Shown here: positions 1 to 64,000 of the stretch, in pieces
Layout: each line of letters begins with the position of its first letter
Position numbering within the stretch: the stretch's first letter is position 1
From: Spirosoma sp. KCTC 42546
Lineage (GTDB): Bacteria > Bacteroidota > Bacteroidia > Cytophagales > Spirosomataceae
Assembly (NCBI RefSeq): GCF_006965485.1
Contig: NZ_CP041360.1
Coordinates: forward strand, 1,488,001 to 1,552,000
Reading direction: 5' to 3'
DNA length: 64,000 bases
Program-made: the position numbers and the translations under genes
Notes under the pieces: generated by a model
Database searches by the model: none
Told to the model about the DNA's origin: nothing
Seen by the model: the letters and a program-made list of their open reading frames with translations, nothing else

Positions 1-84
1 AGAAGTGTTTTACAGAAACAGGCTGATGGCTAACTCGCACAAAGCAAGTCGAAATTTCGTTATCTTACCAGCAGTCAACCACAT

Positions 85-330
85 ATGGCTATGGAAGCAA
101 CGTTTGTATTAGATGCCCAAGAAGACCGGTTACAGTTTGCTGAACGATTAACCAGCTTTTTTGCTGGTAAAACCATTCGGGTTCGTGTAGAAGAAGTTGC
201 CAGTGAGGCAGTTGAGCAACAATCTCTGCTAAAACGCATGGAAGCACTCCGGTTGCTGACAGAACAGGTTCCGGTTACGTTACAACCCGGCATGGACATA
301 AACGATTTGATTGACGAGGTTAACGAATGA
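85..330 (+). CDS. Antitoxin of a PIN-domain toxin-antitoxin pair
   Basis: This 81-residue acidic protein lies 7 bp upstream of a PIN-domain gene, the usual antitoxin-toxin order of VapBC-type modules. It opens with a short strand-like stretch (MEATFVLDAQ) and a helical segment, and ends in an acidic tail (INDLIDEVNE). I recognise the pattern of short Bacteroidota antitoxins paired with PIN toxins, but see no clear DNA-binding fold such as AbrB or RHH. The ATG at 85 is used; a second ATG at 91 is equally possible. Its expected role is to neutralise the toxin and repress the operon. The role comes mainly from the neighbour, so confidence is moderate. Confidence 0.6.
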   Translation: MAMEATFVLDAQEDRLQFAERLTSFFAGKTIRVRVEEVASEAVEQQSLLKRMEALRLLTEQVPVTLQPGMDINDLIDEVNE

Positions 331-337
331 CGAACGA

Positions 338-769
338 ATGATTTATTTTGACACGGACGTTCTCGTTCATTATTTCGTTGCCTATGCTCCAGTTCAACAT
401 CAGCAGTCAAAAGTAATTGTGGGACAGGCCATGACCGATGGTCAGTTTTATGTATCTCAACTGTCGATGCAGGAGTTAGCACATACAATGGGCAAGTTCA
501 ATCAACCCGCTCCACTAGTTGAAGAGGCTATGAATATCTTAAGGAGTATATCGCCTGTTAACTACAATCTTAGCCATTTTGAACGAGCCATGCAGTTGGC
601 GACCAGAACAGGATTTAGTAGTATTAATGACTGCTTGCACACGGCCCTGGCTGAGTCGCAAGGTTGCGCTGAAATCATCACCTACAATCGAAAACAGTTC
701 GACATCATCAAATCGTTGACTACTTTGAAGGTGACAATTTTGAAAGTCGATGAAGTTGAATTGAAATAA
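338..769 (+). CDS. PIN-domain ribonuclease toxin (VapC-like)
   Basis: The protein has about 144 residues, a typical PIN-domain length. It begins MIYFDTDVLVHYF, giving the first acidic residues. MQELAHTM supplies the conserved Glu and SINDCLHTALA the third acidic residue. The last motif reads TYNRKQF, with Asn where many PIN toxins have Asp. PIN toxins are Mg-dependent endoribonucleases that usually cut tRNA or rRNA. The start at ATG 338 places the protein just after the antitoxin stop at 330; an earlier TTG at 311 would add a stretch unlike the family. The family is clear, but the RNA target cannot be told. Confidence 0.75.
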   Translation: MIYFDTDVLVHYFVAYAPVQHQQSKVIVGQAMTDGQFYVSQLSMQELAHTMGKFNQPAPLVEEAMNILRSISPVNYNLSHFERAMQLATRTGFSSINDCLHTALAESQGCAEIITYNRKQFDIIKSLTTLKVTILKVDEVELK

Positions 770-770
770 T

Positions 771-810
771 AGCAGGGGCGCGCCACTCTCCCGAATGACG
801 CGCCCCTGCT
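771..810. terminator. Bidirectional terminator between convergent genes
   Basis: A perfect 12-bp GC-rich inverted repeat (AGCAGGGGCGCG, 771-782, and its complement, 799-810) has a 16-nt loop. It lies between the convergent toxin and DUF4136 genes. No strong T-run follows on the plus side, so this is a likely rather than a textbook terminator. Confidence 0.6.
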
Positions 811-825
811 ATTGCTACAAAGTAA

Positions 826-1374
826 CTAAAACTTATCAGCCCGGTAGGGATATTGGTTGAAAATCAGGTTGACGGCTTCCCGGATTTTGCCTTCCTGACG
901 ATCCAGCCCGTTTGTCGATGTTAGCCCTGAAGCCAGCCCTTGCCAGACAGATTGGTCGGTTTGGGTGTCGACGAGGTTGACCAGAATGGTGCCCGCCTGA
1001 ATATTAATGTCCTTTTCTTTTCCCAGACTCTGGACTGCACCAGGAGTGACATTGTCGGTGTCTGAACCTGTGTACCCCTTAATCGTTGTAGGCTGGTCGA
1101 ACACGCGGACATTGACAATCAGGTCGGGCGATTGACGAGCCAACGTATAGCCCCGACCGTCCATCGCATTGCCAATGGCATCCCGTATCTGTTTTTTAAT
1201 GACCGGACTGTTCCTGGCATATTCTTGCTTGGTATCGGGTTGCGTAGCCCAGGCGTAACTTTTAAAGTGACTAAAGTCAGTATTGGGTCTGATTTCGCTG
1301 TCTATCGTAACGTTTTGTGCCTGAGTCAGGCTGGCGGCTAGCATCAATGCGGCACCTAAAAATAACCGTTTCAT
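826..1374 (-). CDS. DUF4136 domain-containing exported protein
   Basis: The 182-residue protein has a clear signal peptide ending near SLTQAQ. The mature part starts with the DUF4136 pattern (DSEIRPNTDFSHFKSYAW) and includes GYTLARQSPDLIVNVRV, LVNLVDTQTDQSVWQG and a final EAVNLIFNQYP. DUF4136 proteins are small exported or lipid-anchored envelope proteins without an assigned activity. This one lacks a lipobox Cys and is probably periplasmic. It is a single-gene unit transcribed leftward, with a small inverted repeat upstream. Confidence 0.85.
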   Translation of the reverse strand: MKRLFLGAALMLAASLTQAQNVTIDSEIRPNTDFSHFKSYAWATQPDTKQEYARNSPVIKKQIRDAIGNAMDGRGYTLARQSPDLIVNVRVFDQPTTIKGYTGSDTDNVTPGAVQSLGKEKDINIQAGTILVNLVDTQTDQSVWQGLASGLTSTNGLDRQEGKIREAVNLIFNQYPYRADKF

Positions 1375-1390
1375 AACTGTGTTGAATTAA

Positions 1391-1424
1391 ATTGATACAA
1401 GGTTTACACCTGTTTGGTATCAAT
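1391..1424. promoter_or_regulatory. Inverted repeat upstream of the DUF4136 gene
   Basis: Arms ATTGATAC (1391-1398) and GTATCAAT (1417-1424) are perfect complements 18 nt apart, within 50 nt of the DUF4136 start. The site could be an operator or a 5'-leader hairpin; sequence alone does not decide. Confidence 0.3.
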
Positions 1425-1495
1425 AACGAACACAGGCCAGGTCGGTTAATTAAAAGGTTGTTAAATGATAAGAAGTAAAGAATTAGGCTGACTTC

Positions 1496-2593
1496 TCAAT
1501 AATCATAAACATGCTCAATTTTCACCTTTTGCTCGTTCACATACCGGATGGTTTTATCTAATGAGCCCACTGTCGTTACCAGCGCAACCCGCTTCAGGCC
1601 GGGTTTGGTAACGATCGGTTGCGTGAATACCAATTGCAGATTAGGGGAGACAGGTTGCCAGGTTTCGGGAGCGAGTACCGTTAGTAAAATGGCCGAATTA
1701 TTCCCGGCTATCTCGCGAAACGTTACACCCTGACTGACCAATGCCGACACCGCCGGATGAAACGCTTCATACCGGGGCAGCAGCAATAAGGCCGAGCCAT
1801 CGGGGTAGGTTTTGGCAGGGGGCACGGGGCTTGGGGCAGGGGGAACCTTGTCTATAATAACGGCGGTGGTTAGCAGGGCTTCCTCATAGGAGGCTTTGGT
1901 GCCGAGTTTGATGAGGTAGCCGTAACCCGCTTTTACCAGTAATTCGGTCAGCAATAGGTACTTGCATTCGCATTTGCGGATGAAGTGCGGCCCCCAAAAC
2001 GACGTACCACCAAGCAATTGGGGAATCCGGGATTTGAAATCGAATTCGTACCAGGGCAAGACACGGATGAAGTCGACGTAATCCTGTGAAAATTGGGCGT
2101 TAAAGTTGTCTTCGTCGGTGACGACGGCTCCGTTAGCCGGATTGGTAAGTCGCCCAATAACCGTTTCATAAAGCGCCTTCAAGGTATATTCAACAGTAGT
2201 GCTCACACCGATGACCCAGATCATGATATGGTAGCCGGTGTTGAAGGCAAAACTCCCCTTTATCTGATCATACACAATGCCATAACTCTGCCAGAGTTGC
2301 CTGACATGGCTCATGTACGGGAAAGTCGTGGTAGTACGCACATGGGCGTAATCGGCGATTTCGGCGGGGCTATGTACCAGAAACCATTCGGGATAGGTTA
2401 GGAACGTCTGATCCGCAGGCCGGATGTGTTCAACTGGTGTAACCGGATGCGCGTTGCTAACCAGCCATGCCTTTGGCACCACGCAGCCTTTTCCGGCGGG
2501 TGTTGTTAACGCTTGACGTCCTTTACGGAAGAACAGAACAAGGGCGAGTACAACCATGATGATTGTTAGAACCGGTAGCCGCAGCATAGTCAT
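1496..2593 (-). CDS. Membrane-anchored protein of unknown function
   Basis: The 365-residue protein has one clear N-terminal membrane segment (about residues 5-22) followed by a basic patch (RKGRQ). A second hydrophobic stretch (IMIWVIGVSTTVEY, about residue 120) may be a membrane or buried helix. The soluble part has a YPEWFLVHSP segment near residue 85 that looks conserved, but I cannot name a family. The start may be ATG 2593 or the more internal ATG 2587. It lies downstream of a lipoprotein gene on the same strand, separated by a 25-bp perfect palindrome, so the two may share a transcript. Confidence 0.6.
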   Translation of the reverse strand: MTMLRLPVLTIIMVVLALVLFFRKGRQALTTPAGKGCVVPKAWLVSNAHPVTPVEHIRPADQTFLTYPEWFLVHSPAEIADYAHVRTTTTFPYMSHVRQLWQSYGIVYDQIKGSFAFNTGYHIMIWVIGVSTTVEYTLKALYETVIGRLTNPANGAVVTDEDNFNAQFSQDYVDFIRVLPWYEFDFKSRIPQLLGGTSFWGPHFIRKCECKYLLLTELLVKAGYGYLIKLGTKASYEEALLTTAVIIDKVPPAPSPVPPAKTYPDGSALLLLPRYEAFHPAVSALVSQGVTFREIAGNNSAILLTVLAPETWQPVSPNLQLVFTQPIVTKPGLKRVALVTTVGSLDKTIRYVNEQKVKIEHVYDY

Positions 2594-2598
2594 TTATT

Positions 2599-2678
2599 GT
2601 CATTTGATGGTCATTCTTTGTCAGTTGTTGCTTTATCAGTCAATGACGATCAATGACAAAGAATGACCATCAAATGAC
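2599..2678. repeat. Gene-junction palindrome, 25-bp perfect arms
   Basis: The arms at 2599-2623 and 2654-2678 are exact complements with a 30-nt loop. They fill the gap between two leftward genes, starting 6 nt from one start codon and ending 7 nt from the other gene's stop. On the minus strand the element consists of AATGAC units spaced about 10 nt apart. No T-run follows. It may be an intra-operon processing or attenuation hairpin. Confidence 0.85.
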
Positions 2679-2684
2679 GATTTG

Positions 2685-3275
2685 TTAATGATTCCAAACC
2701 AGGCCAGCCGTTTGGAACTCGATTAGCCGCTTGCCCTGTCCCGCAAAATCTACGTCGACCGTCATGTTGCGGGCTGCTTTCATCTTATTGATCAATGCCT
2801 GGTCGGAATCAAAAAATATGATGTTCGCGCTTCCGTTTTCGGCGGCTGAAAACGAGTACGTGATAGCGGGGTTTTCATCAAAACGGACATGGGCTTTGCC
2901 TTCCTGAAAACTTCGGTTAAACTGCCCTTTGGACACCTGTATATACACATGCGTACCACTTTCCCGCTTCCGAATCGTCAGAGTAGCGATTGAGCCACCC
3001 GCGTAAGGAAAGCCAAATTCAAGTAGTTTAGGTGAGGTAATCGACGCTTTATAGACGGAATGCCCTTCTTTATCGGTCGTCTTCGCATAAGTCCAGGTAA
3101 CTGCACCCGCAGGGGCAGCTTTTGTGGAAATAGGCTTGTCGTCGGATAAAGCTACGGGCGGCTCCATTGTGTCGGTTGTCGTTTTTGTGGAGCGCGCTAC
3201 GTTGGTTTGCTGGGCTTTGTCCTTGTCTGAACAACTGAAAAGAGTTAGCAGAGCGAGGAGGTGAAGTAGTTTCAT
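2685..3275 (-). CDS. Lipoprotein of unknown function
   Basis: The 196-residue protein carries a lipoprotein signal peptide (LLALLTLFSC, lipidated Cys at residue 15), followed by a polar Lys/Thr-rich linker to about residue 50. The rest is a compact domain with alternating hydrophobic strands (SVYKASITSPKLLEFGFP, STATLTIRKRES-like strands, TYSFSAAENGSANIIFFD), suggesting a beta-rich fold. I do not recognise the family. It is the middle member of a leftward run starting with the FAD-oxidase gene. The Bacteroidota lipid-anchor context suggests the outer or inner membrane facing the periplasm. Confidence 0.6.
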   Translation of the reverse strand: MKLLHLLALLTLFSCSDKDKAQQTNVARSTKTTTDTMEPPVALSDDKPISTKAAPAGAVTWTYAKTTDKEGHSVYKASITSPKLLEFGFPYAGGSIATLTIRKRESGTHVYIQVSKGQFNRSFQEGKAHVRFDENPAITYSFSAAENGSANIIFFDSDQALINKMKAARNMTVDVDFAGQGKRLIEFQTAGLVWNH

Positions 3276-3320
3276 GTAGACTAGTTGATTTTTGATTCAC
3301 CGGGTTTCCACCCACGCTTC

Positions 3321-4175
3321 TCAACTTTTCGTGAATAGGGCCATTGTATTATCGGAAGGATCATTGGCCTGCAACAATCGCTTCCCGGCATCTGTAAAGC
3401 CAATTTTAGTGATCAGTTTACTCCACTCGTCAATAGGTTTGAAATCCTTATAATCTTCTTTGTCAACCTCCCAGGTAATATTTAGACCCAGGTTAAAGAC
3501 CGTGTGTACCAGCGATACAAACGTAGCCATATCGGGCGTTTTTACGTCGTGGTCGCGCAGAATGAACCAGCCGCCGGGACGCAAAATTCGCCGGATTGAG
3601 GCAATAAAATCGGTTATCTTTTCGGGCCGGGTGTGGTGAAGGCCTATCAGACAGGTCACCAGATCAACGCTTTCGTCGGGGATGGCGCTAGGGCTAATTG
3701 GCTCAAAATTATGCGATTCAACGAAGGTACCCAGCTTGGTCAACTGGCCGCGTTCCATAATATCGGCGGGGCTGAACGTTGGCGCTACATCATTGATCAG
3801 ATAAATAGGGCCGCTGATCGGCAGGTGTTTTCGCAAATCGCTGATGTACCGGCCTGGTGAGCCAATTTCTGCATAGCCATTCACCTGTGCGCCTTTGGGG
3901 AGTAACTCCAGCATTTGCCGGGTCATTTCCTTTTTCTGGACCTTGAGGGCAGGCAGCGCGTACGTCAATTCCGACAGAAACGGCTTAATGCTGGGCAGAC
4001 GATTCTGAATGGTTTTGTAAATGGTTTCGTCCGACGTTTGGGTTTTCGTCACTTCCCCAATCAGATGGTGAAATTTATCTTCGGGGTAGAGGTGAAAAAC
4101 AACTTGCAGGAAGCGATAAAACGCATCGCGTGGTTTCGTCTGATCGAAAACGGCATGAAATTCGGAAGTAGCCAT
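3321..4175 (-). CDS. Class I SAM-dependent methyltransferase
   Basis: The 284-residue protein has a methyltransferase core: a motif I-like YAEIGSPGRYI near residue 100, a motif IV region VDLVTCLIGLHHTRP near residue 180 and LRPGGWFILRDHD as the post-I strand. The glycine-rich motif I is unusual (EIGSPGR rather than ExGxGxG). About 95 N-terminal residues form a separate helical region. These features place it in the Methyltransf_11/25 group, substrate unknown. The gene lies downstream of the FAD-oxidase gene on the same strand, with an inverted repeat at the junction. Confidence 0.75.
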   Translation of the reverse strand: MATSEFHAVFDQTKPRDAFYRFLQVVFHLYPEDKFHHLIGEVTKTQTSDETIYKTIQNRLPSIKPFLSELTYALPALKVQKKEMTRQMLELLPKGAQVNGYAEIGSPGRYISDLRKHLPISGPIYLINDVAPTFSPADIMERGQLTKLGTFVESHNFEPISPSAIPDESVDLVTCLIGLHHTRPEKITDFIASIRRILRPGGWFILRDHDVKTPDMATFVSLVHTVFNLGLNITWEVDKEDYKDFKPIDEWSKLITKIGFTDAGKRLLQANDPSDNTMALFTKS

Positions 4176-4198
4176 GAGTTGTTAATTGAAAAAGGTGA

Positions 4199-4287
4199 AA
4201 CACAGAGAGAACGGAGGAAGGACAGAGATACACAGAGGACAATAGAAATCTCCGTGCTACTCTGTTTTTCCTCTGTATCTCTGTGTT
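4199..4287. repeat. Gene-junction inverted repeat of ACAGAG units
   Basis: The left part (from 4199) and right part (to 4287) are imperfect complements made of short purine units such as ACACAGAGATAC and GAGGA. The right arm overlaps the last ten or so codons of the FAD-oxidase gene (encoding TQRYRGKTE and the stop), so the repeat supplies the protein's C-terminus. Confidence 0.7.
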
Positions 4288-6029
4288 AAAGCCCCCTCTG
4301 GTTGATAATACGTATCCCAAAACACATTATGAAACCGGAAATCAGGGTCCAGGTTTTTCTTTAGTGCAAATAGCTTTCTCGCATTTGGATAGGCTCGGTG
4401 AAACTGCTCCCAGGTAGCATGCGCCTGGTAGGGGAGGTAGTACGCTCCTCCAACGGATAGAGCCGCGTCGATCAGTTCACGAGTCCAGATAGCCACGGCG
4501 TTTTTGGCCACCTCGTTCGTGCGTTGTTTGTAATACACCACAAACGCAAAGACTTCTTCGCGTGCCCAGGCCAGATAGGAGCCTGAATCGGGCAGGGCGT
4601 GCCGGACCGACACGTTGAGCACATTGACCTGATAGCGGTTGAAAATCTCGCTCATCTTTACCGCGAAATCGTCGAAGTGGCGAACAGGTACGAAATATTC
4701 CTGCAAGACATAAGTACGTTTTTCGCGGGAGCGCGGTTCGAGTTCGGCCACGTCGTAGCCCGCTTCGTAGTTGCGCCAGTGAATGGGAGTAGAGAGGTAA
4801 AGCAGCGGATCTACGATATGCTCCCGACGCCATTTACCAGCCGCCGTTTCGGTAAATGCCCACATAAAATACCGTTCCAGCGGATACGATTCCCGAAGTG
4901 GCATGAGCCGGGTTTTAACGGTTGGCTGCTCCCTAGTTTTTACCCAGGTAACAGCCCGCATATTTGTGTACGCAGGCGGGTACATATCGCCGTTATGGAA
5001 AACCGCTTCGGGATTGTCGCGGATGGTATCGGCAAAATAAGTGCGATAATCCGACCGGGATAGCTTATGGTATTCCCGCCGAACAGCCAGATTCTCTTCC
5101 AGATCCAGTTCTGCCGAGACGATAATACCCAGACCATTATACCCTCCGATGGCACCGAAAAACATATCCGGATTTTCGGTACGGCTAGCCCGAACCAGCG
5201 ATCCATCGGCCAGCACAAGCTCAATAGCGCGAACGGATAAGATTAGCGGCCCGTGCCCCATGTAACGCCCATGACAGTTTACACTGAGTGCGCCACCAAC
5301 CGTAAAATTGGCGTAGGTCTGCATGATCTTGATACTGAGGTCGTGGGGGTCGACAAATCGCTGAATATCGCACCAGCGAATTCCAGCCTGAACGTTAATT
5401 CGGCGCTCGTCTTTCGAGAACTGGATTACCTGATTCAACTCCCTCATGTCGATATGTAGACTACCCGGACTGGCCGTTTGCCCACCCATACTGAACCGAC
5501 CGCCACCTACAGAAATAGGTCCTGAACTGCTGCGAAGCCGCTCCTGTAATTCAGCTACTGACTTTGGGCGGAACACATCGGCTACCACAACTGGGTTCAA
5601 CTGGGTTACGTCGTTGATGATTCGTTCAGGAGCGCTGTGCAGAACCGGTTGTCCGTTATCGTTTTTGAAATAATCGGCAGCTTCATCGGGTACAGTGCCA
5701 AACGGGTTTTGCTGCTTATCGCCCCGTTTAAAACCCAACAGATAAATGAGCCAGAGCGGCCCCAATACCGGAACCAGGATGGCCAGTAGCCAATAGCCCG
5801 AATGGTTGGTATCGTGTAATCGTTTGTTAGCAGTAGCAAGTAATGATCCAAGTAGAAGCGGATAGAGAACGTACGTTGCGCCTTCACTAACGAAATCGTG
5901 TAAGACGGTATGAAGCACGTAAAATGTACTCCAGATGAATATCGAGACGAGCCAGTACGTTGCCCGATGAATACGGCCCCGGGTTGTGAACAGAAGATAG
6001 CTAAGGGGAAGTTTATCTTTTAAACGCAT
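4257..6029 (-). CDS. DUF805 membrane domain fused to an FAD-linked (ALO-type) oxidase
   Basis: The first ~120 of 590 residues form a DUF805-like membrane domain: RGRIHRATYWLVS, three hydrophobic segments and the KRLHDTNHSGYWLL signature. The remainder is an FAD_binding_4 oxidase of the L-gulonolactone/D-arabinono-lactone oxidase group. It shows SVGGGRFSMGGQT (FAD pyrophosphate loop), HGRYMGHGPLI and a C-terminal PNARKLFALKKNLDPDFRFHN region, which carries the usual end motif of sugar-lactone oxidases. It probably oxidises a sugar lactone or polyol at the membrane. The fusion of these two domains is unusual. The last residues are encoded inside an inverted repeat. A TATCTTTG promoter box lies just upstream. 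Confidence 0.8.
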   Translation of the reverse strand: MRLKDKLPLSYLLFTTRGRIHRATYWLVSIFIWSTFYVLHTVLHDFVSEGATYVLYPLLLGSLLATANKRLHDTNHSGYWLLAILVPVLGPLWLIYLLGFKRGDKQQNPFGTVPDEAADYFKNDNGQPVLHSAPERIINDVTQLNPVVVADVFRPKSVAELQERLRSSSGPISVGGGRFSMGGQTASPGSLHIDMRELNQVIQFSKDERRINVQAGIRWCDIQRFVDPHDLSIKIMQTYANFTVGGALSVNCHGRYMGHGPLILSVRAIELVLADGSLVRASRTENPDMFFGAIGGYNGLGIIVSAELDLEENLAVRREYHKLSRSDYRTYFADTIRDNPEAVFHNGDMYPPAYTNMRAVTWVKTREQPTVKTRLMPLRESYPLERYFMWAFTETAAGKWRREHIVDPLLYLSTPIHWRNYEAGYDVAELEPRSREKRTYVLQEYFVPVRHFDDFAVKMSEIFNRYQVNVLNVSVRHALPDSGSYLAWAREEVFAFVVYYKQRTNEVAKNAVAIWTRELIDAALSVGGAYYLPYQAHATWEQFHRAYPNARKLFALKKNLDPDFRFHNVFWDTYYQPEGALTQRYRGKTE

Positions 6030-6037
6030 AGGTCTAA

Positions 6038-6045
6038 CAAAGATA
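6038..6045 (-). promoter_or_regulatory. Candidate -7 box (TATCTTTG) for the FAD-oxidase gene
   Basis: On the minus strand TATCTTTG matches the Bacteroidota -7 consensus TAnnTTTG, 9 nt before the start codon. No clear -33 TTTG was seen, so this is a candidate only; the leader would be very short. Confidence 0.35.
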
Positions 6046-6172
6046 ACGGAGCATTGGGTATCTGGCTGATTAACAAGGGAACCTCTTATTGTAAGGTATG
6101 AAATTTGTAAAGCGGGAAGTACAGTTTGTGACTGGTTGCTAATTTTATTCTATAGGCCAACTACTTTTTTCC

Positions 6173-6180
6173 TAAGTTTG
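6173..6180 (+). promoter_or_regulatory. Candidate -7 box (TAAGTTTG) for the deacetylase gene
   Basis: TAAGTTTG matches TAnnTTTG and lies 17 nt before the ATG at 6198. A -33 element at standard spacing is not evident. Confidence 0.4.
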
Positions 6181-6197
6181 GGTCATATTCATGTTCT

Positions 6198-7139
6198 ATG
6201 TTTACTCGCAAAAATCTATTTCTCTCAGCGGCCCTTTGCCTGTCTGTTTTAGTAACCAATGGCCTGATGGGCTGCCAGTCGAAAAGCGCGTCTACCAGCG
6301 AAGCCACGACGACAACTGATTCCACAACGGCGGCTGCGACCGACAAACCAGCCTCAACTGCGGAAACAGCCAAAGCAGCGCCTGTTCCTGATCCATCTAG
6401 CATTCCCGCCGACAAAATCGCGGATGCCGCTACCATTCTGGCCCGTCCACAGGTGCCAGTGTTGTGTTATCACCAAATCCGCGACTGGCGGGGGAGTGAT
6501 TCGAAAAGCGCAAAAGATTACATTATTCCCGTTCAGGCATTCAAGGATCAAATGCAGATTCTGGCCGATAGCGGTTACCATACCATTTTACCCGATCAAC
6601 TCTACGCTTACCTGACAACCGGCGCACCGCTGCCCTCAAAACCGGTTATGCTCACCTTCGATGATGGTGATCTCGATCAATACGAAACGGCTGTGCCCGT
6701 ACTGGATAAACTTGGTTTCAAAGGGGCGTTTTTCATTATGACTGTCGCTATTGGCCGCCGGGGGAAACAGCCGTACATGGACAAAGCGCAGATTAAAGAG
6801 TTGTCCGACAAAGGTCATACGATTGGTGCCCATACCTGGGATCACCATAACGTGAAGAAATATCAGGGCGACGACTGGAAAATTCAGATCGAAGAGCCGA
6901 AGGCGAAGCTGGAAACCATCATCGGAAAACCCGTAAAATATTTTGCCTATCCCTTCGGCTTGTGGAATCATCAGGCGTTGCCTGAAATTCAGAAACGCGG
7001 TTATGCCGCTGCATTTACCCTGGCCGACAAACGCGACGATCAAATGCCACTTTACACCATCCGGCGTATTATTGCGGGCGGTCAGTGGAGCACGAAAACG
7101 TTTTACCGGAACATGACCCAGAGTTTTGATGGGAAGTAG
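6198..7139 (+). CDS. Polysaccharide deacetylase lipoprotein (NodB domain)
   Basis: The 313-residue protein has a lipobox (GLMGC, Cys at residue 26) and a Ser/Thr/Ala-rich linker to about residue 85. A carbohydrate esterase family 4 (NodB) domain follows. Its motifs are PVLCYHQI, MLTFDDGDLDQYE (metal-binding Asp pair), HTIGAHTWDHHN (His metal ligands) and YFAYPFGLWN. CE4 enzymes remove N-acetyl groups from peptidoglycan, chitin or exopolysaccharide such as PNAG. The lipid anchor places it on the envelope. It stands alone and is followed by a convergent palindrome. The substrate is unknown. Confidence 0.88.
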   Translation: MFTRKNLFLSAALCLSVLVTNGLMGCQSKSASTSEATTTTDSTTAAATDKPASTAETAKAAPVPDPSSIPADKIADAATILARPQVPVLCYHQIRDWRGSDSKSAKDYIIPVQAFKDQMQILADSGYHTILPDQLYAYLTTGAPLPSKPVMLTFDDGDLDQYETAVPVLDKLGFKGAFFIMTVAIGRRGKQPYMDKAQIKELSDKGHTIGAHTWDHHNVKKYQGDDWKIQIEEPKAKLETIIGKPVKYFAYPFGLWNHQALPEIQKRGYAAAFTLADKRDDQMPLYTIRRIIAGGQWSTKTFYRNMTQSFDGK

Positions 7140-7154
7140 ATAGTAGGGTAAAAG

Positions 7155-7240
7155 GTTTGACGTCTGTAGTTTGAGGTTTGAAGTTGGCTACCGCCGAAAG
7201 AACTTCAAACCTTAAACTACAGACGTCAAACGTTTTTATT
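7155..7240. terminator. Long convergent palindrome / bidirectional terminator
   Basis: Arms at 7155-7185 and 7201-7231 match in 30 of 31 positions with a 15-nt loop, followed by CGTTTTTATT on the plus side. It lies between the stops of the deacetylase gene (+) and the ThuA gene (-). The position and T-run support bidirectional termination. Confidence 0.8.
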
Positions 7241-8078
7241 CAAACCGCCCTGCCCATTCAATGCCTGCCACAATATGCGGCATGGCGTATTTGTCGGTGA
7301 AGGTTTCGTTGGTATGGCCCATGCCGGTGTAGAACACGCGGCCTTTGCCAATGACGTTCGTCCACGAAATCGGGTGATCACCCCCCATCGCTTTTGGCCA
7401 GGTTGCCTTGTAGGTTGCTTCGTTTAGCGTTAGCAGAACCTGAATACTGTCTTTACCCCGCACACTCTGTTTGAAATTATACCATTCATCGGCTCTACGG
7501 AATTTGGCCGGTAAATGTTTGGTCGTTGGGTGATCCCGAACATCGGTAATAACCTCTGCTTCAGGTGTATGTTCAGGATACAACGGGTGGTCACGGAAGT
7601 GGGTACCGAGCATATGATCGTACCAATCCCAGCCGTATTCGGTATCCGAAGCGGCATGGATACCGACGTAGCCTCCGCCATTTTCAATGAACTTCTCAAA
7701 GGATTTTTCCTGCTCTGGCGTCAGAATATCGCCCGTAGTCGACAGAAAGACGACGGTTTTGAATTTGCTCAGGTAATCATCATTGAAGAAGGCACCGTTT
7801 TCGGTCGTCCGAACATCCCAGCCTTTGGCCTTGCCCACTTTTTTGAGCGCTTCAATTCCCGGTTCGATGGACTCATGCCGGAAGCCATTGGTCTTTGAGA
7901 AAATCAGGACACCTTTTGGGCCAACAGTACCCGGATCGGCCGGGCGTTCCGTATCGAAAACAGGCTTTTGCCACGGAAGCTGCCGAGTTACGTACATCCC
8001 GAATACGACAAATGCGCCTGCCAGTAAAACCAGAACCAAAACTAATCCCAGCAGGATTTTTACGAATTTACGAAACAT
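7236..8078 (-). CDS. ThuA-domain protein, membrane anchored
   Basis: The 280-residue protein has an N-terminal membrane segment (ILLGLVLVLVLLAGAFVVFGMYV) followed by a ThuA (trehalose utilisation-like, class I glutamine amidotransferase fold) domain. Visible motifs are GVLIFSKTNGFRHESIEPG, VVFLSTTGDILTPEQE, GGGYVGIHAASDTEYGWDWY, GTHFRDHP and the end GRVFYTGMGHTNETF. The ThuA family is associated with disaccharide catabolism, with a proposed role in handling keto-sugars. Here it follows the sugar isomerase-like and sugar dehydrogenase genes on the same strand, consistent with a periplasmic sugar oxidation pathway. Exact reaction unknown. Confidence 0.87.
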   Translation of the reverse strand: MFRKFVKILLGLVLVLVLLAGAFVVFGMYVTRQLPWQKPVFDTERPADPGTVGPKGVLIFSKTNGFRHESIEPGIEALKKVGKAKGWDVRTTENGAFFNDDYLSKFKTVVFLSTTGDILTPEQEKSFEKFIENGGGYVGIHAASDTEYGWDWYDHMLGTHFRDHPLYPEHTPEAEVITDVRDHPTTKHLPAKFRRADEWYNFKQSVRGKDSIQVLLTLNEATYKATWPKAMGGDHPISWTNVIGKGRVFYTGMGHTNETFTDKYAMPHIVAGIEWAGRFE

Positions 8079-8100
8079 GATTTTGGATATGTTGATTGAA

Positions 8101-8178
8101 TAGAACGCAAATTTGTATGATAGTTATGATTAATCATGATCAGCATTAATCATAACTATCATACAAATCTGCGTTCTA
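8101..8178. repeat. Gene-junction palindrome, 34-bp arms
   Basis: Arms at 8101-8134 and 8145-8178 match in 33 of 34 positions around a 10-nt loop. The element fills the gap between two same-strand genes, ending 4 nt from the isomerase gene's stop. It is not a standard terminator because the downstream gene appears to belong to the same operon. Confidence 0.85.
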
Positions 8179-8182
8179 TGTT

Positions 8183-9208
8183 TTAAGCAAGCTCCGTCCG
8201 AACGCGTTCGAGCAGGGTTTTCGTGGCTTTAATACCGTCGTTGGTTGGCAAATAGCCGCCGGTTGGGTTATACATACCAATGATGCCCCCTTCATACTCG
8301 ATGCCTACATAGCCTTTGAATCCGGCATCTTTAATGATCTTGAACATCTTCAGGAAATCGGTTTCGGTCTCGTTGCCAGCCGCATCGAACTTGTGGGTTT
8401 TGGCACTGATGCCTTTGGCGTACGGCATCATTTTTTTTACGCCCTCGTAGCGGTCATATTCCTTGATGCACTTGGTGCCCATGATCCCTTTAATATCATT
8501 GGTTTCAGGCTTGCTGCGTTGCCGACAGAAGTTGCCGAAATCAGGTAATAAGCCTGCATTGGGCATGTTCACTTGCTTTAGAACCCCAACCAGCCAGTCG
8601 ATGTCGGTCGAATTGCCGAAGTGGTTTTCGACAATTACATCCATTTTTGACTTGGCAGCATATTCCAGCAATTTGTGGTAGCCATCGGCGGCCGATTTCG
8701 CAGCGTCATCGGCGGGGTCGTCTTCTACACCCGTCATCGCTTTGGACGTATCACCCAAGTTCACCCGAATTGAGCTACAGCCCAGATACTTGGCCGCATC
8801 GACCCAGGCATAGTGAGATTCTACGGCTTGCTTACGTTTGGTGGCATCCAGATCGGCAATGTTGGCCCCATCGACCATGATGAGGTTGTTTTTCATGCCG
8901 AGGTCATCGGTGCGTTGCTTGAGTTCTTTAAGGTACGCCTGATCGGTGTGCTTGTTATTGAAAAACATGGAAACGTATTCGAGCACATTGATGCCGAAAT
9001 CGTTTTTGGTACGGGCCGGAAATTCCATGTTGGTCATCTTACCCGACATCAGTTCGCCCGCAAACGAGAACTCGGCCAGAGAAATGTCGAACGAGAATTT
9101 TTTAGCTGTCATATCCGCAAAGGTTGACGTTGGTAAAACAGATGACAGGCTCAAACCGGCGGCTGTCAGGCCAAGTTGATTCAGGAAATCACGTCGTGAT
9201 TGGGTCAT
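8183..9208 (-). CDS. Tat-exported sugar phosphate isomerase/epimerase-like TIM-barrel protein
   Basis: The 341-residue protein starts with a twin-arginine signal (TQSRRDFLNQLGLTAAG). An AP-endonuclease-2/xylose-isomerase-like barrel follows. Recognisable elements are SIRVNLGDTSKA, MDVIVENHFGNSTDIDWLV, AGLLPDFGNFC, GISAKTHKFD and GFKGYVGIEYEGG, with Glu, Asp, His and Glu at positions typical of metal-binding isomerases of this family. Periplasmic members often act on sugars or inositols. It sits between the sugar dehydrogenase and ThuA genes in a leftward operon. Substrate unknown. Confidence 0.85.
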   Translation of the reverse strand: MTQSRRDFLNQLGLTAAGLSLSSVLPTSTFADMTAKKFSFDISLAEFSFAGELMSGKMTNMEFPARTKNDFGINVLEYVSMFFNNKHTDQAYLKELKQRTDDLGMKNNLIMVDGANIADLDATKRKQAVESHYAWVDAAKYLGCSSIRVNLGDTSKAMTGVEDDPADDAAKSAADGYHKLLEYAAKSKMDVIVENHFGNSTDIDWLVGVLKQVNMPNAGLLPDFGNFCRQRSKPETNDIKGIMGTKCIKEYDRYEGVKKMMPYAKGISAKTHKFDAAGNETETDFLKMFKIIKDAGFKGYVGIEYEGGIIGMYNPTGGYLPTNDGIKATKTLLERVRTELA

Positions 9209-9220
9209 GGTATCAAGAAG

Positions 9221-9266
9221 AAAAGCCCCTCTCCTGAAACCAGGAGAGGGGTTGGGATGAGGTTTA
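9221..9266. repeat. Dispersed hairpin repeat, copy 1
   Basis: An 11-bp perfect stem CCCCTCTCCTG (9226-9236) and its complement (9241-9251) with a 4-nt loop is followed by GTTGGGATGAGGTTTA. A second, decayed copy with the same 3' flank occurs at 34173-34218. It lies between the isomerase and dehydrogenase genes. Confidence 0.75.
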
Positions 9267-9268
9267 AA

Positions 9269-12076
9269 CTAGTTAGAAAGCTGTACAGTAACGGGAACGA
9301 AGAGCGGAGATTTGCCCGCTTTTTCGTTTTTAAAGACGAAATACAAATCGTGCTGACCAGTCGTTGGCGTAACCGTGACCTTGGTAATGCTGGGCTTAAA
9401 GAGATCGGCGGGGTCTTTGCTTTCGTTGGGCAACAACTCTTCAGTTTGGCCCAGCGATGGCCCGGTTGGTGAATCGATGTGTATTTCGATGCGTCCACCA
9501 ACGGCCATGAGTTGCGCTTTGGGAACGGCTACCGCAAACTCCATCGTCCGTACACCCGTCAGGTCAAACTTGTTGAATTGCACATAGGTATCCGAGCCCA
9601 TAACAATGACAATCGGGTAGGGTTGGGTGCCCATTTTGAACAGCGTGACGCCTTTCGATTGGCTGTTGCTCGTACCCAGTGGTATTAGCGGATTGCGTAG
9701 TACCAGCACTTGTTCACCGGTCTGGGCGGGCAGGCCATTGGCTCCTTTATCTTTGTACGATGCCTGCAAAACCAGATCACCTTTCTCGTTTTTATCCGGC
9801 GTATAGGTGCCTTTTGTTGGCAGCGATGGTGTAGCTACTTTCTTGTCCGACAAGGTGAGAATATACTTCACGATTTCGCTCGCATCATTCTGGCCCAATT
9901 GTGGGTGAGCTGTCATGATCGCATCGCCCCAGGAGCCGCCACCACCTTTAATGATTTTGTTCGACAGGCTGGCCACGGCATTCGCGTCGTTTTTGTACCG
10001 TTTGGCTACCTCGATAAACGCTGGCCCAACTGATTTTTTGTCCACAAAATGGCAGGCTTTACAGTCGCTCTTTTCCATAAGCACCTGGCCTGCACCTAAG
10101 TACGTTGCTTCCGAGAATTTGTGCCCGGCCGGGCCGCGTTCGGCCTCGCTCACATTCTGCGCTGATCCTTCAGTCTGGTAGTTGGCTTTCACCATGACCT
10201 GCTTCGCCAGAATTTTCCCAGTCGCCAAACTGCCATCTTCTTTATCCGTCACACTAACCTGATAGGCAATCGGTTGACCGGGGAAGTAGAAGTTTTTATT
10301 CCCATTCAGGATGTCCAGCGCTACACTTGGCGGTTGGTTACCTGCCATGATATCAACCTCGCGGGAGTCCTTGAGGCCGTGCGCATCCGTCACCGTTAAA
10401 ATCGCTTTATACTGACCTGGCTTCTGGAACGTGAACGTTGGATTTGGCTCGTTCAGAACCGTTGGCTGACCACCCGCTTTAGACCCTCCAGTCCGGTTAT
10501 AAATTTTCCACTGATAGGTTATCGCATCGCCATCAAAATCTTTGGTGCCTTCCGACGATAGTTTTACGACCATCGGTATTGCTCCGGCTTTCTGATTGGC
10601 AGAAGCCTGTACGTTCGGCTTGCGGTTACCGGCGTTGAATTCAATTTTTACCAGGCGGGAATCGTCGTTTTTGAGGAACCAGCCTGTACCATATTCCAAT
10701 ACATAGAGATCACCGTTCGGGCCGAAAGCCATGTCGATGGGATGACTGAAGGCCATGTTGGGCAGGAAGCGCTCCGTGCTGGTCATGTCGCCTTTACTGT
10801 CGTAACTGACGGCTAGGATCATGTCGCGCATCCATTCGAACAGGAATGTTTTACCGTTATAATACTCCGGGAAAGGGCGTTTGGCACCTTTGAAATCGTC
10901 TTTGTAATAGGTCGGGCCAGCCATTGCACTTCGACCACCGGTACCCATAATTGGGAATTGCTTGCTCTCGGCTGCCGGATACCAGATCATGGCAGGTTGA
11001 GCAGGAGGGAGGTCGTTCAACCCCGTGTTGTTGGGCGAATCGTTGACTGGGTGAGCCGGATCGAATTTGGCACCCCCTTTTCCGGTCGTAAAATCTTTGT
11101 CGTAATAGGCTTTGTTATTCCCCACAAAATAGGGCCAGCCAAAATTGCCCGCCTTTTTCGCCTGATTGTATTCATCCTCAGCAGTAGGGCCAACGCCTAC
11201 TGAATCTTCACCGGCATCGGGGCCAACATCGCCCCAGTACAGATAACCAGTGTGTTTATCCACCGCAATTCGATAGGGATTCCGGTGCCCCATTGTATAA
11301 ATTTCGGGGCGGGTTTTAGGCGTTCCTTTTGGGAACAGATTGCCTTCTGGAATCGTGTAAGTGCCGTCGGCTTCGGGGTGGATGCGTAGAATTTTGCCCC
11401 GCAAATCGTTCGTATTTCCCGATGATTTCTGGGCATCCCAGGGGCCACGGCCTGGGCGTTCATCAATGGGCGCATACAAGGTAGCGCGGGGGCTGGTGTT
11501 ATCGCCGGTTGAGAGGTAGAGGTTGCCTTCCCGGTCCCAGTCAATCGAGCCACCGGTATGGCAGCACTGCTCACGCTGGGTGGCTACTTCGAGCAGTACT
11601 TTTTTCGAGGAAAGAACCAGCTCATCGCCACGAAGCTCGTAGCGGGTCAGGATGTTTTTGGACTCGTTGCCTGCTGGCGAATAATACAGATAAACCCAGT
11701 GATTTTTCTCGAAGTTAGGATCAAGGTTTACGCCCAGCAGGCCATCTTCGGCCTCGGTTTCGTTTCCTTCCTTATCCTTGTATTTCGTGCTTACCGGAAT
11801 CGAAGCAATGGTTTTTACCTGCTTCGTTGTAGGGGAGTACAGTTGTACCTGCCCATGCCGTTCAATAAAAAGAACGCGTTCGTCGGGCAGAATGGCCATT
11901 TCGAGGGGTTCATTTAATTTTTCGGCCAGTACTACCTTTGTAAATCGATTTTCATCGGGCTTGTCGCCGGGGTCAGTCAATGGCCTTACGGAATAGGCCA
12001 GAAGTCCAATCGCGCCAATGCAAAGTGGAATTACTGCCTTGTACGATTGCCGTGAGAAAAAGTGGCGTTTCATCAT
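9269..12076 (-). CDS. Multidomain PQQ-type sugar dehydrogenase with PKD, cytochrome c and CBM6-like domains
   Basis: The 935-residue exported protein has a signal or membrane segment at residues ~14-30. A glucose/sorbosone dehydrogenase beta-propeller spans about residues 40-480 (LNEPLEMAILPDERVLFIER, EDGLLGVNLDPNF, TYTMGHRNPYRIAVD-like, HPIDMAFGPNGDLYVLEYG). A PKD domain follows (~490-580). A monohaem cytochrome c comes next, with CKACH near residue 672 and a distal Met in AIMTAHPQL. The C-terminal beta domain resembles CBM6 (QFNKFDLTGVRTMEFAV, IEIHIDSPTGP). It would oxidise a sugar in the periplasm, passing electrons through its own haem. It is the first gene of the leftward operon. Confidence 0.88.
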   Translation of the reverse strand: MMKRHFFSRQSYKAVIPLCIGAIGLLAYSVRPLTDPGDKPDENRFTKVVLAEKLNEPLEMAILPDERVLFIERHGQVQLYSPTTKQVKTIASIPVSTKYKDKEGNETEAEDGLLGVNLDPNFEKNHWVYLYYSPAGNESKNILTRYELRGDELVLSSKKVLLEVATQREQCCHTGGSIDWDREGNLYLSTGDNTSPRATLYAPIDERPGRGPWDAQKSSGNTNDLRGKILRIHPEADGTYTIPEGNLFPKGTPKTRPEIYTMGHRNPYRIAVDKHTGYLYWGDVGPDAGEDSVGVGPTAEDEYNQAKKAGNFGWPYFVGNNKAYYDKDFTTGKGGAKFDPAHPVNDSPNNTGLNDLPPAQPAMIWYPAAESKQFPIMGTGGRSAMAGPTYYKDDFKGAKRPFPEYYNGKTFLFEWMRDMILAVSYDSKGDMTSTERFLPNMAFSHPIDMAFGPNGDLYVLEYGTGWFLKNDDSRLVKIEFNAGNRKPNVQASANQKAGAIPMVVKLSSEGTKDFDGDAITYQWKIYNRTGGSKAGGQPTVLNEPNPTFTFQKPGQYKAILTVTDAHGLKDSREVDIMAGNQPPSVALDILNGNKNFYFPGQPIAYQVSVTDKEDGSLATGKILAKQVMVKANYQTEGSAQNVSEAERGPAGHKFSEATYLGAGQVLMEKSDCKACHFVDKKSVGPAFIEVAKRYKNDANAVASLSNKIIKGGGGSWGDAIMTAHPQLGQNDASEIVKYILTLSDKKVATPSLPTKGTYTPDKNEKGDLVLQASYKDKGANGLPAQTGEQVLVLRNPLIPLGTSNSQSKGVTLFKMGTQPYPIVIVMGSDTYVQFNKFDLTGVRTMEFAVAVPKAQLMAVGGRIEIHIDSPTGPSLGQTEELLPNESKDPADLFKPSITKVTVTPTTGQHDLYFVFKNEKAGKSPLFVPVTVQLSN

Positions 12077-12080
12077 AGAT

Positions 12081-12133
12081 GTGTAATTTTAACACAATGA
12101 TACTGATTTTATTTTATTGTGTTGAAATTACAC
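12081..12133. promoter_or_regulatory. Paired-palindrome operator in a divergent promoter
   Basis: GTGTAATTTTAACACAAT (12081-12098) faces ATTGTGTTGAAATTACAC (12116-12133); the two match as complements in 17 of 18 positions. Each half also carries GTGT...ACAC or its near equivalent, so the element could hold two operator sites. It fills most of the 83-bp gap between the dehydrogenase operon and the divergent Nudix-derived regulator, the expected place for that regulator to bind. Confidence 0.7.
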
Positions 12134-12159
12134 ACTATGTTTATTCTTAAATTTTCCAC

Positions 12160-12933
12160 ATGGAATACCAAAAAGAATTGAGAAGACTCATTGCCGATTT
12201 TAAAACAAATTTTCTTTCCTCGGTATCACTCGACCTGGTGATATTCGGTTTTCACGATGGCCAGCTAAAAGTGTTGTTGCTTCGCTGGAAGGGCACGAAT
12301 GACTGGTGTTTGCCCGGTGGTCGAATTCGCCATGAGGAAAGCCTGGAAGCTGCCGCCTATCGGAGCCTACAGCAACGGACAGGTTTACGTGAGATTTTCC
12401 TGCAACAATTTCACACCTTCGGCGACGTTATGCGGTACACGAATTTCAGTAAACAGGAAACGATGGCGAAGCTGGGTTTACCCGACGATGTGACGCATGA
12501 GCTTGTTAGCCGGGATGTGTCGGTAGGGTATTATGCGCTGGTCGAGTTTGCCAATGCGATCCCTACTCCCGATTTCTTTGCGGAGGAGTGTTGCTGGTGG
12601 GACATCGACCAGATTCCTCCGTTATTATTTGATCATAATAGTATGATTACATTGGCACTCAAAACCTTACGTCGGCAGCTCAGCTATCAGCCTATTGGCT
12701 ACAACTTATTACCCGATAAGTTCACGATGCCTGATCTGCAGCAACTGTACGAAACCATTCTGGGCCAATCGCTTGACCGTCGGAATTTCCAGAAACGAAT
12801 GCTGGGTTATGATATTCTGGAGCGGCTGGAAGAGCGTAAGACCGGTGGTGCGCACAAAGCGCCCTATTTATATCGGTTTGATAAAGCGAAGTATGAAAAA
12901 GCCCTGGCCGATGAAATTCTGTTCGTGGGCTGA
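12160..12933 (+). CDS. Nudix-derived transcriptional regulator (NrtR/AraR-like)
   Basis: The 257-residue protein has an N-terminal Nudix domain (SLDLVIFGFHDGQLKVLLLRW, CLPGGRIRHEESLEAAAYRSL). Its C-terminal winged helix (PIGYNLLPDKFTMPDLQQLY, LDRRNFQKRML, KAPYLYRFD) is typical of NrtR-family regulators. The Nudix box reads RSLQQRTG where active hydrolases have RELxEExG, so the metal-binding glutamates are gone and the domain is probably a ligand sensor. Related Bacteroidota proteins control sugar catabolism, including arabinose use. Divergent placement against the sugar dehydrogenase operon, with a paired palindrome between, fits a local regulator. The ligand is unknown. Confidence 0.85.
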   Translation: MEYQKELRRLIADFKTNFLSSVSLDLVIFGFHDGQLKVLLLRWKGTNDWCLPGGRIRHEESLEAAAYRSLQQRTGLREIFLQQFHTFGDVMRYTNFSKQETMAKLGLPDDVTHELVSRDVSVGYYALVEFANAIPTPDFFAEECCWWDIDQIPPLLFDHNSMITLALKTLRRQLSYQPIGYNLLPDKFTMPDLQQLYETILGQSLDRRNFQKRMLGYDILERLEERKTGGAHKAPYLYRFDKAKYEKALADEILFVG

Positions 12934-13173
12934 GTGTTAGATAAGGATGCTGTTGATTCTAATGATACTAATCGATTCTATTGATTCTGGTAACCAGTCC
13001 AGTAGCTTTAACAGAGTCTTTAGCACCTACAGAATCTATTTTAGTCAGAGACTAAACGTCTATTTTGTTTTCTTTCTTTTTACATTAGTTCTTGCAATCA
13101 GCTATTTCCCACTGAGTGCAGAAAACCTTATACAACCTGACTTGTTAAACTAGCCGTATCAGTACTGTACCCC

Positions 13174-14133
13174 ATGAATACAACCATTAAATTAGCGCTT
13201 GACCGAACTCCTAACACCAACCATACGGGCTTCTACGTTGCCCAGGCAAAAGGGGCTTATAAACAGGCTGGTCTTGATGTGGAATTCATTTCGCCTGATC
13301 AGGAGAACTATCAGACCGCGCCAGCGCGTCGGGTGGCCCAGAGCGACGCTCATTTGGCCATTACCCCCTCCGAAAGTGTTATCAGCTATCAAACCAATGG
13401 GGTTAAGTTGATTGCAGTAGCTACGTTACTGGCGCGTGATGTGAGTGCTATAATGACCCTGAGAGAAAGTGGGATTGACCGGCCGCAACAACTGGACGGT
13501 AAGGTGTATGCCTCCTATGGTGCTCGCTATGAAGAAGATATTATCCGGCAATTGATTCAGAACGATGATGGGCGGGGCCAGTTTATTCCGCATAAATCGC
13601 CCTGGGCCAATATCTGGCGGGCGTTAGTAACCCGTGAGGTCGATGCGGCCTGGTGCTGGCTTACCTGGGAGGGCGTGAAAGCTGATATTGATGGTATTGA
13701 CCTGAACCAGTTTCTCTTTGATGAGTACGAAATCCCCTATGGCTACAACCCTGTACTAACTGCCGACCAGGAGTGGGCCGACCTGAATGCGGATGCCTTA
13801 CGGGCGTTTCTGGAGGCAACCGCAGCAGGCTTCCGCTATGCAGTGAAAAATCCTGATGAATCCGCACGGTTACTGATGAAAACGGCCAACCACCCCTCGT
13901 TGTCCAACCGGAATTTTGTGGAACAAAGCCAGCAACTGGCATCGGGCTATTACTTAGATGGCGAAGGCAATTGGGGATTCATGCACCGAACTATCTGGGT
14001 ATCATTTGTGAACTGGATGATCCGCAACCGGATGCTTACCGATGCTAAAGGAGAGATCATTCAACGAATGGACGTGGATACGCTCTTTACCAATAAATAT
14101 TTTGAAGGTATTCCGGCGGTGATACGCCTGTGA
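13174..14133 (+). CDS. NMT1/THI5-like protein without a signal peptide
   Basis: The 319-residue protein has the periplasmic-binding fold of the NMT1/THI5 group: IKLALDRTPNTNHTGFYVAQAKGAYKQAGLDVEF at the N-terminus, AITPSESVISYQTNG, LDGKVYASYGARYE and REVDAAWCWLTWEGV. No signal peptide or lipobox is present, and no ABC permease or ATPase lies nearby, so it is unlikely to be an ordinary transport receptor. The CCCFC motif of yeast THI5 pyrimidine synthase is absent; the only Cys in the matching area is AAWCW. It could be a cytosolic binding protein or an enzyme of this fold. Its role is unresolved. Confidence 0.7.
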   Translation: MNTTIKLALDRTPNTNHTGFYVAQAKGAYKQAGLDVEFISPDQENYQTAPARRVAQSDAHLAITPSESVISYQTNGVKLIAVATLLARDVSAIMTLRESGIDRPQQLDGKVYASYGARYEEDIIRQLIQNDDGRGQFIPHKSPWANIWRALVTREVDAAWCWLTWEGVKADIDGIDLNQFLFDEYEIPYGYNPVLTADQEWADLNADALRAFLEATAAGFRYAVKNPDESARLLMKTANHPSLSNRNFVEQSQQLASGYYLDGEGNWGFMHRTIWVSFVNWMIRNRMLTDAKGEIIQRMDVDTLFTNKYFEGIPAVIRL

Positions 14134-14142
14134 TGTTTAGTG

Positions 14143-14186
14143 CTTAAACGAAGTTCGACCCCTGAAGGGGTCGAACTTCGTTTAAG
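14143..14186. terminator. Perfect 21-bp hairpin between convergent genes
   Basis: CTTAAACGAAGTTCGACCCCT (14143-14163) and its exact complement (14166-14186) have only a 2-nt loop. The hairpin lies between the stops of the THI5-like gene and the convergent gene at 14204. A strong stem at a convergent junction suggests termination, although no long T-run follows. Confidence 0.75.
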
Positions 14187-14203
14187 AGGGGAAAGCCTGA
14201 TCT

Positions 14204-14965
14204 CTAATGAAACAGCGCACGCTTTAACCTCTGCCAGCGGGAGGGAGATTTAATCGTAACAAGCCCACCTCCGGTGATATTCTTCAGAGGCCTTGGTTCA
14301 CGTAATATAATATCGTTCAGGGTAATCAATGAGGTTGAGGTTGTTATAGGGATCGTAGCTCTTCCTGGAAGATAGCCTTGTGTATATGTCCAGACTGTTA
14401 GTTCCGTGAGCTGCTTTTGCGAAGTTACTACAAGTTCGAATGCCCCAGTACTATCCGTTTGAGTTTGCCAATGTTCTACAAATTGAGACGCAGATAGGGT
14501 AACTCCTGATGCAGGTGACAGCCGTCCACTCGTATCCAATAACATAATCCGTCCGGTGATCACCCATTTTTTTTCTGCGTCAATGGCCTGAACCGGAATT
14601 GCTGAAACAGCAAAATCGGGCCGTACAGAAGTTGGTTGCGATGGTTTAGGAGCTTGGTTAAGTTGAGCGCGCGCTGTTTGCCAGCCAAATAAGCCCATTG
14701 TTAGTAAGCCCACCCAATGCCGCCAGACAGAGGCAATTCCTGGGTTTGCTACAACCAGTTGACGATTAAGTTGCTCATTCCGGAAACGCCCGCAGCTCGT
14801 TTCTGGCGCTTTACTGAGTAGCCGAACCAATTCTTGATCGGAAAGGGCCGTATAATCAACTACCGTTTTCTGGCAACTGGCACAAAACCGGCCCCGTTCG
14901 GTCGGTTGCATGTCGTCCCAGCGTTCGTGGCAGGGCTGGGGAATCTGGATGGTGAGGCTTCGCAT
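14204..14965 (-). CDS. Cys-motif N-terminus with carboxypeptidase-regulatory-like domain
   Basis: The 253-residue protein begins with a conserved Bacteroidota motif: PQPCHERWDDMQPTERG then FCASCQKTVVDYTALSDQEL, with three Cys that look metal- or redox-related. After a membrane-like segment (WVGLLTMGLFGWQTARAQ, about residue 90) comes a carboxypeptidase-regulatory/Ig-like domain (ITGRIMLLDTSGRLSPASGVTLSAS, STGAFELVV). Proteins with this layout are common in Cytophagales and uncharacterised. The topology suggests a cytoplasmic Cys module and an exported beta domain. It is adjacent to moaA on the same strand, 33 bp apart. Confidence 0.75.
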   Translation of the reverse strand: MRSLTIQIPQPCHERWDDMQPTERGRFCASCQKTVVDYTALSDQELVRLLSKAPETSCGRFRNEQLNRQLVVANPGIASVWRHWVGLLTMGLFGWQTARAQLNQAPKPSQPTSVRPDFAVSAIPVQAIDAEKKWVITGRIMLLDTSGRLSPASGVTLSASQFVEHWQTQTDSTGAFELVVTSQKQLTELTVWTYTQGYLPGRATIPITTSTSLITLNDIILREPRPLKNITGGGLVTIKSPSRWQRLKRALFH

Positions 14966-14998
14966 ACTACACCTTATCTACTGGTTCTTACATTACAT

Positions 14999-15991
14999 TT
15001 ATCCGCCAATCGTGGACATTGACTCACTAACCGATCCGCCAGCCTGCACACTGCGTTGTTCGGCCTCGAAACCGTTGAGTGGACGATGGGCGAAAGCTTG
15101 CAGAAAGGCTGCCGTCAGCTCGTTGTCGGACGCGCCAGACCGAAGTAAAGCGCGAACATCCAGCACACCGTTATCGTACAGGCAGGTTTTTAGGGTTCCC
15201 TGCGCAGTTAGCCGGATTCGGTTACAGGTGCCGCAAAAGGTTCGGCTGAAAGCCGCAATGACGCCGATGGTTCCCTGGTGACCCGGAATCTGGTAATTGG
15301 CCGAGGTTGAAAACGGGGGATCGGGTAGTTTCTCTAGATCGGGGAAGTGCGACCGAATTTCGTCTACAATACGCTTGTGTGTCCAGTTAAGTACTGGATA
15401 ATGGCTTCCTTCGCCGTTGAAGGGCATTTCTTCGATGAAACGAACGTCAACGGGCAGGCTGTGGGTCAGATTGGCCAGCGGGATTAAATCCTGCGTATTC
15501 TGCCCATCCATTACTACCGCGTTGATTTTGGTCTGAATCCCCGCCGATATAAGCGCATCGAGTGTTTTCAGTACAGCGGGTAGTTCATCGCGCCGGGTAA
15601 TTTTTCGAAACCGTTCGCGGTCGAGGGTATCCAGACTCAGATTAACCGATTTAACACCGAGCGCGGCTAAATCAGCGATATGAGGGGCCGTTAATACGCC
15701 GTTGGTTGTCAGGGAAATGTCAGTCAACCCGTCAACAGCTGCCAGCCGATGCAGGAAATTCATCAGGCCCGCCCGAACGAACGGTTCACCACCCGTAATC
15801 CGTACTTTTTGTATCCCTAATCGGGCTAGCACCTGCACAATACGCTCCATTTCCTCAAAGGTCAGGACCTGATGTTTAGGCAGGTATTTGATGCCTTCTT
15901 CGGGCATGCAGTAAAAACACCGCAGGTTGCAACGGTCCGTTACAGCCAGCCGGAGGTAAGTGATGGGGCGATTGTGATTATCGTAGATCAT
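14999..15991 (-). CDS. moaA: GTP 3',8-cyclase MoaA (molybdenum cofactor synthesis)
   Basis: The 330-residue protein is a radical SAM enzyme with DRCNLRCFYCMP (CxxxCxxC, first Fe-S cluster), KVRITGGEPFVR and SLTTNGVL. The C-terminal cluster region is FCGTCNRIRLTAQGTLKTCLY. The chain ends in GG, as MoaA needs for activity. It converts GTP to 3',8-cyclo-dihydro-GTP, the first step of molybdopterin synthesis. No other moa or moe gene is in this window. A TAATTTTG promoter box lies upstream. The assignment is firm. Confidence 0.95.
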   Translation of the reverse strand: MIYDNHNRPITYLRLAVTDRCNLRCFYCMPEEGIKYLPKHQVLTFEEMERIVQVLARLGIQKVRITGGEPFVRAGLMNFLHRLAAVDGLTDISLTTNGVLTAPHIADLAALGVKSVNLSLDTLDRERFRKITRRDELPAVLKTLDALISAGIQTKINAVVMDGQNTQDLIPLANLTHSLPVDVRFIEEMPFNGEGSHYPVLNWTHKRIVDEIRSHFPDLEKLPDPPFSTSANYQIPGHQGTIGVIAAFSRTFCGTCNRIRLTAQGTLKTCLYDNGVLDVRALLRSGASDNELTAAFLQAFAHRPLNGFEAEQRSVQAGGSVSESMSTIGG

Positions 15992-16008
15992 GCAGTGTCA
16001 TACTAACA

Positions 16009-16016
16009 CAAAATTA
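16009..16016 (-). promoter_or_regulatory. Candidate -7 box (TAATTTTG) for moaA
   Basis: The minus-strand TAATTTTG matches the TAnnTTTG consensus, 17 nt upstream of the moaA start. A -33 element is not obvious. Confidence 0.4.
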
Positions 16017-16160
16017 GGGGTTTTGATTGCATTCGGTTCTGTTTCGTAACGGCAGTTTTGAGTGTATGTCATGATGAAACCGAACAGAATCGATTGTTTA
16101 AGAAGCGATTGGCATACTATTTGGTAAGTGGCCTACCTAAAGCCTGCTACTTAAAAACTA

Positions 16161-16937
16161 ATGCGAATTCTTTTCCTGCTGTATTTCCTGTTGACTGGTT
16201 GTATGTGTGTTGCACAGGATTGGACATTCTATGGTTTTTTCCCTGCTATCTCGCAATCGGGAAATATTGGCAAAAAAATTCAGTACAATCTGTACCTGTC
16301 ATCTACGATTGATGCGTTCCATCAAACTGTAGCGGATAAGGACTATCCGGCAACGGCCCTTCAATATTATGTACAGCCGAGTTTAAGCTATAAGATCACC
16401 CCTGCTATTCAGGTGGGCCTGGGCTATGCCTATGTAAAGCACAATCTGTTTGGGCTGCATGTTAACGAAAACCGCCTTTGGGCACAGGCAGTGGCTACGC
16501 ACGGTGTTCCCGCGCTGGGTCGGCTGAAATTGTCGCATCGGTTACGGTACGAGGAGCGTTATCCGTTGAATATGAAAACAAACCAGTGGTCGTATGCTAC
16601 CTTGTTCCGATATCAATTGGGGGTGAATGTGCCGCTGTATGATCCCAAACAGAAAACGAAAGGATTTTATGCGTCGGCTTCCAATGAATTTTTTCTGTGC
16701 CTGACGGGGGCTCAAAACAGTCCCATCAGTTCAAAAAATAGTTTTTACGGTGAAAACTGGTTGTATGGCGGCCTGGGCTATAATACGGGCAAGTTTGGTA
16801 AGATTGAGCTGGGCTATATGTACCAAAATCTGATTCGGAATCCGCAGCAAGACCATCGCTACCTGCATTTATTGCAGGCAACCTGGGCGGTTAACTTCGA
16901 TTTGTCGGAAATTGGCGTTTGGCTGTATACGCCGTAA
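16161..16937 (+). CDS. DUF2490 outer-membrane-type protein
   Basis: The 258-residue protein has a signal peptide (MRILFLLYFLLTGCMCVAQ), then a DUF2490 pattern: DWTFYGFFPAISQSG, VQPSLSYKITPAIQVGLGYAYV, LSHRLRYEERYP and a final AVNFDLSEIGVWLYTP with a C-terminal aromatic strand. Alternating strands and Tyr/Gly-rich turns fit an outer-membrane beta-barrel. DUF2490 has no established activity. The gene is divergent from moaA. Confidence 0.82.
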   Translation: MRILFLLYFLLTGCMCVAQDWTFYGFFPAISQSGNIGKKIQYNLYLSSTIDAFHQTVADKDYPATALQYYVQPSLSYKITPAIQVGLGYAYVKHNLFGLHVNENRLWAQAVATHGVPALGRLKLSHRLRYEERYPLNMKTNQWSYATLFRYQLGVNVPLYDPKQKTKGFYASASNEFFLCLTGAQNSPISSKNSFYGENWLYGGLGYNTGKFGKIELGYMYQNLIRNPQQDHRYLHLLQATWAVNFDLSEIGVWLYTP

Positions 16938-17085
16938 AGGCAAAAACACAGTATTTTGGATTCAGTTTGTGACATTATTTTGCTATAGTATACATTTTAG
17001 CTAACTGTGGCATAGCTTTTGCCAAAGTTTTGTAAAAAAATAGCTTACAACAAGCCAGTATGGGTTTTGTTTGAAATATTAGTAT

Positions 17086-17093
17086 TATTTTTG
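17086..17093 (+). promoter_or_regulatory. Candidate -7 box (TATTTTTG)
   Basis: TATTTTTG matches TAnnTTTG 23 nt before the start at 17117. TTTG-like stretches lie upstream (about 17066-17073), a little closer than usual for a -33 element. Confidence 0.4.
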
Positions 17094-17116
17094 GAGAAAA
17101 TCTGTCAATCGTCATT

Positions 17117-17656
17117 TTGAAAAAAGTAGTTTCCATCGGTCTCTTTGCGCTACTCGCCTATCACACGCTGGCTTACGTGCTGGTGTTTGTGGGCTCCTGG
17201 TGGCAGGAAGAACATGACCTTTCGGAACGACTTTCTGTTTATCGGTCGGTTGATAGCATCGTCGAATTTGAGATTCCCCTCAAAGATAAACTCGATGAAA
17301 GTACCATTGCCCGCACAACCTCAGATGGGTTCAGCTATCATGGGCATTATTACTCCATCGTGAGCATTGAGGTTCGTGATAATATGCTTCACATTGCTGG
17401 TCTGGAATCGCAAAGTCGTTCATTCTGGCAGGGGGATTTACTTTCGTTCCTGAATAAGCACGTTGCTGGTGCTACCGATTCGCACGAAAAGGCAACTAAG
17501 TTTTTGAAGTTTCTGCTAAAAGAATATCCGGTTAATCCGCGATCTGTTTTTTGTTTTCTTACCCCCAGCTGGCGCGAAGCCATTCGTATTCCCGAACAAC
17601 TGTTCGTACTTGCAGCCCGCGCCCTGCCCGTTCATTCGCCCCCTCCCGAAGCCTGA
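17117..17656 (+). CDS. Membrane-anchored protein of unknown function
   Basis: The 179-residue protein starts with TTG at 17117. The sequence MKKVVSIGLFALLAYHTLAYVLVFVGSWW forms one N-terminal membrane segment. The remainder is a soluble domain with VEFEIPLKDKL, SYHGHYYSIVSIEVRDNMLHIAG and a Pro-rich end (HSPPPEA). No family recognised. No ATG in the same frame would keep the membrane segment intact, which supports the TTG start. It precedes the outer-membrane/haloperoxidase cluster on the same strand, but a 325-bp gap separates them. Confidence 0.6.
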   Translation: MKKVVSIGLFALLAYHTLAYVLVFVGSWWQEEHDLSERLSVYRSVDSIVEFEIPLKDKLDESTIARTTSDGFSYHGHYYSIVSIEVRDNMLHIAGLESQSRSFWQGDLLSFLNKHVAGATDSHEKATKFLKFLLKEYPVNPRSVFCFLTPSWREAIRIPEQLFVLAARALPVHSPPPEA

Positions 17657-17981
17657 GGTGAATTTCCTTCTATCGCGTTCAAGACCTGTTTGCAGTAGTT
17701 TTGCTGGCTATATTGTCATGCCATGTCGCATGAGCAACGTGTATTTGTTGGCTCACTGATCGACTGGTCGTGTCAATACCAATAAGCTACGGACTGCTAA
17801 AAATGGTATCGCCAACCCAATTCCTGGGTATTCCGGCTACGCGATTGTGCGACCTTTTCTATCCAGATAAGCTGATTTATGATTTCTGTTTGTAGACCTA
17901 CAAACAGGGCATCTGCTTGGCTACTGTTAGGACCGGTCGTGCGAGAAAGCATTCATTTTCCATCTCAGACATTCGTCAATC
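17657..17981. other. 325-bp non-coding gap ahead of the haloperoxidase cluster
   Basis: No convincing coding sequence is seen. The gap contains one clear palindrome (17886-17907), listed separately. The rest shows no obvious TAnnTTTG box or hairpin. It probably holds the promoter and control region of the cluster that begins at 17982. Confidence 0.5.
17886..17907. promoter_or_regulatory. Operator-like palindrome upstream of the cluster
   Basis: CTGTTTGTAG (17886-17895) and CTACAAACAG (17898-17907) are exact complements with a 2-nt spacer, 74 nt upstream of the first barrel gene. The compact dyad without a T-run looks more like a dimeric repressor site than a terminator. No regulator gene is adjacent, so the cognate protein is unknown. 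Confidence 0.5.
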
Positions 17982-19097
17982 ATGAAATTAATCTCTACTA
18001 TCGGTTTAGCGATAGCGTATATACTTGTTTCCAACACAACAACATCGGCACAAGGTTGTGTGGCGGTTCGGCACATGAGCTGCGCAGCGCCAGCAGGTTC
18101 TGCCGATTATTTCAAACAACGTAATGGCCACTGGCAGGTGTCGGCGGGCTATCGGTTCTTTCGTTCCTACAAGCACTTTGTGGGCGATGTAGAGCAGAAA
18201 CAACGTGTTGAACAAGGCACCAATGTGATTAACGTTTCGCATGCTATCGATCTGGGCATCACTTATATGGTGAACCAGCGGCTGTCGTTTTCGGTCAACC
18301 TACCGATCCAGTACTACGACCGCTCATCCCTCTACGAACATTACGGCAATACCGTTGCGCAAAATCCCCAACAGAAACGGTTTGATACCGGCTCGGAGGG
18401 CATTGGTGATCTACGTATTTCTGGAAGTTACTGGCTTGTTAATCCAGTCAAACTGCCTAAAGCTAACCTGGCTGTTGGGTTGGGTGTAAAACTACCAACG
18501 GGTAAGTATGATGTGACCGACGATTTCCACAAACTGACGAAAGAAGGCATAGACTATACGATTAATAAACCCGTAGATCAGTCTATTCAGCTTGGTGATG
18601 GCGGTGTAGGGGCCAGTATTGAACTGCAAGGCTACGCGTCGATCACCAAAACGCTGACAGCTTATGCCAATGGTTTCTACCTGTTCAATCCAAAGGAAAC
18701 GAATAGTACAGTACGTAGCCCAGAAGCCACTACGATTGACCTTGTTACTGGCACCTTCTCGGTAGCCGACCAGTTTGCGGCTCGTATTGGTCTTAGCCAG
18801 TCGATCAAAGCTGTTCCGGGTTTGGCGGTTATGTTGGGTGGTCGCGTTGAGGGTGTTCCAGCTATTGATGCCTTTGGCGGCAGCTCAGGTTTCCGTCGGC
18901 CGGGGTACATCGTATCGGTTGAGCCGGGTTTGTCGTACATGCGCCACAAAACCTCAATTGCGGCTTCGGTACCGGTGGCTATTTATCGCAACCGGATCAA
19001 GAGCTATGCCGATCGGCTGGACCCACTGGGTGTAAAACAGGGCGACGCAGCCTTCGCCGACTATCTGGTTTCGGTTAGTTTATCGCGTTGGTTTTAA
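17982..19097 (+). CDS. Outer-membrane beta-barrel protein, first gene of the cluster
   Basis: The 371-residue protein has a signal peptide ending at STSAQ-like TTTSAQ, then GCVAVRHMSCAAP with two Cys near the mature N-terminus. The body is built of amphipathic strands (WQVSAGYRFFRSY, LSFSVNLPIQYYD, NLAVGLGVKLPTGKYD), closing with DYLVSVSLSRWF, a C-terminal aromatic barrel signal. It resembles the channel/transporter barrels often annotated as phenol-degradation MetA-like or neuromedin U-like. Here it precedes a TonB receptor, suggesting passage of a small solute. The solute is unknown. Confidence 0.75.
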   Translation: MKLISTIGLAIAYILVSNTTTSAQGCVAVRHMSCAAPAGSADYFKQRNGHWQVSAGYRFFRSYKHFVGDVEQKQRVEQGTNVINVSHAIDLGITYMVNQRLSFSVNLPIQYYDRSSLYEHYGNTVAQNPQQKRFDTGSEGIGDLRISGSYWLVNPVKLPKANLAVGLGVKLPTGKYDVTDDFHKLTKEGIDYTINKPVDQSIQLGDGGVGASIELQGYASITKTLTAYANGFYLFNPKETNSTVRSPEATTIDLVTGTFSVADQFAARIGLSQSIKAVPGLAVMLGGRVEGVPAIDAFGGSSGFRRPGYIVSVEPGLSYMRHKTSIAASVPVAIYRNRIKSYADRLDPLGVKQGDAAFADYLVSVSLSRWF

Positions 19098-19134
19098 GTC
19101 GATTCCGGCACTTTGTAGCACCAGGCTAGCTTCC

Positions 19135-19193
19135 GTCGACTCTTTGGATTCTTTTGTCTGCACATAATCAGCAAGAGAATCTAAAGAATCGAC
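19135..19193. repeat. GATTCT-type inverted repeat
   Basis: The left part (19135-19160, including CTTTGGATTCTTTTG) and right part (19169-19193, AGAATCTAAAGAATCGAC) are imperfect complements. The same GATTCT unit recurs at about 12955-12987 and 31157-31223. The element sits after a barrel gene and before the TonB receptor gene. Confidence 0.6.
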
Positions 19194-19307
19194 AGAATCA
19201 AAAGAAGCTAACTGGGAAGACTGCTAGTAAGTGTAAATCCTTCTCCAGTCGTCTTATAGGTTGTCTCCGGTAGCGAGATACTTTATCACGCTGTTTTAAT
19301 CCTAAGT

Positions 19308-21527
19308 ATGAAACGTATTCAATCAGTGCTATGCATGATCGGTCTAACTCTGGGCCTGGCTGGGAATTTGGTTGCCCAAACGCTAAACCAGAAAACAACT
19401 TCCCAACAGCAGTTGGTCGACTCGCTGCCAACGCAAACGCTGAATCAGGTAACGGTAAAAGGGGCTCGTTCGGTTATTGTTGAGTCGTTGCCCAACGTGT
19501 ATGGTACGTATCTGATGGGGGGTAAGCGTAGTGAAGCGATCCGGTTGTCGGAAATAGATGCCAATGTGGCGGAGAAAACACCCCGGCAGGTATTTGCTCG
19601 AATTCCTGGCGTATTTGTCTACGATATGGACGGTACCGGCAATCAGATCAACATTGCTACGCGAGGCCTGGACCCACACCGGTCGTGGGAAAATAACATC
19701 CGGCAGAATAGCGTCATTACCAATTCAGATATGTACGGGTACCCTGCCAGTCATTATTCACCTCCGATGGAAAGCATCGATCGGGTTGAGCTGGTGCGTG
19801 GTACGGCTTCGTTGCAATATGGTGCCCAGTTTGGTGGTATGCTCAATTATGTGACCAAACAGGCCGACAGCACACGTCGGTTTGGCTTTGAGACGGTTAA
19901 CTCGGTGGGCGCTTATGGACTACGAAGTTCCTACAATGCCATTGGTGGCCGAATTGGTAAGTGGACCTACTATGCGTATTACTATCGTCGGCATTCGGAT
20001 GGATACCGGGAAAATAGTAATTCAAATGCCGAAGCTCAGTTTGGACGCCTACAGTATCAGGCAACACAACGTTTGAGCTTCACCGCCGAATTTGGCCGGT
20101 CGGCTTATACGTATCAGATTCCGGGGCCGCTCACCGATGCTATGTTTGCTCAGGACCCTCGTCAATCGACCCGCAGCCGCAACTATTTCAACCCGGATAT
20201 TTACATCCCGTCGCTGAAGGCGGACTGGCAACTATCAGATCGGACGCGTTTGCTCTGGACGGTTTCGGCTGTGTTGGGTGCTCGGAATAGTGTACAACTC
20301 GATGCATTTGCGACTGTTCCCGATACCATTAATCACGTAACGGGACAGTACAAGGCCCGCCAGGTGGATATTGACAACTTCAATAGCTATACCTCCGAAA
20401 CCCGCTTACTGCATCGCTATAAACTGGGTACCATTGGGGGCGTACTGGCAGCGGGCGTCCAACTGATCAGCACTGATCTACACCGACGGCAATTGGGAGT
20501 TGGTACAACCGCCAGCGATTACGATCTCACCCTGACCAGCCCGTTTAAGCGTGACCTACATTTTCGGACGAACAACATTGCCATTTTTGTCGAGAATCAG
20601 TTTCACCTGACCGATCGGTTAATGGTGTCGCCGGGTATTCGGATTGAGAATGGCAAGACCGAAATGCGGGGTACTATTTCGTATTACGATCCAGGTAATC
20701 TCCCAACGGATATTAGCCACCATTTTGCGCTGTTGGGCATCAATGGTCAGTATCGAGTGAACGATGCGGTTAAAATCTACGGAGGTTGGTCGCAGGCGTA
20801 TCGTCCGGTTGTCTTTAAGGACATCATTCCAACATCGGTGTACGAACGGATCGACAAAAGCCTCAAAGATGCCTATGGCTACAATGCCGAAATCGGGGTG
20901 GATGGTCACTGGCAGGGATTGCACCTGAACGTGACAGTGTTTGACTTGCTGTACCGAAATCGGCTGGGAACGCTGCTGTTGACCAATGCAGATGGGTCGA
21001 ACTACGTTTTTCGCACCAACATTGGCGACAGCCGGAGCACGGGGGTAGAAGCTCTGCTTGAAGCGCAGTTACTTCGTACTGATAAGTTCTTGCTTAGTGG
21101 CTTTACGTCGACGGCTTTCAACAATGCCCGTTACATCAATGGCGTTGTTGCGGCCGGAACTGAGAATCGGAACGTGACGGGGCATCAGGTTGAGTCGGCA
21201 CCGCGCTGGACTACCCGAAACGGCCTGACAGCTCGTTACGGAACCGCCAGCCTGACGCTACAATACAGCTACGTAAGCCAAACCTTCTCCGACGCGCTAA
21301 ACACGGCTGTTCCTTCGGCCAATGGGGCTATTGGGCCAGTACCCGCCTATAGCCTGTGGGATCTGAACGGCACCTGGCGAATTAAAAAGTCGCTGACCAT
21401 CCGGGGCAGTGTCAATAACCTATTGAACCAGCAGTACTTCACCAAACGCCCTACATTTTACCCCGGTCCGGGTGTGTGGCCATCTGATGGCCGAAGCGCC
21501 GTGCTGACAGTGGGCCTTACTATTTAA
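19308..21527 (+). CDS. TonB-dependent receptor (FecA-like)
   Basis: The 739-residue protein has a signal peptide (LGLAGNLVAQ). A plug domain follows: LNQVTVKGAR, TPRQVFARIPGVFVYDMDGTGNQINIATRGLDPHRSWE, ESIDRVELVRGTASLQYGAQFGGMLNYVTK. The long 22-strand barrel ends with SAVLTVGLTI. The plug resembles ferric-citrate type receptors rather than SusC proteins; there is no carboxypeptidase-like domain or SusD partner. It takes up a scarce ligand, often an iron or metal chelate, using TonB energy. It is followed 30 bp later by a barrel gene in the same operon. Confidence 0.9.
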   Translation: MKRIQSVLCMIGLTLGLAGNLVAQTLNQKTTSQQQLVDSLPTQTLNQVTVKGARSVIVESLPNVYGTYLMGGKRSEAIRLSEIDANVAEKTPRQVFARIPGVFVYDMDGTGNQINIATRGLDPHRSWENNIRQNSVITNSDMYGYPASHYSPPMESIDRVELVRGTASLQYGAQFGGMLNYVTKQADSTRRFGFETVNSVGAYGLRSSYNAIGGRIGKWTYYAYYYRRHSDGYRENSNSNAEAQFGRLQYQATQRLSFTAEFGRSAYTYQIPGPLTDAMFAQDPRQSTRSRNYFNPDIYIPSLKADWQLSDRTRLLWTVSAVLGARNSVQLDAFATVPDTINHVTGQYKARQVDIDNFNSYTSETRLLHRYKLGTIGGVLAAGVQLISTDLHRRQLGVGTTASDYDLTLTSPFKRDLHFRTNNIAIFVENQFHLTDRLMVSPGIRIENGKTEMRGTISYYDPGNLPTDISHHFALLGINGQYRVNDAVKIYGGWSQAYRPVVFKDIIPTSVYERIDKSLKDAYGYNAEIGVDGHWQGLHLNVTVFDLLYRNRLGTLLLTNADGSNYVFRTNIGDSRSTGVEALLEAQLLRTDKFLLSGFTSTAFNNARYINGVVAAGTENRNVTGHQVESAPRWTTRNGLTARYGTASLTLQYSYVSQTFSDALNTAVPSANGAIGPVPAYSLWDLNGTWRIKKSLTIRGSVNNLLNQQYFTKRPTFYPGPGVWPSDGRSAVLTVGLTI

Positions 21528-21557
21528 ATGTCCATCGTACCAACTTATAATTAACTA

Positions 21558-22454
21558 ATGAAAACAAGTTTAAAATGCCTGCTCATCGTGTCTCTGCTGT
21601 CGCCGTTTGCGGCCCAGGCACAGATGCCGAATGATGCGATCTACATGGGTAAAAACCAGCTATGTACCGCCGTCATGTACGGCCATAGTTCCTGGAATCA
21701 GTATTGGGAGAATACACTCAAACGAGAGAACCTGAACATTGGCACGCAAACAACGCAGAGTGTCATGATTATGCCTGCCTTTGGGATCAGCAAGCGGGTC
21801 AATGTGATTATGAGCCTGCCGTACGTTTGGACGAGCAACAGCGCGGGTAACCTGATGGGCCAGCATGGCGTTCAGGACCTATCGGCCTGGTTGAAAGTGA
21901 AAGCCGTGCAGACTGGTGGTTTTTCACTCAATGCTATTGTGGGTGGGTCGATTCCGGTGGGCAACTACGTAGCCAGCTTTATGCCGATGTCTATCGGTAT
22001 GCAATGCCGTACGTTCACAGGACGGTTACTGGCCAATTATAAAGAGAAAAGAACGGGTCTGTACCTCACAGCCTATGGCAGCTACGGCTGGCGGAGTAAT
22101 AGCAAGATAGACCAGGACGCCTATCAGGCCGACGACCGGGTGTACAACACCAACCAGGTTAAGGTACCTAACACGTACGATGCTGCGGTTAAGTTAGGTG
22201 TGTTGCGTAAGGGATGGCAAACCGAAGTATGGGCCGAGCGTGTAGCTTGCCTAAGTGGCGATAATATTCGCCGGAACGATATGCCGTATCTAACCAACAA
22301 CATGCAGGCTACGTCGGTAGGTTGGTATGGTAAAGTGCAACCCAAAAATATTGGCGTAAATGCCCGTATCGGCTACGTTGTCGATGGGCTAAATGTTGGC
22401 CAAAGCACCAGCTATACCGTTGGTCTGCTGTATCAAATTAATTTCAAGAAGTAA
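21558..22454 (+). CDS. Outer-membrane beta-barrel protein (paralog of 33205-34122)
   Basis: The 298-residue protein has a signal peptide ending PFAAQAQ. Its amphipathic strands include TTQSVMIMPAFGISKRVNVIMSLPYVWT, GGFSLNAIVGGSIPVGNYV and the end TSYTVGLLYQINFKK. It aligns along its length with the barrel at 33205-34122 (for example VIMSLPYVWTSNSAGNL against LIVSAPYVRTQASAGYF). Each barrel precedes a haloperoxidase-family lipoprotein, so a barrel-plus-enzyme module appears twice. It is likely an outer-membrane channel for the enzyme's substrate or product (inference). Confidence 0.75.
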   Translation: MKTSLKCLLIVSLLSPFAAQAQMPNDAIYMGKNQLCTAVMYGHSSWNQYWENTLKRENLNIGTQTTQSVMIMPAFGISKRVNVIMSLPYVWTSNSAGNLMGQHGVQDLSAWLKVKAVQTGGFSLNAIVGGSIPVGNYVASFMPMSIGMQCRTFTGRLLANYKEKRTGLYLTAYGSYGWRSNSKIDQDAYQADDRVYNTNQVKVPNTYDAAVKLGVLRKGWQTEVWAERVACLSGDNIRRNDMPYLTNNMQATSVGWYGKVQPKNIGVNARIGYVVDGLNVGQSTSYTVGLLYQINFKK

Positions 22455-22472
22455 GCGCCCATACATAGCATC

Positions 22473-24020
22473 ATGAAAAAGTATAATCGAATTCTTGCAA
22501 TTGGCAGCGTTATCGCAGGCTTGTCTGTTGCTTTTGTTTCGTGTGATAAAAGTATTTCAGAACCACAGCGCGTAGGCTATACGCCCGCGAGTGTCGATGA
22601 TAAAGCGGGTACCTGGAAAACCTACGTGCTGACCGCGCCTACCGATGTAACAGTGGCTATACCAGCCTCAACATCGTCGGCAGCGTATCAGGCTGAACTA
22701 ACTGACCTCAAATCGAAATCGGCGAGTTTAACGCAGGATCAGCAGGAAGCCGTTGTGTATTGGGGCACGGGTGCCGTGTATCGCTGGAATGAGATTGCCC
22801 GCGAATTATGCGCCCGTTATAACATACCGCCCGCGTCAAACGCCGATGGTAAATATCCGGTACCTGATGCCGCTAACCCACTGGCTGATCCCAAATTCCC
22901 GTTTGCGAATCCACCCTATGCCTCCCGTGCGCTCGCTTACCTAAGCGTGGCTCAATACGATGCGCTGGTGGCGGCCTGGAGTTACAAATACAAGTTTAAC
23001 CGGGTAGCTCCATCGAAAGTAGATGCTACTGTACGGGTGGCACTGCCGACGTCATCTCTGCCTGCTTATCCGTCGGAAGATGCCGTTGTGGCAGCCGCTT
23101 CGGCTGTGGTTTTAAAAGCAATGTTCCCCGGCGAAGTTCCCTTCATAGATGCTAAACTGGCTGAACATCAGAACAGCCGCTTATGGGCGGGAATGAATGT
23201 AGCGAGCGATCTCAGTGCGGGCGTTGATTTAGGTAATCAGGCTGCTGCTAAAGTAATGGCGCGCGCTAAAACGGATGGTATGAGTGCCGCTAATAACCAG
23301 GCTGTAACGGCGGGTATGATTCAGGCCGCTAAAGAACGTGGCCTTACCGAAGTCTGGGTGAGTCAGGAAAGTCCAGCGCGCCCACCAATGTTACCGAATT
23401 TTGGTGCCGTATCGACCTGGAATTTTGATAAAGCAACCTTAGTTCAATTGCGCCCCGGTCCGCCACCCGCGCTCAATGATGCTACTTATCAGAAAGACAT
23501 GGATGAGCTGAAACAGATCAACAAAAGCCAAAGTCGCGAACAGGCCCGTGTTGCCAATTATTGGTCCGATGGCGCTGGTAGCTATACACCACCCGGACAC
23601 TGGCATCGCACGGCGGCCAATGCTGCCAATGAAGCTAAATACAGCGAGGTGCGCATGGCCCGGACGCTGGCGCTGGTAGGCACTGCCCTGGAGGATGCCG
23701 CCGTTGGTTGCTGGGACGCCAAGTACTACTACTACTATCCACGTCCACAACAGTTTGGGATGAAAACATCCGTTGGGTTACCAAATTTCCCGTCTTACCC
23801 GTCAGGGCACTCCACTTTTTCAGCCGCAGCTGCAACGGTGCTAAGTGCTATTTTCCCCGACAAAGCGAAGGATTTTGAAAACGAAGCAGCAGAGGCATCT
23901 TTATCACGAGTATATGGCCTGATCCACTATCGATTCGATTCGAATGGTGGCCTGGAGCATGGCAAGAAGATTGGTGCCTATGCTATCGCACGCGCTAAAG
24001 CTGATGGGTCGGGACTATAG
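22473..24020 (+). CDS. Vanadium haloperoxidase/PAP2-superfamily lipoprotein, copy 1
   Basis: The 515-residue protein has a lipoprotein signal (SVAFVSC). All three active-site motifs of the superfamily are near the C-terminus: KYYYYYPRP (about 416), YPSGHSTFS (about 443) and SRVYGLIHYRFD (about 478). These bind vanadate or phosphate, with His as nucleophile. The N-terminal half contains a decayed copy of the same motifs (KYKFNR, AYPSEDAVV, SRLWAGMN), evidence of internal duplication. Possible activities are halide oxidation with peroxide or acid phosphatase; sequence does not decide. It lies 18 bp after a barrel gene and 92 bp before an AhpD-like gene. Confidence 0.87.
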   Translation: MKKYNRILAIGSVIAGLSVAFVSCDKSISEPQRVGYTPASVDDKAGTWKTYVLTAPTDVTVAIPASTSSAAYQAELTDLKSKSASLTQDQQEAVVYWGTGAVYRWNEIARELCARYNIPPASNADGKYPVPDAANPLADPKFPFANPPYASRALAYLSVAQYDALVAAWSYKYKFNRVAPSKVDATVRVALPTSSLPAYPSEDAVVAAASAVVLKAMFPGEVPFIDAKLAEHQNSRLWAGMNVASDLSAGVDLGNQAAAKVMARAKTDGMSAANNQAVTAGMIQAAKERGLTEVWVSQESPARPPMLPNFGAVSTWNFDKATLVQLRPGPPPALNDATYQKDMDELKQINKSQSREQARVANYWSDGAGSYTPPGHWHRTAANAANEAKYSEVRMARTLALVGTALEDAAVGCWDAKYYYYYPRPQQFGMKTSVGLPNFPSYPSGHSTFSAAAATVLSAIFPDKAKDFENEAAEASLSRVYGLIHYRFDSNGGLEHGKKIGAYAIARAKADGSGL

Positions 24021-24022
24021 TT

Positions 24023-24100
24023 TAATGGTTAATGAATAATGGATAATGTAAAATAACCTGTCCCAGCCATCCTACATTATCCATTATTCATTAACCATTA
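24023..24100. repeat. Gene-junction palindrome, 28-bp perfect arms, 7-nt units
   Basis: Arms at 24023-24050 and 24073-24100 are exact complements with a 22-nt loop. Each arm is four degenerate 7-nt units of TAATGNN. The left arm begins 3 nt after the haloperoxidase stop; the right arm ends 12 nt before the AhpD start. Confidence 0.85.
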
Positions 24101-24112
24101 TCTATTCAAAAT

Positions 24113-24673
24113 ATGCCACATATCCCATTACCAGAGCAGTTACCGGGTATTACAGGCCTGCTCGAATATCGGTTAGATACTGCTGCGCCCATTCGTGAAC
24201 TCACGCAGCTCTTGTTGCGGGGTGAGTCAACGCTGTCGCAGGGCGAACGGGAACTGATTGCTGCCTTGGTATCGTCGCGGAACTGTACCAACTTCTGCGA
24301 GGCAGCCCATACGAAAGCGGCAGATATATTATTAGGTGACGATGAAACGGCTCGTGCGGTGAAATACGACATTGAAACGGCACCCGTCAGCGAGAAAATG
24401 AAGGCACTCCTCCAGATTGCCGTGCTTACGCAGCAAAATGGCAGAGACGTATCGCCCGAAGCAGTTGCCCGTGCTCGCGAAGCCAGTGCCACTGATCGCG
24501 AGATTCACGATACGGTGCTGATTGCTGCCTTGTTCTGCTTATACAATAAGTATGTGGATGGGATGGCAACCGTAGCGCCCACCGATCCGGCATTTTACCA
24601 GATGCTGGGCGAGCGAATTACAGGACGAGGGTATGTCCGTCCACCGGGCGGGTATCAAACGCAAACACATTAA
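24113..24673 (+). CDS. AhpD-like (carboxymuconolactone decarboxylase family) protein, copy 1
   Basis: The 186-residue all-helical protein is of the peroxidase-related AhpD/CMD family: GERELIAALVSSRNCTNFCEAAH, KALLQIAVL, DREIHDTVLIAALFCLYNKYVDG. AhpD enzymes use Glu...CxxCxxxH. Here Glu47, Cys62 and His66 align, but the first Cys sits at 58, one position early (CxxxC), so the dithiol geometry is altered. Copies at 28957 and 31260 share the MPHIxLP opening and the IHDTVLIAA block. It is probably cytoplasmic because no signal peptide is present. It follows the first haloperoxidase-family gene. Confidence 0.85.
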   Translation: MPHIPLPEQLPGITGLLEYRLDTAAPIRELTQLLLRGESTLSQGERELIAALVSSRNCTNFCEAAHTKAADILLGDDETARAVKYDIETAPVSEKMKALLQIAVLTQQNGRDVSPEAVARAREASATDREIHDTVLIAALFCLYNKYVDGMATVAPTDPAFYQMLGERITGRGYVRPPGGYQTQTH

Positions 24674-24746
24674 CCGGCTGACAGGGATTTAATCCATTGA
24701 TCGTGAGGCTCAAGTAGCCAAACGGCGCATCGAGAAACAAACCAAT

Positions 24747-24779
24747 TTCACCGACTTACGGGAATTTAATTCACCGACT
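24747..24779. promoter_or_regulatory. Direct repeat upstream of the second TonB receptor
   Basis: TTCACCGACT occurs at 24747-24756 and again at 24770-24779, 23 nt apart (about two helical turns), 58-90 nt before the receptor start. The spacing suits a regulator bound to one DNA face, but no binding protein is known. Confidence 0.35.
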
Positions 24780-24836
24780 GAAAACAAGCGTTTTTTGGTC
24801 GGCCTACCTCATCATTTGCTTTTTTTCTGAACAGAT

Positions 24837-27629
24837 ATGAAACTAAGACAACTCATTGCCCTATTCGCAATGATATTTTTAACCGCTCTGACCGTTCAGG
24901 CGCAATCGCGCCGGATATCGGGTACGATACGGGATGCTGAAACAGGGCAGCCGCTCACCGGAGCGAGTGTGCTTGTAAAAGGTCAACTGACGGGTACGGT
25001 TGCCAACACCAATGGTGGCTTCTCGTTAACGACGAATCAGCGCGGACCTGTTACACTGATGATTTCGATGGTTGGGCACGAAGCGCAGACGGTTGTCTTA
25101 CCCGATGCAAATCAGGCTATTGACGTAAAGCTCCGGCTGGCTACCAACTCCTTGCAGGATGTTGTTGTGGCTGCCTCGCGGGTGGAAGAAAGCTTACTGC
25201 GCGCTCCGGTAACGGTCGAGAAAATGGATTCCAGAGCCATTCGCGAAACACCATCGGCTACATTTTATGAAGGTCTCAATAACCTGAAAGGGGTTGATAT
25301 GGTCACAAGTGGATTGACCTATAAACAAATCAATACACGGGGTTTTGCCAGCACGGGCAACAGCCGGTTCCTGCAATTGATTGATGGGGTCGATAACCAA
25401 CCGGCTGGCTTTGGATTCGCGATGGGCAACTTGTTTGGGCTGAGTGATTTAGATGCAGAAAGTGCCGAGTTAGTAGCGGGAGCCGCTTCAGCATTGTACG
25501 GTCCTGCGGCCTTCAACGGGGCTTTGTTAATGACTAGTAAAGACCCATTCCGGTATCAGGGATTGAGTGTTCAGGCCAAGTTGGGCGTTAATCACATCAA
25601 CGATTCGAACACGGGAGCGGCTCTGTATCAGGACTATGGCTTTCGGTATGCTAAAGCATTCAATAATAAACTGGCGTTCAAACTGGTGGCCTCATATATG
25701 AAAGGGCTCGACTGGTTTGCCACCGATTACACGGATGTAGATGCAACCACCTCGCCCGAAAAACGGGGGCCGTCGAATCCGGCCTATAATGGCCTGAATG
25801 TCTATGGCGATGAGATTAACCGGACCATTACGGACATTGGTAAAGTGTCTCGGACAGGTTATCAGGAAAAATACCTGACCGATTATAATGTCTATAGCCT
25901 GAAACTGAATGGTGCCCTTCATTACCGCATCACACCAAATCTGGAAGCGATCTATTCCTATAACTACGCTAAAGGAACAACCAACTACACGGGCAGTAAT
26001 CGATTCTCAGTCAACGGGTTTTCTCTTTTGCAGCACCGAATTGAACTGCGTGGGTCGAATTTCTTTGTTCGGGGGTACACCAATCAGGAAGATTCGCATG
26101 ATTCGTACAATACCCGTTCGCTTGGTCAGCAAATTGACCGGACCTGGGTTCGCGATTTGGCTGGCAACGTAGTAGCGCCTAATGTAGCCGATCAAACCTG
26201 GTTCGACCGGTATACGGCTGCTTATCAGGGGAAAGTGCAGGGCGTAACGGCCAGCGACCAGGCTACTGCCCGCTCATTTGCCGATCAGGGACGATTGCTG
26301 CCTGGCTCTGCCGAATATGAGCAGCAGAAAGCGCGATTGATTGGTATTCAGGGCTTAGCGGGCGCTGGCATTCTGAGTCAAACCAACATGTACCATGCCG
26401 ATGCACAGTATAACCTGACATCGGCGTTAGCGTCTGCGGGTCTTTCGGGAACCGAGTTGCTGGTCGGTGGTAATTTCCGGCAGTATAGTCTGTTTACAAA
26501 CGGAACCTTATTTGATGATAAAGGCGGACGAATCCTGTACAGTGAGTTTGGTACGTTTGCCCAACTTAGCAAATCGTTGCTGGCCGATAAGCTGAAACTA
26601 ACCGTATCGGGTCGGTATGATAAGAATCAGAACTTTGCAGGCTACTTTACGCCCCGCGCTTCGGCGGTTTTTTCGCCCACAGACCGGCACCATTTTCGGT
26701 GCTCGTTCCAATCCGGCTTCCGGAATCCTACCCCCAGCGATCAGTTTATTAAACTCAACGTTGGTCCAATCACGATTCTGGGTGGTGCACCGAGTAATAG
26801 TGCTGGTATGAACGTCTACGAAAACTCGTTCAATTCCACCAGCATTGGGGGCTTTGTAAACGGCTTCCTGGCCGATGTGAATAAGGTTGGACCGCAGCAG
26901 GCCGTCCTGAACAATAAAAACAAACTGGTGAAATCGAACGTGCCCTACATTGCTCCTGAGCGGGTACAAAGTTTCGAAGTTGGTTATCGTACACTACTCA
27001 CGAGCCGCCTGTCGCTTGATGCCAATTATTACTATGGGGCGTACCGCAATTTCATCCTGAACACTGTAGTCATTCGGCCAAACAATCCCGTGCTGGCTGC
27101 CGATGGAAGCATCAACCCCGCTGCTGCACAGGATATTCTGAATTCGACTTATCAGGCATTTCAATTATATACTAACGCCCCCGACCGCGTTACGGCACAA
27201 GGAGCCACACTTGGATTGACCTACAGTACACTTGGCGGCTATAACCTAACAGGTAACGGAACCTGGTCGGCCTTCAATTTGCAAAACGCCGATCCAAACA
27301 ATATTCCGGCTTTCAATACGCCCCGTTTCAAAACGAACGTAACGTTTGGGCATCGGAACATTCTGCCAAATGTTGGCTTCAACATAGCCTGGCATTGGCA
27401 GGAAGCCTTTGATTGGGTTGGGTCGTTCAATGACCTGCGACCAGGCCGCATCCAGGCGTATAGTCTTCTCGATGCTCGGGTGACATTGAAACTGCCTGCT
27501 TACAAAACGCTGCTGAAAGTGGGTGCATCGAACCTGACGAATCAGTACGTTGTGCAGGCGTATGGCTCTCCCGCAGTAGGGGGTTTGTATTATGTATCGC
27601 TTACGTTTGATCAGGGTATGTTACGGTAA
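24837..27629 (+). CDS. TonB-dependent receptor with CarboxypepD-regulatory domain
   Basis: The 930-residue protein has a signal peptide ending TVQAQ. A carboxypeptidase-regulatory-like domain covers about residues 25-105 (ISGTIRDAETGQPLTGASVLV). The plug contains VVVAASRVEESLLRAPVTVEKMDSR, QINTRGFASTGNSRFLQLIDGVDNQPAG and ELVAGAASALYGPAAFNGALLM. The barrel closes with GGLYYVSLTFDQGMLR. It differs from the FecA-like receptor at 19308, and there is no SusD, so it is not a classical glycan-uptake pair. An MFS transporter gene follows 19 bp later, which could carry the ligand over the inner membrane. Confidence 0.9.
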   Translation: MKLRQLIALFAMIFLTALTVQAQSRRISGTIRDAETGQPLTGASVLVKGQLTGTVANTNGGFSLTTNQRGPVTLMISMVGHEAQTVVLPDANQAIDVKLRLATNSLQDVVVAASRVEESLLRAPVTVEKMDSRAIRETPSATFYEGLNNLKGVDMVTSGLTYKQINTRGFASTGNSRFLQLIDGVDNQPAGFGFAMGNLFGLSDLDAESAELVAGAASALYGPAAFNGALLMTSKDPFRYQGLSVQAKLGVNHINDSNTGAALYQDYGFRYAKAFNNKLAFKLVASYMKGLDWFATDYTDVDATTSPEKRGPSNPAYNGLNVYGDEINRTITDIGKVSRTGYQEKYLTDYNVYSLKLNGALHYRITPNLEAIYSYNYAKGTTNYTGSNRFSVNGFSLLQHRIELRGSNFFVRGYTNQEDSHDSYNTRSLGQQIDRTWVRDLAGNVVAPNVADQTWFDRYTAAYQGKVQGVTASDQATARSFADQGRLLPGSAEYEQQKARLIGIQGLAGAGILSQTNMYHADAQYNLTSALASAGLSGTELLVGGNFRQYSLFTNGTLFDDKGGRILYSEFGTFAQLSKSLLADKLKLTVSGRYDKNQNFAGYFTPRASAVFSPTDRHHFRCSFQSGFRNPTPSDQFIKLNVGPITILGGAPSNSAGMNVYENSFNSTSIGGFVNGFLADVNKVGPQQAVLNNKNKLVKSNVPYIAPERVQSFEVGYRTLLTSRLSLDANYYYGAYRNFILNTVVIRPNNPVLAADGSINPAAAQDILNSTYQAFQLYTNAPDRVTAQGATLGLTYSTLGGYNLTGNGTWSAFNLQNADPNNIPAFNTPRFKTNVTFGHRNILPNVGFNIAWHWQEAFDWVGSFNDLRPGRIQAYSLLDARVTLKLPAYKTLLKVGASNLTNQYVVQAYGSPAVGGLYYVSLTFDQGMLR

Positions 27630-27647
27630 TTCTAGATAAAACAAGCC

Positions 27648-28877
27648 ATGGAAACAATCCAACTCCCTGTTGATCAGGAACAACGCGTCAAACTGCCCTG
27701 GGGTAGTTTTGCACTCTGTGTGGTGGCCTATCTGTTCGGGGGTACGGCTAGCACGCTCATGGCGACGTACTTGCCGGTAGCTGTTCCTCAATTGCTTGGT
27801 GGAAAGGCTTCGCCTGCTGAATTGGATCAGGTTAGTGCCTGGGTTAGTGCTGCCTTCCTATATGGATGGATGATTGGTGGCTTCGTATTCGGGCCATTGG
27901 CCGATCGCTTCGGCCGAGTTCGGGCCCTGGTTCTGGCTACGGGATTATGCGGGGGGGGCATGTTGGCAACTGCCTTTGCTCCCAACGAGTACGTTTTGTT
28001 CCTGCTTCGGGCACTGACGGGTGCAGGCGTGGGAGGCATTCTTTTGGTGTCAACGGTTTACATATCGGAGGTATGGCCCGTTCGGTCGCGACCCGTTGCG
28101 TTAGGCGTACTGGCAACGGCATTTCCAGTGGGCATAGTAGCAACTGGCGGTCTGGCGAGTGGTTTCAGCGATTGGCAAATTGCGTTCGGCATTGGCGTGG
28201 TACCGGTCTTAGTCGCTATTCTGATTGGTCTGTTCCTCCCTGAGTCGGGCAGTTGGCAGCAGGGGAAAAGGCAAACTCATCAACCCAGTTTGTTCAGTGC
28301 TGAAAACAAGGCGAATGTCATTAGTGGCGCCATCATTTTTGGGTCGGTGCTGATTGGCCTTTGGGGTATTTTCTCATGGATACCAACCTGGGTGCAATCA
28401 TTGCTGCCGGTAGGCCAGACTGGCCAGATTGAACGTGGTATCACCATGATGTTGTTGGGAATGGGGGGCATTTTAGGAGGTATTGCATCGGGCTTTCTGG
28501 TGGCCCAGCTTGGGGCTCGTCAAACCTTGTTATTCACCTTTGCAGGTTGTATTCTAGCCTGCGGCTTACTCTTCCTAACGAACCAGTCTTTTTCGCCCGT
28601 CATTTATGGCGAACTGGCGCTCGTATCCCTATTTTTTGGGATTAGTCAGGGGTCATTGTCCAGCTATGTGCCTACCTTATTTTCAGCCTCAATTCGGGCT
28701 ACAGCCACTGGCTTCTGCTTTAATATTGGGCGACTGTTTACGGCCACATTAGTGCTATTTGTTGGTTCGTTGACAACCGCCCTGGGTGGTATTGGCAATG
28801 CGTTGGTCTTATTCTCAACTGCTTTTCTGATTGCATTTGTTGCGGTTTATCTAAAGAGCGAACGAGCGAACGAGTGA
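27648..28877 (+). CDS. MFS transporter
   Basis: The 409-residue protein has about 12 hydrophobic segments. The motif A-like loop GPLADRFGRVRALVLATG lies between helices 2 and 3 and a weaker equivalent after helix 8 (GGIASGFLVAQLGARQTLL). The opening and RSRPVALGVLATAFPVG resemble sugar/aromatic-acid transporters of the family. It sits between a TonB receptor gene and an AhpD gene. The last residues (SERANE and the stop) are encoded by an inverted-repeat arm of 8-nt units. Substrate and direction are unknown. Confidence 0.9.
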   Translation: METIQLPVDQEQRVKLPWGSFALCVVAYLFGGTASTLMATYLPVAVPQLLGGKASPAELDQVSAWVSAAFLYGWMIGGFVFGPLADRFGRVRALVLATGLCGGGMLATAFAPNEYVLFLLRALTGAGVGGILLVSTVYISEVWPVRSRPVALGVLATAFPVGIVATGGLASGFSDWQIAFGIGVVPVLVAILIGLFLPESGSWQQGKRQTHQPSLFSAENKANVISGAIIFGSVLIGLWGIFSWIPTWVQSLLPVGQTGQIERGITMMLLGMGGILGGIASGFLVAQLGARQTLLFTFAGCILACGLLFLTNQSFSPVIYGELALVSLFFGISQGSLSSYVPTLFSASIRATATGFCFNIGRLFTATLVLFVGSLTTALGGIGNALVLFSTAFLIAFVAVYLKSERANE

Positions 28878-28950
28878 ATGAGTGGGGCCATCCGGTTACT
28901 ATACACTCTTTCACTCATTCACCCTTTCGCTCATTCACTCGTTCACTCAT
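28856..28950. repeat. Gene-junction inverted repeat of 8-nt GAGYGAAN units
   Basis: The left arm (28856-28884) reads GAGCGAAC twice, then GAGTGAAT; the right arm (about 28902-28950) is the complement of five or six such units. The arms differ in unit number. The left arm overlaps the end of the MFS gene and the right ends 7 nt before the AhpD ATG. The same unit builds the repeat at 44443-44520. Confidence 0.8.
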
Positions 28951-28956
28951 TTTTCT

Positions 28957-29538
28957 ATGCCACATATCACACTTCCTGATGGCATTCCAGGTATTCGGAG
29001 TCTCGTCATGTACCGCCCCGATACCGGCCAGCATCTTTACGAACTGGCACAAACTTTGTTGCGTGCCGGTTCGCCCGATAGTACGCTCACCAATGCCGAA
29101 CGGGAACTGATTGCTGCGTTCGTTTCGAAGCAGAATCGCACTGATTTTTGTATGAACAGTCACGCGGCTGCGTCCCGGTACCTCTATGCCGATCAGCGCG
29201 CACTGGTTGATCAGACCTTACTTAATCCAGACTCTGCGCCAATCTCAGCCAAATTGAAAGCCCTGCTCACCATTGCTGATCACGTACAAGCCGACGCGCG
29301 TACCGTTTCAGACGATCTGGTAACAGCCGCTCGTGCTGAAGGGGCAACCGATGGGGACATTCACGATACCGTACTAATTGCGGCTTCATTCTGCATGTAT
29401 AATCGCTATGTAGATGGACTCGCTACGCTGACGCCCACCGATCCGGCGGCTTATGAAGCAATGGGGGAACGGATGGGAACTGTAGGCTATCAATTACCAA
29501 AGGCTGGCAATGCCGCCAGTTCTTCTACTTCTTTATGA
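28957..29538 (+). CDS. AhpD-like protein, copy 2, missing one cysteine
   Basis: This ~193-residue member matches copies 1 and 3 (MPHITLPDGIPGIRSL, ERELIAAFVSKQNRTDFCMNSH, GDIHDTVLIAASFCMYNRYVDGLATL). Measured against canonical AhpD, Glu50, Cys65 and His69 are kept, but the first Cys of CxxC is Thr62. A dithiol mechanism is therefore not possible unless another Cys substitutes. The ATG at 28957 is chosen because the in-frame sequence before it lies in the 8-nt repeat. It lies between the MFS gene and haloperoxidase-family copy 2. Confidence 0.83.
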   Translation: MPHITLPDGIPGIRSLVMYRPDTGQHLYELAQTLLRAGSPDSTLTNAERELIAAFVSKQNRTDFCMNSHAAASRYLYADQRALVDQTLLNPDSAPISAKLKALLTIADHVQADARTVSDDLVTAARAEGATDGDIHDTVLIAASFCMYNRYVDGLATLTPTDPAAYEAMGERMGTVGYQLPKAGNAASSSTSL

Positions 29539-29742
29539 TAGGTTGGTATAGTCCCTGGCTACTTTGTAGCTGGGGCACTATTGTTGCTAATAAATTACTA
29601 TAGAATAGATGATAATTGAAGAGAGTTAAATGGGGTAAATAGTTACTTCATATACGTTGCCACCGAAACTTAACCCATAGTGTATAAGAAATGGTATGCC
29701 ACCAAGTACTCACTATTTTTTACACTAATTATAAGGACAACC

Positions 29743-31146
29743 ATGAATTTTTTTACACACAAGTTAACATGGAAAACCAGTACAATCAGCCGTAACTACA
29801 GTATTCGTTACACCTTACTTATTGCTTTTGTGTGGATGTTGGCGGCTTGTCAGCCTAAAACAGATGATGTTGCGCCGGTCCTGACCGCATCTACCACAGA
29901 TGCCTCAGTGGCAACTCAATGGATGGATTTGTTCCTGAATGTCGAACGGTATGCGCCAGGGTACAGACCACCTGTAGCCGCCCGGACGCTGGCCTATATT
30001 GGGTTAGCTGCCTACGAAACGGTAGTGCCGGGTTCGGCAAAGTACCAGTCGGTAGCGTCTAGATTTTCAGGACTTACCGTGCCAAAGATAGAAACGGGTA
30101 AGTCGTATCGTTGGGATGTGGCCCTGAATGAAACCTACTACCTGATGATGAAAGGCTTCTTCCCGCACGTAGTTGATGCCGACAAAGCCAGGATTGAGGA
30201 GTTGTATAAAAAATTGACGATTACAGTCGGGGGTGCCGATGAACTGGATCGGTCTAAAAAATTTGGACAGGCTATGGCAACAGCGGTGTTCGACTATTCA
30301 AAAACCGACGCTGCTGGTGATGCAGCTTACCTTCGCAACCAACCTGCCGATTACGTACCCCCAACGGGCGTCGGTAAATGGCAGCCAACCGCTCCTGATT
30401 TCGGTCGGGCATTATTACCCTACTGGGGCAAAGTCAGGACCTTTGTTGCCAGTGAAACAGACAAAGTGGCCAAGGCTCCTCTTGACTATAGCACCAATGT
30501 AAAATCGACCTTGTTTGCACAGGGGCTGGAAGTTTATTCCAACACAACTCCGCTGTCAAAAGAGCAGCAATGGATTGGTGAGTTCTGGAGTGATGATATC
30601 TACAAACTAACATTCGAACCCGCTGGTCGTTGGCTGGCTGTTGCTCAACAAGTCGTTATCAAAGAAAAGGTAGCGTTGGATAAGGCTGTTTATACGTATG
30701 CGAAAATAGGTATTGGCCTGAGCGATATTGGTGTAGCTTGCTGGAACTCTAAATACATCTACAACATCGAGCGTCCCATCACCTATATTCGGAGAACGAT
30801 TGATCCTACCTGGGTGACACGATTGAACAATCCAATTAGTGTTGCGGTAGGGGTTACGCCACCGTTTCCAGCTTATCCATCCGGGCATTCCTGTTTCGGA
30901 GCTGTAGCGGCTGAAGTCCTAACCAATATTTACGGCACTGCGTACGCTATGACCGACCGCTGCCACGAGGGACGAACCGAGTTTAATGGTACACCCCGAA
31001 GCTTCAATAGCTTCTACGAGATGGCCCAGGAGAATGCGTATTCCCGGGTTGTTCTGGGCGTTCATTACCGTATGGATTGTGAAGAAGGATTACGCATGGG
31101 ATACGCCATCGGACGTAAGGTAAACCAGTTAACCTGGGAGAAATGA
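29743..31146 (+). CDS. Vanadium haloperoxidase/PAP2-superfamily lipoprotein, copy 2
   Basis: The ~467-residue protein starts at ATG 29743, giving the signal YTLLIAFVWMLAAC with a good lipobox; an upstream GTG at 29680 would only extend it. Active-site motifs are complete: KYIYNIERP (about 336), YPSGHSCF (about 380) and SRVVLGVHYRMD (about 434). It differs from copies 1 and 3 in the rest of the sequence and looks closer to typical bacterial vanadium-dependent haloperoxidase-like proteins. Vanadate binding and halide oxidation are possible, but phosphatase activity cannot be excluded. It is flanked on both sides by AhpD-like genes. Confidence 0.88.
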   Translation: MNFFTHKLTWKTSTISRNYSIRYTLLIAFVWMLAACQPKTDDVAPVLTASTTDASVATQWMDLFLNVERYAPGYRPPVAARTLAYIGLAAYETVVPGSAKYQSVASRFSGLTVPKIETGKSYRWDVALNETYYLMMKGFFPHVVDADKARIEELYKKLTITVGGADELDRSKKFGQAMATAVFDYSKTDAAGDAAYLRNQPADYVPPTGVGKWQPTAPDFGRALLPYWGKVRTFVASETDKVAKAPLDYSTNVKSTLFAQGLEVYSNTTPLSKEQQWIGEFWSDDIYKLTFEPAGRWLAVAQQVVIKEKVALDKAVYTYAKIGIGLSDIGVACWNSKYIYNIERPITYIRRTIDPTWVTRLNNPISVAVGVTPPFPAYPSGHSCFGAVAAEVLTNIYGTAYAMTDRCHEGRTEFNGTPRSFNSFYEMAQENAYSRVVLGVHYRMDCEEGLRMGYAIGRKVNQLTWEK

Positions 31147-31156
31147 CGAGATCCAT

Positions 31157-31223
31157 TAGATTCTATGGATTCTATTGATTTTTGACGATACATCTCGAAA
31201 TTTCAACAGAATCCACAGAATCA
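31157..31223. repeat. GATTCT-type inverted repeat
   Basis: The left part, TAGATTCTATGGATTCTATT from 31157, and the right part at 31203-31223 match as complements in about 19 of 22 positions. The element starts 10 nt after the haloperoxidase stop. It belongs with the GATTCT element at 19135. Confidence 0.65.
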
Positions 31224-31259
31224 AAATGACCAGCTATATATACCTAACCATAATAACCT

Positions 31260-31847
31260 ATGCCACATATCGAACTACCCGCCGGGTTGCCCGGCATCCG
31301 GGGGCCAATGGCGTTCAGCCCTGAAACCGCCCGTCCGCTTAACGATTTGGTCAATGTATTACTACGGACGAACGTAAGCCGACCCGAGTCGGGTTTGTCG
31401 GAAGGGGAACGGGAACTCATTGCGACCTATGTGTCATCGCTGAACGATTGCTTTTTCTGTCAGACCATCCACGGAGCCGTAGCCAGCCAGCACCTCGGCG
31501 ATACTGACTGGACGTTAGTGGAATCGGTGAAGTGTGATTACCAGGGGGCTGCTATCTCTCCCAAAATGAAAGCACTACTGACTGTAGCAGGGAGTGTGCA
31601 ACAGGGCGGGAAATTTGTTACATCAGAGCAGGTTGAGGCTGCCCGTGCCGAGGGTGCTACGGATCATGATATTCATGACACGGTGCTGATTGCTGCCGCG
31701 TTCTGTATGTTCAATCGCTATGTTGATGGGTTGGCGACCTGGGCTCCACAAGATCCAGGTCTGTACCGATACCGCGCCCAGAAAGTAGCCGAATATGGAT
31801 ACACACACGAGGATCATTATATGCCCACTACTCCCTTAACAACCTGA
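31260..31847 (+). CDS. AhpD-like protein, copy 3, with canonical CxxCxxxH
   Basis: The 195-residue protein has GERELIATYVSSLNDCFFCQTIH: Glu52, Cys64, Cys67 and His71 in the exact AhpD spacing, followed by DIHDTVLIAAAFCMFNRYVDGLATW. This is the only one of the three paralogs with the intact catalytic set, so it is the best candidate for active alkyl-hydroperoxide or disulfide reductase chemistry. It lies 11 bp upstream of the DUF3179 gene. Confidence 0.88.
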   Translation: MPHIELPAGLPGIRGPMAFSPETARPLNDLVNVLLRTNVSRPESGLSEGERELIATYVSSLNDCFFCQTIHGAVASQHLGDTDWTLVESVKCDYQGAAISPKMKALLTVAGSVQQGGKFVTSEQVEAARAEGATDHDIHDTVLIAAAFCMFNRYVDGLATWAPQDPGLYRYRAQKVAEYGYTHEDHYMPTTPLTT

Positions 31848-31858
31848 CCCTATCTTCG

Positions 31859-33088
31859 ATGAAGCGCTCCCTGTTGTTCTTTCTGATTCCGATCCTCCTG
31901 CTGATTGTTCTTGAGGTACTGAGTGTTTATTTCATTATGCCCTTCCCCGGCAGTCAGCTTGGCCTTACTGAGGCCGAAACGGGGCAGGCCGCACTTGGCC
32001 GTGTTGAACTGGCGTATTGGTTGCACAAGAACATCAGCTGGCTTCGAATAGTTGGGTTGCTGCTATTGGCTTACCCTGCCTTTTTGATCATCATGAAGCC
32101 CCGTCGAGTATGGCATCGGTATGTCGCAGGTGGGCTCGTATTATTGTATGGCGTAGTGTTGTATGAGGTCAATAGGGAGATGATGGCCGACCAGATGTTT
32201 AAGCAACCTATTCAAAAGCGGGTAGTGCCGATGAGTGAGAATAAAATTCCGCTAAACAAACTCGTGGTCGGTTTTGAGGCTATGGGACAAGCTACTGCTT
32301 ATCCACTGCAATTGATTGGTTATCACCATCAGGTGCGCGATACGGTGGGTGGCCAGCCCATTATGGTTACGTATTGTACCGTTTGCCGAACAGGGCGCGT
32401 ATTTAGTCCGTTCATAAAAGGGGAGGCTGATGAATTTCGGCTGGTAGGGATGGACCATTTCAATGCCATGTTCGAGGACAAACGTACCGGTTCCTGGTGG
32501 CGACAGGCTACGGGTGAGGCTATTGTAGGGCCCTTAAAAGGAAAAAGCCTGAGCGAGCTGACGGGCCGACAGATGACCCTGGGAGAGTGGGCTGCGGAAC
32601 ATCCCAATACGCGTGTATTGCAGGCGGATCCAGCCTTTGCTGAGGAGTTTGAGAATATGAAAAAATACGATCGGGGCTTGTCGAAGGGAAAGCTCACCCG
32701 CCGTGACTCCGCTTCATGGAAACCCAAATCGTGGGTTATTGGTGTGGAGAAGGTGGGCTTTTCGAAGGCCTATGACTGGAATAAACTGCAAACGAAGCGT
32801 ATCTTAAACGATGTTGTAGGGAATGAGCCGCTGGTGTTAACGATGGCTCCGGACAGTGTATCCTTTGGCGTATGGAGCCGACGGGTTGGTGTACAAACGC
32901 TCAACTTTCAGTACGCCAATCGCCAACTCACCGACCAGGAAACCAAGTCGGTCTGGACCTGGCGGGGACATTGCGTAGCGGGTCCCTTGCTTGGAAAGCG
33001 ACTTGCCGCCATCCCCAAAGCGCATCAGGAGTTCTGGCATTCGTGGCGCACATTTCACCCCGATACCAGGCGGGATGATGCTCCATAA
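31859..33088 (+). CDS. DUF3179 domain-containing membrane protein
   Basis: The 409-residue protein has two or three N-terminal hydrophobic segments (FFLIPILLLIVLEVLSVYFI, IVGLLLLAYPAFLIIM, YVAGGLVLLYGVVLY). A DUF3179 domain follows: GQPIMVTYCTVCRTGRVFSP (Cys pair near residue 175), DHFNAMFEDKRTGSWWRQATGEAIVGPLKG. DUF3179 proteins are exported or membrane proteins of unknown function with a conserved CxxC-like pair. Position directly after an AhpD with CxxC suggests redox coupling (inference). A clear terminator follows its stop. Confidence 0.87.
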   Translation: MKRSLLFFLIPILLLIVLEVLSVYFIMPFPGSQLGLTEAETGQAALGRVELAYWLHKNISWLRIVGLLLLAYPAFLIIMKPRRVWHRYVAGGLVLLYGVVLYEVNREMMADQMFKQPIQKRVVPMSENKIPLNKLVVGFEAMGQATAYPLQLIGYHHQVRDTVGGQPIMVTYCTVCRTGRVFSPFIKGEADEFRLVGMDHFNAMFEDKRTGSWWRQATGEAIVGPLKGKSLSELTGRQMTLGEWAAEHPNTRVLQADPAFAEEFENMKKYDRGLSKGKLTRRDSASWKPKSWVIGVEKVGFSKAYDWNKLQTKRILNDVVGNEPLVLTMAPDSVSFGVWSRRVGVQTLNFQYANRQLTDQETKSVWTWRGHCVAGPLLGKRLAAIPKAHQEFWHSWRTFHPDTRRDDAP

Positions 33089-33096
33089 GCATGCAA

Positions 33097-33122
33097 AGCC
33101 GGACCGCAAGTCCGGCTTTTTT
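33097..33122 (+). terminator. Rho-independent terminator after the DUF3179 gene
   Basis: AGCCGGAC (33097-33104), a 5-nt loop, GTCCGGCT (33110-33117) and a T-run make a textbook terminator 8 nt after the DUF3179 stop. It shows that the next barrel gene starts a new transcript. Confidence 0.88.
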
Positions 33123-33177
33123 GGTGACCACTCACGAGGAAAACGTCAATAAATACCAGATGCTAGCGTTGAACCTC

Positions 33178-33185
33178 TACTTTTG
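33178..33185 (+). promoter_or_regulatory. Candidate -7 box (TACTTTTG)
   Basis: TACTTTTG matches TAnnTTTG and lies 19 nt before the ATG at 33205, downstream of the terminator, which supports a new transcript here. Confidence 0.5.
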
Positions 33186-33204
33186 TACCACCTACCATAA
33201 GTTT

Positions 33205-34122
33205 ATGCGATTAGTAGCCTACATTGTCAGCATTGGTTTTTTACTGGGTTTGGCCCAGAAAACCCGCGCTCAGGGATCAATTGACGGCTTCATGCGCGGG
33301 CAACGAAAGGCCAGTCTGGCCATCTTTGGCGCGCAGGAAACCTACGATACGTATTACATCAACACGACAGAAACAAAGAACCCCAATCTGGGTACGGTTA
33401 CTACCCAGACCCTAACGGTCGTTGGCACCTACGGCTTAGGCTACGACCTCGATTTGATCGTGTCCGCACCTTATGTTCGTACCCAGGCCAGCGCGGGTTA
33501 TTTTCCTAAGCAGGAGGGCTTTCAGGATGTGTCGGGTACACTGCGCTGGGAAGCGTACGACTATAAGTTTGGGAAGACCAAGCTCTCCTGGGAATTCGCC
33601 GTTGGGTATTCTATGCCCATGCAGAATTACGTCAACGACGCACTCGTAGCTATTGGCCGTGGATCGCAGAATCTGGATGGCCGAACGTTGCTGCATTTTA
33701 AAGCGCCTAACTTTTTCATCACCGGTCAGTACGGCTACATTCGGCGCGGACAGGTCAAGCTTGATCACATCGTGAATACCTACGATCCTAGCCAACTGAA
33801 TCCAAACAGTGGCTTAAAAGTCAATGTGCCCGATGTTACGGAACTCATTGTCCGGGCGGGCATTGTCACAAAAGTGTTCAATATAGATGCCTGGTTCCAG
33901 CGTCAAACACCGCATAGCGATGGTACCAACATCGGTCCGGGCATTCCGTTTCCGACCAATGCCGTTGGGTTTACACGAGTTGGAGCAACGGCCTACCTGC
34001 GGCTGTTAAAGCAGTTCGGGCTGACGGCAGGCTATAACACGACACTCGATGGCCGGAATATCGGCAAAAGCACACAACTCAATGCAGGCGTAGTCATTGG
34101 TCACTGGACCGCAAATAACTAG
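33205..34122 (+). CDS. Outer-membrane beta-barrel protein (paralog of 21558-22454)
   Basis: The ~305-residue protein has a signal peptide (RLVAYIVSIGFLLGLAQKTRAQ). The start at ATG 33205 puts that signal at the N-terminus and lies after the terminator and promoter box; an in-frame upstream ATG at 33091 falls inside the terminator region. Barrel strands include TLTVVGTYGLGYDLDLIVSAPYV, SWEFAVGYSMPMQNYV and FGLTAGYNTTLDGRN, ending with LNAGVVIGHW. It aligns with the barrel at 21558 and, like it, precedes a haloperoxidase-family lipoprotein gene. Confidence 0.75.
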   Translation: MRLVAYIVSIGFLLGLAQKTRAQGSIDGFMRGQRKASLAIFGAQETYDTYYINTTETKNPNLGTVTTQTLTVVGTYGLGYDLDLIVSAPYVRTQASAGYFPKQEGFQDVSGTLRWEAYDYKFGKTKLSWEFAVGYSMPMQNYVNDALVAIGRGSQNLDGRTLLHFKAPNFFITGQYGYIRRGQVKLDHIVNTYDPSQLNPNSGLKVNVPDVTELIVRAGIVTKVFNIDAWFQRQTPHSDGTNIGPGIPFPTNAVGFTRVGATAYLRLLKQFGLTAGYNTTLDGRNIGKSTQLNAGVVIGHWTANN

Positions 34123-34172
34123 TTGCCTGTTAAATGGAACCATTCATGCTTTTTAAGCACTCCAGGGCATGA

Positions 34173-34218
34173 AAAAGCCTCTTTTCTAAACTAGGAGAGG
34201 GGTTGGGGTGAGGTTTAT
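34173..34218. repeat. Dispersed hairpin repeat, copy 2
   Basis: AAAAGCCTCTTTTCTAAACT then AGGAGAGGGGTTGGGGTGAG resembles copy 1 at 9221-9266. The stem has decayed to G-U pairs on the left side while the 3' flank is kept. It forms part of the leader of the third haloperoxidase gene. Confidence 0.7.
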
Positions 34219-34222
34219 CTAC

Positions 34223-35731
34223 ATGAAAGCGCGTAGTTTTTCGATCCTTTTAAGTGCATTACTGCTGTGGACAGTAGGCTGCAAAGAGCCTATTATCGAC
34301 GAGGGTGTACTGCCTTTTATTGTCCCTACATCAGTCGATGCCGATGGCGGTACCTGGCGGACCATTATCCTGAAATCGGCCACAGATATAACGGTTCCTC
34401 AACCCGTAGCCAGTACATCAGATACCTATAAACACGAGTTTTCTGATGTGAAAAACGGTGTGCTGGCGGCTACGCCCGAACAGAATACGGCCGTTAATTA
34501 CTGGGCTGCCGGGGGCGTTATCCGCTGGAACCAGATTGCCCGGCAATTGGTGGCAAAATATAACATAGCACCGGGTTACGATTACTTAACCGGGCAGACA
34601 ACATCAGCCGATGCCGGTAATCCATATGCCGGGCCGCCGTTTGCTGCCCGTGTCTATGCGCTGTTAAGTGTGGCTCAATATGATGCACTGGTGGTGGCCT
34701 GGCGGGCTAAGTATCAGTACAACCGGCCATCGCTGGAACAACAGGGTATTGTGGCCCGAGTGCCCATACTCAATGTACCATCCTACCCATCAGAAGATGC
34801 GGCCATTGCCGAAGCATCGTGCCAGATGCTGGCCTACTTTTTTCCGAATGAAGCCAGCTGGCTGAAAGCAAAAGCGACTGAACACAAACAAAGTCGATTA
34901 TGGGCCGGAGGCAACGTACCCAGCGACCTGAAAGCCGGTGAAGACCTGGGGGCTACATTGGTTACTAAAGTGATTGATCGCGCCAAAAACGACCGTTTTA
35001 CTGCTGCTACTGACCCAACAAACAGTTGGCAAACCGCGCTGTCTAAAGCGCCCTATGACCAGAAATGGAAAAGCATCGAATTGCCAGAGCGAGCGCCTAT
35101 ATTGCCATTGGCGGGTAAGGTAAAAACCTGGTACGACTCCACGGCTATTGTCGGGGCATCGCCCGCCACTCCTCCTGCTACAACATCCGCCGAGTTTCAA
35201 AAAGCCCTGAGTGAAGTGCGTGATCTGGCTAATTCCCGCACCCGCGATCAGTGGCGAATTGCCAGTTATTGGGATAATGGCCCCAGTACGTACTCGCTGT
35301 CTGGCCTCTGGAATTTTCTGGTTGAAGATCTTATTCGGCAGGAGGGGCAGAATGAACTACGAACAGCCCGGACGTATGCGCTGTTGAATCGAGCGATGCA
35401 GGATGCCACAATAGCCAGCTGGCGAACGATGTATACGTATTTTGTGCCGCGCCCGTCGCAAATTGACCCGACTATAAAAACGGCTACGCCTATCCCAAAT
35501 GCCCCTGGTTACGTAGCTGACCGGGCTGCCGTTTCGACTGCTGCCGTTGCTGTGCTGGCCTGTTTGTTTCCTGATGAGGCTACGCGTTTAAACGCACAGG
35601 CAACGGAAGCCGCGCTGTCGGGGCTGTATAGCGGTACCCACTTTCGGTTCGATGCCGACGCAGGAACGAAGCTAGGTACCGTTATAGGGCAATTGGCGGT
35701 TACCGGGGCAAAGGCCGACGGGGCAAAATAA
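34223..35731 (+). CDS. Degenerate vanadium haloperoxidase/PAP2-like lipoprotein, copy 3
   Basis: The ~502-residue protein has a lipobox (LLLWTVGC). ATG 34223 is preferred over GTG 34208, which lies inside the dispersed repeat. It is a full-length paralog of the gene at 22473, but the C-terminal active site is lost. Lys becomes Met (MYTYFVPRP), SGH is replaced (PGYVADRAAVS) and the SR Arg is Gly (SGLYSGTHFRFD); only RP and the last His remain. The N-terminal half keeps KYQYNRP, SYPSEDA and SRLWAGG, without the His residues. It is probably a pseudoenzyme, perhaps a binding or scaffold partner of copy 1. Confidence 0.82.
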   Translation: MKARSFSILLSALLLWTVGCKEPIIDEGVLPFIVPTSVDADGGTWRTIILKSATDITVPQPVASTSDTYKHEFSDVKNGVLAATPEQNTAVNYWAAGGVIRWNQIARQLVAKYNIAPGYDYLTGQTTSADAGNPYAGPPFAARVYALLSVAQYDALVVAWRAKYQYNRPSLEQQGIVARVPILNVPSYPSEDAAIAEASCQMLAYFFPNEASWLKAKATEHKQSRLWAGGNVPSDLKAGEDLGATLVTKVIDRAKNDRFTAATDPTNSWQTALSKAPYDQKWKSIELPERAPILPLAGKVKTWYDSTAIVGASPATPPATTSAEFQKALSEVRDLANSRTRDQWRIASYWDNGPSTYSLSGLWNFLVEDLIRQEGQNELRTARTYALLNRAMQDATIASWRTMYTYFVPRPSQIDPTIKTATPIPNAPGYVADRAAVSTAAVAVLACLFPDEATRLNAQATEAALSGLYSGTHFRFDADAGTKLGTVIGQLAVTGAKADGAK

Positions 35732-35760
35732 ACCTTACTTTAATCCTTTTGACACAATTC

Positions 35761-35786
35761 GCCGGGTTCGATAATCCGGCTTTTTT
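35761..35786 (+). terminator. Terminator at the end of the cluster
   Basis: GCCGG (35761-35765) and CCGGC (35776-35780) frame a 10-nt loop, followed by six T's. The hairpin lies 30 nt after the haloperoxidase copy 3 stop. Confidence 0.8.
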
Positions 35787-35833
35787 GTAACATTGCCCTG
35801 TTATTCACGATTTATCAATCAAACCTTGATTGC

Positions 35834-37846
35834 ATGAGCGTTCCCTCGACTATTTCCGGTCAATCGCGCGTCGTTATTGAGCGCGTATCGCCTGAACTTG
35901 ATGGCGGTAAATTTCCTATAAAAGCTATACCCGGTGATGTAGTGGCGGTTGAAGCCGATATCTTCGCGGATGGTCACGATTATCTGGCGGTCGTTCTAGT
36001 GTATAAACATGCTGATGACACCGCCTGGACCGAAACCGGAATGGCACTTCTTGGTAACGATCGATGGGGGGCATCCTTTATCGCCGAAAAGCAAGGCCGG
36101 TATACCTACACCTTTGAAGCCTGGATAGATCACCCAGCCTCCTGGCAGCACGAAGTTCATTTGAAAGTAGCCGATGGCCAGCGGATCACGAGTGAACTAC
36201 TGGCGGGTGCGAATTATGTGGATGGCATGCTCATCCGGGCAGGAGGGAAGATAACCACGGGCACCAAAGCAAAAGGTAAAAAGAAGGCAGAACCGGCTGA
36301 AGAACCCGCCGATGTAAAGGTGCTCCGGGAAATGGCAGCCCTATTTCGGGATGAAAGTCGATACGACGAAGCCGTATCTGTTGCCGAAAGCGATCAGTTC
36401 ACGTTTTATGCTGCCCGCTATCCTGAGCGGCAACACGTAACCCGTTACCACGAGTTAGGCGTAGAGGTAGACCGCGCCCGCGCCGGTTTCAGCACCTGGT
36501 ATTGCCTGTTCCCCCGTTCGGCGGCACGTGAAGAGGGAAAGCATGGAACATTTAAAGATGTAGAAGCCTTGTTGCCGCGCATTTCGGGTATGGGTTTCGA
36601 TGTGTTATATCTGCCACCTATTCATCCCATTGGTACTGCCCACCGGAAGGGTAAAAACAACTCGGTGATTTGTCAGCCTGGTGAGCCGGGTGTTCCGTAC
36701 GGAATCGGTTCAGCAGAAGGTGGTCATGATGCCATTCATCCTGAACTCGGCACTGTCGATGATTTCAAACACCTGATTGCCATTGCAGCCAACTACGATA
36801 TGGAGGTGGCAATGGACCTGGCTATCCAGTGTTCGCCCGACCATCCATGGGCGAAAGATCATCCTGAATGGTTCAGGAAACGGCCTGATGGCACGATTCA
36901 ATACGCCGAAAATCCGCCTAAGAAATACCAGGATATTTACCCGGTTTATTTCGAAACAGAAGATTGGCAAAATCTCTGGGAAGAGCTGAAGCGCGTTTTA
37001 CTGGTGTGGGCATCCTGGGGTGTTCGCATAGTGCGGGTCGATAACCCACACACCAAACCGTTTGCGTTTTGGGAGTGGGTTATTGCTGAAGTCAAAAAGG
37101 AGTTTCCGGATATGTTGTTTCTGGCCGAAGCCTTCACCAAGCCTAAAGTGATGCAGGAACTGGCGAAAGGAGGCTTTGCGCATTCCTATACCTACTACAC
37201 CTGGCGCCATACAAAGCAGGAGTTGGAAGAGTATATGACTGAGTTAACAAAGGGGGAAATGAGGTATTATTTCCGCCCGAACTTCTGGCCAACCACGCAC
37301 GACATTAATCCGTATAGCTTACAGGGCGGACACGAACCACAATTCCTGATTCGCTATTTTATGGCGGCCACGCTATCGAGCAACTATGGTATTTATGGCC
37401 CCTCGTTCGAGTTAATGGAGCATGTTCCATTCCCGAATAAAGAAGAGTACCTGAACTCCGAGAAGTATGAAATCCGCTATTGGGACTGGGAGAAGACCAA
37501 TAAACTGACCTACCTGATTACGCTCGTCAATCGGATCCGCCGGGAGAATGCGGCTCTGCAAACGACCAATAATCTGACGTTCTGCACTGTCAATGACGAC
37601 GCCATTATGGCTTACCTGAAGATTTCTGGGACGAACAGGCTATTGACTGTGGTCAATACGGATGGGTACAGTCGACGGGCGGGTATTGTGCAGGTGCCCA
37701 TCTGGCAATTAGGGATTGCTCCAGACCAGGCCTACACCGTTCATGACTTGTTGACGGGAGCTTATTATACCTGGCAGGGCGAACAGAACTACGTTGAACT
37801 CGACCCCTATGTGCTGCCTATGCACCTGTTCCGCATTGAAGTATAA
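35834..37846 (+). CDS. glgE: Alpha-1,4-glucan:maltose-1-phosphate maltosyltransferase GlgE
   Basis: The 670-residue protein has the GlgE N-terminal domain (IERVSPELDGGKFPIKAIPGD). The GH13 catalytic domain contains YLPPIHPIGTAHRKGKNN, the nucleophile region VRIVRVDNPHTKPF (Asp near 403), LFLAEAFT (Glu near 430) and WPTTHDINPY (Asp near 489). Length fits the family. GlgE extends alpha-glucan from maltose-1-phosphate. Its usual partners (treS, pep2/mak, glgB) are not in this window. An insert near residues 145-160 is Lys-rich (TKAKGKKKAEPAEEPAD) and looks like a linker. Confidence 0.95.
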   Translation: MSVPSTISGQSRVVIERVSPELDGGKFPIKAIPGDVVAVEADIFADGHDYLAVVLVYKHADDTAWTETGMALLGNDRWGASFIAEKQGRYTYTFEAWIDHPASWQHEVHLKVADGQRITSELLAGANYVDGMLIRAGGKITTGTKAKGKKKAEPAEEPADVKVLREMAALFRDESRYDEAVSVAESDQFTFYAARYPERQHVTRYHELGVEVDRARAGFSTWYCLFPRSAAREEGKHGTFKDVEALLPRISGMGFDVLYLPPIHPIGTAHRKGKNNSVICQPGEPGVPYGIGSAEGGHDAIHPELGTVDDFKHLIAIAANYDMEVAMDLAIQCSPDHPWAKDHPEWFRKRPDGTIQYAENPPKKYQDIYPVYFETEDWQNLWEELKRVLLVWASWGVRIVRVDNPHTKPFAFWEWVIAEVKKEFPDMLFLAEAFTKPKVMQELAKGGFAHSYTYYTWRHTKQELEEYMTELTKGEMRYYFRPNFWPTTHDINPYSLQGGHEPQFLIRYFMAATLSSNYGIYGPSFELMEHVPFPNKEEYLNSEKYEIRYWDWEKTNKLTYLITLVNRIRRENAALQTTNNLTFCTVNDDAIMAYLKISGTNRLLTVVNTDGYSRRAGIVQVPIWQLGIAPDQAYTVHDLLTGAYYTWQGEQNYVELDPYVLPMHLFRIEV

Positions 37847-37855
37847 CAGATTGAG

Positions 37856-37911
37856 AAAAGCCTAGTGTTGTGGTGTTGACGGACCCGACCGCGCCACAAT
37901 ACTAGGCTTTT
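37856..37911 (+). terminator. Terminator hairpin after glgE
   Basis: AAAAGCCTAGTGTTGTGG (from 37856) pairs imperfectly with CCACAATACTAGGCTTTT (to 37911), giving an A-stem-T layout typical of a bidirectional terminator. Confidence 0.8.
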
Positions 37912-37938
37912 ATGAAATAGTCTAGTTTCAACACCAGC

Positions 37939-38553
37939 ATGGATGACCCAAAGCGTATTGTTTAACAGGGATATGACCAGTTGGGCAGTGCCTATCGGCT
38001 GCATTATGAAGGAGCAGATCCGAACCGGTATAGCAACTGGCTGACTACGTTGGTTGAGTTACTTCCAGCTAACGGGCGTGTGCTGGAACTGGGATGCGCG
38101 GATGGTATTCCTACCGCCCGGTATCTTAGTGAGTATGTTGATTATGTAGGGATAGATCTTTCGTCTGTTCAGATTGAGCAGGCCCGACGCAATGTTCCGC
38201 AAGCGCAGTTTGACATAGCGGATATGACCACACTGGTTTTTCCAGACAACTCGTTTGAGGGTGTTGTTGCCCTGTACTCGATTATTCACCTTCCGGTAGC
38301 GGAACAACCCGATTTATTGACTGCTATACATCGGTGGCTCAAACCAGCAGGTTATTTCCTGTGCGTTGTGGGGGCGGGTAGCTGGACAGGTACCGACGAA
38401 GACTGGATCAGTCCTGGTATCCGCATGTATTGGAGTCATGCAGATGCGGCTACCTACCAAGCCTGGTTTATCGAACTGGGCTTTACAATTCTTGATAGCC
38501 ATTTTGTGGCAGAAGGAGAGGCAGGGCATACGTTCTTTCTGCTGAGAAAATGA
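37939..38553 (+). pseudogene. SAM methyltransferase gene with an in-frame stop at codon 9
   Basis: From ATG 37939 the frame reads MDDPKRIV, then TAA at 37963-37965, then QGYDQLGSAYRLHYEG and an otherwise intact class I methyltransferase: VLELGCADGIPTARYL (motif I), VDYVGIDLS, ADMTTLVFPDNSFEGVVALYSIIHL, LKPAGYFLCVV. The IVxQGYDxLGxAY segment is a common start of this family, so the stop interrupts real coding sequence. Translation might restart at TTG 37981, losing only about 14 residues. It could be a recent nonsense mutation or a sequencing error. Substrate unknown. Confidence 0.75.
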
Positions 38554-38599
38554 GCTGACCAGCTTACTTGATTAAGTTGATGGGTACGCAGAATACAAA

Positions 38600-39067
38600 T
38601 TAGACTTTTTTAAATTTTATAATGGTTACGCCCGTTTGCCCAGCGGGCGTGTAATAGTAATACATCACGTTTTTTTCACTACAGGTCATTCTTAGAAGAT
38701 CTGTCGTTTTTTGGGGAGATAAGTAAATAGCATAACTGATACAGCCTACACTAATTGCGGTTGCTCCCAAAAAAAGCGAGCTGTCGAAGTTCTGTTCTAC
38801 AGCCACTTTCTGGTACGTCAAACTATCCACAGCTTGCCCATTAAGGCTGGAGCGCAGTACAATACCAACCGTATTATTGGTTACGGATTGTATAGTTAAT
38901 GTAAGGTTGTCACCCTGAATTGGAAGTCTAGCATTCGTAGTCAGGAGCTGGTACGTACCCGCTATAGTTGGTGCTGGTTCTGGTATGTTTAAGTTATTTT
39001 TAGTGCAGGATACACTCCCTACCATAACCAAAAGAAAAAGTCTCCCCAATAGTCTAACATTAGCCAT
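38600..39067 (-). CDS. Small lipoprotein of unknown function
   Basis: The ~155-residue protein starts best at ATG 39067 (MANVRLLGRLFLLVMVGSVSC), giving a lipoprotein signal with Cys at residue 21; an upstream start at 39103 would add 12 residues ahead of it. The body is beta-rich (TIAGTYQLLTTNARLP, NLTLTIQSVTNNTVGIVLRSSLNG) and ends TGVTIIKFKKV. The pattern resembles small lipocalin-like or META-like lipoproteins, but I cannot assign a family. Confidence 0.6.
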   Translation of the reverse strand: MANVRLLGRLFLLVMVGSVSCTKNNLNIPEPAPTIAGTYQLLTTNARLPIQGDNLTLTIQSVTNNTVGIVLRSSLNGQAVDSLTYQKVAVEQNFDSSLFLGATAISVGCISYAIYLSPQKTTDLLRMTCSEKNVMYYYYTPAGQTGVTIIKFKKV

Positions 39068-39126
39068 GTTTTTAATGAGTTCGTTTTCTTCTGAAACGAG
39101 CAATTGGCCGAATTTGCTACATATTT

Positions 39127-39187
39127 ATACTAAAAAATAGGACAATTTTTTAGTATAAAAAGCCAGTGGGATAATCACTGGCTTTTT
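39127..39187. terminator. Double hairpin after the M1 peptidase gene
   Basis: ATACTAAAAAAT (39127-39138) pairs with 39145-39156. Directly after it, AAAAAGCCAGTG (39157-39168) pairs perfectly with CACTGGCTTTTT (39176-39187). The second has A/T tracts on both sides, so it can terminate in both directions. Confidence 0.8.
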
Positions 39188-39235
39188 GAGTTTTCATACT
39201 AAGAGATTGAGCCTAAGCCATAGGATTGGCAACCC

Positions 39236-41233
39236 TTACCGAACTACAACTACCCGACTCTGTACCCCTGCGGCTGTTTGTACCGTAACCGTATACCGAC
39301 CGGCCGACAGCCCACGCAGACTCAATGTTCGGCTATAATTGCCGGGTGCCAGATTCGACTCATTATTGGCCTTCAGCTGTTGACCAAGCAAATTTGCCAG
39401 CGCCACTGTAACGGGGCCTGTTGCAGAAACCGAAAAATCAACCATCAGCGTTTCGGTGGTTGGATTTGGATAGATTCGTAAAGCTACTGGAGATGGGTCT
39501 TCAACACCCGTCACTAAGTTTGTTGTGGTAGATTCGATGGTTTTTAGAATCCAGTTATTTGGGTCGATAACTACATTGGTAACGGCCCCACGACCGGGAA
39601 GCGTAAACGTCTGATCGGCGCGGTCATTGAAGACTGTTACCGTTGTATCGCCCGCAGCCGATTGTACCAGCATCTGTACAGGCATCGTGAACGACGCTGG
39701 ATTTGTCGACTTCGTGTTGCTCTGTTGTAAGCGTACCGTAGCGAATTTACCACCACCCGTGACCGTTGCTTTATAGGTTGGATAGCCTTCGCCATAAATC
39801 CACTGTTTAAAGAAATAAGCCAGATCCCTGCCGGAAACTTGTTGGGCTACGGCCTGGAAATCCTCGGTAACGGCTGTATTATAAGCTAAGGCTGGAGTAG
39901 CTACATAGGTACGTAACGTGCGAAAGAACGCACTATCACCCACTACACCCCGGAGCATGTGTAATACGGTTGCCCCTTTGGCATAACTTCGATTGCTGTC
40001 AAAAATATTGTTGAAATTGCTGATGTTCTGGACGTAGACACTCCCAACAGCAAGACGAGCACTGCTCATGAAATTATTCATATAGGACCGATACCCAGTT
40101 TGTCCACCTATGGACTCGGTGTATACGGCTTCGCCATACGAGGCAAAACCTTCGTTGAGCCAGATATTCTGCCAGTCACGGCAGGTAATTTTGTCACCGA
40201 ACCATTGGTGGGCAAGCTCATGAGCAATCACCGTTGGGGTTAACGATGAAACACCCATTGACGTTATCGTCTGGTGTTCCATACCCCCGTTATTCCGGGC
40301 AAACTGAGCATGCCCATATTTCTCCCGAAGAAACGGATAAGGCCCAAATCGATTGGTAAATAGCTGAAGCATGCTGGGAGTCAGGGCAAGATTGGCCTGA
40401 ACCTGAGGCAAAATTTCAGGATAGATATAGTGGGTTACGGGCATTGTCTGGTTGCCATACGTAAAGGGCGTATCGTACTGGGCGTAGTTTGAGACGGCTA
40501 TCGAAATCAAATACTGGGCAATCGGGTAGCTATTTTTCCACAGGTACGTTTTCGTGCCGTCACTATTGGTCGTTGTACTAATGAGCTTGCCATTGGAAAC
40601 CGACACAAACTGCGCCGGGGCAGTAATACGTACTGACGATGAATCGGCTTTGTCGGCGGGTGTATCCCGGCATGGAAACCAATCGGGAGCACCGTAAGGC
40701 TCGCTTAAACTCCAGATGACAGGATCGTTTGTGGTCTCATGCCGGTCAAATTTGAAACTGCCCTGGGCACTGCTATTGGGTATGCCCTGGTAAAATACCG
40801 TTAAGGTTAAGGCTTGCCCGTTGGCCAGGGGTTGAGGAAGTGTAATGGTTAGCTTATTCTGTGCATGCTGAAAGGTCAGCTTTTGAGCACCTACTTTTAC
40901 CGAATCAACCCGTAATCCTTCACCTGTAGTGGCAGAGGTTGAATTAAGATCCAGAAAAAAGCTAGTGAGGGTAGTAGAGGCTGTACTTTTCAAACTAATG
41001 GTGGCTGCTCCACGAAGGCTGGCTGGCGTTGCGGTTAGTCGCAGATCCAGACCGTAATACGTAACATCAATAGAGGCATCGCCGGGGTAAGCCAACCGCG
41101 CTTTCGGGTTATCGGCCAATTGTCCAAAATAACGTACTTTGCCCGCCTGGCAAACTTGCCAGCCTTCCGTTTCGAGCTGGGCGTAGGAAAAGAGCGGGAA
41201 GAAAAGAAGGAGGTAGATAGAAAAGTTTTTCAT
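39236..41233 (-). CDS. M1-family metallopeptidase with T9SS sorting tail
   Basis: The 665-residue exported protein has a signal peptide (FSIYLLLFFPLFSYAQ). An aminopeptidase N-like region shows GGMEHQTI and the zinc motif HELAHQWFGDKITCRDWQNIWLNEGF (HExxH plus Glu, about residues 335-360). The C-terminal ~80 residues form a type IX secretion sorting domain (LRIYPNPTTETLMVDFSV, LSAGRYTVTVQT). It would cleave N-terminal residues from peptides at the cell surface or outside. It is a single-gene unit ended by a double hairpin. Confidence 0.92.
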   Translation of the reverse strand: MKNFSIYLLLFFPLFSYAQLETEGWQVCQAGKVRYFGQLADNPKARLAYPGDASIDVTYYGLDLRLTATPASLRGAATISLKSTASTTLTSFFLDLNSTSATTGEGLRVDSVKVGAQKLTFQHAQNKLTITLPQPLANGQALTLTVFYQGIPNSSAQGSFKFDRHETTNDPVIWSLSEPYGAPDWFPCRDTPADKADSSSVRITAPAQFVSVSNGKLISTTTNSDGTKTYLWKNSYPIAQYLISIAVSNYAQYDTPFTYGNQTMPVTHYIYPEILPQVQANLALTPSMLQLFTNRFGPYPFLREKYGHAQFARNNGGMEHQTITSMGVSSLTPTVIAHELAHQWFGDKITCRDWQNIWLNEGFASYGEAVYTESIGGQTGYRSYMNNFMSSARLAVGSVYVQNISNFNNIFDSNRSYAKGATVLHMLRGVVGDSAFFRTLRTYVATPALAYNTAVTEDFQAVAQQVSGRDLAYFFKQWIYGEGYPTYKATVTGGGKFATVRLQQSNTKSTNPASFTMPVQMLVQSAAGDTTVTVFNDRADQTFTLPGRGAVTNVVIDPNNWILKTIESTTTNLVTGVEDPSPVALRIYPNPTTETLMVDFSVSATGPVTVALANLLGQQLKANNESNLAPGNYSRTLSLRGLSAGRYTVTVQTAAGVQSRVVVVR

Positions 41234-41277
41234 GGAGTTGTCGTCATTAATGACTTAACCGCAAAGTGGCCAATTAG

Positions 41278-41949
41278 TTAAATGTCATCATCTTCATCTA
41301 CTTCGGGTGTCAGAAAGGCAGGCAGTTTGGGCGCTTCCTCTGCTTTTGCTTTTATAGCCTCCAGCTTTTTCTGTTCTGCTTCGGGTAGTTGAAGCTGCCA
41401 ACCCATTGAACTCGCCAGTTGGTACATCATGTACTGAATCTGGTTGTTGGCAATTTTAGGAAGATCGCTTTGCATAGCCCGTTCATTCATGGCCTGCTTA
41501 GCTTCTTCCAGAATTTGTGTATAATCGGCCCCGCTGAAGTGATTAAGAATGCCCGCCTGAATGTCGTAAAACTTGTAATCGGTATCGATTGATAGAATTT
41601 CAGGTTGAGGAAAAGACTCAATAATTAACTTTTTGGAATCATTGTCGGGCGCCCGAAACCGAACTTTAGCAAAATCAAAGCCAACCAGCACTTTCGATTT
41701 GGCAATGACCATCGCTTTTTTAGGGTCATTCAGGAGGTATAAAATCTTTTTCTGATCCTGATAATTATAAATCTCTGAGAAATAGCCCTCCGCCATTACC
41801 ACCTTGAATACCTTTTCGATGCGCTCAAGCAAGAGTACAGAGTCCCGCTGAACATCAGTAGTGCCAGTTCGTTTACGCAGGGTATTGGCCAGGGCAACGC
41901 CCCCGCCCGCGCCGACGAGTAAAAGTAAAACGGTGGTTAAGAAATCCAT
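41278..41949 (-). CDS. DUF4230 domain-containing protein
   Basis: The 223-residue protein has one N-terminal membrane segment (FLTTVLLLLVGAGGGVALANTL) followed by a DUF4230 domain: SVLLLERIEKVFKVVMAEGYFSEIYNYQD, KALVIAKSKVLVGFDFAKVRF-like, ILSIDTDYKFYDIQAGILNHF. The Ala/Glu-rich tail ends EVDEDDDI. DUF4230 proteins are membrane-anchored with unknown function. It lies downstream of rny on the same strand, behind a palindrome of 7-nt units. Confidence 0.83.
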   Translation of the reverse strand: MDFLTTVLLLLVGAGGGVALANTLRKRTGTTDVQRDSVLLLERIEKVFKVVMAEGYFSEIYNYQDQKKILYLLNDPKKAMVIAKSKVLVGFDFAKVRFRAPDNDSKKLIIESFPQPEILSIDTDYKFYDIQAGILNHFSGADYTQILEEAKQAMNERAMQSDLPKIANNQIQYMMYQLASSMGWQLQLPEAEQKKLEAIKAKAEEAPKLPAFLTPEVDEDDDI

Positions 41950-41958
41950 AGTGGGCTA

Positions 41959-42047
41959 AATGTATAATGTATAATGGACAATGAAAAATGGACAATGAAT
42001 CAGGACGGTGTTGCCCATTTTTCATTGTCCATTATACATTCTGCATT
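41959..42047. repeat. Gene-junction palindrome of 7-nt AATGNNN units
   Basis: Arms at 41959-41993 and 42013-42047 match in 31 of 35 positions. Each is a run of five AATGNNN units, related to the TAATGNN units at 24023-24100. The left arm starts 10 nt from the DUF4230 start codon; the right arm ends 6 nt from the rny stop. Confidence 0.8.
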
Positions 42048-42052
42048 AAAGC

Positions 42053-43657
42053 CTACTTCGCGTAAGCCACCGCCCGCATCTCCCGAATAACGGTCACTTT
42101 AATCTGGCCGGGATACTGCATTTCTTTCTCAATCTTCTGCGAGATTTCGTATGATAACACGCCTGCCCGTTCGTCGGAAACATGATCGGCGTCGACCATG
42201 ATTCGTAGTTCACGACCGGCCTGAATGGCGTAGCACTTGGTTACACCAGGGAAGTTACCCGCTAATTCTTCAAGTTCTTTTAGGCGTTTAATGTACGACT
42301 CCATCATTTCGCGACGGGCACCAGGACGTGAACCGGAAACTGCATCACAAACCTGAACAATCGGCGAAATCATACTGGTCATCTCGATTTCGTCATGGTG
42401 AGCGCCAATCGCATTGATAACTTCGGGATTCTCCTTATACTTTTTCGCCAGTTCCATGCCCAAAATGGCATGGGGTAACTCGGCTTCTTCGGGCCATACT
42501 TTACCAATATCGTGGAGCAGACCGGCCCGTTTGGCTAGCTTAGCGTTCAGACCTAGTTCTGCGGCCATTGTGGCACACAGCTTAGCCACTTCGCGTGAGT
42601 GCTGGAGGAGGTTCTGTCCATAACTGGACCGGAAACGCATCCGCCCAACCATTTTAATCAGTTCGGGATGCAGACCGTGGATACCCAGATCGATAACGGT
42701 GCGCTCGCCAATCTCCACAATTTCGTCTTCGATATTCTTGCGGGTTTTGGCCACGATCTCTTCAATCCGGGCTGGGTGAATACGACCATCCTGCACAAGC
42801 CGGTGTAACGACAACCGGGCAATCTCACGACGAACCGGGTCGAACCCTGAAATAATGATGGCTTCCGGGGTATCATCTACAATGATTTCAACACCGGTTG
42901 CAGCTTCCAGCGCCCGGATGTTACGCCCTTCCCGACCTATCACTTTGCCCTTAACGTCATCGGATTCAATATTGAAAACGGACACGCAGTTCTCAATAGC
43001 ATGCTCGGTAGCTGTCCGTTGAATAGTCTCGATGACTACCTTCTTGGCTTCCTTAGTGGCGGTTAATTTGGCTTCTTCAACGATATTTTTGATGTAGGAA
43101 GACGCACGGGTTTCAGCTTCAGCTTTCAGTGTCTCGACCAGTTGATCTCTGGCCTGATCGGCAGATAGGCCCGCGATTTTTTCAAGTTGTGCAACCTGAT
43201 CGGCCAGCATCCGATCGGCTTCCTGTTGCCGTCGGTCTACATCTTCCCGACGTTTATTGAGCGCGTCAATTTGCTGCGAGAGACTGTTTTTCTGTTGATT
43301 AATTTCGTTACGCTGCTGATTTAACTCGCCTTCGCGATTGCGTTGTTGATCGGCCTGTTGAGCAAGTTGCTGTTCCCGTTGCTTGAGTTTTGTCTCGTTT
43401 TGTAGAAGTAGATTTCGTTTCTGATTCGTTGTTTCTTCAAATTCTGTTTTCAGCCTCAGATATTTCTCTTTAGCTTCCAGCATCCGCTCTTTCTTAATCG
43501 TTTCGGCCTGTAGTTCAGCATTTTTTAAAATGGATGCTGCTTTCTCTTCCGCTTCTTTTTCGTGCTTCCCACGAACGCTCGCCATCATCTGGCGGCCAAT
43601 TACTATGCCAATACCACCCCCTACGAGGGTAGCAAGAATCGTTAACCAAATGTCCAT
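42053..43657 (-). CDS. rny: Ribonuclease Y
   Basis: The 534-residue protein has the full RNase Y layout. An N-terminal membrane anchor ([18 protein letters not shown]) leads into a long Glu/Gln/Lys coiled coil to about residue 190. A KH domain follows ([26 protein letters not shown]). The HD domain carries [17 protein letters not shown] and [18 protein letters not shown], ending EMRAVAYAK. It is a membrane-bound endoribonuclease that starts mRNA decay. Gene order after zapA is typical of Bacteroidota. A TATATTTG box lies 24-31 nt upstream. Confidence 0.96.
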
Positions 43658-43680
43658 TGGACTATATCGTTAGGGTTGAA

Positions 43681-43688
43681 CAAATATA
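43681..43688 (-). promoter_or_regulatory. Candidate -7 box (TATATTTG) for rny
   Basis: The minus-strand TATATTTG is a match to TAnnTTTG with a suitable distance to the rny start. It lies at the 3' side of the candidate ncRNA. Confidence 0.45.
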
Positions 43689-43762
43689 CCATCAACCTGC
43701 TGCGATACGAGTGCCCTGAACGCGAACTCGGAGTAATGCGGGGTGGACAGCCCGCCGGTTTT
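43689..43762 (-). ncRNA. Candidate structured RNA between zapA and rny (possibly 6S-like)
   Basis: On the minus strand the 5' AACC...CUG can pair with CAG...GGUU at the 3' side (closing stem with an internal loop). A hairpin CGAGU/ACUCG forms the tip, and a wide asymmetric bubble lies between. That is the general shape of 6S RNA. I recall 6S genes next to zapA in some bacteria, which makes the location suggestive. A dedicated promoter and terminator were not identified, and the region may simply be an rny leader. Confidence 0.35.
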
Positions 43763-44050
43763 CTATGTTGTAATGGCCGGCGTGACGACCTGATCTAATT
43801 GAGTTATTTTGTCAAACACCATTTGTTGTAATCTCTGCATCTGTCGTTCTCCTCTGAGCTTGGTGACCAAGCAGTCGAAGGCTATCATTGCCAGGGCTTC
43901 CTGCGTTTCGGCAAAGCCCTTTTCCCGGTATTGCTTCAGTTCTTCCTGAATCAGCTTGGCGGCTTCGCGCACAACGGCTTCCGCATCCGGCTCTACATAC
44001 AATTTGTAGACACGGTCGGCGATTTTTACGCGAATTGGCAGTTCTTCCAT
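43763..44050 (-). CDS. zapA: Cell division protein ZapA
   Basis: The 95-residue protein is of ZapA size and pattern: ELPIRVKIADRVYKLYVEPDAEAVVREAAKLIQEEL at the N-terminal beta-alpha head, TQEALAMIAFDCLV in the helix and a C-terminal coiled coil. ZapA binds FtsZ and stabilises the Z-ring. It lies between a small coiled-coil gene and rny, the usual Bacteroidota order. Confidence 0.88.
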   Translation of the reverse strand: MEELPIRVKIADRVYKLYVEPDAEAVVREAAKLIQEELKQYREKGFAETQEALAMIAFDCLVTKLRGERQMQRLQQMVFDKITQLDQVVTPAITT

Positions 44051-44098
44051 CGCTGCAGTCGGCTCAGATGGGGACTAATCCCCGGAGCCAATTTGGGT

Positions 44099-44437
44099 TT
44101 ATGACAAACTACTCAAATGAGCTATGCACCGTTCTAATTCCCGGATATACTCGTCGAGTTGTTGTTTTAATTCAGCATTCGTATCTTTATCAGACGGGTT
44201 GTCTTTTACAATTATACCACTATCTTTTGAATTTGGTGTATTTTTTTCTGGGATAGTTGTTTTTTTACGTAGTTCAATCACTAATTTCTGCTCCTCTTTC
44301 AGGCTTTCCTGAAGCGCATCGTTTTCCCGCTCTAGCTGCTCTATCTGCTTTTTGGCCTCCGTATACAGGCCAGTGAGCGATACGAGTTTGTGCTCGAATC
44401 GCTCCACCAACGCAACGATTTGTTTTTCGCTAACCAC
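44099..44437 (-). CDS. Coiled-coil protein upstream of zapA
   Basis: The 112-residue protein starts with GTG at 44435-44437. Residues 5-60 form an uninterrupted coiled coil (LVERFEHKLVSLTGLYTEAK, KKQIEQLERENDALQESL). A Ser/Asp/Lys linker and a short helix (LKQQLDEYIRELERCIAHL) follow. Proteins of this type regularly precede zapA in Bacteroidota, and a division-related partner role is plausible (position only). Upstream lies the 8-nt repeat and pheT on the same strand. Confidence 0.75.
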   Translation of the reverse strand: MVSEKQIVALVERFEHKLVSLTGLYTEAKKQIEQLERENDALQESLKEEQKLVIELRKKTTIPEKNTPNSKDSGIIVKDNPSDKDTNAELKQQLDEYIRELERCIAHLSSLS

Positions 44438-44442
44438 GGTTT

Positions 44443-44520
44443 TAATGAGTGAATGAGTGAATGAGTGAATTAATGAATGCAGATTGTTTGCTATTCACTA
44501 ATTCGCTCATTCACTCATTA
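44443..44520. repeat. Gene-junction inverted repeat of GAGTGAAT units
   Basis: The left arm (44443-44478) has three GAGTGAAT units plus a variant; the right arm (44493-44520) is its complement but exactly 8 nt, one unit, shorter. The element runs from 5 nt ahead of the GTG start through the pheT stop. The same unit builds the repeat at 28856-28950. Confidence 0.85.
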
Positions 44521-46947
44521 TTTACGGATTACGGCGCCTAGTTCCTGCTCGAAAGCACTCATGAGTCGCTGCATGGTTTTGTCAATAGCTGAGTCGTTAA
44601 GGGTTTGCGCTGCGTCCTGTAACATAAAACTTACAGAATAAGCTTTTTTATCCGTACCCAGATTTTCGCCCTCATACACATCAAAAACATTTATAGAACG
44701 CAATAACTTCCGCTCCGTTTGGCGTGCCAGTCGGCTAATTTGCTCGAAGCTAACCCCTTTGTCGATAACCAGCGATAAATCGCGCCGGACTTCGGGGAAT
44801 CGAACCACTTCTTCATACCTAGCCTTACTGGTAGCCAGTTTCAGGAGGGCCTGCCAATCAAAATCAGCGTAAAAAACAGGCTGTTTCAGATCAACCAACC
44901 TGGTAAGTTTGGGTTGTACGAGCCCTAAACTGACAATTGGTTTCTTATTCACTAGGTAGGTCAATCCATACTGGAATAAGGTTGAATCGGCAGTTTGCGT
45001 CTCGAACGATTTAATCCGGAACAGGTTCAACACGCGTTGCACAGCGGTTGCCAGATCGTGGTAGACCACTGTCTGGTTTTTCTGAAGCCAGCTTTCAGGC
45101 TGTTGATTACCACTGATGGCTAAACTTAGACGCATACGTTCGATATACTTAGTCGAGCCATCTTCAAGTTTTACTTTATGATAGACCTTGCCAAATTCAA
45201 ACGTCTTTAAATCCTTTTGCCGACGGTTCAGGTTGTATACCAATGTTTCCAGGGAGGAAAACAGGAGCGTTTGCCGCATTACAGACAGCTCGTCGCTCAG
45301 TGGGTTCAGCAAGGTTACATCGGTACCCGGCAATGATGCCCGGATGGCCTCATGATACGCTGGACGCGTGAGCGACAAGGTAAGAATTTCATAAAATCCG
45401 TTAGCCGCCATGAGTTGCCCTACGCGACCTTGCCATTGATCAGGATCCGTTTTAGGGAATTCTGATAGTGAATCGGCGGCTAGATGAACTGACAATGGGA
45501 CGTTGTCCAACCCATAAATCCGAAGGATTTCTTCAATAACATCGGCCTCGCGCGTAACATCAACGCGGTAGGGGGGGACTACAGCCACAAATCCTTCGGT
45601 ACTGATCGCTTCAGCCTGAATATCCAGTGCTTCCAGAATTCGATGGATTTCAGTATGATCAATCTGAATGCCAATTAACCGGTCAATATTCCGGTAGCGG
45701 ACAGATACCTGAAACGGTTCAATAGGATTCGGGTATCTGTCTGTAATCTCAGAACTAATTGTTCCTCCAGCCACCTCTTGAATGAGTAGTACAGCCCGTT
45801 TCAGGGCAAATACTGGCATGTTAGGATCGGTCCCCCGCTCGAATCGGAACGAAGCATCGGTTTTCAGGCCATGATGCTGAGCCGTCTTCCGAACGGAAGC
45901 AGGAGAGAAGTAAGCGGATTCCAGAAAGATGCTAGTCGTTTGGGCCGACACGCCCGAATACTGACCACCAAATACACCCGCAATACACATAGGCTTTTCA
46001 GTATCGCAGATCATCAGATCAGTAGCGCTGAGTTTGCGTTCTACACCATCGAGTGTCACAAAGGGTGTACCTTCAGGTAAGGTTTTTACGATGACTTGCC
46101 CCCCAGTAATTTTAGCCGCATCGAACGCATGAAGGGGTTGGCCGAGATCATGGCAAACGAAATTCGTGATGTCAACAATGTTGTTGATCGGATTCAGTCC
46201 AATACTCAACAGCCGTTGTTTTAGCCAATCAGGAGATTCGCCTACAGTGAGGCCCGTGATCGTTACACCTGTATAACGTGGACAGGCGGCTTCGTCTTCG
46301 ACCCGCACATCGAGGGTTAGATTGGCGTTATCAACCTTGAACGCTTCTACTGAAGGTAACCGCAAAGGCCGATTCAAAACAGCTTTCAAATCCCGGGCTG
46401 TGCCAAAGTGGGAGGCCGCATCAATCCGATTGGGGGTTAGACCAATGGCAATCTGGTAATCGGCTTCGAGGTTAAAATAACGGGCAGCGGGCGTGCCATT
46501 TGGTAGATCGGTACTAAGTACCATAATACCAGCATGCGACGTTCCAAGTCCAATTTCATCCTCGGCGCAGATCATACCTTCGGAGGCTGCTCCACGAATT
46601 TTGGCTTTTTTAATCTGAAAGGGTTGGCCAGAGTTGGGGTGCAACGTGGCTCCTACTAAGGCTACTACTACTTTCTGGCCAGCGGCTACATTGGGGGCTC
46701 CGCAAACAATGGGAAGGGGTTGGTCCGTGCCAACATCTACCGTTGTCAGGCTTAGTTTGTCGGCGTCGGGGTGTTTGGCGCAGGTGAGTACTTCACCAAT
46801 GACAACACCTTCCAACCCACCTGGTACGGCCTCAATTTTTTCGACTCCTTCCACTTCCAGACCCGTTGACGTTAGCAATTTGCCAACTTCTTCGGGTGAC
46901 TCAGGCAATTCAATAAACTCTTGTAACCATTTATAGGAAACTTCCAT
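44518..46947 (-). CDS. pheT: Phenylalanine--tRNA ligase beta subunit
   Basis: The 809-residue protein is full length for a bacterial PheT. The opening MEVSYKWLQEFIELPESPEEV is typical, then an OB-fold tRNA-binding domain (VVIGEVLTCAKHPDADKLSLTTVDVG). Next come the B3/B4 and B5 regions (VDITNFVCHDLGQPLHAFDA, TDASFRFERGTDP). The C-terminal FDX-ACB anticodon domain (FPEVRRDLSLVID ... VSFMLQD) closes it. With PheS it charges tRNA-Phe; pheS is not in the window. A TACCTTTG box lies 26-33 nt upstream. Confidence 0.97.
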   Translation of the reverse strand: MEVSYKWLQEFIELPESPEEVGKLLTSTGLEVEGVEKIEAVPGGLEGVVIGEVLTCAKHPDADKLSLTTVDVGTDQPLPIVCGAPNVAAGQKVVVALVGATLHPNSGQPFQIKKAKIRGAASEGMICAEDEIGLGTSHAGIMVLSTDLPNGTPAARYFNLEADYQIAIGLTPNRIDAASHFGTARDLKAVLNRPLRLPSVEAFKVDNANLTLDVRVEDEAACPRYTGVTITGLTVGESPDWLKQRLLSIGLNPINNIVDITNFVCHDLGQPLHAFDAAKITGGQVIVKTLPEGTPFVTLDGVERKLSATDLMICDTEKPMCIAGVFGGQYSGVSAQTTSIFLESAYFSPASVRKTAQHHGLKTDASFRFERGTDPNMPVFALKRAVLLIQEVAGGTISSEITDRYPNPIEPFQVSVRYRNIDRLIGIQIDHTEIHRILEALDIQAEAISTEGFVAVVPPYRVDVTREADVIEEILRIYGLDNVPLSVHLAADSLSEFPKTDPDQWQGRVGQLMAANGFYEILTLSLTRPAYHEAIRASLPGTDVTLLNPLSDELSVMRQTLLFSSLETLVYNLNRRQKDLKTFEFGKVYHKVKLEDGSTKYIERMRLSLAISGNQQPESWLQKNQTVVYHDLATAVQRVLNLFRIKSFETQTADSTLFQYGLTYLVNKKPIVSLGLVQPKLTRLVDLKQPVFYADFDWQALLKLATSKARYEEVVRFPEVRRDLSLVIDKGVSFEQISRLARQTERKLLRSINVFDVYEGENLGTDKKAYSVSFMLQDAAQTLNDSAIDKTMQRLMSAFEQELGAVIRK

Positions 46948-46972
46948 ACAGAGGCAATGCAGATAATTACCA

Positions 46973-46980
46973 CAAAGGTA
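46973..46980 (-). promoter_or_regulatory. Candidate -7 box (TACCTTTG) for pheT
   Basis: The minus-strand TACCTTTG is a strong TAnnTTTG match, 26 nt upstream of the pheT start. The palindrome at 46995-47086 lies just beyond it. Confidence 0.5.
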
Positions 46981-46994
46981 AGGAGAAAGTGATG

Positions 46995-47086
46995 TAAGTG
47001 GAGTGCGTGGAGTCAGTGAAATAGGTGGCGTAAGTAGAACTGAATAGTTACGCCACCTATTTTACTGACTCCACGCACTCCACTTA
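46995..47086. repeat. Gene-junction palindrome, 39-bp arms
   Basis: Arms at 46995-47033 and 47048-47086 match in 38 of 39 positions with a 14-nt loop. The units resemble AAGTGGAGT and GTGGAGT, shared with the elements at 49527, 52079 and 54925. The right arm ends 3 nt from the DUF1684 stop. Confidence 0.87.
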
Positions 47087-47089
47087 GCC

Positions 47090-47734
47090 CTACTCATGAG
47101 CTATATATTTCTCTCCTGCTTTAACGGCTATAGGTAGTGTATTTTCGGTTGGAGGAAGGGGACATGAGTACCCTGAATTGTAGACACAGTAAGGGTTATA
47201 GGCGGTGTTAAAATCCAGGATAGCCCGATTAGTGGTTAGTTTGTCTGGATCAAGTTCCAGATACCGCCCACCCCCATAAGTTTCTTTTCCTGAGGTTGCA
47301 TCACGGAACAGAATGGAATAGGTGTTTTCGAGCTTTACAACTAATAACCGGCAGGTCTCTCCATTCAGGCTAAATACCGCATGGGCGAACTTGTCATATA
47401 CCTCTTCATTACCATCACTCATACGCACGACAAGTTTCTGGGTTTTATCTGCAAAGGGTTCCAGGCGGGCTATGACACGATAGGCTGGGTCCGGAGAAAA
47501 ATAGCGTAGTCCAGCAAAGGTTGCTTTATCCTTGATGGGTGATTCACTATCGGTTCGAAAAAACTGATCTTTCTTAGTCCGTGCGGCATCTAGCTGCTGG
47601 CGGTAGGTTACTGGGTTGACCGACTCGTCCAGACCGTCGGCTGATGTCATATTGCCTCCATCGAAAAAGCTGTAGTACAGCACTACTAGGGCAATTAAAA
47701 ATAGGCCTGTAAGTAAAAACTTATTTTTTTGCAT
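47090..47734 (-). CDS. DUF1684 domain-containing protein
   Basis: ATG 47734 is chosen because AGGAG lies just before it; an in-frame start at 47776 would add 14 residues. The ~214-residue protein has an N-terminal membrane segment (FLLTGLFLIALVVLYYSFF). The DUF1684 pattern includes RTKKDQFFRTDSESPI, FAGLRYFSPDPAYRV, YGGGRYLELD, LDFNTAYNPYCVYNSGYSCPLPP and an NTLPIAVKAGE tail. DUF1684 proteins are uncharacterised but conserved, with the Cys and Asn-Pro-x-Cys region near the end. It sits downstream of pheT with a palindrome at the junction. Confidence 0.87.
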   Translation of the reverse strand: MQKNKFLLTGLFLIALVVLYYSFFDGGNMTSADGLDESVNPVTYRQQLDAARTKKDQFFRTDSESPIKDKATFAGLRYFSPDPAYRVIARLEPFADKTQKLVVRMSDGNEEVYDKFAHAVFSLNGETCRLLVVKLENTYSILFRDATSGKETYGGGRYLELDPDKLTTNRAILDFNTAYNPYCVYNSGYSCPLPPTENTLPIAVKAGEKYIAHE

Positions 47735-48030
47735 AACTCCTGTAAGTAAACAACTTGTAAATCCATATTCAGCCAACAGTCAATGGTGATGAGGATTTCG
47801 TAATGGATCAACTATTATAATGTATTTTTGAGAGCTGACGAAATAATTTACATCAAAGGGGATTGTTGAACTGCTACGCAGGACTATTTTGTCGGTACGT
47901 ATGTATGTTTTTACCGTACTCTTAGAAGTATAGATAAGGCTCTTTTTAGAGACTTCTTACTTTAATGGTATTTTAATATATTTAAGGCCTTAAATGACCT
48001 TTCTGGTTTCAAACGTAACTTACTTTGTAA

Positions 48031-48438
48031 ATGGCACAACTTTACGAATTAAAAACATTTACATCGGGCAATGGTAATCTAACCGTTTTTGAAGATATCA
48101 TTCCGGGTGTAATTCAGCGTGTCTTTTATATTTATGAAGCTGGGAAGGCAGCTCGGGCTGGGCATCGGCACCACAAGGCCTGGAATGCCCTCATTTGCCT
48201 GAATGGTAGTTGCCATGTATATTCTCACAATGGGCGTGAAGAACAAACATTTGAGTTGACAAATCCACGCCAATGCCTGGTACTGGAGCCTGAAGACTGG
48301 CACCTCATGGATGAGTTTTCAAGCAACGCTATCTTGCTGGTTGTTTCGAACGAACTCTACGACAAAGACGATTACATCTACGAACCTTATCCAAATAGTC
48401 GGCGGATTGGTGAGCCGATTATGGCTGATTCAGAATGA
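48031..48438 (+). CDS. Sugar 3,4-ketoisomerase (FdtA/QdtA, WxcM-like cupin)
   Basis: The 135-residue cupin has the FdtA pattern: [69 protein letters not shown] and [11 protein letters not shown] near the end. FdtA-type enzymes turn dTDP-4-keto-6-deoxyglucose into the 3-keto isomer, a step to 3-amino-3,6-dideoxy sugars. It overlaps the aminotransferase gene by 4 nt (ATGA), so the two are translationally coupled. FdtA and QdtA cannot be separated by eye. Confidence 0.87.
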
Positions 48439-49526
48439 TTTCCTTTCTGGATTTGAAGCGTGTGAACGAGCCGCATGAAGTAGCTATTCGAACGGCTGTT
48501 GAGCGTGTTATTGAGTCTGGATGGTACATTCTTGGTCGAGAAGTTGACGCGTTCGAACAGCAATTTGCCAACTACTGTCAGACGAAACACTGCATTGGGG
48601 TTGCCAATGGTCTCGATGCACTGACATTGGTCTTAAAAGCATGGGACTTTCCAATTGGCAGTGAAGTCATCATAGCGTCAAATGCCTATATAGCATCGGT
48701 GTTAAGTATTACTCATGCGGGCCTGACTCCGGTTTTGGTTGAGCCAGATCCTAGAACTTACCTACTAGATACAGCCCGAATTGAGCCTGCCATTACAGAA
48801 CGTACAAGAGCTATTTTGCCCGTTCATCTCTACGGCCGCTGTTGCGATATGGATCCTATTCATACACTGGCGCAACGTTATAAGCTAAACGTACTCGAAG
48901 ATGCGGCCCAGGCCCATGGAGCGGTTTATGGCGAAAAGCGAGCGGGTAATTTGGGTGATGCCGCAGGCTGGAGTTTTTATCCAAGTAAAAATCTGGGTGC
49001 ACTAGGAGATGCAGGTGCTATTACGACCAATGATGATGCCCTGGCTAATCAACTTCGGGCGTTGCGAAACTATGGTTCAGCGCAGAAATACATCACTGAT
49101 TATCGAGGCCATAATAGCCGACTAGATGAGTTACAAGCGGCTATATTAGCCGCGAAATTACCAGCGCTTAACTCAGAAAACAGTCGTAGGCGTGCGCTTG
49201 CCCGGATGTATTTAGCAGGTATTCGACATTCTGACATGACCCTACCGCCAGGCGATCAGATTGAGCAAGATGTCTGGCATTTGTTTGTGATCCGCCATCC
49301 CCGGCGCGATGACCTAAAAACTTATTTGCGTGAACAGGGCATCGGTACCGATATACATTACCCTATTCCACCCCATCATCAGCGAGCTTACGCATCCTTT
49401 GCACATCTTTCGCTACCAATTTCGGAGCAAATACATCGGGAAGTGCTTAGTTTGCCACTCAATCCGTCAATGACAGATGAAGAAGTGGCCTATGTTATTG
49501 ATACAATTAATGGGTTTAGTGAGTAG
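48435..49526 (+). CDS. DegT/DnrJ/EryC1 sugar aminotransferase (FdtB-like)
   Basis: The 363-residue PLP enzyme has [52 protein letters not shown] and the PLP-Lys in [18 protein letters not shown]. It also has the DegT C-terminal [11 protein letters not shown] region. Such enzymes add an amino group to 3-keto or 4-keto dTDP sugars. Overlap with the FdtA-like gene suggests formation of a dTDP-3-amino-3,6-dideoxyhexose, for surface glycan or lipopolysaccharide. The last codons and stop (SE) may lie in a repeat arm. Confidence 0.9.
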
Positions 49527-49641
49527 TGAAAGTAAGTGAAAGTGGTTGAGTAAGTGGAGTGAGTGAACTAAGCACCACCATACTCACTCCACCTACTTTC
49601 ACTTACTTCTACTATTTCACTAACTCCACTTACTTTCACAC
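49527..49641. repeat. Gene-junction inverted repeat of AGTAAGTG units
   Basis: The left part (49527-49567, GTGAAAGTAAGTGAAAG...) and right part (49580-49641) are complements, with about 17-20 nt more on the right. It fills the whole gap between the aminotransferase stop and the GT2 ATG. Confidence 0.75.
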
Positions 49642-49642
49642 T

Positions 49643-50578
49643 ATGAATCTGTCTGTTGTCATTCCTGTCTATAATAGTGAACGAACGATCGGTCCGTTGG
49701 TTGAACGATTGCAGACGTGTCTGACCGGACGGTCGTTTGAGATTGTCCTGGTGAATGATGGTAGCGCCGACCACTCGGAAGCGGTTTGTCTGCAATTGGA
49801 AAGCGAGTTTTCGACTGTTCAGTTTATAGCGCTGCGTCGAAATTTTGGCGAATTCAACGCCGTACTATGCGGCCTTAATCATACGTCTGGCGACTATGTA
49901 GTTATTATCGACGATGATTTTCAAAATCCACCTGAGGCTATCCTAACACTCATCAATCATGCAGAAACGGGGCAGTATGACGTTGTTTATAGCCGATATG
50001 CTCAGAAACAACATCATTGGTTTCGGAACCTGGGTAGCTGGTTGGTCAATACATTGACGACCTATTCGATTGGAAAACCCCGCGATTTGTATTTATCAAG
50101 CTTCAAACTGATTCGGCGCGAGGTTGTTGAGGAGATTATCCGTTACCGAGGGCCGTATCCATATATCGATGGGCTAATTTTCCGGGTAACGCGAACTGTT
50201 GGTAGTGTGGAGGTGCCACATAATAGTCGTGCTGAAGGTCGATCAAACTATACCGTTCGGAAGCTAATAGGCCTGGTCCTGAATGTATTTATTGGGTACT
50301 CTCTTTGGCCAATTCGGGTATTTACTATACTTGGGGCAGGCCTGTTCGGGCTAGGTTTACTGATTGGAATTTTGTTAATAATAGGTTGGCTAACCGGACT
50401 ATTTTTTAGTCCAGGCTGGGGTATTGTACTCTGGGCCATTGGAACAGGTCTAGGATTACAAATGCTCTTTCTGGGTGTTTTAGGCGAATATCTTGGTAAG
50501 TTATTTATGGCATACAGTGGTTTGCCAGCGTATGTGGAAAAAAAGGCAGGGAGCGAGGAGCCGAGAGCAGGGAGTTAG
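49643..50578 (+). CDS. Family 2 glycosyltransferase, GtrB/DPM1-like
   Basis: Starting at ATG 49643, the protein reads MNLSVVIPVYNSERTIGPLV, a standard GT2 opening; an in-frame ATG at 49559 lies in the repeat. It has VLVNDGSADHS, GDYVVIIDDDFQNPP (DxD motif) and SFKLIRREV. Two C-terminal membrane helices (IRVFTILGAGLFGLGLLIG, WGIVLWAIGTGLGLQMLFL) are like polyprenyl-phosphate glycosyltransferases. It probably loads a sugar on undecaprenyl phosphate. The tail (GSEEPRAGS) is encoded in a repeat arm. It belongs to the same operon as the FdtA/FdtB genes. Confidence 0.88.
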   Translation: MNLSVVIPVYNSERTIGPLVERLQTCLTGRSFEIVLVNDGSADHSEAVCLQLESEFSTVQFIALRRNFGEFNAVLCGLNHTSGDYVVIIDDDFQNPPEAILTLINHAETGQYDVVYSRYAQKQHHWFRNLGSWLVNTLTTYSIGKPRDLYLSSFKLIRREVVEEIIRYRGPYPYIDGLIFRVTRTVGSVEVPHNSRAEGRSNYTVRKLIGLVLNVFIGYSLWPIRVFTILGAGLFGLGLLIGILLIIGWLTGLFFSPGWGIVLWAIGTGLGLQMLFLGVLGEYLGKLFMAYSGLPAYVEKKAGSEEPRAGS

Positions 50579-50640
50579 GAAGGCTAACCTACCATGTTCA
50601 TTCGAGTAGAGCAACCTTCCCTGCTCCGCCCCCCATGCTC
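50545..50640. repeat. Gene-junction inverted repeat of GCAGGGAG units
   Basis: The purine-rich left part (GGCAGGGAGCGAGGAGCC...) and pyrimidine-rich right part (CCTTCCCTGCTCCGCCCCCC) are imperfect complements. The left arm encodes the final residues of the GT2 protein; the right ends 15 nt before the methyltransferase ATG. Confidence 0.65.
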
Positions 50641-50654
50641 TTTGCTTCTATACT

Positions 50655-51419
50655 ATGATCGGTCGTTCGGAAGAATATGCGAAAATGTTTCAGTTGGAAG
50701 GCCAGCTATGGTGGTATCGTAGTTTGCACGAACGGGTCGAGCAGGCTCTGCAAACTCAGTTTGGCAGTCGACGCGACATTCGAATTTTAGACGCAGGTTG
50801 TGGTACCGGTGGTATGCTGGATTTTCTACGTCATAAGGGCTATACGATCCTTCAGGGAATTGATGGATCCGCTGATGCTGTGGAGTTTTGCCACGAACGC
50901 GGTTTTTCGGTTACGCTATTGGATTTGACAAAACTGGCTAGCTTTGAACCAGAGGTCCAATATGATGTAATTATCTGTAATGATGTGTTCTGTTATTTTA
51001 CCGAGGCTGATTTGCCACCACTCTTATCTGCTTTGAGGCATCGGTTAAAATCCAATGGTATTTTAGTAAGCAACAATAATGCGTTCAGCGTATTTGAAGG
51101 ACAACACGATATTGCTGTTGGCATCATTAGGCGGTTTGTTCTGGCTGATTTTGAGTACCTACTACCACAGGCTGGCTTGATTATAAACTACGCCACGTAT
51201 TGGAGTTTTGTGCTTTCGCCTGTGATTTTGCTAATTCGCCAATGGCAACGATTACAATTGAAACTTGGCTGGCAAAAGCCTGAAGATGCGAAGTCAGATG
51301 TCTACCTCCCGAGTGCCTGGATCAATGAAACCCTCTATCATATTGCTAAGACTGAACAAAAACTTCTGAGCCGAACCCCGTTCGGCAGTTCTCTGTTTAT
51401 AATAGTCGGTAAGTCATGA
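50655..51419 (+). CDS. Class I SAM methyltransferase of the glycan operon
   Basis: The 254-residue protein has ILDAGCGTGGMLDFLRHKGY (motif I), VTLLDLTKLASF, YDVIICNDVFCYF and RLKSNGILVSNNNAF. The N-terminal EYAKMFQLEGQLWWYRSLHERV opening is common in methyltransferases within glycan clusters. The context (deoxyaminosugar enzymes and GT2) suggests sugar or lipid-linked glycan methylation, but no substrate can be named. The final codons and stop lie in a perfect 24-nt palindrome. Confidence 0.82.
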   Translation: MIGRSEEYAKMFQLEGQLWWYRSLHERVEQALQTQFGSRRDIRILDAGCGTGGMLDFLRHKGYTILQGIDGSADAVEFCHERGFSVTLLDLTKLASFEPEVQYDVIICNDVFCYFTEADLPPLLSALRHRLKSNGILVSNNNAFSVFEGQHDIAVGIIRRFVLADFEYLLPQAGLIINYATYWSFVLSPVILLIRQWQRLQLKLGWQKPEDAKSDVYLPSAWINETLYHIAKTEQKLLSRTPFGSSLFIIVGKS

Positions 51420-51428
51420 CTTACCGAC
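51405..51428. repeat. Perfect loop-free palindrome over the methyltransferase stop
   Basis: The 24 nt from 51405 to 51428 (GTCGGTAAGTCA and its complement) form a perfect palindrome with the TGA stop at 51417-51419 just past its centre. It is another case where a palindrome includes the final codons (VGKS). Confidence 0.8.
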
Positions 51429-51466
51429 CGCACGGGCGGCCCTGTTATTAACTTATTGACTATTTT

Positions 51467-52060
51467 ATGTTTACTGGTATTGTTGAAACAACTGGCCGGG
51501 TATCGGCAATTGAATCAGAAGGAACCAACCTGACGTTTCGGATCGATTCATCGTTGGCTTCTGAGTTGAAAATTGATCAAAGTGTGAGTCATAATGGGGT
51601 TTGCCTAACGGTTACCAGTGTGAGCGATGGAAGCTACACCGTGACGGCCGTGGATGAAACACTCAAAAAAACCAACCTGGGACACGTAAAACCTGGGGAT
51701 CGGATTAACCTTGAGCGCTGTATGCCCGCGAATGGTCGGTTCGATGGCCACATTGTGCAGGGGCATGTTGACCAGACTGGTATTTGTACAGCAATTCAGG
51801 ATTTAAATGGTAGCTGGTTATTCGATTTTCAGTATCAACCCGATACTTCCGGCAATGTGACCGTCGAAAAAGGGTCTATTTGTATCAATGGCGTCAGTTT
51901 AACCGTTTTTAATTCACAAACTGATCGTTTTCGGGTAACTATTATTCCGTATACGTATGAGCACACCACATTTAGCGATCTCAACGTTGGTGATACGGTC
52001 AACCTAGAGTTCGATATTATTGGGAAGTATATCAAAAAAATGCTCGGTGGCTATCAATAA
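51467..52060 (+). CDS. ribE: Riboflavin synthase, alpha subunit
   Basis: The 197-residue protein has two similar lumazine-binding halves. The first begins MFTGIVETTGRVSAIESEG and has SVSHNGVCLTVTSV. The second has FDGHIVQGHVDQTGICTAI and GSICINGVSLTVFNSQTDRFRVTIIPYT. Length and internal repeat match riboflavin synthase, which dismutates two 6,7-dimethyl-8-ribityllumazine molecules. No FMN riboswitch was seen upstream, and other rib genes are not in the window. Confidence 0.95.
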   Translation: MFTGIVETTGRVSAIESEGTNLTFRIDSSLASELKIDQSVSHNGVCLTVTSVSDGSYTVTAVDETLKKTNLGHVKPGDRINLERCMPANGRFDGHIVQGHVDQTGICTAIQDLNGSWLFDFQYQPDTSGNVTVEKGSICINGVSLTVFNSQTDRFRVTIIPYTYEHTTFSDLNVGDTVNLEFDIIGKYIKKMLGGYQ

Positions 52061-52078
52061 CCGATTTACTTTGTATTT

Positions 52079-52195
52079 AGTGGAGTAAGTTTAGAAAGTG
52101 GAGTAAGTATAATTAGGTCAATTTGTGAGTTGAGTTTAACCGATTTACTTTTACACTGACTACACCTACTTCACAAACTACCCTTACTCCACCAA
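52079..52195. repeat. Gene-junction inverted repeat of GTGGAGTAAGT units
   Basis: The left part (TAGTGGAGTAAGTTTAGAAA from 52079) and right part (to 52195, ending CCCTTACTCCACCA) are imperfect complements separated by about 40 nt. The units match those at 46995, 49527 and 54925. Confidence 0.65.
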
Positions 52196-52217
52196 AAAAC
52201 CATTTCACCAATTCCGA

Positions 52218-52994
52218 ATGACTAAAATCAGCACCCGCTCCTTTTCTGACCTGCTGATTAATATTGGCATTATCTTAGCCCTGGTGGCTGTTCTATTTCT
52301 GGCCTTTTTCTTTGTTTACCTGCCCTTTACAACCAATCACGGGCAGACGATCACTGTACCCGATGTAACAAAGCTTAGTTTCGATGAGATGCAGAATCTT
52401 CTGGATGATCGCGACCTTCGGTATGAGGTCAGTGATTGTACGTTTGTAGCCGGAGCACAGCCGCTAACGGTTATTCAGCAGTATCCACGGGCTAATGCGA
52501 AAGTGAAAGAAGGTCGTAAAATATATTTGACCATTACAAAACGAGTAGCGCCAATGGTGCCAATGCCTAAGCTCGTGGACCTGACACTTCGTAGTGCCGA
52601 GTTAAACCTGAAGTCCTTGGGGCTGGAAATAGGAGAGCCAATTTACGTGCCTGATGTAGCCAAAAATTCGGTGCTTCGGCAGCTTTATAACGGCAAAGAA
52701 ATTGCCCCTGGAACCCCCGTTCCCAAAGGAGCAAAGATTGATCTGGAAATTGGGGATGGCCTCGGAAGTACGATGTTTGAGATTCCGAACGTTGTAGGAT
52801 TACCCCTCGACGAAGCCGAAGCCGCTATTCGTGGTTCTAATTTGAAAGTTGGCACGAAAATTTCCGTTGATGACCCGGAGAAGGAAGTCGGCACCGTGAC
52901 CAAGCAACGACCCGAAGCCAAGTCTGGTGAACGTATTCGCGTTGGCGAAACAATGGATTTGTGGATCGTGGGGCCAATTGAGCCGAACCAATAA
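52218..52994 (+). CDS. PASTA-domain membrane protein
   Basis: The 258-residue protein has one N-terminal membrane helix (IGIILALVAVLFLAFFFVYL). Three PASTA repeats follow, at about residues 45-110 (TVPDVTKLSFDEMQNLLDD), 112-180 (MPKLVDLTLRSAELNLKSLG) and 185-255 (EIPNVVGLPLDEAEAAIRGS). PASTA domains bind uncrosslinked peptidoglycan or beta-lactams. There is no kinase or penicillin-binding domain. It lies 24 bp before a T9SS-type protein gene on the same strand. Confidence 0.9.
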   Translation: MTKISTRSFSDLLINIGIILALVAVLFLAFFFVYLPFTTNHGQTITVPDVTKLSFDEMQNLLDDRDLRYEVSDCTFVAGAQPLTVIQQYPRANAKVKEGRKIYLTITKRVAPMVPMPKLVDLTLRSAELNLKSLGLEIGEPIYVPDVAKNSVLRQLYNGKEIAPGTPVPKGAKIDLEIGDGLGSTMFEIPNVVGLPLDEAEAAIRGSNLKVGTKISVDDPEKEVGTVTKQRPEAKSGERIRVGETMDLWIVGPIEPNQ

Positions 52995-53018
52995 AAACAC
53001 TTTCGGCACGACTGCCAA

Positions 53019-54923
53019 ATGGGAATTGATTTACTTACTCAGCCATCTACACCTGTTATCCGACAATTTTTGCGCGGCTTATTGTTGATTTTAGGTAGCC
53101 TGTGGGCCTCGATAGCTGTAGCACAGACATCGTTGCAACTACCATTTTTCGATGATTTTGCTACAGCGGCAGCCCGTGCTGGATCCACTCAGCCCGACCC
53201 GGCTCGTTGGGTGACGGGCAGTGGTGTGTACATTAATAACACGATGGCCATCAACCAGCCCACCATCAATGTGGCTACATTCGATGGACTGCAGGCCAAT
53301 GGGCGGCCTTACGTAAGCAATAATCCGTTAGAGCAGGGATATACTGATGTGCTTGAGTCGAGACCAATTAATCTGATTGGTTTATCGGCCGGTAGTGGTG
53401 TTTATCTCAGTTTTTATTGGCAGACCAAAGGCCTTGGTGAACTGCCTGATCCTGGTGACACCCTGTCGGCTCCACAGGGAAGTCCCCCCATTCTTCAGGC
53501 TGGTGATTCATTAACGCTACAGTTTAAGGATGTAACCGGTATTTGGAAAACTGTGTGGGGGAAAGCCGGTGGTCAGGCAGACAGTACGTTTAATCAGGCG
53601 TTTGTTCAGGTTTCCGATGCCCGCTATTTTTATGATGGGTTTGCCTTTCGGTTTCGCGCGTTTGGCCGACGTTCTGGTCCGTTTGATACCTGGCATATTG
53701 ACTATGTTTATCTGAACAAAGGCCGATCTGCGACGGATCAGTATATGATTGACATAGCTACGCAACGAGCGCTTAGCCCGCTTTTGAAACGTTATACTGC
53801 TATGCCGATGTCGCAGTATAAAATAAAAGGAGCCGCTGAACTGGCTGATTCGGTTAGCACGGTTGTTAAGAATTTGATTAATAACCCAAATCCAGTCTCT
53901 TCTCGTTTCAGAGTTCAGGATGATGTAACGGGGCGTTCGTTGCAGAATGACGTGACAGGTGATATATACGTAAATGGGTCCCAGCAGAGGAGTGTGAAAC
54001 CGAATGCGTATGTCTTCGATAATACGGCTACCAAAGCTTTGTTGCGTTACGAAATCGACTTGCAAACAAGTGATAATCAAAACTCGATTTTTCAGCGTGA
54101 TCCGTCTACTTTACTCAGAAATGATACAATTTCGGCAGTAGCTGCGCTTGATAATTATTACGCTTATGACGATGGTTCCTGGGAATATGCCCAGCAAATA
54201 AGGCAGCGAGAGCAAATTGCTGTGCGATTTATTCTGAACAAACCCGATACGATTGGGAGTGTTCGGGCCTGTATTGTGCCCTTTACAACTGACCAGACAG
54301 GCCAACCCTTTGTGATTACAGTCTATGCGAATCAAAATGGTAAACCGGGTATAGCGCTTTACCAGCAGTCATTTCCGATGCAATATCCAGATACACGCAA
54401 CGGGTTTGTTGATTATAAATTTACCCGAAGCGTGATTGTGAAGGATACATTTTACATTGGCTATCAGCAAATTAGCAGCAGTGACACTACATTTTTACGT
54501 TTGGGGTTTGATAAAAATAGCCCCTTTGGCGAGAATATTTTCTACAATGGGGGGACTAACTGGGAACAGAATCTCCAAAAGGGAACGGGAGGGAATTCCG
54601 CTCCTTTATTACAGATACAGGGTGCATTTATGCTGAGACCAGTAATGGGTGGTAAACTGGCCGTTGTAACAGCCACAACGGAACCGAACCCAGTAGTCCC
54701 GCTTCGAACGTATCCTAATCCAACATCGGGCCGAATTCAGTGGGACGATCCACGCCTAACCCGATTGGAGGTGATAAGCAGTACGGGCAGGTTAGTGCAT
54801 ATAATTGAACCAGAACGCGGCCAGCAAACGTTAGACTTGAGTTATCTGCCCGACGGCTTATATATAATCCGACTTTTTGCTAATCAGCAGACAACCGTAC
54901 AGAAATTAATCATTCAACATTAG
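53019..54923 (+). CDS. Large exported protein with T9SS sorting tail
   Basis: The 634-residue protein has a signal segment (GLLLILGSLWASIAVAQ). A large beta-rich body follows (LPFFDDFATAAARAGSTQPD, GVYLSFYWQTKGLGELPDPGD, WHIDYVYLNKG). The C-terminal type IX sorting domain is RTYPNPTSGRIQWDDPRLTRL, YLPDGLYIIRLFANQQTTVQKLIIQ. It is probably secreted or surface-attached. No enzymatic motif was found, but the body resembles lectin- or jelly-roll-type modules of T9SS cargo. It follows the PASTA gene by 24 bp. Confidence 0.85.
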   Translation: MGIDLLTQPSTPVIRQFLRGLLLILGSLWASIAVAQTSLQLPFFDDFATAAARAGSTQPDPARWVTGSGVYINNTMAINQPTINVATFDGLQANGRPYVSNNPLEQGYTDVLESRPINLIGLSAGSGVYLSFYWQTKGLGELPDPGDTLSAPQGSPPILQAGDSLTLQFKDVTGIWKTVWGKAGGQADSTFNQAFVQVSDARYFYDGFAFRFRAFGRRSGPFDTWHIDYVYLNKGRSATDQYMIDIATQRALSPLLKRYTAMPMSQYKIKGAAELADSVSTVVKNLINNPNPVSSRFRVQDDVTGRSLQNDVTGDIYVNGSQQRSVKPNAYVFDNTATKALLRYEIDLQTSDNQNSIFQRDPSTLLRNDTISAVAALDNYYAYDDGSWEYAQQIRQREQIAVRFILNKPDTIGSVRACIVPFTTDQTGQPFVITVYANQNGKPGIALYQQSFPMQYPDTRNGFVDYKFTRSVIVKDTFYIGYQQISSSDTTFLRLGFDKNSPFGENIFYNGGTNWEQNLQKGTGGNSAPLLQIQGAFMLRPVMGGKLAVVTATTEPNPVVPLRTYPNPTSGRIQWDDPRLTRLEVISSTGRLVHIIEPERGQQTLDLSYLPDGLYIIRLFANQQTTVQKLIIQH

Positions 54924-54924
54924 A

Positions 54925-55007
54925 GTTGGTAAGTCGTGAAATGGGTGGAGTAAGTCTTTAAGTTCCATTTACATATTCCACCCATTCACTACGTACTGAC
55001 TACCAAC
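54925..55007. repeat. Gene-junction inverted repeat
   Basis: The left part (GTTGGTAAGTCGTGAAATGG from 54925) and right part (to 55007) are imperfect complements, sharing the GGTGGAGTAAGT unit of the neighbouring elements. It fills the T9SS-rhodanese junction. Confidence 0.65.
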
Positions 55008-55014
55008 TAACACC

Positions 55015-55308
55015 ATGGATATTACCGTACAGGAGCTCAAAGAGCGAATCGACAAAGGCGAGAAACTGAATCTGTTTGACGTTCGCGAACCCGACGAGTA
55101 CGAAGCCGACAACATCGGCGCAACGCTTATCCCACTTGGCGATTTGTCGTATCGTTTAGATGAACTCGATGGGCTGCAGGATGAAGAAGTAATTGTGCAT
55201 TGCCGGTCAGGTAAACGCAGCGGTATGGCTCAGCAAATTCTGGAGCAGAATGGATTTAATAACGTCCGCAATGTACTTGGCGGAATGCTGGCCTACAGAG
55301 CGCAGTAA
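55015..55308 (+). CDS. Single-domain rhodanese-like protein
   Basis: The 97-residue protein is one rhodanese domain: NLFDVREPDEYEADNIGATLIPLGDL, VIVHCRSGKRSGMAQQILEQNGF (active-site Cys in CRSGKR) and VRNVLGGMLAY. It probably transfers sulfane sulfur or acts as a thiol carrier in the cytoplasm. It is convergent with miaA, with a hairpin between them. Confidence 0.92.
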   Translation: MDITVQELKERIDKGEKLNLFDVREPDEYEADNIGATLIPLGDLSYRLDELDGLQDEEVIVHCRSGKRSGMAQQILEQNGFNNVRNVLGGMLAYRAQ

Positions 55309-55318
55309 AGATGTAGGA

Positions 55319-55371
55319 TATATGATGTAGGATGTATGCCTTTCGGTAGACAATATAGCCTACATCATATA
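55319..55371. terminator. Convergent hairpin between the rhodanese gene and miaA
   Basis: TATATGATGTAGG (55319-55331) and CCTACATCATATA (55359-55371) are perfect complements between convergent genes. It is likely a bidirectional terminator, though T-runs are weak. Confidence 0.6.
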
Positions 55372-55372
55372 G

Positions 55373-56257
55373 CTAAATACATTGAATAATTCCTTCTACA
55401 TCGTGCGGACTCACCCACGTATAATTTCCCTGATTGCGGAACCAGGTTAGCTGCCGCTTAGCGTAACGTCGGGAGTTACGTTTCAATAGACGCACCATCT
55501 CGTCATAGTCATACAGGCCATCCAAATACGGAAAAACTTCCTGATAACCAACTGTTTGAAGAGCTGGTAAATGCCGATAGGGAAGTAGCGACTGGACCTC
55601 ATTGACCAGGCCTGCCGAGAGCATATCATCCATGCGCGTATCAATCCGGGCGTATAATTCCTCGCGTGGGCGGTCGAGCGCAACCAGCACCGATCGAAAA
55701 GGCCGCTCGGCAGATTGCTGCTTACGAAATGACGAGTAAGGCAGCCCCGTTGTCAAACATACTTCCAGGGCTCTGGTTACACGAATAGGATTTTGTAAAT
55801 CTGCGGACTGAGCATACACAGGGTCTACTTTTCTCAATTCGGCCTGAAGTACAGCTAAGCCTTCCTGCTGAAGTCGGGCAAATAAATGTTCGCGAAGTGA
55901 TGGCTCGACCGATGGGATATCGTCGAGGCCAAAGCAAACCGCATTGATATATAAACCCGTTCCACCCGATAGAATTACTATATCATTTTTCTGGAATAAT
56001 TCGTTTAACAAATCAAGACATTCCCGCTCGTAGCGCCCAGCATTAACTGGGTCATTTATTGAGTGCGAACTAATGAAATGATGCTGTACACCCTCCATCT
56101 CGGCGGGTGTGGGTTTGGCCGTGCCAATACTAAGTTCACGGTATAGTTGTCGCGAATCTGCCGACACTACAGCTGTCTGTAAGATTTGAGCTAGTTGAAC
56201 GCCTATTGCTGTTTTGCCAACAGCAGTAGGACCGGCAACCACAAGCAATGTTTTCAA
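55373..56257 (-). CDS. miaA: tRNA dimethylallyltransferase
   Basis: The 294-residue protein has the MiaA P-loop VVAGPTAVGKTAIGVQLAQ, VVSADSRQLYRELSIGTAKPT, VQHHFISS and VILSGGTGLYINAV. The C-terminal YAKRQLTWFRNQ motif binds tRNA. MiaA adds a dimethylallyl group to A37 of tRNAs reading UNN codons. Size and motifs match well. A TACTTTTG box lies upstream. Confidence 0.96.
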   Translation of the reverse strand: MKTLLVVAGPTAVGKTAIGVQLAQILQTAVVSADSRQLYRELSIGTAKPTPAEMEGVQHHFISSHSINDPVNAGRYERECLDLLNELFQKNDIVILSGGTGLYINAVCFGLDDIPSVEPSLREHLFARLQQEGLAVLQAELRKVDPVYAQSADLQNPIRVTRALEVCLTTGLPYSSFRKQQSAERPFRSVLVALDRPREELYARIDTRMDDMLSAGLVNEVQSLLPYRHLPALQTVGYQEVFPYLDGLYDYDEMVRLLKRNSRRYAKRQLTWFRNQGNYTWVSPHDVEGIIQCI

Positions 56258-56286
56258 AAGCTGACTAGACTAAATTAGAAACTCTG

Positions 56287-56294
56287 CAAAAGTA
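56287..56294 (-). promoter_or_regulatory. Candidate -7 box (TACTTTTG) for miaA
   Basis: The minus-strand TACTTTTG fits TAnnTTTG, 29 nt before the miaA start. No clear -33 element was noted. Confidence 0.45.
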
Positions 56295-56680
56295 AATTAT
56301 AGCTGGTTGCCCAACAGCTACTTTATGCAACCAATGTTACAATTTATTTTAATGGAGAGTAGTATGGCACTGAGTTAATTATTGGGTGGTAACGTTGATG
56401 AAAGTGCCATTTATGTAAAAATAAGTCACTTACTACTTCATGATTTGAGATTCATAAGTGCCAACAAGTAGTAGGGCAATACTATTCCTAAACGAGCTGT
56501 TTTGAATACGTTTTTTTTGGGATTGATTAGCAGATAGTTACGCTGATTTTTTTTATTTGTTTGGTTCGTGAAAATAGTTTGTGTTATAGATTAATCACAA
56601 ATATCTATATTTGCTCATATTGTTGCAAGTGCCTTTTAATCAATGTGTTACCTACCAAAAGGTTAGTGAAAAACCTCCTC
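56295..56680. other. AT-rich intergenic region before the HxlR gene
   Basis: The gap is notably AT-rich relative to its neighbours and has no convincing gene. It has T-tracts near 56510-56560. A TATATTTG box at 56606-56613, about 68 nt before the HxlR ATG, could serve as a promoter. A small hairpin (AGGTTAGTGAAAAACCT, about 56661-56677) lies at the ribosome-binding region and might affect translation. Confidence 0.4.
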
Positions 56681-57019
56681 ATGAATAAACAATTGACTAG
56701 TCAAAAAAACACCGATGCTACGCAATTAGCCCTTAAAAAAACCTTAGATATTATTTGTGGAAAGTGGCGATTATACATTATTTATCAACTAGGTACTGAA
56801 GCTCGGCGGTATGGTGAATTAAGACGCATGATCCCTGAAGTAAGTGAAAAAGTTTTAATTCAAGAGCTTAAAGCATTGGTTAACTTAGGTGTTATAGAAA
56901 AGAAATCCTATAATGAGGTACCGCCCCGGGTTGAATATAGTCTGACAGTTAAAGGAAATAAAGTGTTGCCTACGTTGCTCAAACTTACGTCAATTGGCGA
57001 AACCTTCCTGGAGCCGTAG
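56681..57019 (+). CDS. HxlR-family winged-helix regulator
   Basis: The ~112-residue protein reads from ATG 56681; in-frame upstream sequence to 56561 is low quality. It has the HxlR pattern ALKKTLDIICGKWRLYIIYQL, RRYGELRRMIPEVSEKVLIQELKALVNLGVI and PPRVEYSLTVKGNKVLPTL. HxlR proteins are small dimeric regulators that often sense redox or electrophile stress through Cys; here the N-terminal Cys (IICGKW) is present. The target is unknown, with no divergent partner gene adjacent. Confidence 0.9.
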   Translation: MNKQLTSQKNTDATQLALKKTLDIICGKWRLYIIYQLGTEARRYGELRRMIPEVSEKVLIQELKALVNLGVIEKKSYNEVPPRVEYSLTVKGNKVLPTLLKLTSIGETFLEP

Positions 57020-57080
57020 TTGAATCAACTTTTTTTGATTCCGTGTCGTTAGGTATTGACATACAAAGTAAGCGGAGTCA

Positions 57081-57716
57081 ATGAGTACAAAGGTGTATTG
57101 TTTGGTCATGGGCATGCTCGGGTACCTCCAGTTAGTCGAGCCACGCTTGGCTAAGGGGAGCCGACAGTCCATGGATATACATAACCGGATAGCTCAACAA
57201 TTACGCACCAAATTACCATGGGCTTCTGGACAAGTAGCTCCACACTATTCAAAGGCGTTGCGATTCAATGTGTATAGCTTTAGTGTACTGGCTGCTGACA
57301 CTGGACGCGTACGCGAGGTGATTGTTAAAGCCTACCGAGGTGAGTTGCTTCTGACCAATTTTCGTGTTCGAATTGATGGCGCTGTTGTAGGCGCTGAAGT
57401 GGCCGACTTAGATAACAATCGCTTTCCTGAATTATATGTGTACAGCACCAGCGATGGCAGTGGTTCATTTGGTCATGTACATGCCTGGCAGTTTCTGCCA
57501 GAACGAAAAGCTGATATTACAGTACCGAACTGGCGTGTGACCCTTCCGGAAGGCTATATGGGTCATGATAGCCTATGGGTGGAACGAGATATATTCTGCC
57601 GCAAATACCCGATTTATCGATCTGGCGATGCCAATGCGGAACCTTCAGGGGGCTTCCAGATGGTGCGCTACCGGCTTAAGCCAGCCGGAGCAGGATTTAC
57701 GCTTGCGGCAGAATAA
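57081..57716 (+). CDS. Conserved protein of unknown function (possible PliI-like)
   Basis: The 211-residue protein has a short hydrophobic start but no convincing signal peptide. The C-terminal half, with GAEVADLDNNRFPELYVYSTSDGSGSFG, GYMGHDSLWVERDIFCRKYP and PSGGFQMVRYRLK, resembles what I recall of PliI-type lysozyme inhibitor domains, but I am not sure. The N-terminal part (MSTKVYCLVMGMLGYLQLVE) could be a poor signal or membrane stretch. It follows the HxlR gene by 61 bp. Confidence 0.55.
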   Translation: MSTKVYCLVMGMLGYLQLVEPRLAKGSRQSMDIHNRIAQQLRTKLPWASGQVAPHYSKALRFNVYSFSVLAADTGRVREVIVKAYRGELLLTNFRVRIDGAVVGAEVADLDNNRFPELYVYSTSDGSGSFGHVHAWQFLPERKADITVPNWRVTLPEGYMGHDSLWVERDIFCRKYPIYRSGDANAEPSGGFQMVRYRLKPAGAGFTLAAE

Positions 57717-57720
57717 TAAA

Positions 57721-57768
57721 AGTCGTTAGCTAACAGACAATAGTACTAGCGCCTGTTAGCTAACGACT
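57721..57768. terminator. Perfect 16-bp convergent hairpin
   Basis: AGTCGTTAGCTAACAG (57721-57736) and its exact complement (57753-57768) have a 16-nt loop, at a convergent junction between the gene at 57081 and the barrel gene. Probably a bidirectional terminator. Confidence 0.75.
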
Positions 57769-57781
57769 CATTAACGATTCC

Positions 57782-58579
57782 TTAAAACACTTTAAAACCA
57801 AGTGAAAGGGTAGCAATACCAAGAAAACCTTTGATGCCCGTGTCTTTATAAACACCACCAACGGGAGCCGCATAGCGTAGATCAACATCTAAAAAGGGAA
57901 CCGGTGTATAGCCTACTCCCACTTCCAGCGCATAGGTGAAATCTTTAACTTCTAAATTTTGCGCTTCATACTTGTTCAGCAAGTTGGTCTTGCCCGTAGT
58001 AGCCGGAATATCCGTTTTTGGAAAAGCAACGCTGGAATTAGCGTTCAGTACGCCTGAAGTAGTCCGGGTAGCTTCGGCTTTCTGAATAAAAATGAAGTTT
58101 GGGCCAGCATACCCACGAAGTTTTCCACCCATCCAGCGTTTCCCAAACAGAACGGGGACATCAACAGCCTCCAAGACAGACTCCGAAACAACATTTAGCG
58201 TGGCATTTAGTATACCCGGCTGTACACTAACGGGTAAGGCATTGGCTAGAGCTGCATTCGCATTGACATCGACCGTAATAATGCCTACCTGATTCAGAAC
58301 AAAGCGATTATACGTGACTTCTGCCTGAATAAAAAAGTTGCTGAAGTTTTTCCGTGCCCACAAACCGCCTGAGTATCCATACCCAATTCCATTGTTTTTA
58401 TTTTCCAGGTTGGGAACCTGAACGCTGCCTACTGCCTGGCCTGGAATGGTCGTATAGCCATGGGTAAATGTGCCACCGCCTTTAATACCAAATTCAACAG
58501 TTCGGATCGTATTCTGAGCTATAGCTGCCGACGTACTCACCAGGAGTAGCACGGCAAATGAAAGTTGACTAAGTTTCAT
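57782..58579 (-). CDS. Outer-membrane beta-barrel protein (PorT-like)
   Basis: The 265-residue protein has a signal peptide (SFAVLLLVSTSAAIAQ). Strands include IRTVEFGIKGGGTFTHGYTTIP, GIGYGYSGGLWARKNFSNFF and IQAEVTYNRFVLNQ, with C-terminal VGVGYTPVPFLDVDLRYAAP and an aromatic end (LSLGFKVF). It resembles PorT/OMP_b-brl family barrels. The start lies 8 nt after the GDSL-hydrolase stop, so the two form an operon. Confidence 0.8.
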   Translation of the reverse strand: MKLSQLSFAVLLLVSTSAAIAQNTIRTVEFGIKGGGTFTHGYTTIPGQAVGSVQVPNLENKNNGIGYGYSGGLWARKNFSNFFIQAEVTYNRFVLNQVGIITVDVNANAALANALPVSVQPGILNATLNVVSESVLEAVDVPVLFGKRWMGGKLRGYAGPNFIFIQKAEATRTTSGVLNANSSVAFPKTDIPATTGKTNLLNKYEAQNLEVKDFTYALEVGVGYTPVPFLDVDLRYAAPVGGVYKDTGIKGFLGIATLSLGFKVF

Positions 58580-58587
58580 AAATGAGT

Positions 58588-59937
58588 TTATTGTTGCAGC
58601 AAAACACGACGATAGTTAGCAGGATTAACCTGCGGAATGGTCGCACTATATTTTGCATTGATTCCTTTAATGATTTCGTTGGCCATCAGCGCGTAACCAG
58701 CAGGAGTTAGATGAATACCATCGAGGCTGAATACGCCCCCCTGAATAAAGCTGGATGTATAGGTAATGCCGCCCTGAGAAATCCCCCCCGCTGTGGCTGC
58801 CTGATTTAAAACCGTATTCGGATCAACATAAGCTACCCCTTTGGCATCGGCCTGTGCTTTCATAACCCCATCATAAGCTGTAATAGCAGCATTCAGCGCA
58901 GTTACTTCATCGGCATCCAACACATACTGGGTTGGTAATGGGTTCGTTGCGCTTAATCCATAAGACCCCGCCTTCGTTCCAACTGCGGTACTGCCAATTT
59001 TAGCATATTCCAGCGCATTCGGAATCATAAGTAAATCTCCTGTCTTCGTAGCGCGTACTCCCTGCGCTGTTTGAATAACCAGGGCGGTTATTGCGGGCGT
59101 AGGATTGTTAAGCGCTAAGTTGATTTGGGCTACAGCCAGCGGTACAGTTAGTGTTGCGAAGTATGGCGTTGTTGTGATATTGGGAATGCCAATGACAACG
59201 CCTTTGCGACCGCCTTCTGTCAGTTTGTTCATTGCCGCCGTAAAGTTTGTCGTGAACAGCTCAATAGGTGTAAGTGGTACTGTTCCTCCATTTGTGGCAT
59301 AACCAAGTGCATCGTTGTTCCCTAACCAGCACGAGAAGAATGTCGCTCCATTCAGGTTATCACTCATATACTGGAAATAAGTCGTTGCTGCGGGATTTGC
59401 TACTAGTCTCTCAAAATATGGATTCCCTAAACCATAGTTTGAGGTTAGTATATCAGATACCCGAATGCTAGGAACGCCTAAATTCTGATTGGCGTCTGTA
59501 AACTTGGTTAATAAGGGTGAACCGTTGGCTGTAGTTCCTCCTCGGGCGGCACCTGGAGCTACTTGTGCAATAGACGTAATCAGACTGGTAGGATCAGCAA
59601 GTGAGGGTACGCGGATAAGCTTGAGATAACCCGCGCCAGCCGCCTGTGCTTCGGTAAATAAAGGTTGCACAAAGCTACCGCCACCAACGGTAGTGAACTG
59701 GCCTGCCAGAATACTGGGATACGAGTTAAGCTGGCTGTCTCGGTAAAGACCGCCGTCGGCATACCCAGCCGTTAGGGAGTTGCCCACTGCCACGTACTTT
59801 GTAAAGTCGGCACTGCCTTTGGTTGGCACAACGGTAGTGGTACCCGCATTGGGATCAATGTCATTGTTCGTGCAGGCATTCAGCCCAACCAATATGGTCA
59901 GCGCGAATCCCCACCGAAGCCTATTCTTGACTTGCAT
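58588..59937 (-). CDS. SGNH/GDSL hydrolase lipoprotein
   Basis: The 449-residue protein has a lipobox (ILVGLNAC). Typical SGNH elements follow: KYVAVGNSLTAGYADGG (nucleophile Ser in GNSLT), FFSCWLGNNDALGY (GxND-like) and DGIHLTPAGYALMANEI (catalytic DxxH). The family includes esterases and lipases. A lipid-anchored enzyme followed 8 nt later by a barrel gene suggests outer-membrane substrate processing. The substrate is unknown. A TACTTTTG box lies upstream. Confidence 0.9.
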   Translation of the reverse strand: MQVKNRLRWGFALTILVGLNACTNNDIDPNAGTTTVVPTKGSADFTKYVAVGNSLTAGYADGGLYRDSQLNSYPSILAGQFTTVGGGSFVQPLFTEAQAAGAGYLKLIRVPSLADPTSLITSIAQVAPGAARGGTTANGSPLLTKFTDANQNLGVPSIRVSDILTSNYGLGNPYFERLVANPAATTYFQYMSDNLNGATFFSCWLGNNDALGYATNGGTVPLTPIELFTTNFTAAMNKLTEGGRKGVVIGIPNITTTPYFATLTVPLAVAQINLALNNPTPAITALVIQTAQGVRATKTGDLLMIPNALEYAKIGSTAVGTKAGSYGLSATNPLPTQYVLDADEVTALNAAITAYDGVMKAQADAKGVAYVDPNTVLNQAATAGGISQGGITYTSSFIQGGVFSLDGIHLTPAGYALMANEIIKGINAKYSATIPQVNPANYRRVLLQQ

Positions 59938-59987
59938 TCGAATGTATAGGTTGGTTGAAAGAAAGATAAAATTGTAAAAAAAGAACG

Positions 59988-59995
59988 CAAAAGTA
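59988..59995 (-). promoter_or_regulatory. Candidate -7 box (TACTTTTG) for the GDSL operon
   Basis: The minus-strand TACTTTTG fits TAnnTTTG and lies 50 nt before the hydrolase start. Confidence 0.45.
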
Positions 59996-60153
59996 AGGTC
60001 TTTCTGTTACCCGGCGGCCAATTAATCGTCAAATCCATACCAGAAAGCCGGAAGGAATTAAACAAAGCTTGAACGCAATCTGTTGTTTGTCACATATGAG
60101 TTGGCGTTATTGCCAGCCATTATTACATGTTTCATTAAAACTATACTAAGCCA

Positions 60154-60621
60154 ATGGGTCTTTTATCATTTTTTAAGGGAGTAGGCGAAAAGATTTTTCA
60201 CAAAGACGAGGTAGCTCCCCAACCAGCAGAAGCTGAGAAAGTTGAACCCGTTCGGGCACAGGCGTTACTTGACCATGTGAAACAACTGGGGCTTGCCTAC
60301 AATAGTTTGACTGTTAAAACAAAAGGAGATACTGTTACCATATCAGGTTCGGTAAAGTCGCAGGAAGATTCTGAGAAAATTGCTCTGGCTGTAGGTAATG
60401 TTGAAGGTGTATCAGCCGTAGATAACCAATTGGTTGTTGATGAACCAACACCAGAAGGTAAATATTATACCGTAAAATCGGGTGATTCGCTATCGAAAAT
60501 TGCTAAAGAGGTATATGGTGACCCCATGAAATATGGCGTTATTTTTGAAGCCAATAAGCCTATGCTGAAAGATCCCGATTTGATCTATCCTGATCAGGTA
60601 TTGCGGATTCCGCAGCTGTAG
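60154..60621 (+). CDS. BON-LysM protein (Kbp/YgaU-like)
   Basis: The 155-residue protein has an N-terminal stretch MGLLSFFKGVGEKIFHKDE, a BON domain (YNSLTVKTKGDTVTISGSVKSQEDSEKIALAVGNVEGV, about residues 50-100) and a C-terminal LysM domain (YYTVKSGDSLSKIAKEVYGDPMKYGVIFEANK). This is the layout of E. coli Kbp (YgaU), a cytoplasmic potassium-binding protein. No signal peptide is seen. It stands alone. Confidence 0.9.
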   Translation: MGLLSFFKGVGEKIFHKDEVAPQPAEAEKVEPVRAQALLDHVKQLGLAYNSLTVKTKGDTVTISGSVKSQEDSEKIALAVGNVEGVSAVDNQLVVDEPTPEGKYYTVKSGDSLSKIAKEVYGDPMKYGVIFEANKPMLKDPDLIYPDQVLRIPQL

Positions 60622-60632
60622 TTTCGAGCAAG

Positions 60633-60708
60633 AAAGGAATAGGTCTATAGATACATAAAGTTGGTTGGCACGTCCCCCAACTTTATGTATCTATAGACCT
60701 ATTCCTTT
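60633..60708. repeat. Gene-junction palindrome, 32-bp perfect arms
   Basis: Arms at 60633-60664 and 60677-60708 are exact complements with a 12-nt loop. It starts 12 nt after the LysM stop, with the DUF937 gene 80 nt further on. No strong T-run follows, so the role (terminator or other) is open. Confidence 0.88.
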
Positions 60709-60788
60709 GTAACCCGAGAGAGAGTAATATTAAAACGAACATTCAGGCACAAGGACGGTTTTATTGATCTCAACTCAATGTAAAACTC

Positions 60789-61700
60789 ATGGCCGTTCAT
60801 TTATTATCATATCTGAAAGAACAGTTCACCCCTGCTGTAGTTGACCAACTTAGCAGCGATCTAAACGAATCATCGGCTACTACCTTAAAAGCCATTAACG
60901 GCTCGCTACCGACTCTACTGGGAGGACTTACACGTCATATCCAGAATTCAGGCGGAGCCTCATCACTTATTTCGTTTTTAGATAAAGAAAACTACGGTGC
61001 AACGCCTTTAGATGTGAGCCAGTCGATAGGTGAGCACCCGGTTACTAGCGAAACAATTACTGCTGGCCGTGATTTCCTGGATCATATTTTTGGCGATAAA
61101 CTTACCCGGGTTCTCGAGCTCATTGGCTTGTATAGCGGTGCAAAGCCACAATCGGTACAGGCAATCCTAATACAGGTTGGGTCTGTCTTGATGGGTGTTT
61201 TGGGCCGCCAGGAACAGGAAAACGGGTTAACGGCCGAAAGTTTAAAAACCTTGCTATTGGGTCAGGCAACAGAGTTTAGGCAGGCATTGCCTAGTGGGCT
61301 GGATGGCGTGGCGAGTTTATTAGGTTTCAATGATCTTGTAACGCCCACTGGCCCGCTGACCGAAGTACAGGCCACCGATAACCTCAGCGGAAACGTTATT
61401 AATCCCAATATTCCAAAAAGCGCAGAAGGAGATCGTCGCCATGAAAATGTACGCTGGCTTCGTTGGGCTATGATTGCCATAGCTGTACTGGTATTTGCCC
61501 TGCTTGTGCAGAAGTGCAGCGAAAACCAGAATGGGGTTGATGGCATTAGTACCGACTCGACCGCCCGAGTTGAACCAAATTCCGTAGAAGATACGTCGGC
61601 TGCAACAAAAGAAAGCGTTCGGGAAGCTCATGGGCAAGCGGCTGATTCAACGGCACCCGGTCCACTTGGTATCCGTGATTCATCTAAGGTTAATCGGTAA
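60789..61700 (+). CDS. DUF937 domain-containing protein with a membrane segment
   Basis: The 303-residue protein has a DUF937-like N-terminal region: VHLLSYLKEQFTPAVVDQLS, LKAINGSLPTLLGGLTRHI, LTRVLELIGLYSGAKPQSV. A single membrane segment follows (LRWAMIAIAVLVFALLVQKC, about residue 230), then a polar Thr/Asp-rich C-terminal tail. DUF937 is uncharacterised. Related proteins with an OmpA-like C-terminus exist, but here that domain is absent. The gene precedes a trypsin-like protease gene by 58 bp. Confidence 0.8.
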   Translation: MAVHLLSYLKEQFTPAVVDQLSSDLNESSATTLKAINGSLPTLLGGLTRHIQNSGGASSLISFLDKENYGATPLDVSQSIGEHPVTSETITAGRDFLDHIFGDKLTRVLELIGLYSGAKPQSVQAILIQVGSVLMGVLGRQEQENGLTAESLKTLLLGQATEFRQALPSGLDGVASLLGFNDLVTPTGPLTEVQATDNLSGNVINPNIPKSAEGDRRHENVRWLRWAMIAIAVLVFALLVQKCSENQNGVDGISTDSTARVEPNSVEDTSAATKESVREAHGQAADSTAPGPLGIRDSSKVNR

Positions 61701-61758
61701 GTGTGCTGAGATTGGTTAACTTGCAGCCTTACTTACCTCACTAACCTGCCGACGTTTT

Positions 61759-62643
61759 ATGTTTGTTGACGCCATTGAACGCGTTGATTTGTTTACCAGA
61801 CCTTTACATTCGATTGTCAGACTCTACGGGCATGATGGAATTGTGCCTGGAACTGCCACTCTATTTTTTGTGAATCAGGAAGGCTATGCCATTACCTGTA
61901 AACACGTTGCTGACCTCGTTGCCCAGGCTGACACCATTTATCGTAATTATCAGGAATTTCAGGGGGCACGCCGAAATGTGCTGAAGGAAAAAAATGCGGC
62001 TTATCTGGTAAGCCAATTGGAAACGAAGTTTAAATTAGGAATCGACACCATTATTCGGATACGGAATAATTTTGTTGGATGCGTTGACCAATTTCAGCAA
62101 TTACATATCGAACGTCACCCGACTCAGGATTTGGCTTTGCTACGATTTGAAGGCTATAGCCGTCTACTCTACCGATCGCATGCTACGTTCCTGGGCGATA
62201 CAACCCGCATCAAGCCGGGTCGTAGTTTATGCCGTTTAGGGTATCCCTTTCCCGAGTTTACTAATTTTCGCTATAATCCTTCGATCGACGATATTGAATG
62301 GAATACTGTAGGACGCACTAGTTCACCATCGTTTCCAATTGATGGGATTGTAACTCGTTTATCGGGTGATGCAACTGGTGTTACGGGTATTGAAATGAGT
62401 ACCCCTGGGTTGCGGGGCCAAAGTGGCGGCCCCCTGTTCGATAGTAACGGACTTATTTACGGAATGCAATCGGCCACGAGTCATTTACATCTTGGCTTTG
62501 ATATTGAGGATCATGAAGTACTCGTAAATGGTCGTAAAAGGCGAGTTTCGAATTATCCTTTTCTGAACGTTGGAAAGTGTGTTCATGTCGATGTAATTAA
62601 AGCCTTTTTACGGGAAAAAGGAGTATCGTTTTATGAAGGATAG
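61759..62643 (+). CDS. Trypsin-like serine protease without signal peptide
   Basis: The 294-residue protein has the three catalytic residues of the chymotrypsin-fold family: His in AITCKHVADLVAQ (about 53), Asp in PTQDLALLRFEG and Ser in GLRGQSGGPLFDSNGLIYGMQS (about 218). There is no signal peptide, membrane segment or PDZ domain, so it would work in the cytoplasm. The domain order differs from DegP/HtrA, which carries PDZ domains. Its target is unknown. Confidence 0.85.
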   Translation: MFVDAIERVDLFTRPLHSIVRLYGHDGIVPGTATLFFVNQEGYAITCKHVADLVAQADTIYRNYQEFQGARRNVLKEKNAAYLVSQLETKFKLGIDTIIRIRNNFVGCVDQFQQLHIERHPTQDLALLRFEGYSRLLYRSHATFLGDTTRIKPGRSLCRLGYPFPEFTNFRYNPSIDDIEWNTVGRTSSPSFPIDGIVTRLSGDATGVTGIEMSTPGLRGQSGGPLFDSNGLIYGMQSATSHLHLGFDIEDHEVLVNGRKRRVSNYPFLNVGKCVHVDVIKAFLREKGVSFYEG

Positions 62644-62681
62644 AGAGTTAGCCTAAAAGCCGAATAAGTAAAGACTTTGGC

Positions 62682-62711
62682 GCGTTGGCTGTATCTTTGA
62701 GCGGCCAACGC
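62682..62711. promoter_or_regulatory. Hairpin with promoter box before the M20 gene
   Basis: GCGTTGGC (62682-62689) and GCCAACGC (62704-62711) are complementary, and the loop contains TATCTTTG (62692-62699), a TAnnTTTG box, 20 nt before the ATG. The stem could hide the box or form in the leader. Confidence 0.4.
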
Positions 62712-62718
62712 TTTATTT

Positions 62719-63801
62719 ATGTCTCAACTAGACGAACAATCAACGCAAATCGCCCTTACTACTGATGCATTTGCGTTGCTAAAACGCCTGATTTCGATAC
62801 CATCATTCAGTCGGCAGGAAGAGCAAACCGCAACGCAAATCGAATCGTTTTTTCAGGAAAAGCAAATTCCGTTTAAGCGGCTTAAAAATAATGTCTGGGC
62901 ACAGAATAAGCACTTCGATTCGTCTAAACCAACACTGTTGCTGAATTCGCATCATGACACCGTTAAGCCAAATCCGTCCTGGACACTTGATCCGTTTGAG
63001 CCTCTTGAGCATGACGATAAATTGTACGGACTGGGTAGTAATGATGCAGGGGGCTGTCTGGTGTCGTTACTAGCCACATTTGCCTATTTCTACGACCGGC
63101 CCAACATGGCCTATAATATGGTTATGGCAGCTACTGCCGAAGAAGAAATTTCGGGTCGCGATGGGCTGGAGCTGCTTTTACCCGAATTGCCACCCCTTAG
63201 TTTTGCTATTGTAGGTGAACCTACCGAAATGCAGTTGGCCATTGCCGAAAAAGGATTACTTGTACTTGACTGTACGGCCCATGGTGTGAGTGGCCATGCC
63301 GCCCGCGATGAGGGCGATAATGCTATTTACAAGGCTATTCGGGATATAAACTGGCTTACAACGTATCAATTCCCAAAGGTGTCGCCAACCCTTGGTCCCA
63401 TAAAACTTTCCGTAACCATTATTAATGCAGGTACTCAACATAACGTTGTGCCAGATACCTGTACATTCACAATCGATGTGCGGGTCACGGAACAGTACAC
63501 GCTCGAAGAAGTCATTGATACGATCCAGGCAAATATCAACGCCACGGTAAAGCCCCGATCCATTCGGCTCAAACCATCCTCTATTCCAATCAATCATCCA
63601 ATTGTGCAGGCTGGTCTGGCACTGGGCCGTTATACATATGGCTCCCCCACAACCTCAGATCAGGCTGTACTGAACTGCCCGTCGCTCAAATGCGGACCGG
63701 GCCATTCGGCCCGGTCGCACTCGGCAGACGAGTTTATTTATAGCAAAGAGATAGCTGAGGGTATAACGGGCTATATCCAGATGCTGGAACAAATAATTTG
63801 A
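62719..63801 (+). CDS. M20-family metallo-deacetylase (ArgE-like, N-acetylornithine/citrulline type)
   Basis: The 360-residue protein has the M20 motifs: LLLNSHHDTVKP (His/Asp metal site), LYGLGSNDAGGCLVSLL (bridging Asp), AATAEEEISGRDGL (catalytic Glu pair), IVGEPTEMQLAIAEKGLLV and the C-terminal CGPGHSARSHSADEFI (His ligand). The pattern fits Bacteroidota N-acetylornithine or acetylcitrulline deacetylases of arginine synthesis. No other arg gene is in the window, so the exact substrate is not settled. Confidence 0.9.
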   Translation: MSQLDEQSTQIALTTDAFALLKRLISIPSFSRQEEQTATQIESFFQEKQIPFKRLKNNVWAQNKHFDSSKPTLLLNSHHDTVKPNPSWTLDPFEPLEHDDKLYGLGSNDAGGCLVSLLATFAYFYDRPNMAYNMVMAATAEEEISGRDGLELLLPELPPLSFAIVGEPTEMQLAIAEKGLLVLDCTAHGVSGHAARDEGDNAIYKAIRDINWLTTYQFPKVSPTLGPIKLSVTIINAGTQHNVVPDTCTFTIDVRVTEQYTLEEVIDTIQANINATVKPRSIRLKPSSIPINHPIVQAGLALGRYTYGSPTTSDQAVLNCPSLKCGPGHSARSHSADEFIYSKEIAEGITGYIQMLEQII

Positions 63802-64000
63802 TTAGTTATCATACACAGTGGTACACATAGTCTGAAGCTTATCACGAGTTCGTAATAATCTCATCTTAATAGCGCTTTCCGACAAGTGAAACTGCTCACT
63901 AATTGCTTTAATCGATAAGCCCTGCTCATATTTGAGCCGTAACAGTGTTACTTCCTGAGCTGGTAAATCATTCATCATACACTCCATAATATGCCATTGA
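63802..64000 (-). CDS. RNA polymerase sigma factor, C-terminal part (runs off the window)
   Basis: About 66 residues are visible: an in-frame open stretch continues to the window edge, so the true start lies outside. The visible LPAQEVTLLRLKYEQGLSIKAISEQFHLSESAIKMRLLRTRDKLQ is sigma-70 region 4 (helix-turn-helix binding the -35/-33 element), typical of extracytoplasmic function sigma factors. It is convergent with the M20 gene, with touching ends. Confidence 0.8.
   Translation of the reverse strand, partial: QWHIMECMMNDLPAQEVTLLRLKYEQGLSIKAISEQFHLSESAIKMRLLRTRDKLQTMCTTVYDN

What the first reader, a model, noticed from the sequence alone, without database searches (positions are those of the whole stretch)
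17982..35731. Candidate envelope redox/haloperoxidase system built of repeated modules
A single-direction cluster joins three haloperoxidase/PAP2-family lipoproteins, three AhpD-like proteins, two TonB receptors, three outer-membrane barrels, an MFS transporter and a DUF3179 protein. Such a combination would link uptake of a ligand, peroxide- or vanadate/phosphate-dependent chemistry at the envelope and thiol redox proteins inside. I know of no described system with this content. The family assignments come from visible motifs; the shared function is inferred from co-location.
Basis: partly seen in the sequence, partly recalled or inferred. Interest (0 to 1): 0.75.

Follow-up and report, generated by a model that had tools for sequence, protein, structure and literature searches.

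The report
Haloperoxidase and AhpD envelope gene cluster
A block of thirteen bacterial genes joins an outer-membrane oxidase of the vanadium haloperoxidase family, a sister of it that has lost its active site, import proteins and peroxide-type enzymes; relatives keep the same neighbours in several orders, so it is probably a real envelope oxidation system whose task is still unknown.

Summary
The gene list is right: 13 consecutive + strand genes at 17982-35731. The predicted conserved neighbourhood exists. Outside the window's genus, V1 (haloperoxidase) and DUF3179 lie within 25 kb in 33 of 78 family genomes examined, in 9 of 12 genera; in all mapped loci that hold both they share a strand, with DUF3179 up- or downstream. 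It is not one unit of repeated modules. An old core (small membrane protein u, barrels B1 and B2, VHPO V1, often TonB receptor T1) spans several Bacteroidia families. A separable module (A1-T2-MFS-A2-A3-DUF3179) also stands alone, and is repeatedly lost beside V1 in the genus, with scars in two genomes. A third piece is the pair B3-V3. V3 is not a working haloperoxidase: 0 of 28 orthologues keep the vanadate site, though dN/dS is 0.04-0.11. Only A3 has the full AhpD motif. DUF3179 models as two Rieske-like domains without Rieske ligands but with a conserved His plus CxxC. B2 models as a COG4313-type channel. Best reading: oxidation by V1 at the envelope, import through the barrel/TonB/MFS route, AhpD-type chemistry inside. 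Halide oxidation, substrate and regulation are untested. Literature could not be searched.

The parts
17117..17656 (+). u: small protein with a hydrophobic N-terminus, no known family; first gene of the core
   Evidence: Its HMM hits 122 ORFs in the mapped loci scanned; the next gene on the same strand is B1 (55), B2 (37), A1 (9), T1 (5), A3 (4), DUF3179 (1), another (5), or none on that strand (6) (redundant set)
17982..19097 (+). B1: outer-membrane barrel, Phenol_MetA_deg / FapF-like
   Evidence: Pfam PF13557 26.6 bits over its cut-off; weak FapF matches
19308..21527 (+). T1: TonB receptor, FecA/siderophore-like; absent from part of the orthologous loci
   Evidence: PF00593, PF07715; FecA E 2e-16; absence at some loci
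21558..22454 (+). B2: outer-membrane barrel, COG4313-type channel fold; lies just before V1
   Evidence: Model pLDDT 85.4 with 12 long strands; 4rl8 E 3.7e-13, TM 0.71/0.78; upstream of V1 on the same strand in 77 of 80 named loci, within 300 bp without overlap in 62 of 78
22473..24020 (+). V1: VHPO-family lipoprotein with complete vanadate-site motif
   Evidence: PAP2; Zobellia VHPO 4cit E 5e-16 over residues 146-506; site complete in 57 of 58 rows
24113..24673 (+). A1: CMD/AhpD-like, CxxxC in place of CxxC
   Evidence: PF02627; TIGR01926 below its cut-off; motif classes
24837..27629 (+). T2: TonB receptor with CarboxypepD_reg-like N-terminal domain
27648..28877 (+). MFS transporter, nearest the aromatic acid/H+ symport family but far below its cut-off
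   Evidence: PF07690; TIGR00895 149 bits, cut-off 418.55
28957..29538 (+). A2: CMD/AhpD-like with a single active-site Cys (ORF listed from 28882; start by homology with MPHI N-termini)
29553..29575 (+). terminator-like hairpin; a similar hairpin follows V1 in many loci without the module
29680..31146 (+). V2: VHPO-family lipoprotein, complete site; in the genus found here in 4 genomes
   Evidence: 4cit E 7e-44, VCPO E 2e-12; site seen; distribution
31260..31847 (+). A3: AhpD-like with full E-x11-CxxC-x3-H motif
   Evidence: TIGR01926 82.7 bits over cut-off 81.8; CxxC and His in 46 of 48 distinct
31859..33088 (+). DUF3179: N-terminal hydrophobic helices plus two Rieske-like domains; conserved His156 and Cys173-x2-Cys176
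   Evidence: PF11376; model and fold search; internal repeat E 1.4e-15; residues
33205..34122 (+). B3: outer-membrane barrel paralogous to B2 (ORF listed from 33091; start by orthologue length)
   Evidence: 30% identity to B2
34223..35731 (+). V3: catalytically degenerate VHPO paralogue, lipoprotein (ORF listed from 34208)
   Evidence: 0 of 28 orthologues of the genus keep the site; dN/dS 0.04-0.11
35761..35780 (+). terminator-like hairpin with T run after V3

Best explanation
An envelope oxidation-and-uptake locus. V1, a lipoprotein of the vanadium haloperoxidase family, oxidises a small substrate (halide, or through it a phenolic or other organic compound) at the cell surface or in the periplasm. 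B1, B2 and B3 are small outer-membrane channels that supply or remove small molecules for it. V3 is a conserved non-catalytic partner or a repurposed relative. The A1-T2-MFS-A2-A3-DUF3179 module takes a product or ligand in through T2 and the MFS permease; the cytosolic AhpD-type proteins act on it or on peroxide damage, and DUF3179 does redox or metal chemistry on the periplasmic face of the inner membrane. Shown here: gene content, conserved linkage, intact V1/V2 sites, lost V3 site, folds by model. Inferred: localisation, substrate, halide oxidation, electron flow, co-function.
For: Linkage: DUF3179 within 25 kb of V1 in 33 of 78 family genomes outside the genus, 9 of 12 genera. In all 55 mapped loci holding both they share a strand, 8 with DUF3179 upstream and 47 downstream (the two locus sets overlap in genomes). 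Also linked in Algoriphagus (L286) and two Sphingobacteriales MAGs (L263, L266). Other VHPOs sit inside the module in other genera: between MFS and A2 in L129, L153 and L155; next to or one gene from DUF3179 in L127, L196 and L104, the last two from another family. 121 of 124 DUF3179 genomes of the family carry a V1-type VHPO, against 58 of 98 without (not corrected for relatedness). Gene u heads both modules. V1 site intact in 57 of 58. DUF3179 is present in all 5 partial loci. B2 is channel-like. All 12 genes tested have dN/dS of 0.11 or less in the usable pairs, many with dS above 1.
Against: V1 and DUF3179 are unlinked in 40 of 40 examined genomes of genus g30 and, in the class sample, in the 11 genomes of other families with both: 10 on different contigs, one of them (G584) too fragmented to tell, and 1 at 1.5 Mb. 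V1 lacks the module beside it in 13 of 28 mapped genus loci. GlgE also stays near the locus in three other genera, so part of the linkage is plain synteny. No activity data; no peroxide source in the cluster; the MFS is far below the aromatic-acid family cut-off.
Confidence: 0.43

Rival explanations
1. Two independent envelope systems, a VHPO core and an AhpD/TonB/MFS/DUF3179 module, sit side by side through inherited synteny and occasional insertion, without shared function.
For: The module stands alone in full order in L101 and L191, and in shorter form in L103 and L141-L144; 0 of 40 linked in g30; V1 without the module beside it in 13 of 28, deletion scars in L074 and L076; GlgE and moaA also stay nearby.
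Against: Linkage recurs with different order and side in several genera and outside the family, on one strand in all mapped loci; other VHPOs lie inside the module elsewhere; DUF3179 alone is left beside V1 in L076 after deletion; u heads both modules.
Confidence: 0.27
2. V1, V2 and V3 are PAP2-type phosphatases, or phosphatase-derived proteins, and the locus scavenges phosphate esters at the surface with TonB and barrel import.
For: VHPOs and class A acid phosphatases share the site (established knowledge); V1 also matches acid phosphatase 7f17/7f18, and for V3 these are the best PDB matches.
Against: V1 and V2 match a VHPO structure best and over most of their length; the residues equivalent to W350 and F397 of VCPO are kept in V1 (residue roles recalled); no phosphate regulator or phosphate transporter among the cluster's Pfam matches.
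Confidence: 0.15
3. The VHPO makes hypohalous acid against competitors or as a signal, and the AhpD proteins protect the producer.
For: VHPO family plus peroxidase-related proteins.
Against: Does not explain T2, MFS and DUF3179; A1 and A2 of the window lack the CxxC pair.
Confidence: 0.1

Closest known systems
Zobellia galactanivorans vanadium-dependent haloperoxidase (PDB 4cit, 4usz; organism recalled)
   Same: V2 E 7e-44 and V1 E 5e-16 align over most of the enzyme; vanadate-site residues kept in V1 and V2
   Different: V1 is only distantly similar, is a lipoprotein paired with a channel gene, and sits in a larger locus; V3 has lost the site
Streptomyces VHPO natural-product clusters (napyradiomycin NapH1/NapH3; recalled, not looked up)
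   Same: Contain active VHPOs, and NapH3 is recalled as a VHPO-fold protein without vanadium dependence
   Different: No terpene or polyketide biosynthesis family among the 13 genes here; envelope import genes instead
AhpD / peroxidase-related proteins (TIGR01926; PDB 3c1l, 6k40)
   Same: CMD family; A3 has E-x11-CxxC-x3-H
   Different: A1 (CxxxC) and A2 (single Cys) depart from the two-Cys motif; three paralogues with a transporter pair
COG4313 outer-membrane channel of Pseudomonas putida (PDB 4rl8)
   Same: Best fold match of the B2 model, TM 0.71/0.78
   Different: 15% identity; paired with a VHPO gene
Rieske proteins (for example 2qpz, 3gce, 5cxm)
   Different: C-x-H...C-x2-H ligand motif absent in 90 of 90 sequences; domain duplicated

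Membership tests
Vanadium-dependent haloperoxidase | PAP2 superfamily catalytic domain over the Pfam cut-off | tested here: met
   V1, V2, V3 all over cut-off
Vanadium-dependent haloperoxidase | Vanadate-binding residues K-R-S-G-H-R-H in V1 and V2 | tested here: met
   V1 57 of 58 rows; V2 of the window complete
Vanadium-dependent haloperoxidase | Vanadate-binding residues in V3 | tested here: not met
   0 of 28 V3 orthologues of the genus complete; the Gly of SGH replaced in all 28
Vanadium-dependent haloperoxidase | VHPO-type length with two helical bundles rather than a single-bundle phosphatase | tested here: inconclusive
   V1 146-506 and V2 47-480 align with 4cit by sequence; no model of V1 or V2 was made
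Vanadium-dependent haloperoxidase | Vanadate- and peroxide-dependent halide oxidation | not testable with these tools
   needs purified protein
AhpD alkylhydroperoxidase | E-x11-CxxC-x3-H in A3 | tested here: met
   46 of 48 distinct A3 sequences, the window's included
AhpD alkylhydroperoxidase | CxxC in A1 and A2 of this window | tested here: not met
   A1 has CxxxC, A2 a single Cys
Rieske [2Fe-2S] protein (DUF3179) | Rieske fold | tested here: inconclusive
Rieske [2Fe-2S] protein (DUF3179) | C-x-H...C-x2-H cluster ligands | tested here: not met
   0 of 90 sequences
COG4313 outer-membrane channel (B2) | 12-stranded barrel fold like 4rl8 | tested here: met
   12 long strands in the model; E 3.7e-13, TM 0.71/0.78
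VHPO natural-product gene cluster | Adjacent terpene or polyketide biosynthesis genes | tested here: not met
   none among the 20 genes scanned with Pfam
TonB-dependent receptor (T1, T2) | Plug plus beta-barrel domains | tested here: met
   PF07715 and PF00593 over cut-off in both

The most novel reading that the evidence does not exclude
A previously undescribed Bacteroidota system in which a haloperoxidase lipoprotein works with a conserved dead haloperoxidase as scaffold or substrate-binding partner, a dedicated outer-membrane channel, and an inner-membrane DUF3179 protein built of two Rieske-like domains with a new His/CxxC metal or redox site; together they oxidise an organic substrate outside and import the product for AhpD-type enzymes.
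Probability: 0.2. Interest if true: 0.75.

Novelty: new variant of a known kind. Interest (0 to 1): 0.52.

Why it matters
Few bacterial VHPOs have a known role outside natural-product synthesis (recalled, not looked up). A conserved partner set (channel, pseudoenzyme, transporters, DUF3179) gives concrete, testable partners and a natural experiment: related species that keep or lose the module. It also gives DUF3179 a fold hypothesis and a candidate active site, and AhpD-like proteins an unusual genomic context.

Tried and rejected
Recent tandem duplication of a B2-V1 unit giving B3-V3: not supported by the trees. V3 groups (100/99) with VHPOs that still have a full site (L145, L147), and B3 is far from B2.

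A Bacteroidota-type promoter pattern gave 0 matches in the window, with 1.55 expected by chance. Sigma-70-like sites were at chance level (21 against 21.9); terminator-like sites only mildly above (30 against 21.7, sd 4.3), so the hairpins rest on their conserved place, not on the scan. Rfam gave only three microRNA family names, all below their gathering scores, two of them at a palindromic repeat; treated as false.

The first internal-repeat test of DUF3179 was misformatted and showed nothing (end); rerun correctly. First motif counts for the AhpD proteins picked a wrong site in A1; corrected.

DUF3179 on the two plasmids found (Thiothrix, Deinococcus) has no annotated VHPO in the 13 kb shown.

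On re-checking I corrected a draft statement that V2 is confined to four genomes: V2-like VHPOs lie inside or beside the module in other genera. I moved the best explanation from 0.40 to 0.43 and the first rival from 0.30 to 0.27 for that reason.
Full report
WHAT IS THERE. The window is G000:C1:1488001-1552000, a single 8.66 Mb contig. Thirteen + strand genes fill 17982-35731: B1, T1, B2, V1, A1, T2, MFS, A2, V2, A3, DUF3179, B3, V3. A small gene u (17117-17656) precedes them, and GlgE follows.

THE HALOPEROXIDASES. V2 is a clear member of the VHPO family (4cit E 7e-44, fungal VCPO E 2e-12). V1 is a more distant one (4cit E 5e-16; acid phosphatase 7f17 E 7e-8). In an alignment of rows of 400 aa or more, the vanadate-site signature is complete in 57 of 58 V1 rows; the remaining row is incomplete there. 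In V3 it is degenerate in all 28 rows of the genus, in lineage-specific ways: in the window Lys to Met, PSGH to VADR, SR to SG. Yet V3 is conserved: 35 of 36 genomes of the genus have a match at E 1e-180 or better, and in the remaining one (G026) the best match is only the V1 paralogue. Its dN/dS is 0.04-0.11 in 8 pairs, against 0.01-0.07 for V1 in 7 usable pairs (many dS values exceed 1, so these are rough). So V3 is a maintained pseudoenzyme or repurposed protein. In the tree it groups with VHPOs of two other genera (L145, L147) that keep the full site, so it looks like an old paralogue that lost catalysis and not a recent copy of V1. B3 is likewise far from B2.

V2 ELSEWHERE. Within the genus V2 occurs at this place in 4 genomes. 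But other VHPOs sit inside or beside the module in other genera: between MFS and A2 in L129 and L155 (58% identical to V2, followed by a second, weaker one without the pattern) and L153 (32%), after A3 in L153 (65%), after DUF3179 in L127, directly before DUF3179 in L196 and one gene before it in L104, the last two from another family of the order. This ties the module to VHPOs in general, not only to V1.

THE AhpD PROTEINS. A1, A2 and A3 are 48-50% identical paralogues without an evident signal peptide (inspection). A3 has E-x11-CxxC-x3-H in 46 of 48 distinct sequences. A1 is CxxxC in 18, CxxC in 14 and single-Cys in 8 of 40. A2 is CxxC in 16, single-Cys in 10 and CxxxC in 5 of 31. All 71 A1 and A2 sequences keep the second Cys and the His. 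So the pair that defines AhpD is intact only in A3 of this window.

B2. The model (pLDDT 85.4, 12 long strands) matches the COG4313 outer-membrane channel 4rl8 best (E 3.7e-13, TM 0.71/0.78). B2 lies upstream of V1 on the same strand in 77 of 80 named loci.

NEIGHBOURHOOD. Family search: V1/V3-type VHPO in 179 of 222 genomes, 28 of 36 genera; DUF3179 in 124 of 222, 17 of 36 genera. 121 of the 124 carry the VHPO against 58 of the other 98 (Fisher p 9.5e-14, not corrected for relatedness). Outside the genus, 98 genomes have DUF3179. For 78 of them I had a VHPO place (the listing was cut; the other 20 were not examined). In 33 of 78 the two lie within 25 kb, in 9 of 12 genera. In g30 it is 0 of 40, and in g2 and g25 0 of 3; at least one of the two g25 rows (G097) uses a V3-like VHPO (L145), so it does not test V1. 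Contig lengths suggest that g30 is Dyadobacter. In a sample of 396 genomes of the class, 29 have V1 and 41 have DUF3179. Outside the family 11 genomes have both (Fisher p 9e-7, uncorrected). There V1 and DUF3179 are on different contigs in 10 (one of them, G584, too fragmented to tell) and 1.5 Mb apart in 1. Among 80 named V1 loci (up to 10 kb each side, some shorter), 23 hold DUF3179, all on V1's strand, 18 downstream and 5 upstream; they include Algoriphagus and two Sphingobacteriales MAGs. Gene orders differ: V1...DUF3179 in Spirosoma, Larkinella and Runella; DUF3179-B2-V1 in Emticicia aquatica, Arcicella and Lacihabitans; V1-T1-...-DUF3179 in Sphingobacteriales. The module stands alone in full order in L101 and, in another family, L191; shorter versions are in L103 and L141-L144. 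The gene directly after u on its strand is B1, B2, A1, A3 or T1 in 110 of 122 hits (loci partly redundant, L191-L210 not scanned).

HISTORY IN THE GENUS. Of 28 same-genus loci in the tree, 10 have the module beside V1 (at least five of its six genes), 5 part and 13 none (not counted: L069, whose genes are in pieces, and L094, whose V1 is split). Some of the 13 carry DUF3179 or the module elsewhere, for example G007 (L101). The states are interleaved on the V1 tree. Scars show deletion in two: in L076 the start of A1 runs into the end of A2, followed by DUF3179; in L074 A1/A2 remnants precede A3-DUF3179. DUF3179 is present in all 5 partial loci; for the other three an origin by deletion is not shown. 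A hairpin of one type follows V1 in 8 of 13 loci without the module that were scanned, follows A2 in 7 of 10 scanned loci with it, and follows V1 in none of those 10 (one search shows a like one in L095, which was not scanned). This fits A1-A2 belonging to the V1 transcript and the genes after it to a second one; not shown.

INTERPRETATION. I favour an envelope oxidation-and-uptake system (0.43) over two neighbours with unrelated work (0.27), a phosphatase locus (0.15) or an oxidant weapon (0.1). No result here shows halide oxidation, a substrate or co-regulation. GlgE near the locus in three other genera (g54, g43, g57) shows that synteny alone explains part of the linkage.

LIMITS. The literature library failed in every call (18, 19, 22, 44, 57, 75) and the large protein database was off (37), so novelty claims are weak. 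NapH3, the VCPO residue roles and the organism of 4cit are recalled, not looked up.

Noticed in passing
window 24021-24112: A palindromic AT-rich intergenic repeat between V1 and A1; a search with it gives 77 matches (both strands, itself included) in the genome, and Rfam misreads it as mir-577.
   Followed up: partly
L003, L004, L005: Three further VHPO-like genes elsewhere in the same genome.
   Followed up: no
L069 (G015): V1, T1, T2, MFS and DUF3179 lie in pieces in this genome, perhaps sequencing errors.
   Followed up: no
L076, L074: Deletion scars of the AhpD/TonB module inside the V1-B3 interval.
   Followed up: yes
L129, L153, L155, L127, L196, L104: Other VHPOs lie inside the module or next to DUF3179 in other genera.
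   Followed up: partly
L295 (Thiothrix subterranea plasmid): DUF3179 lies beside a GDCCVxC (seleno)protein, DUF4395, a thioredoxin-domain protein and cytochrome c peroxidases.
   Followed up: no
window 35834-37846: GlgE-like glucan:maltose-1-phosphate maltosyltransferase stays near the cluster in three other genera.
   Followed up: no
L090-L091 (G029): About 20 kb of other genes separate V1 from B3-V3 in this genome.
   Followed up: no
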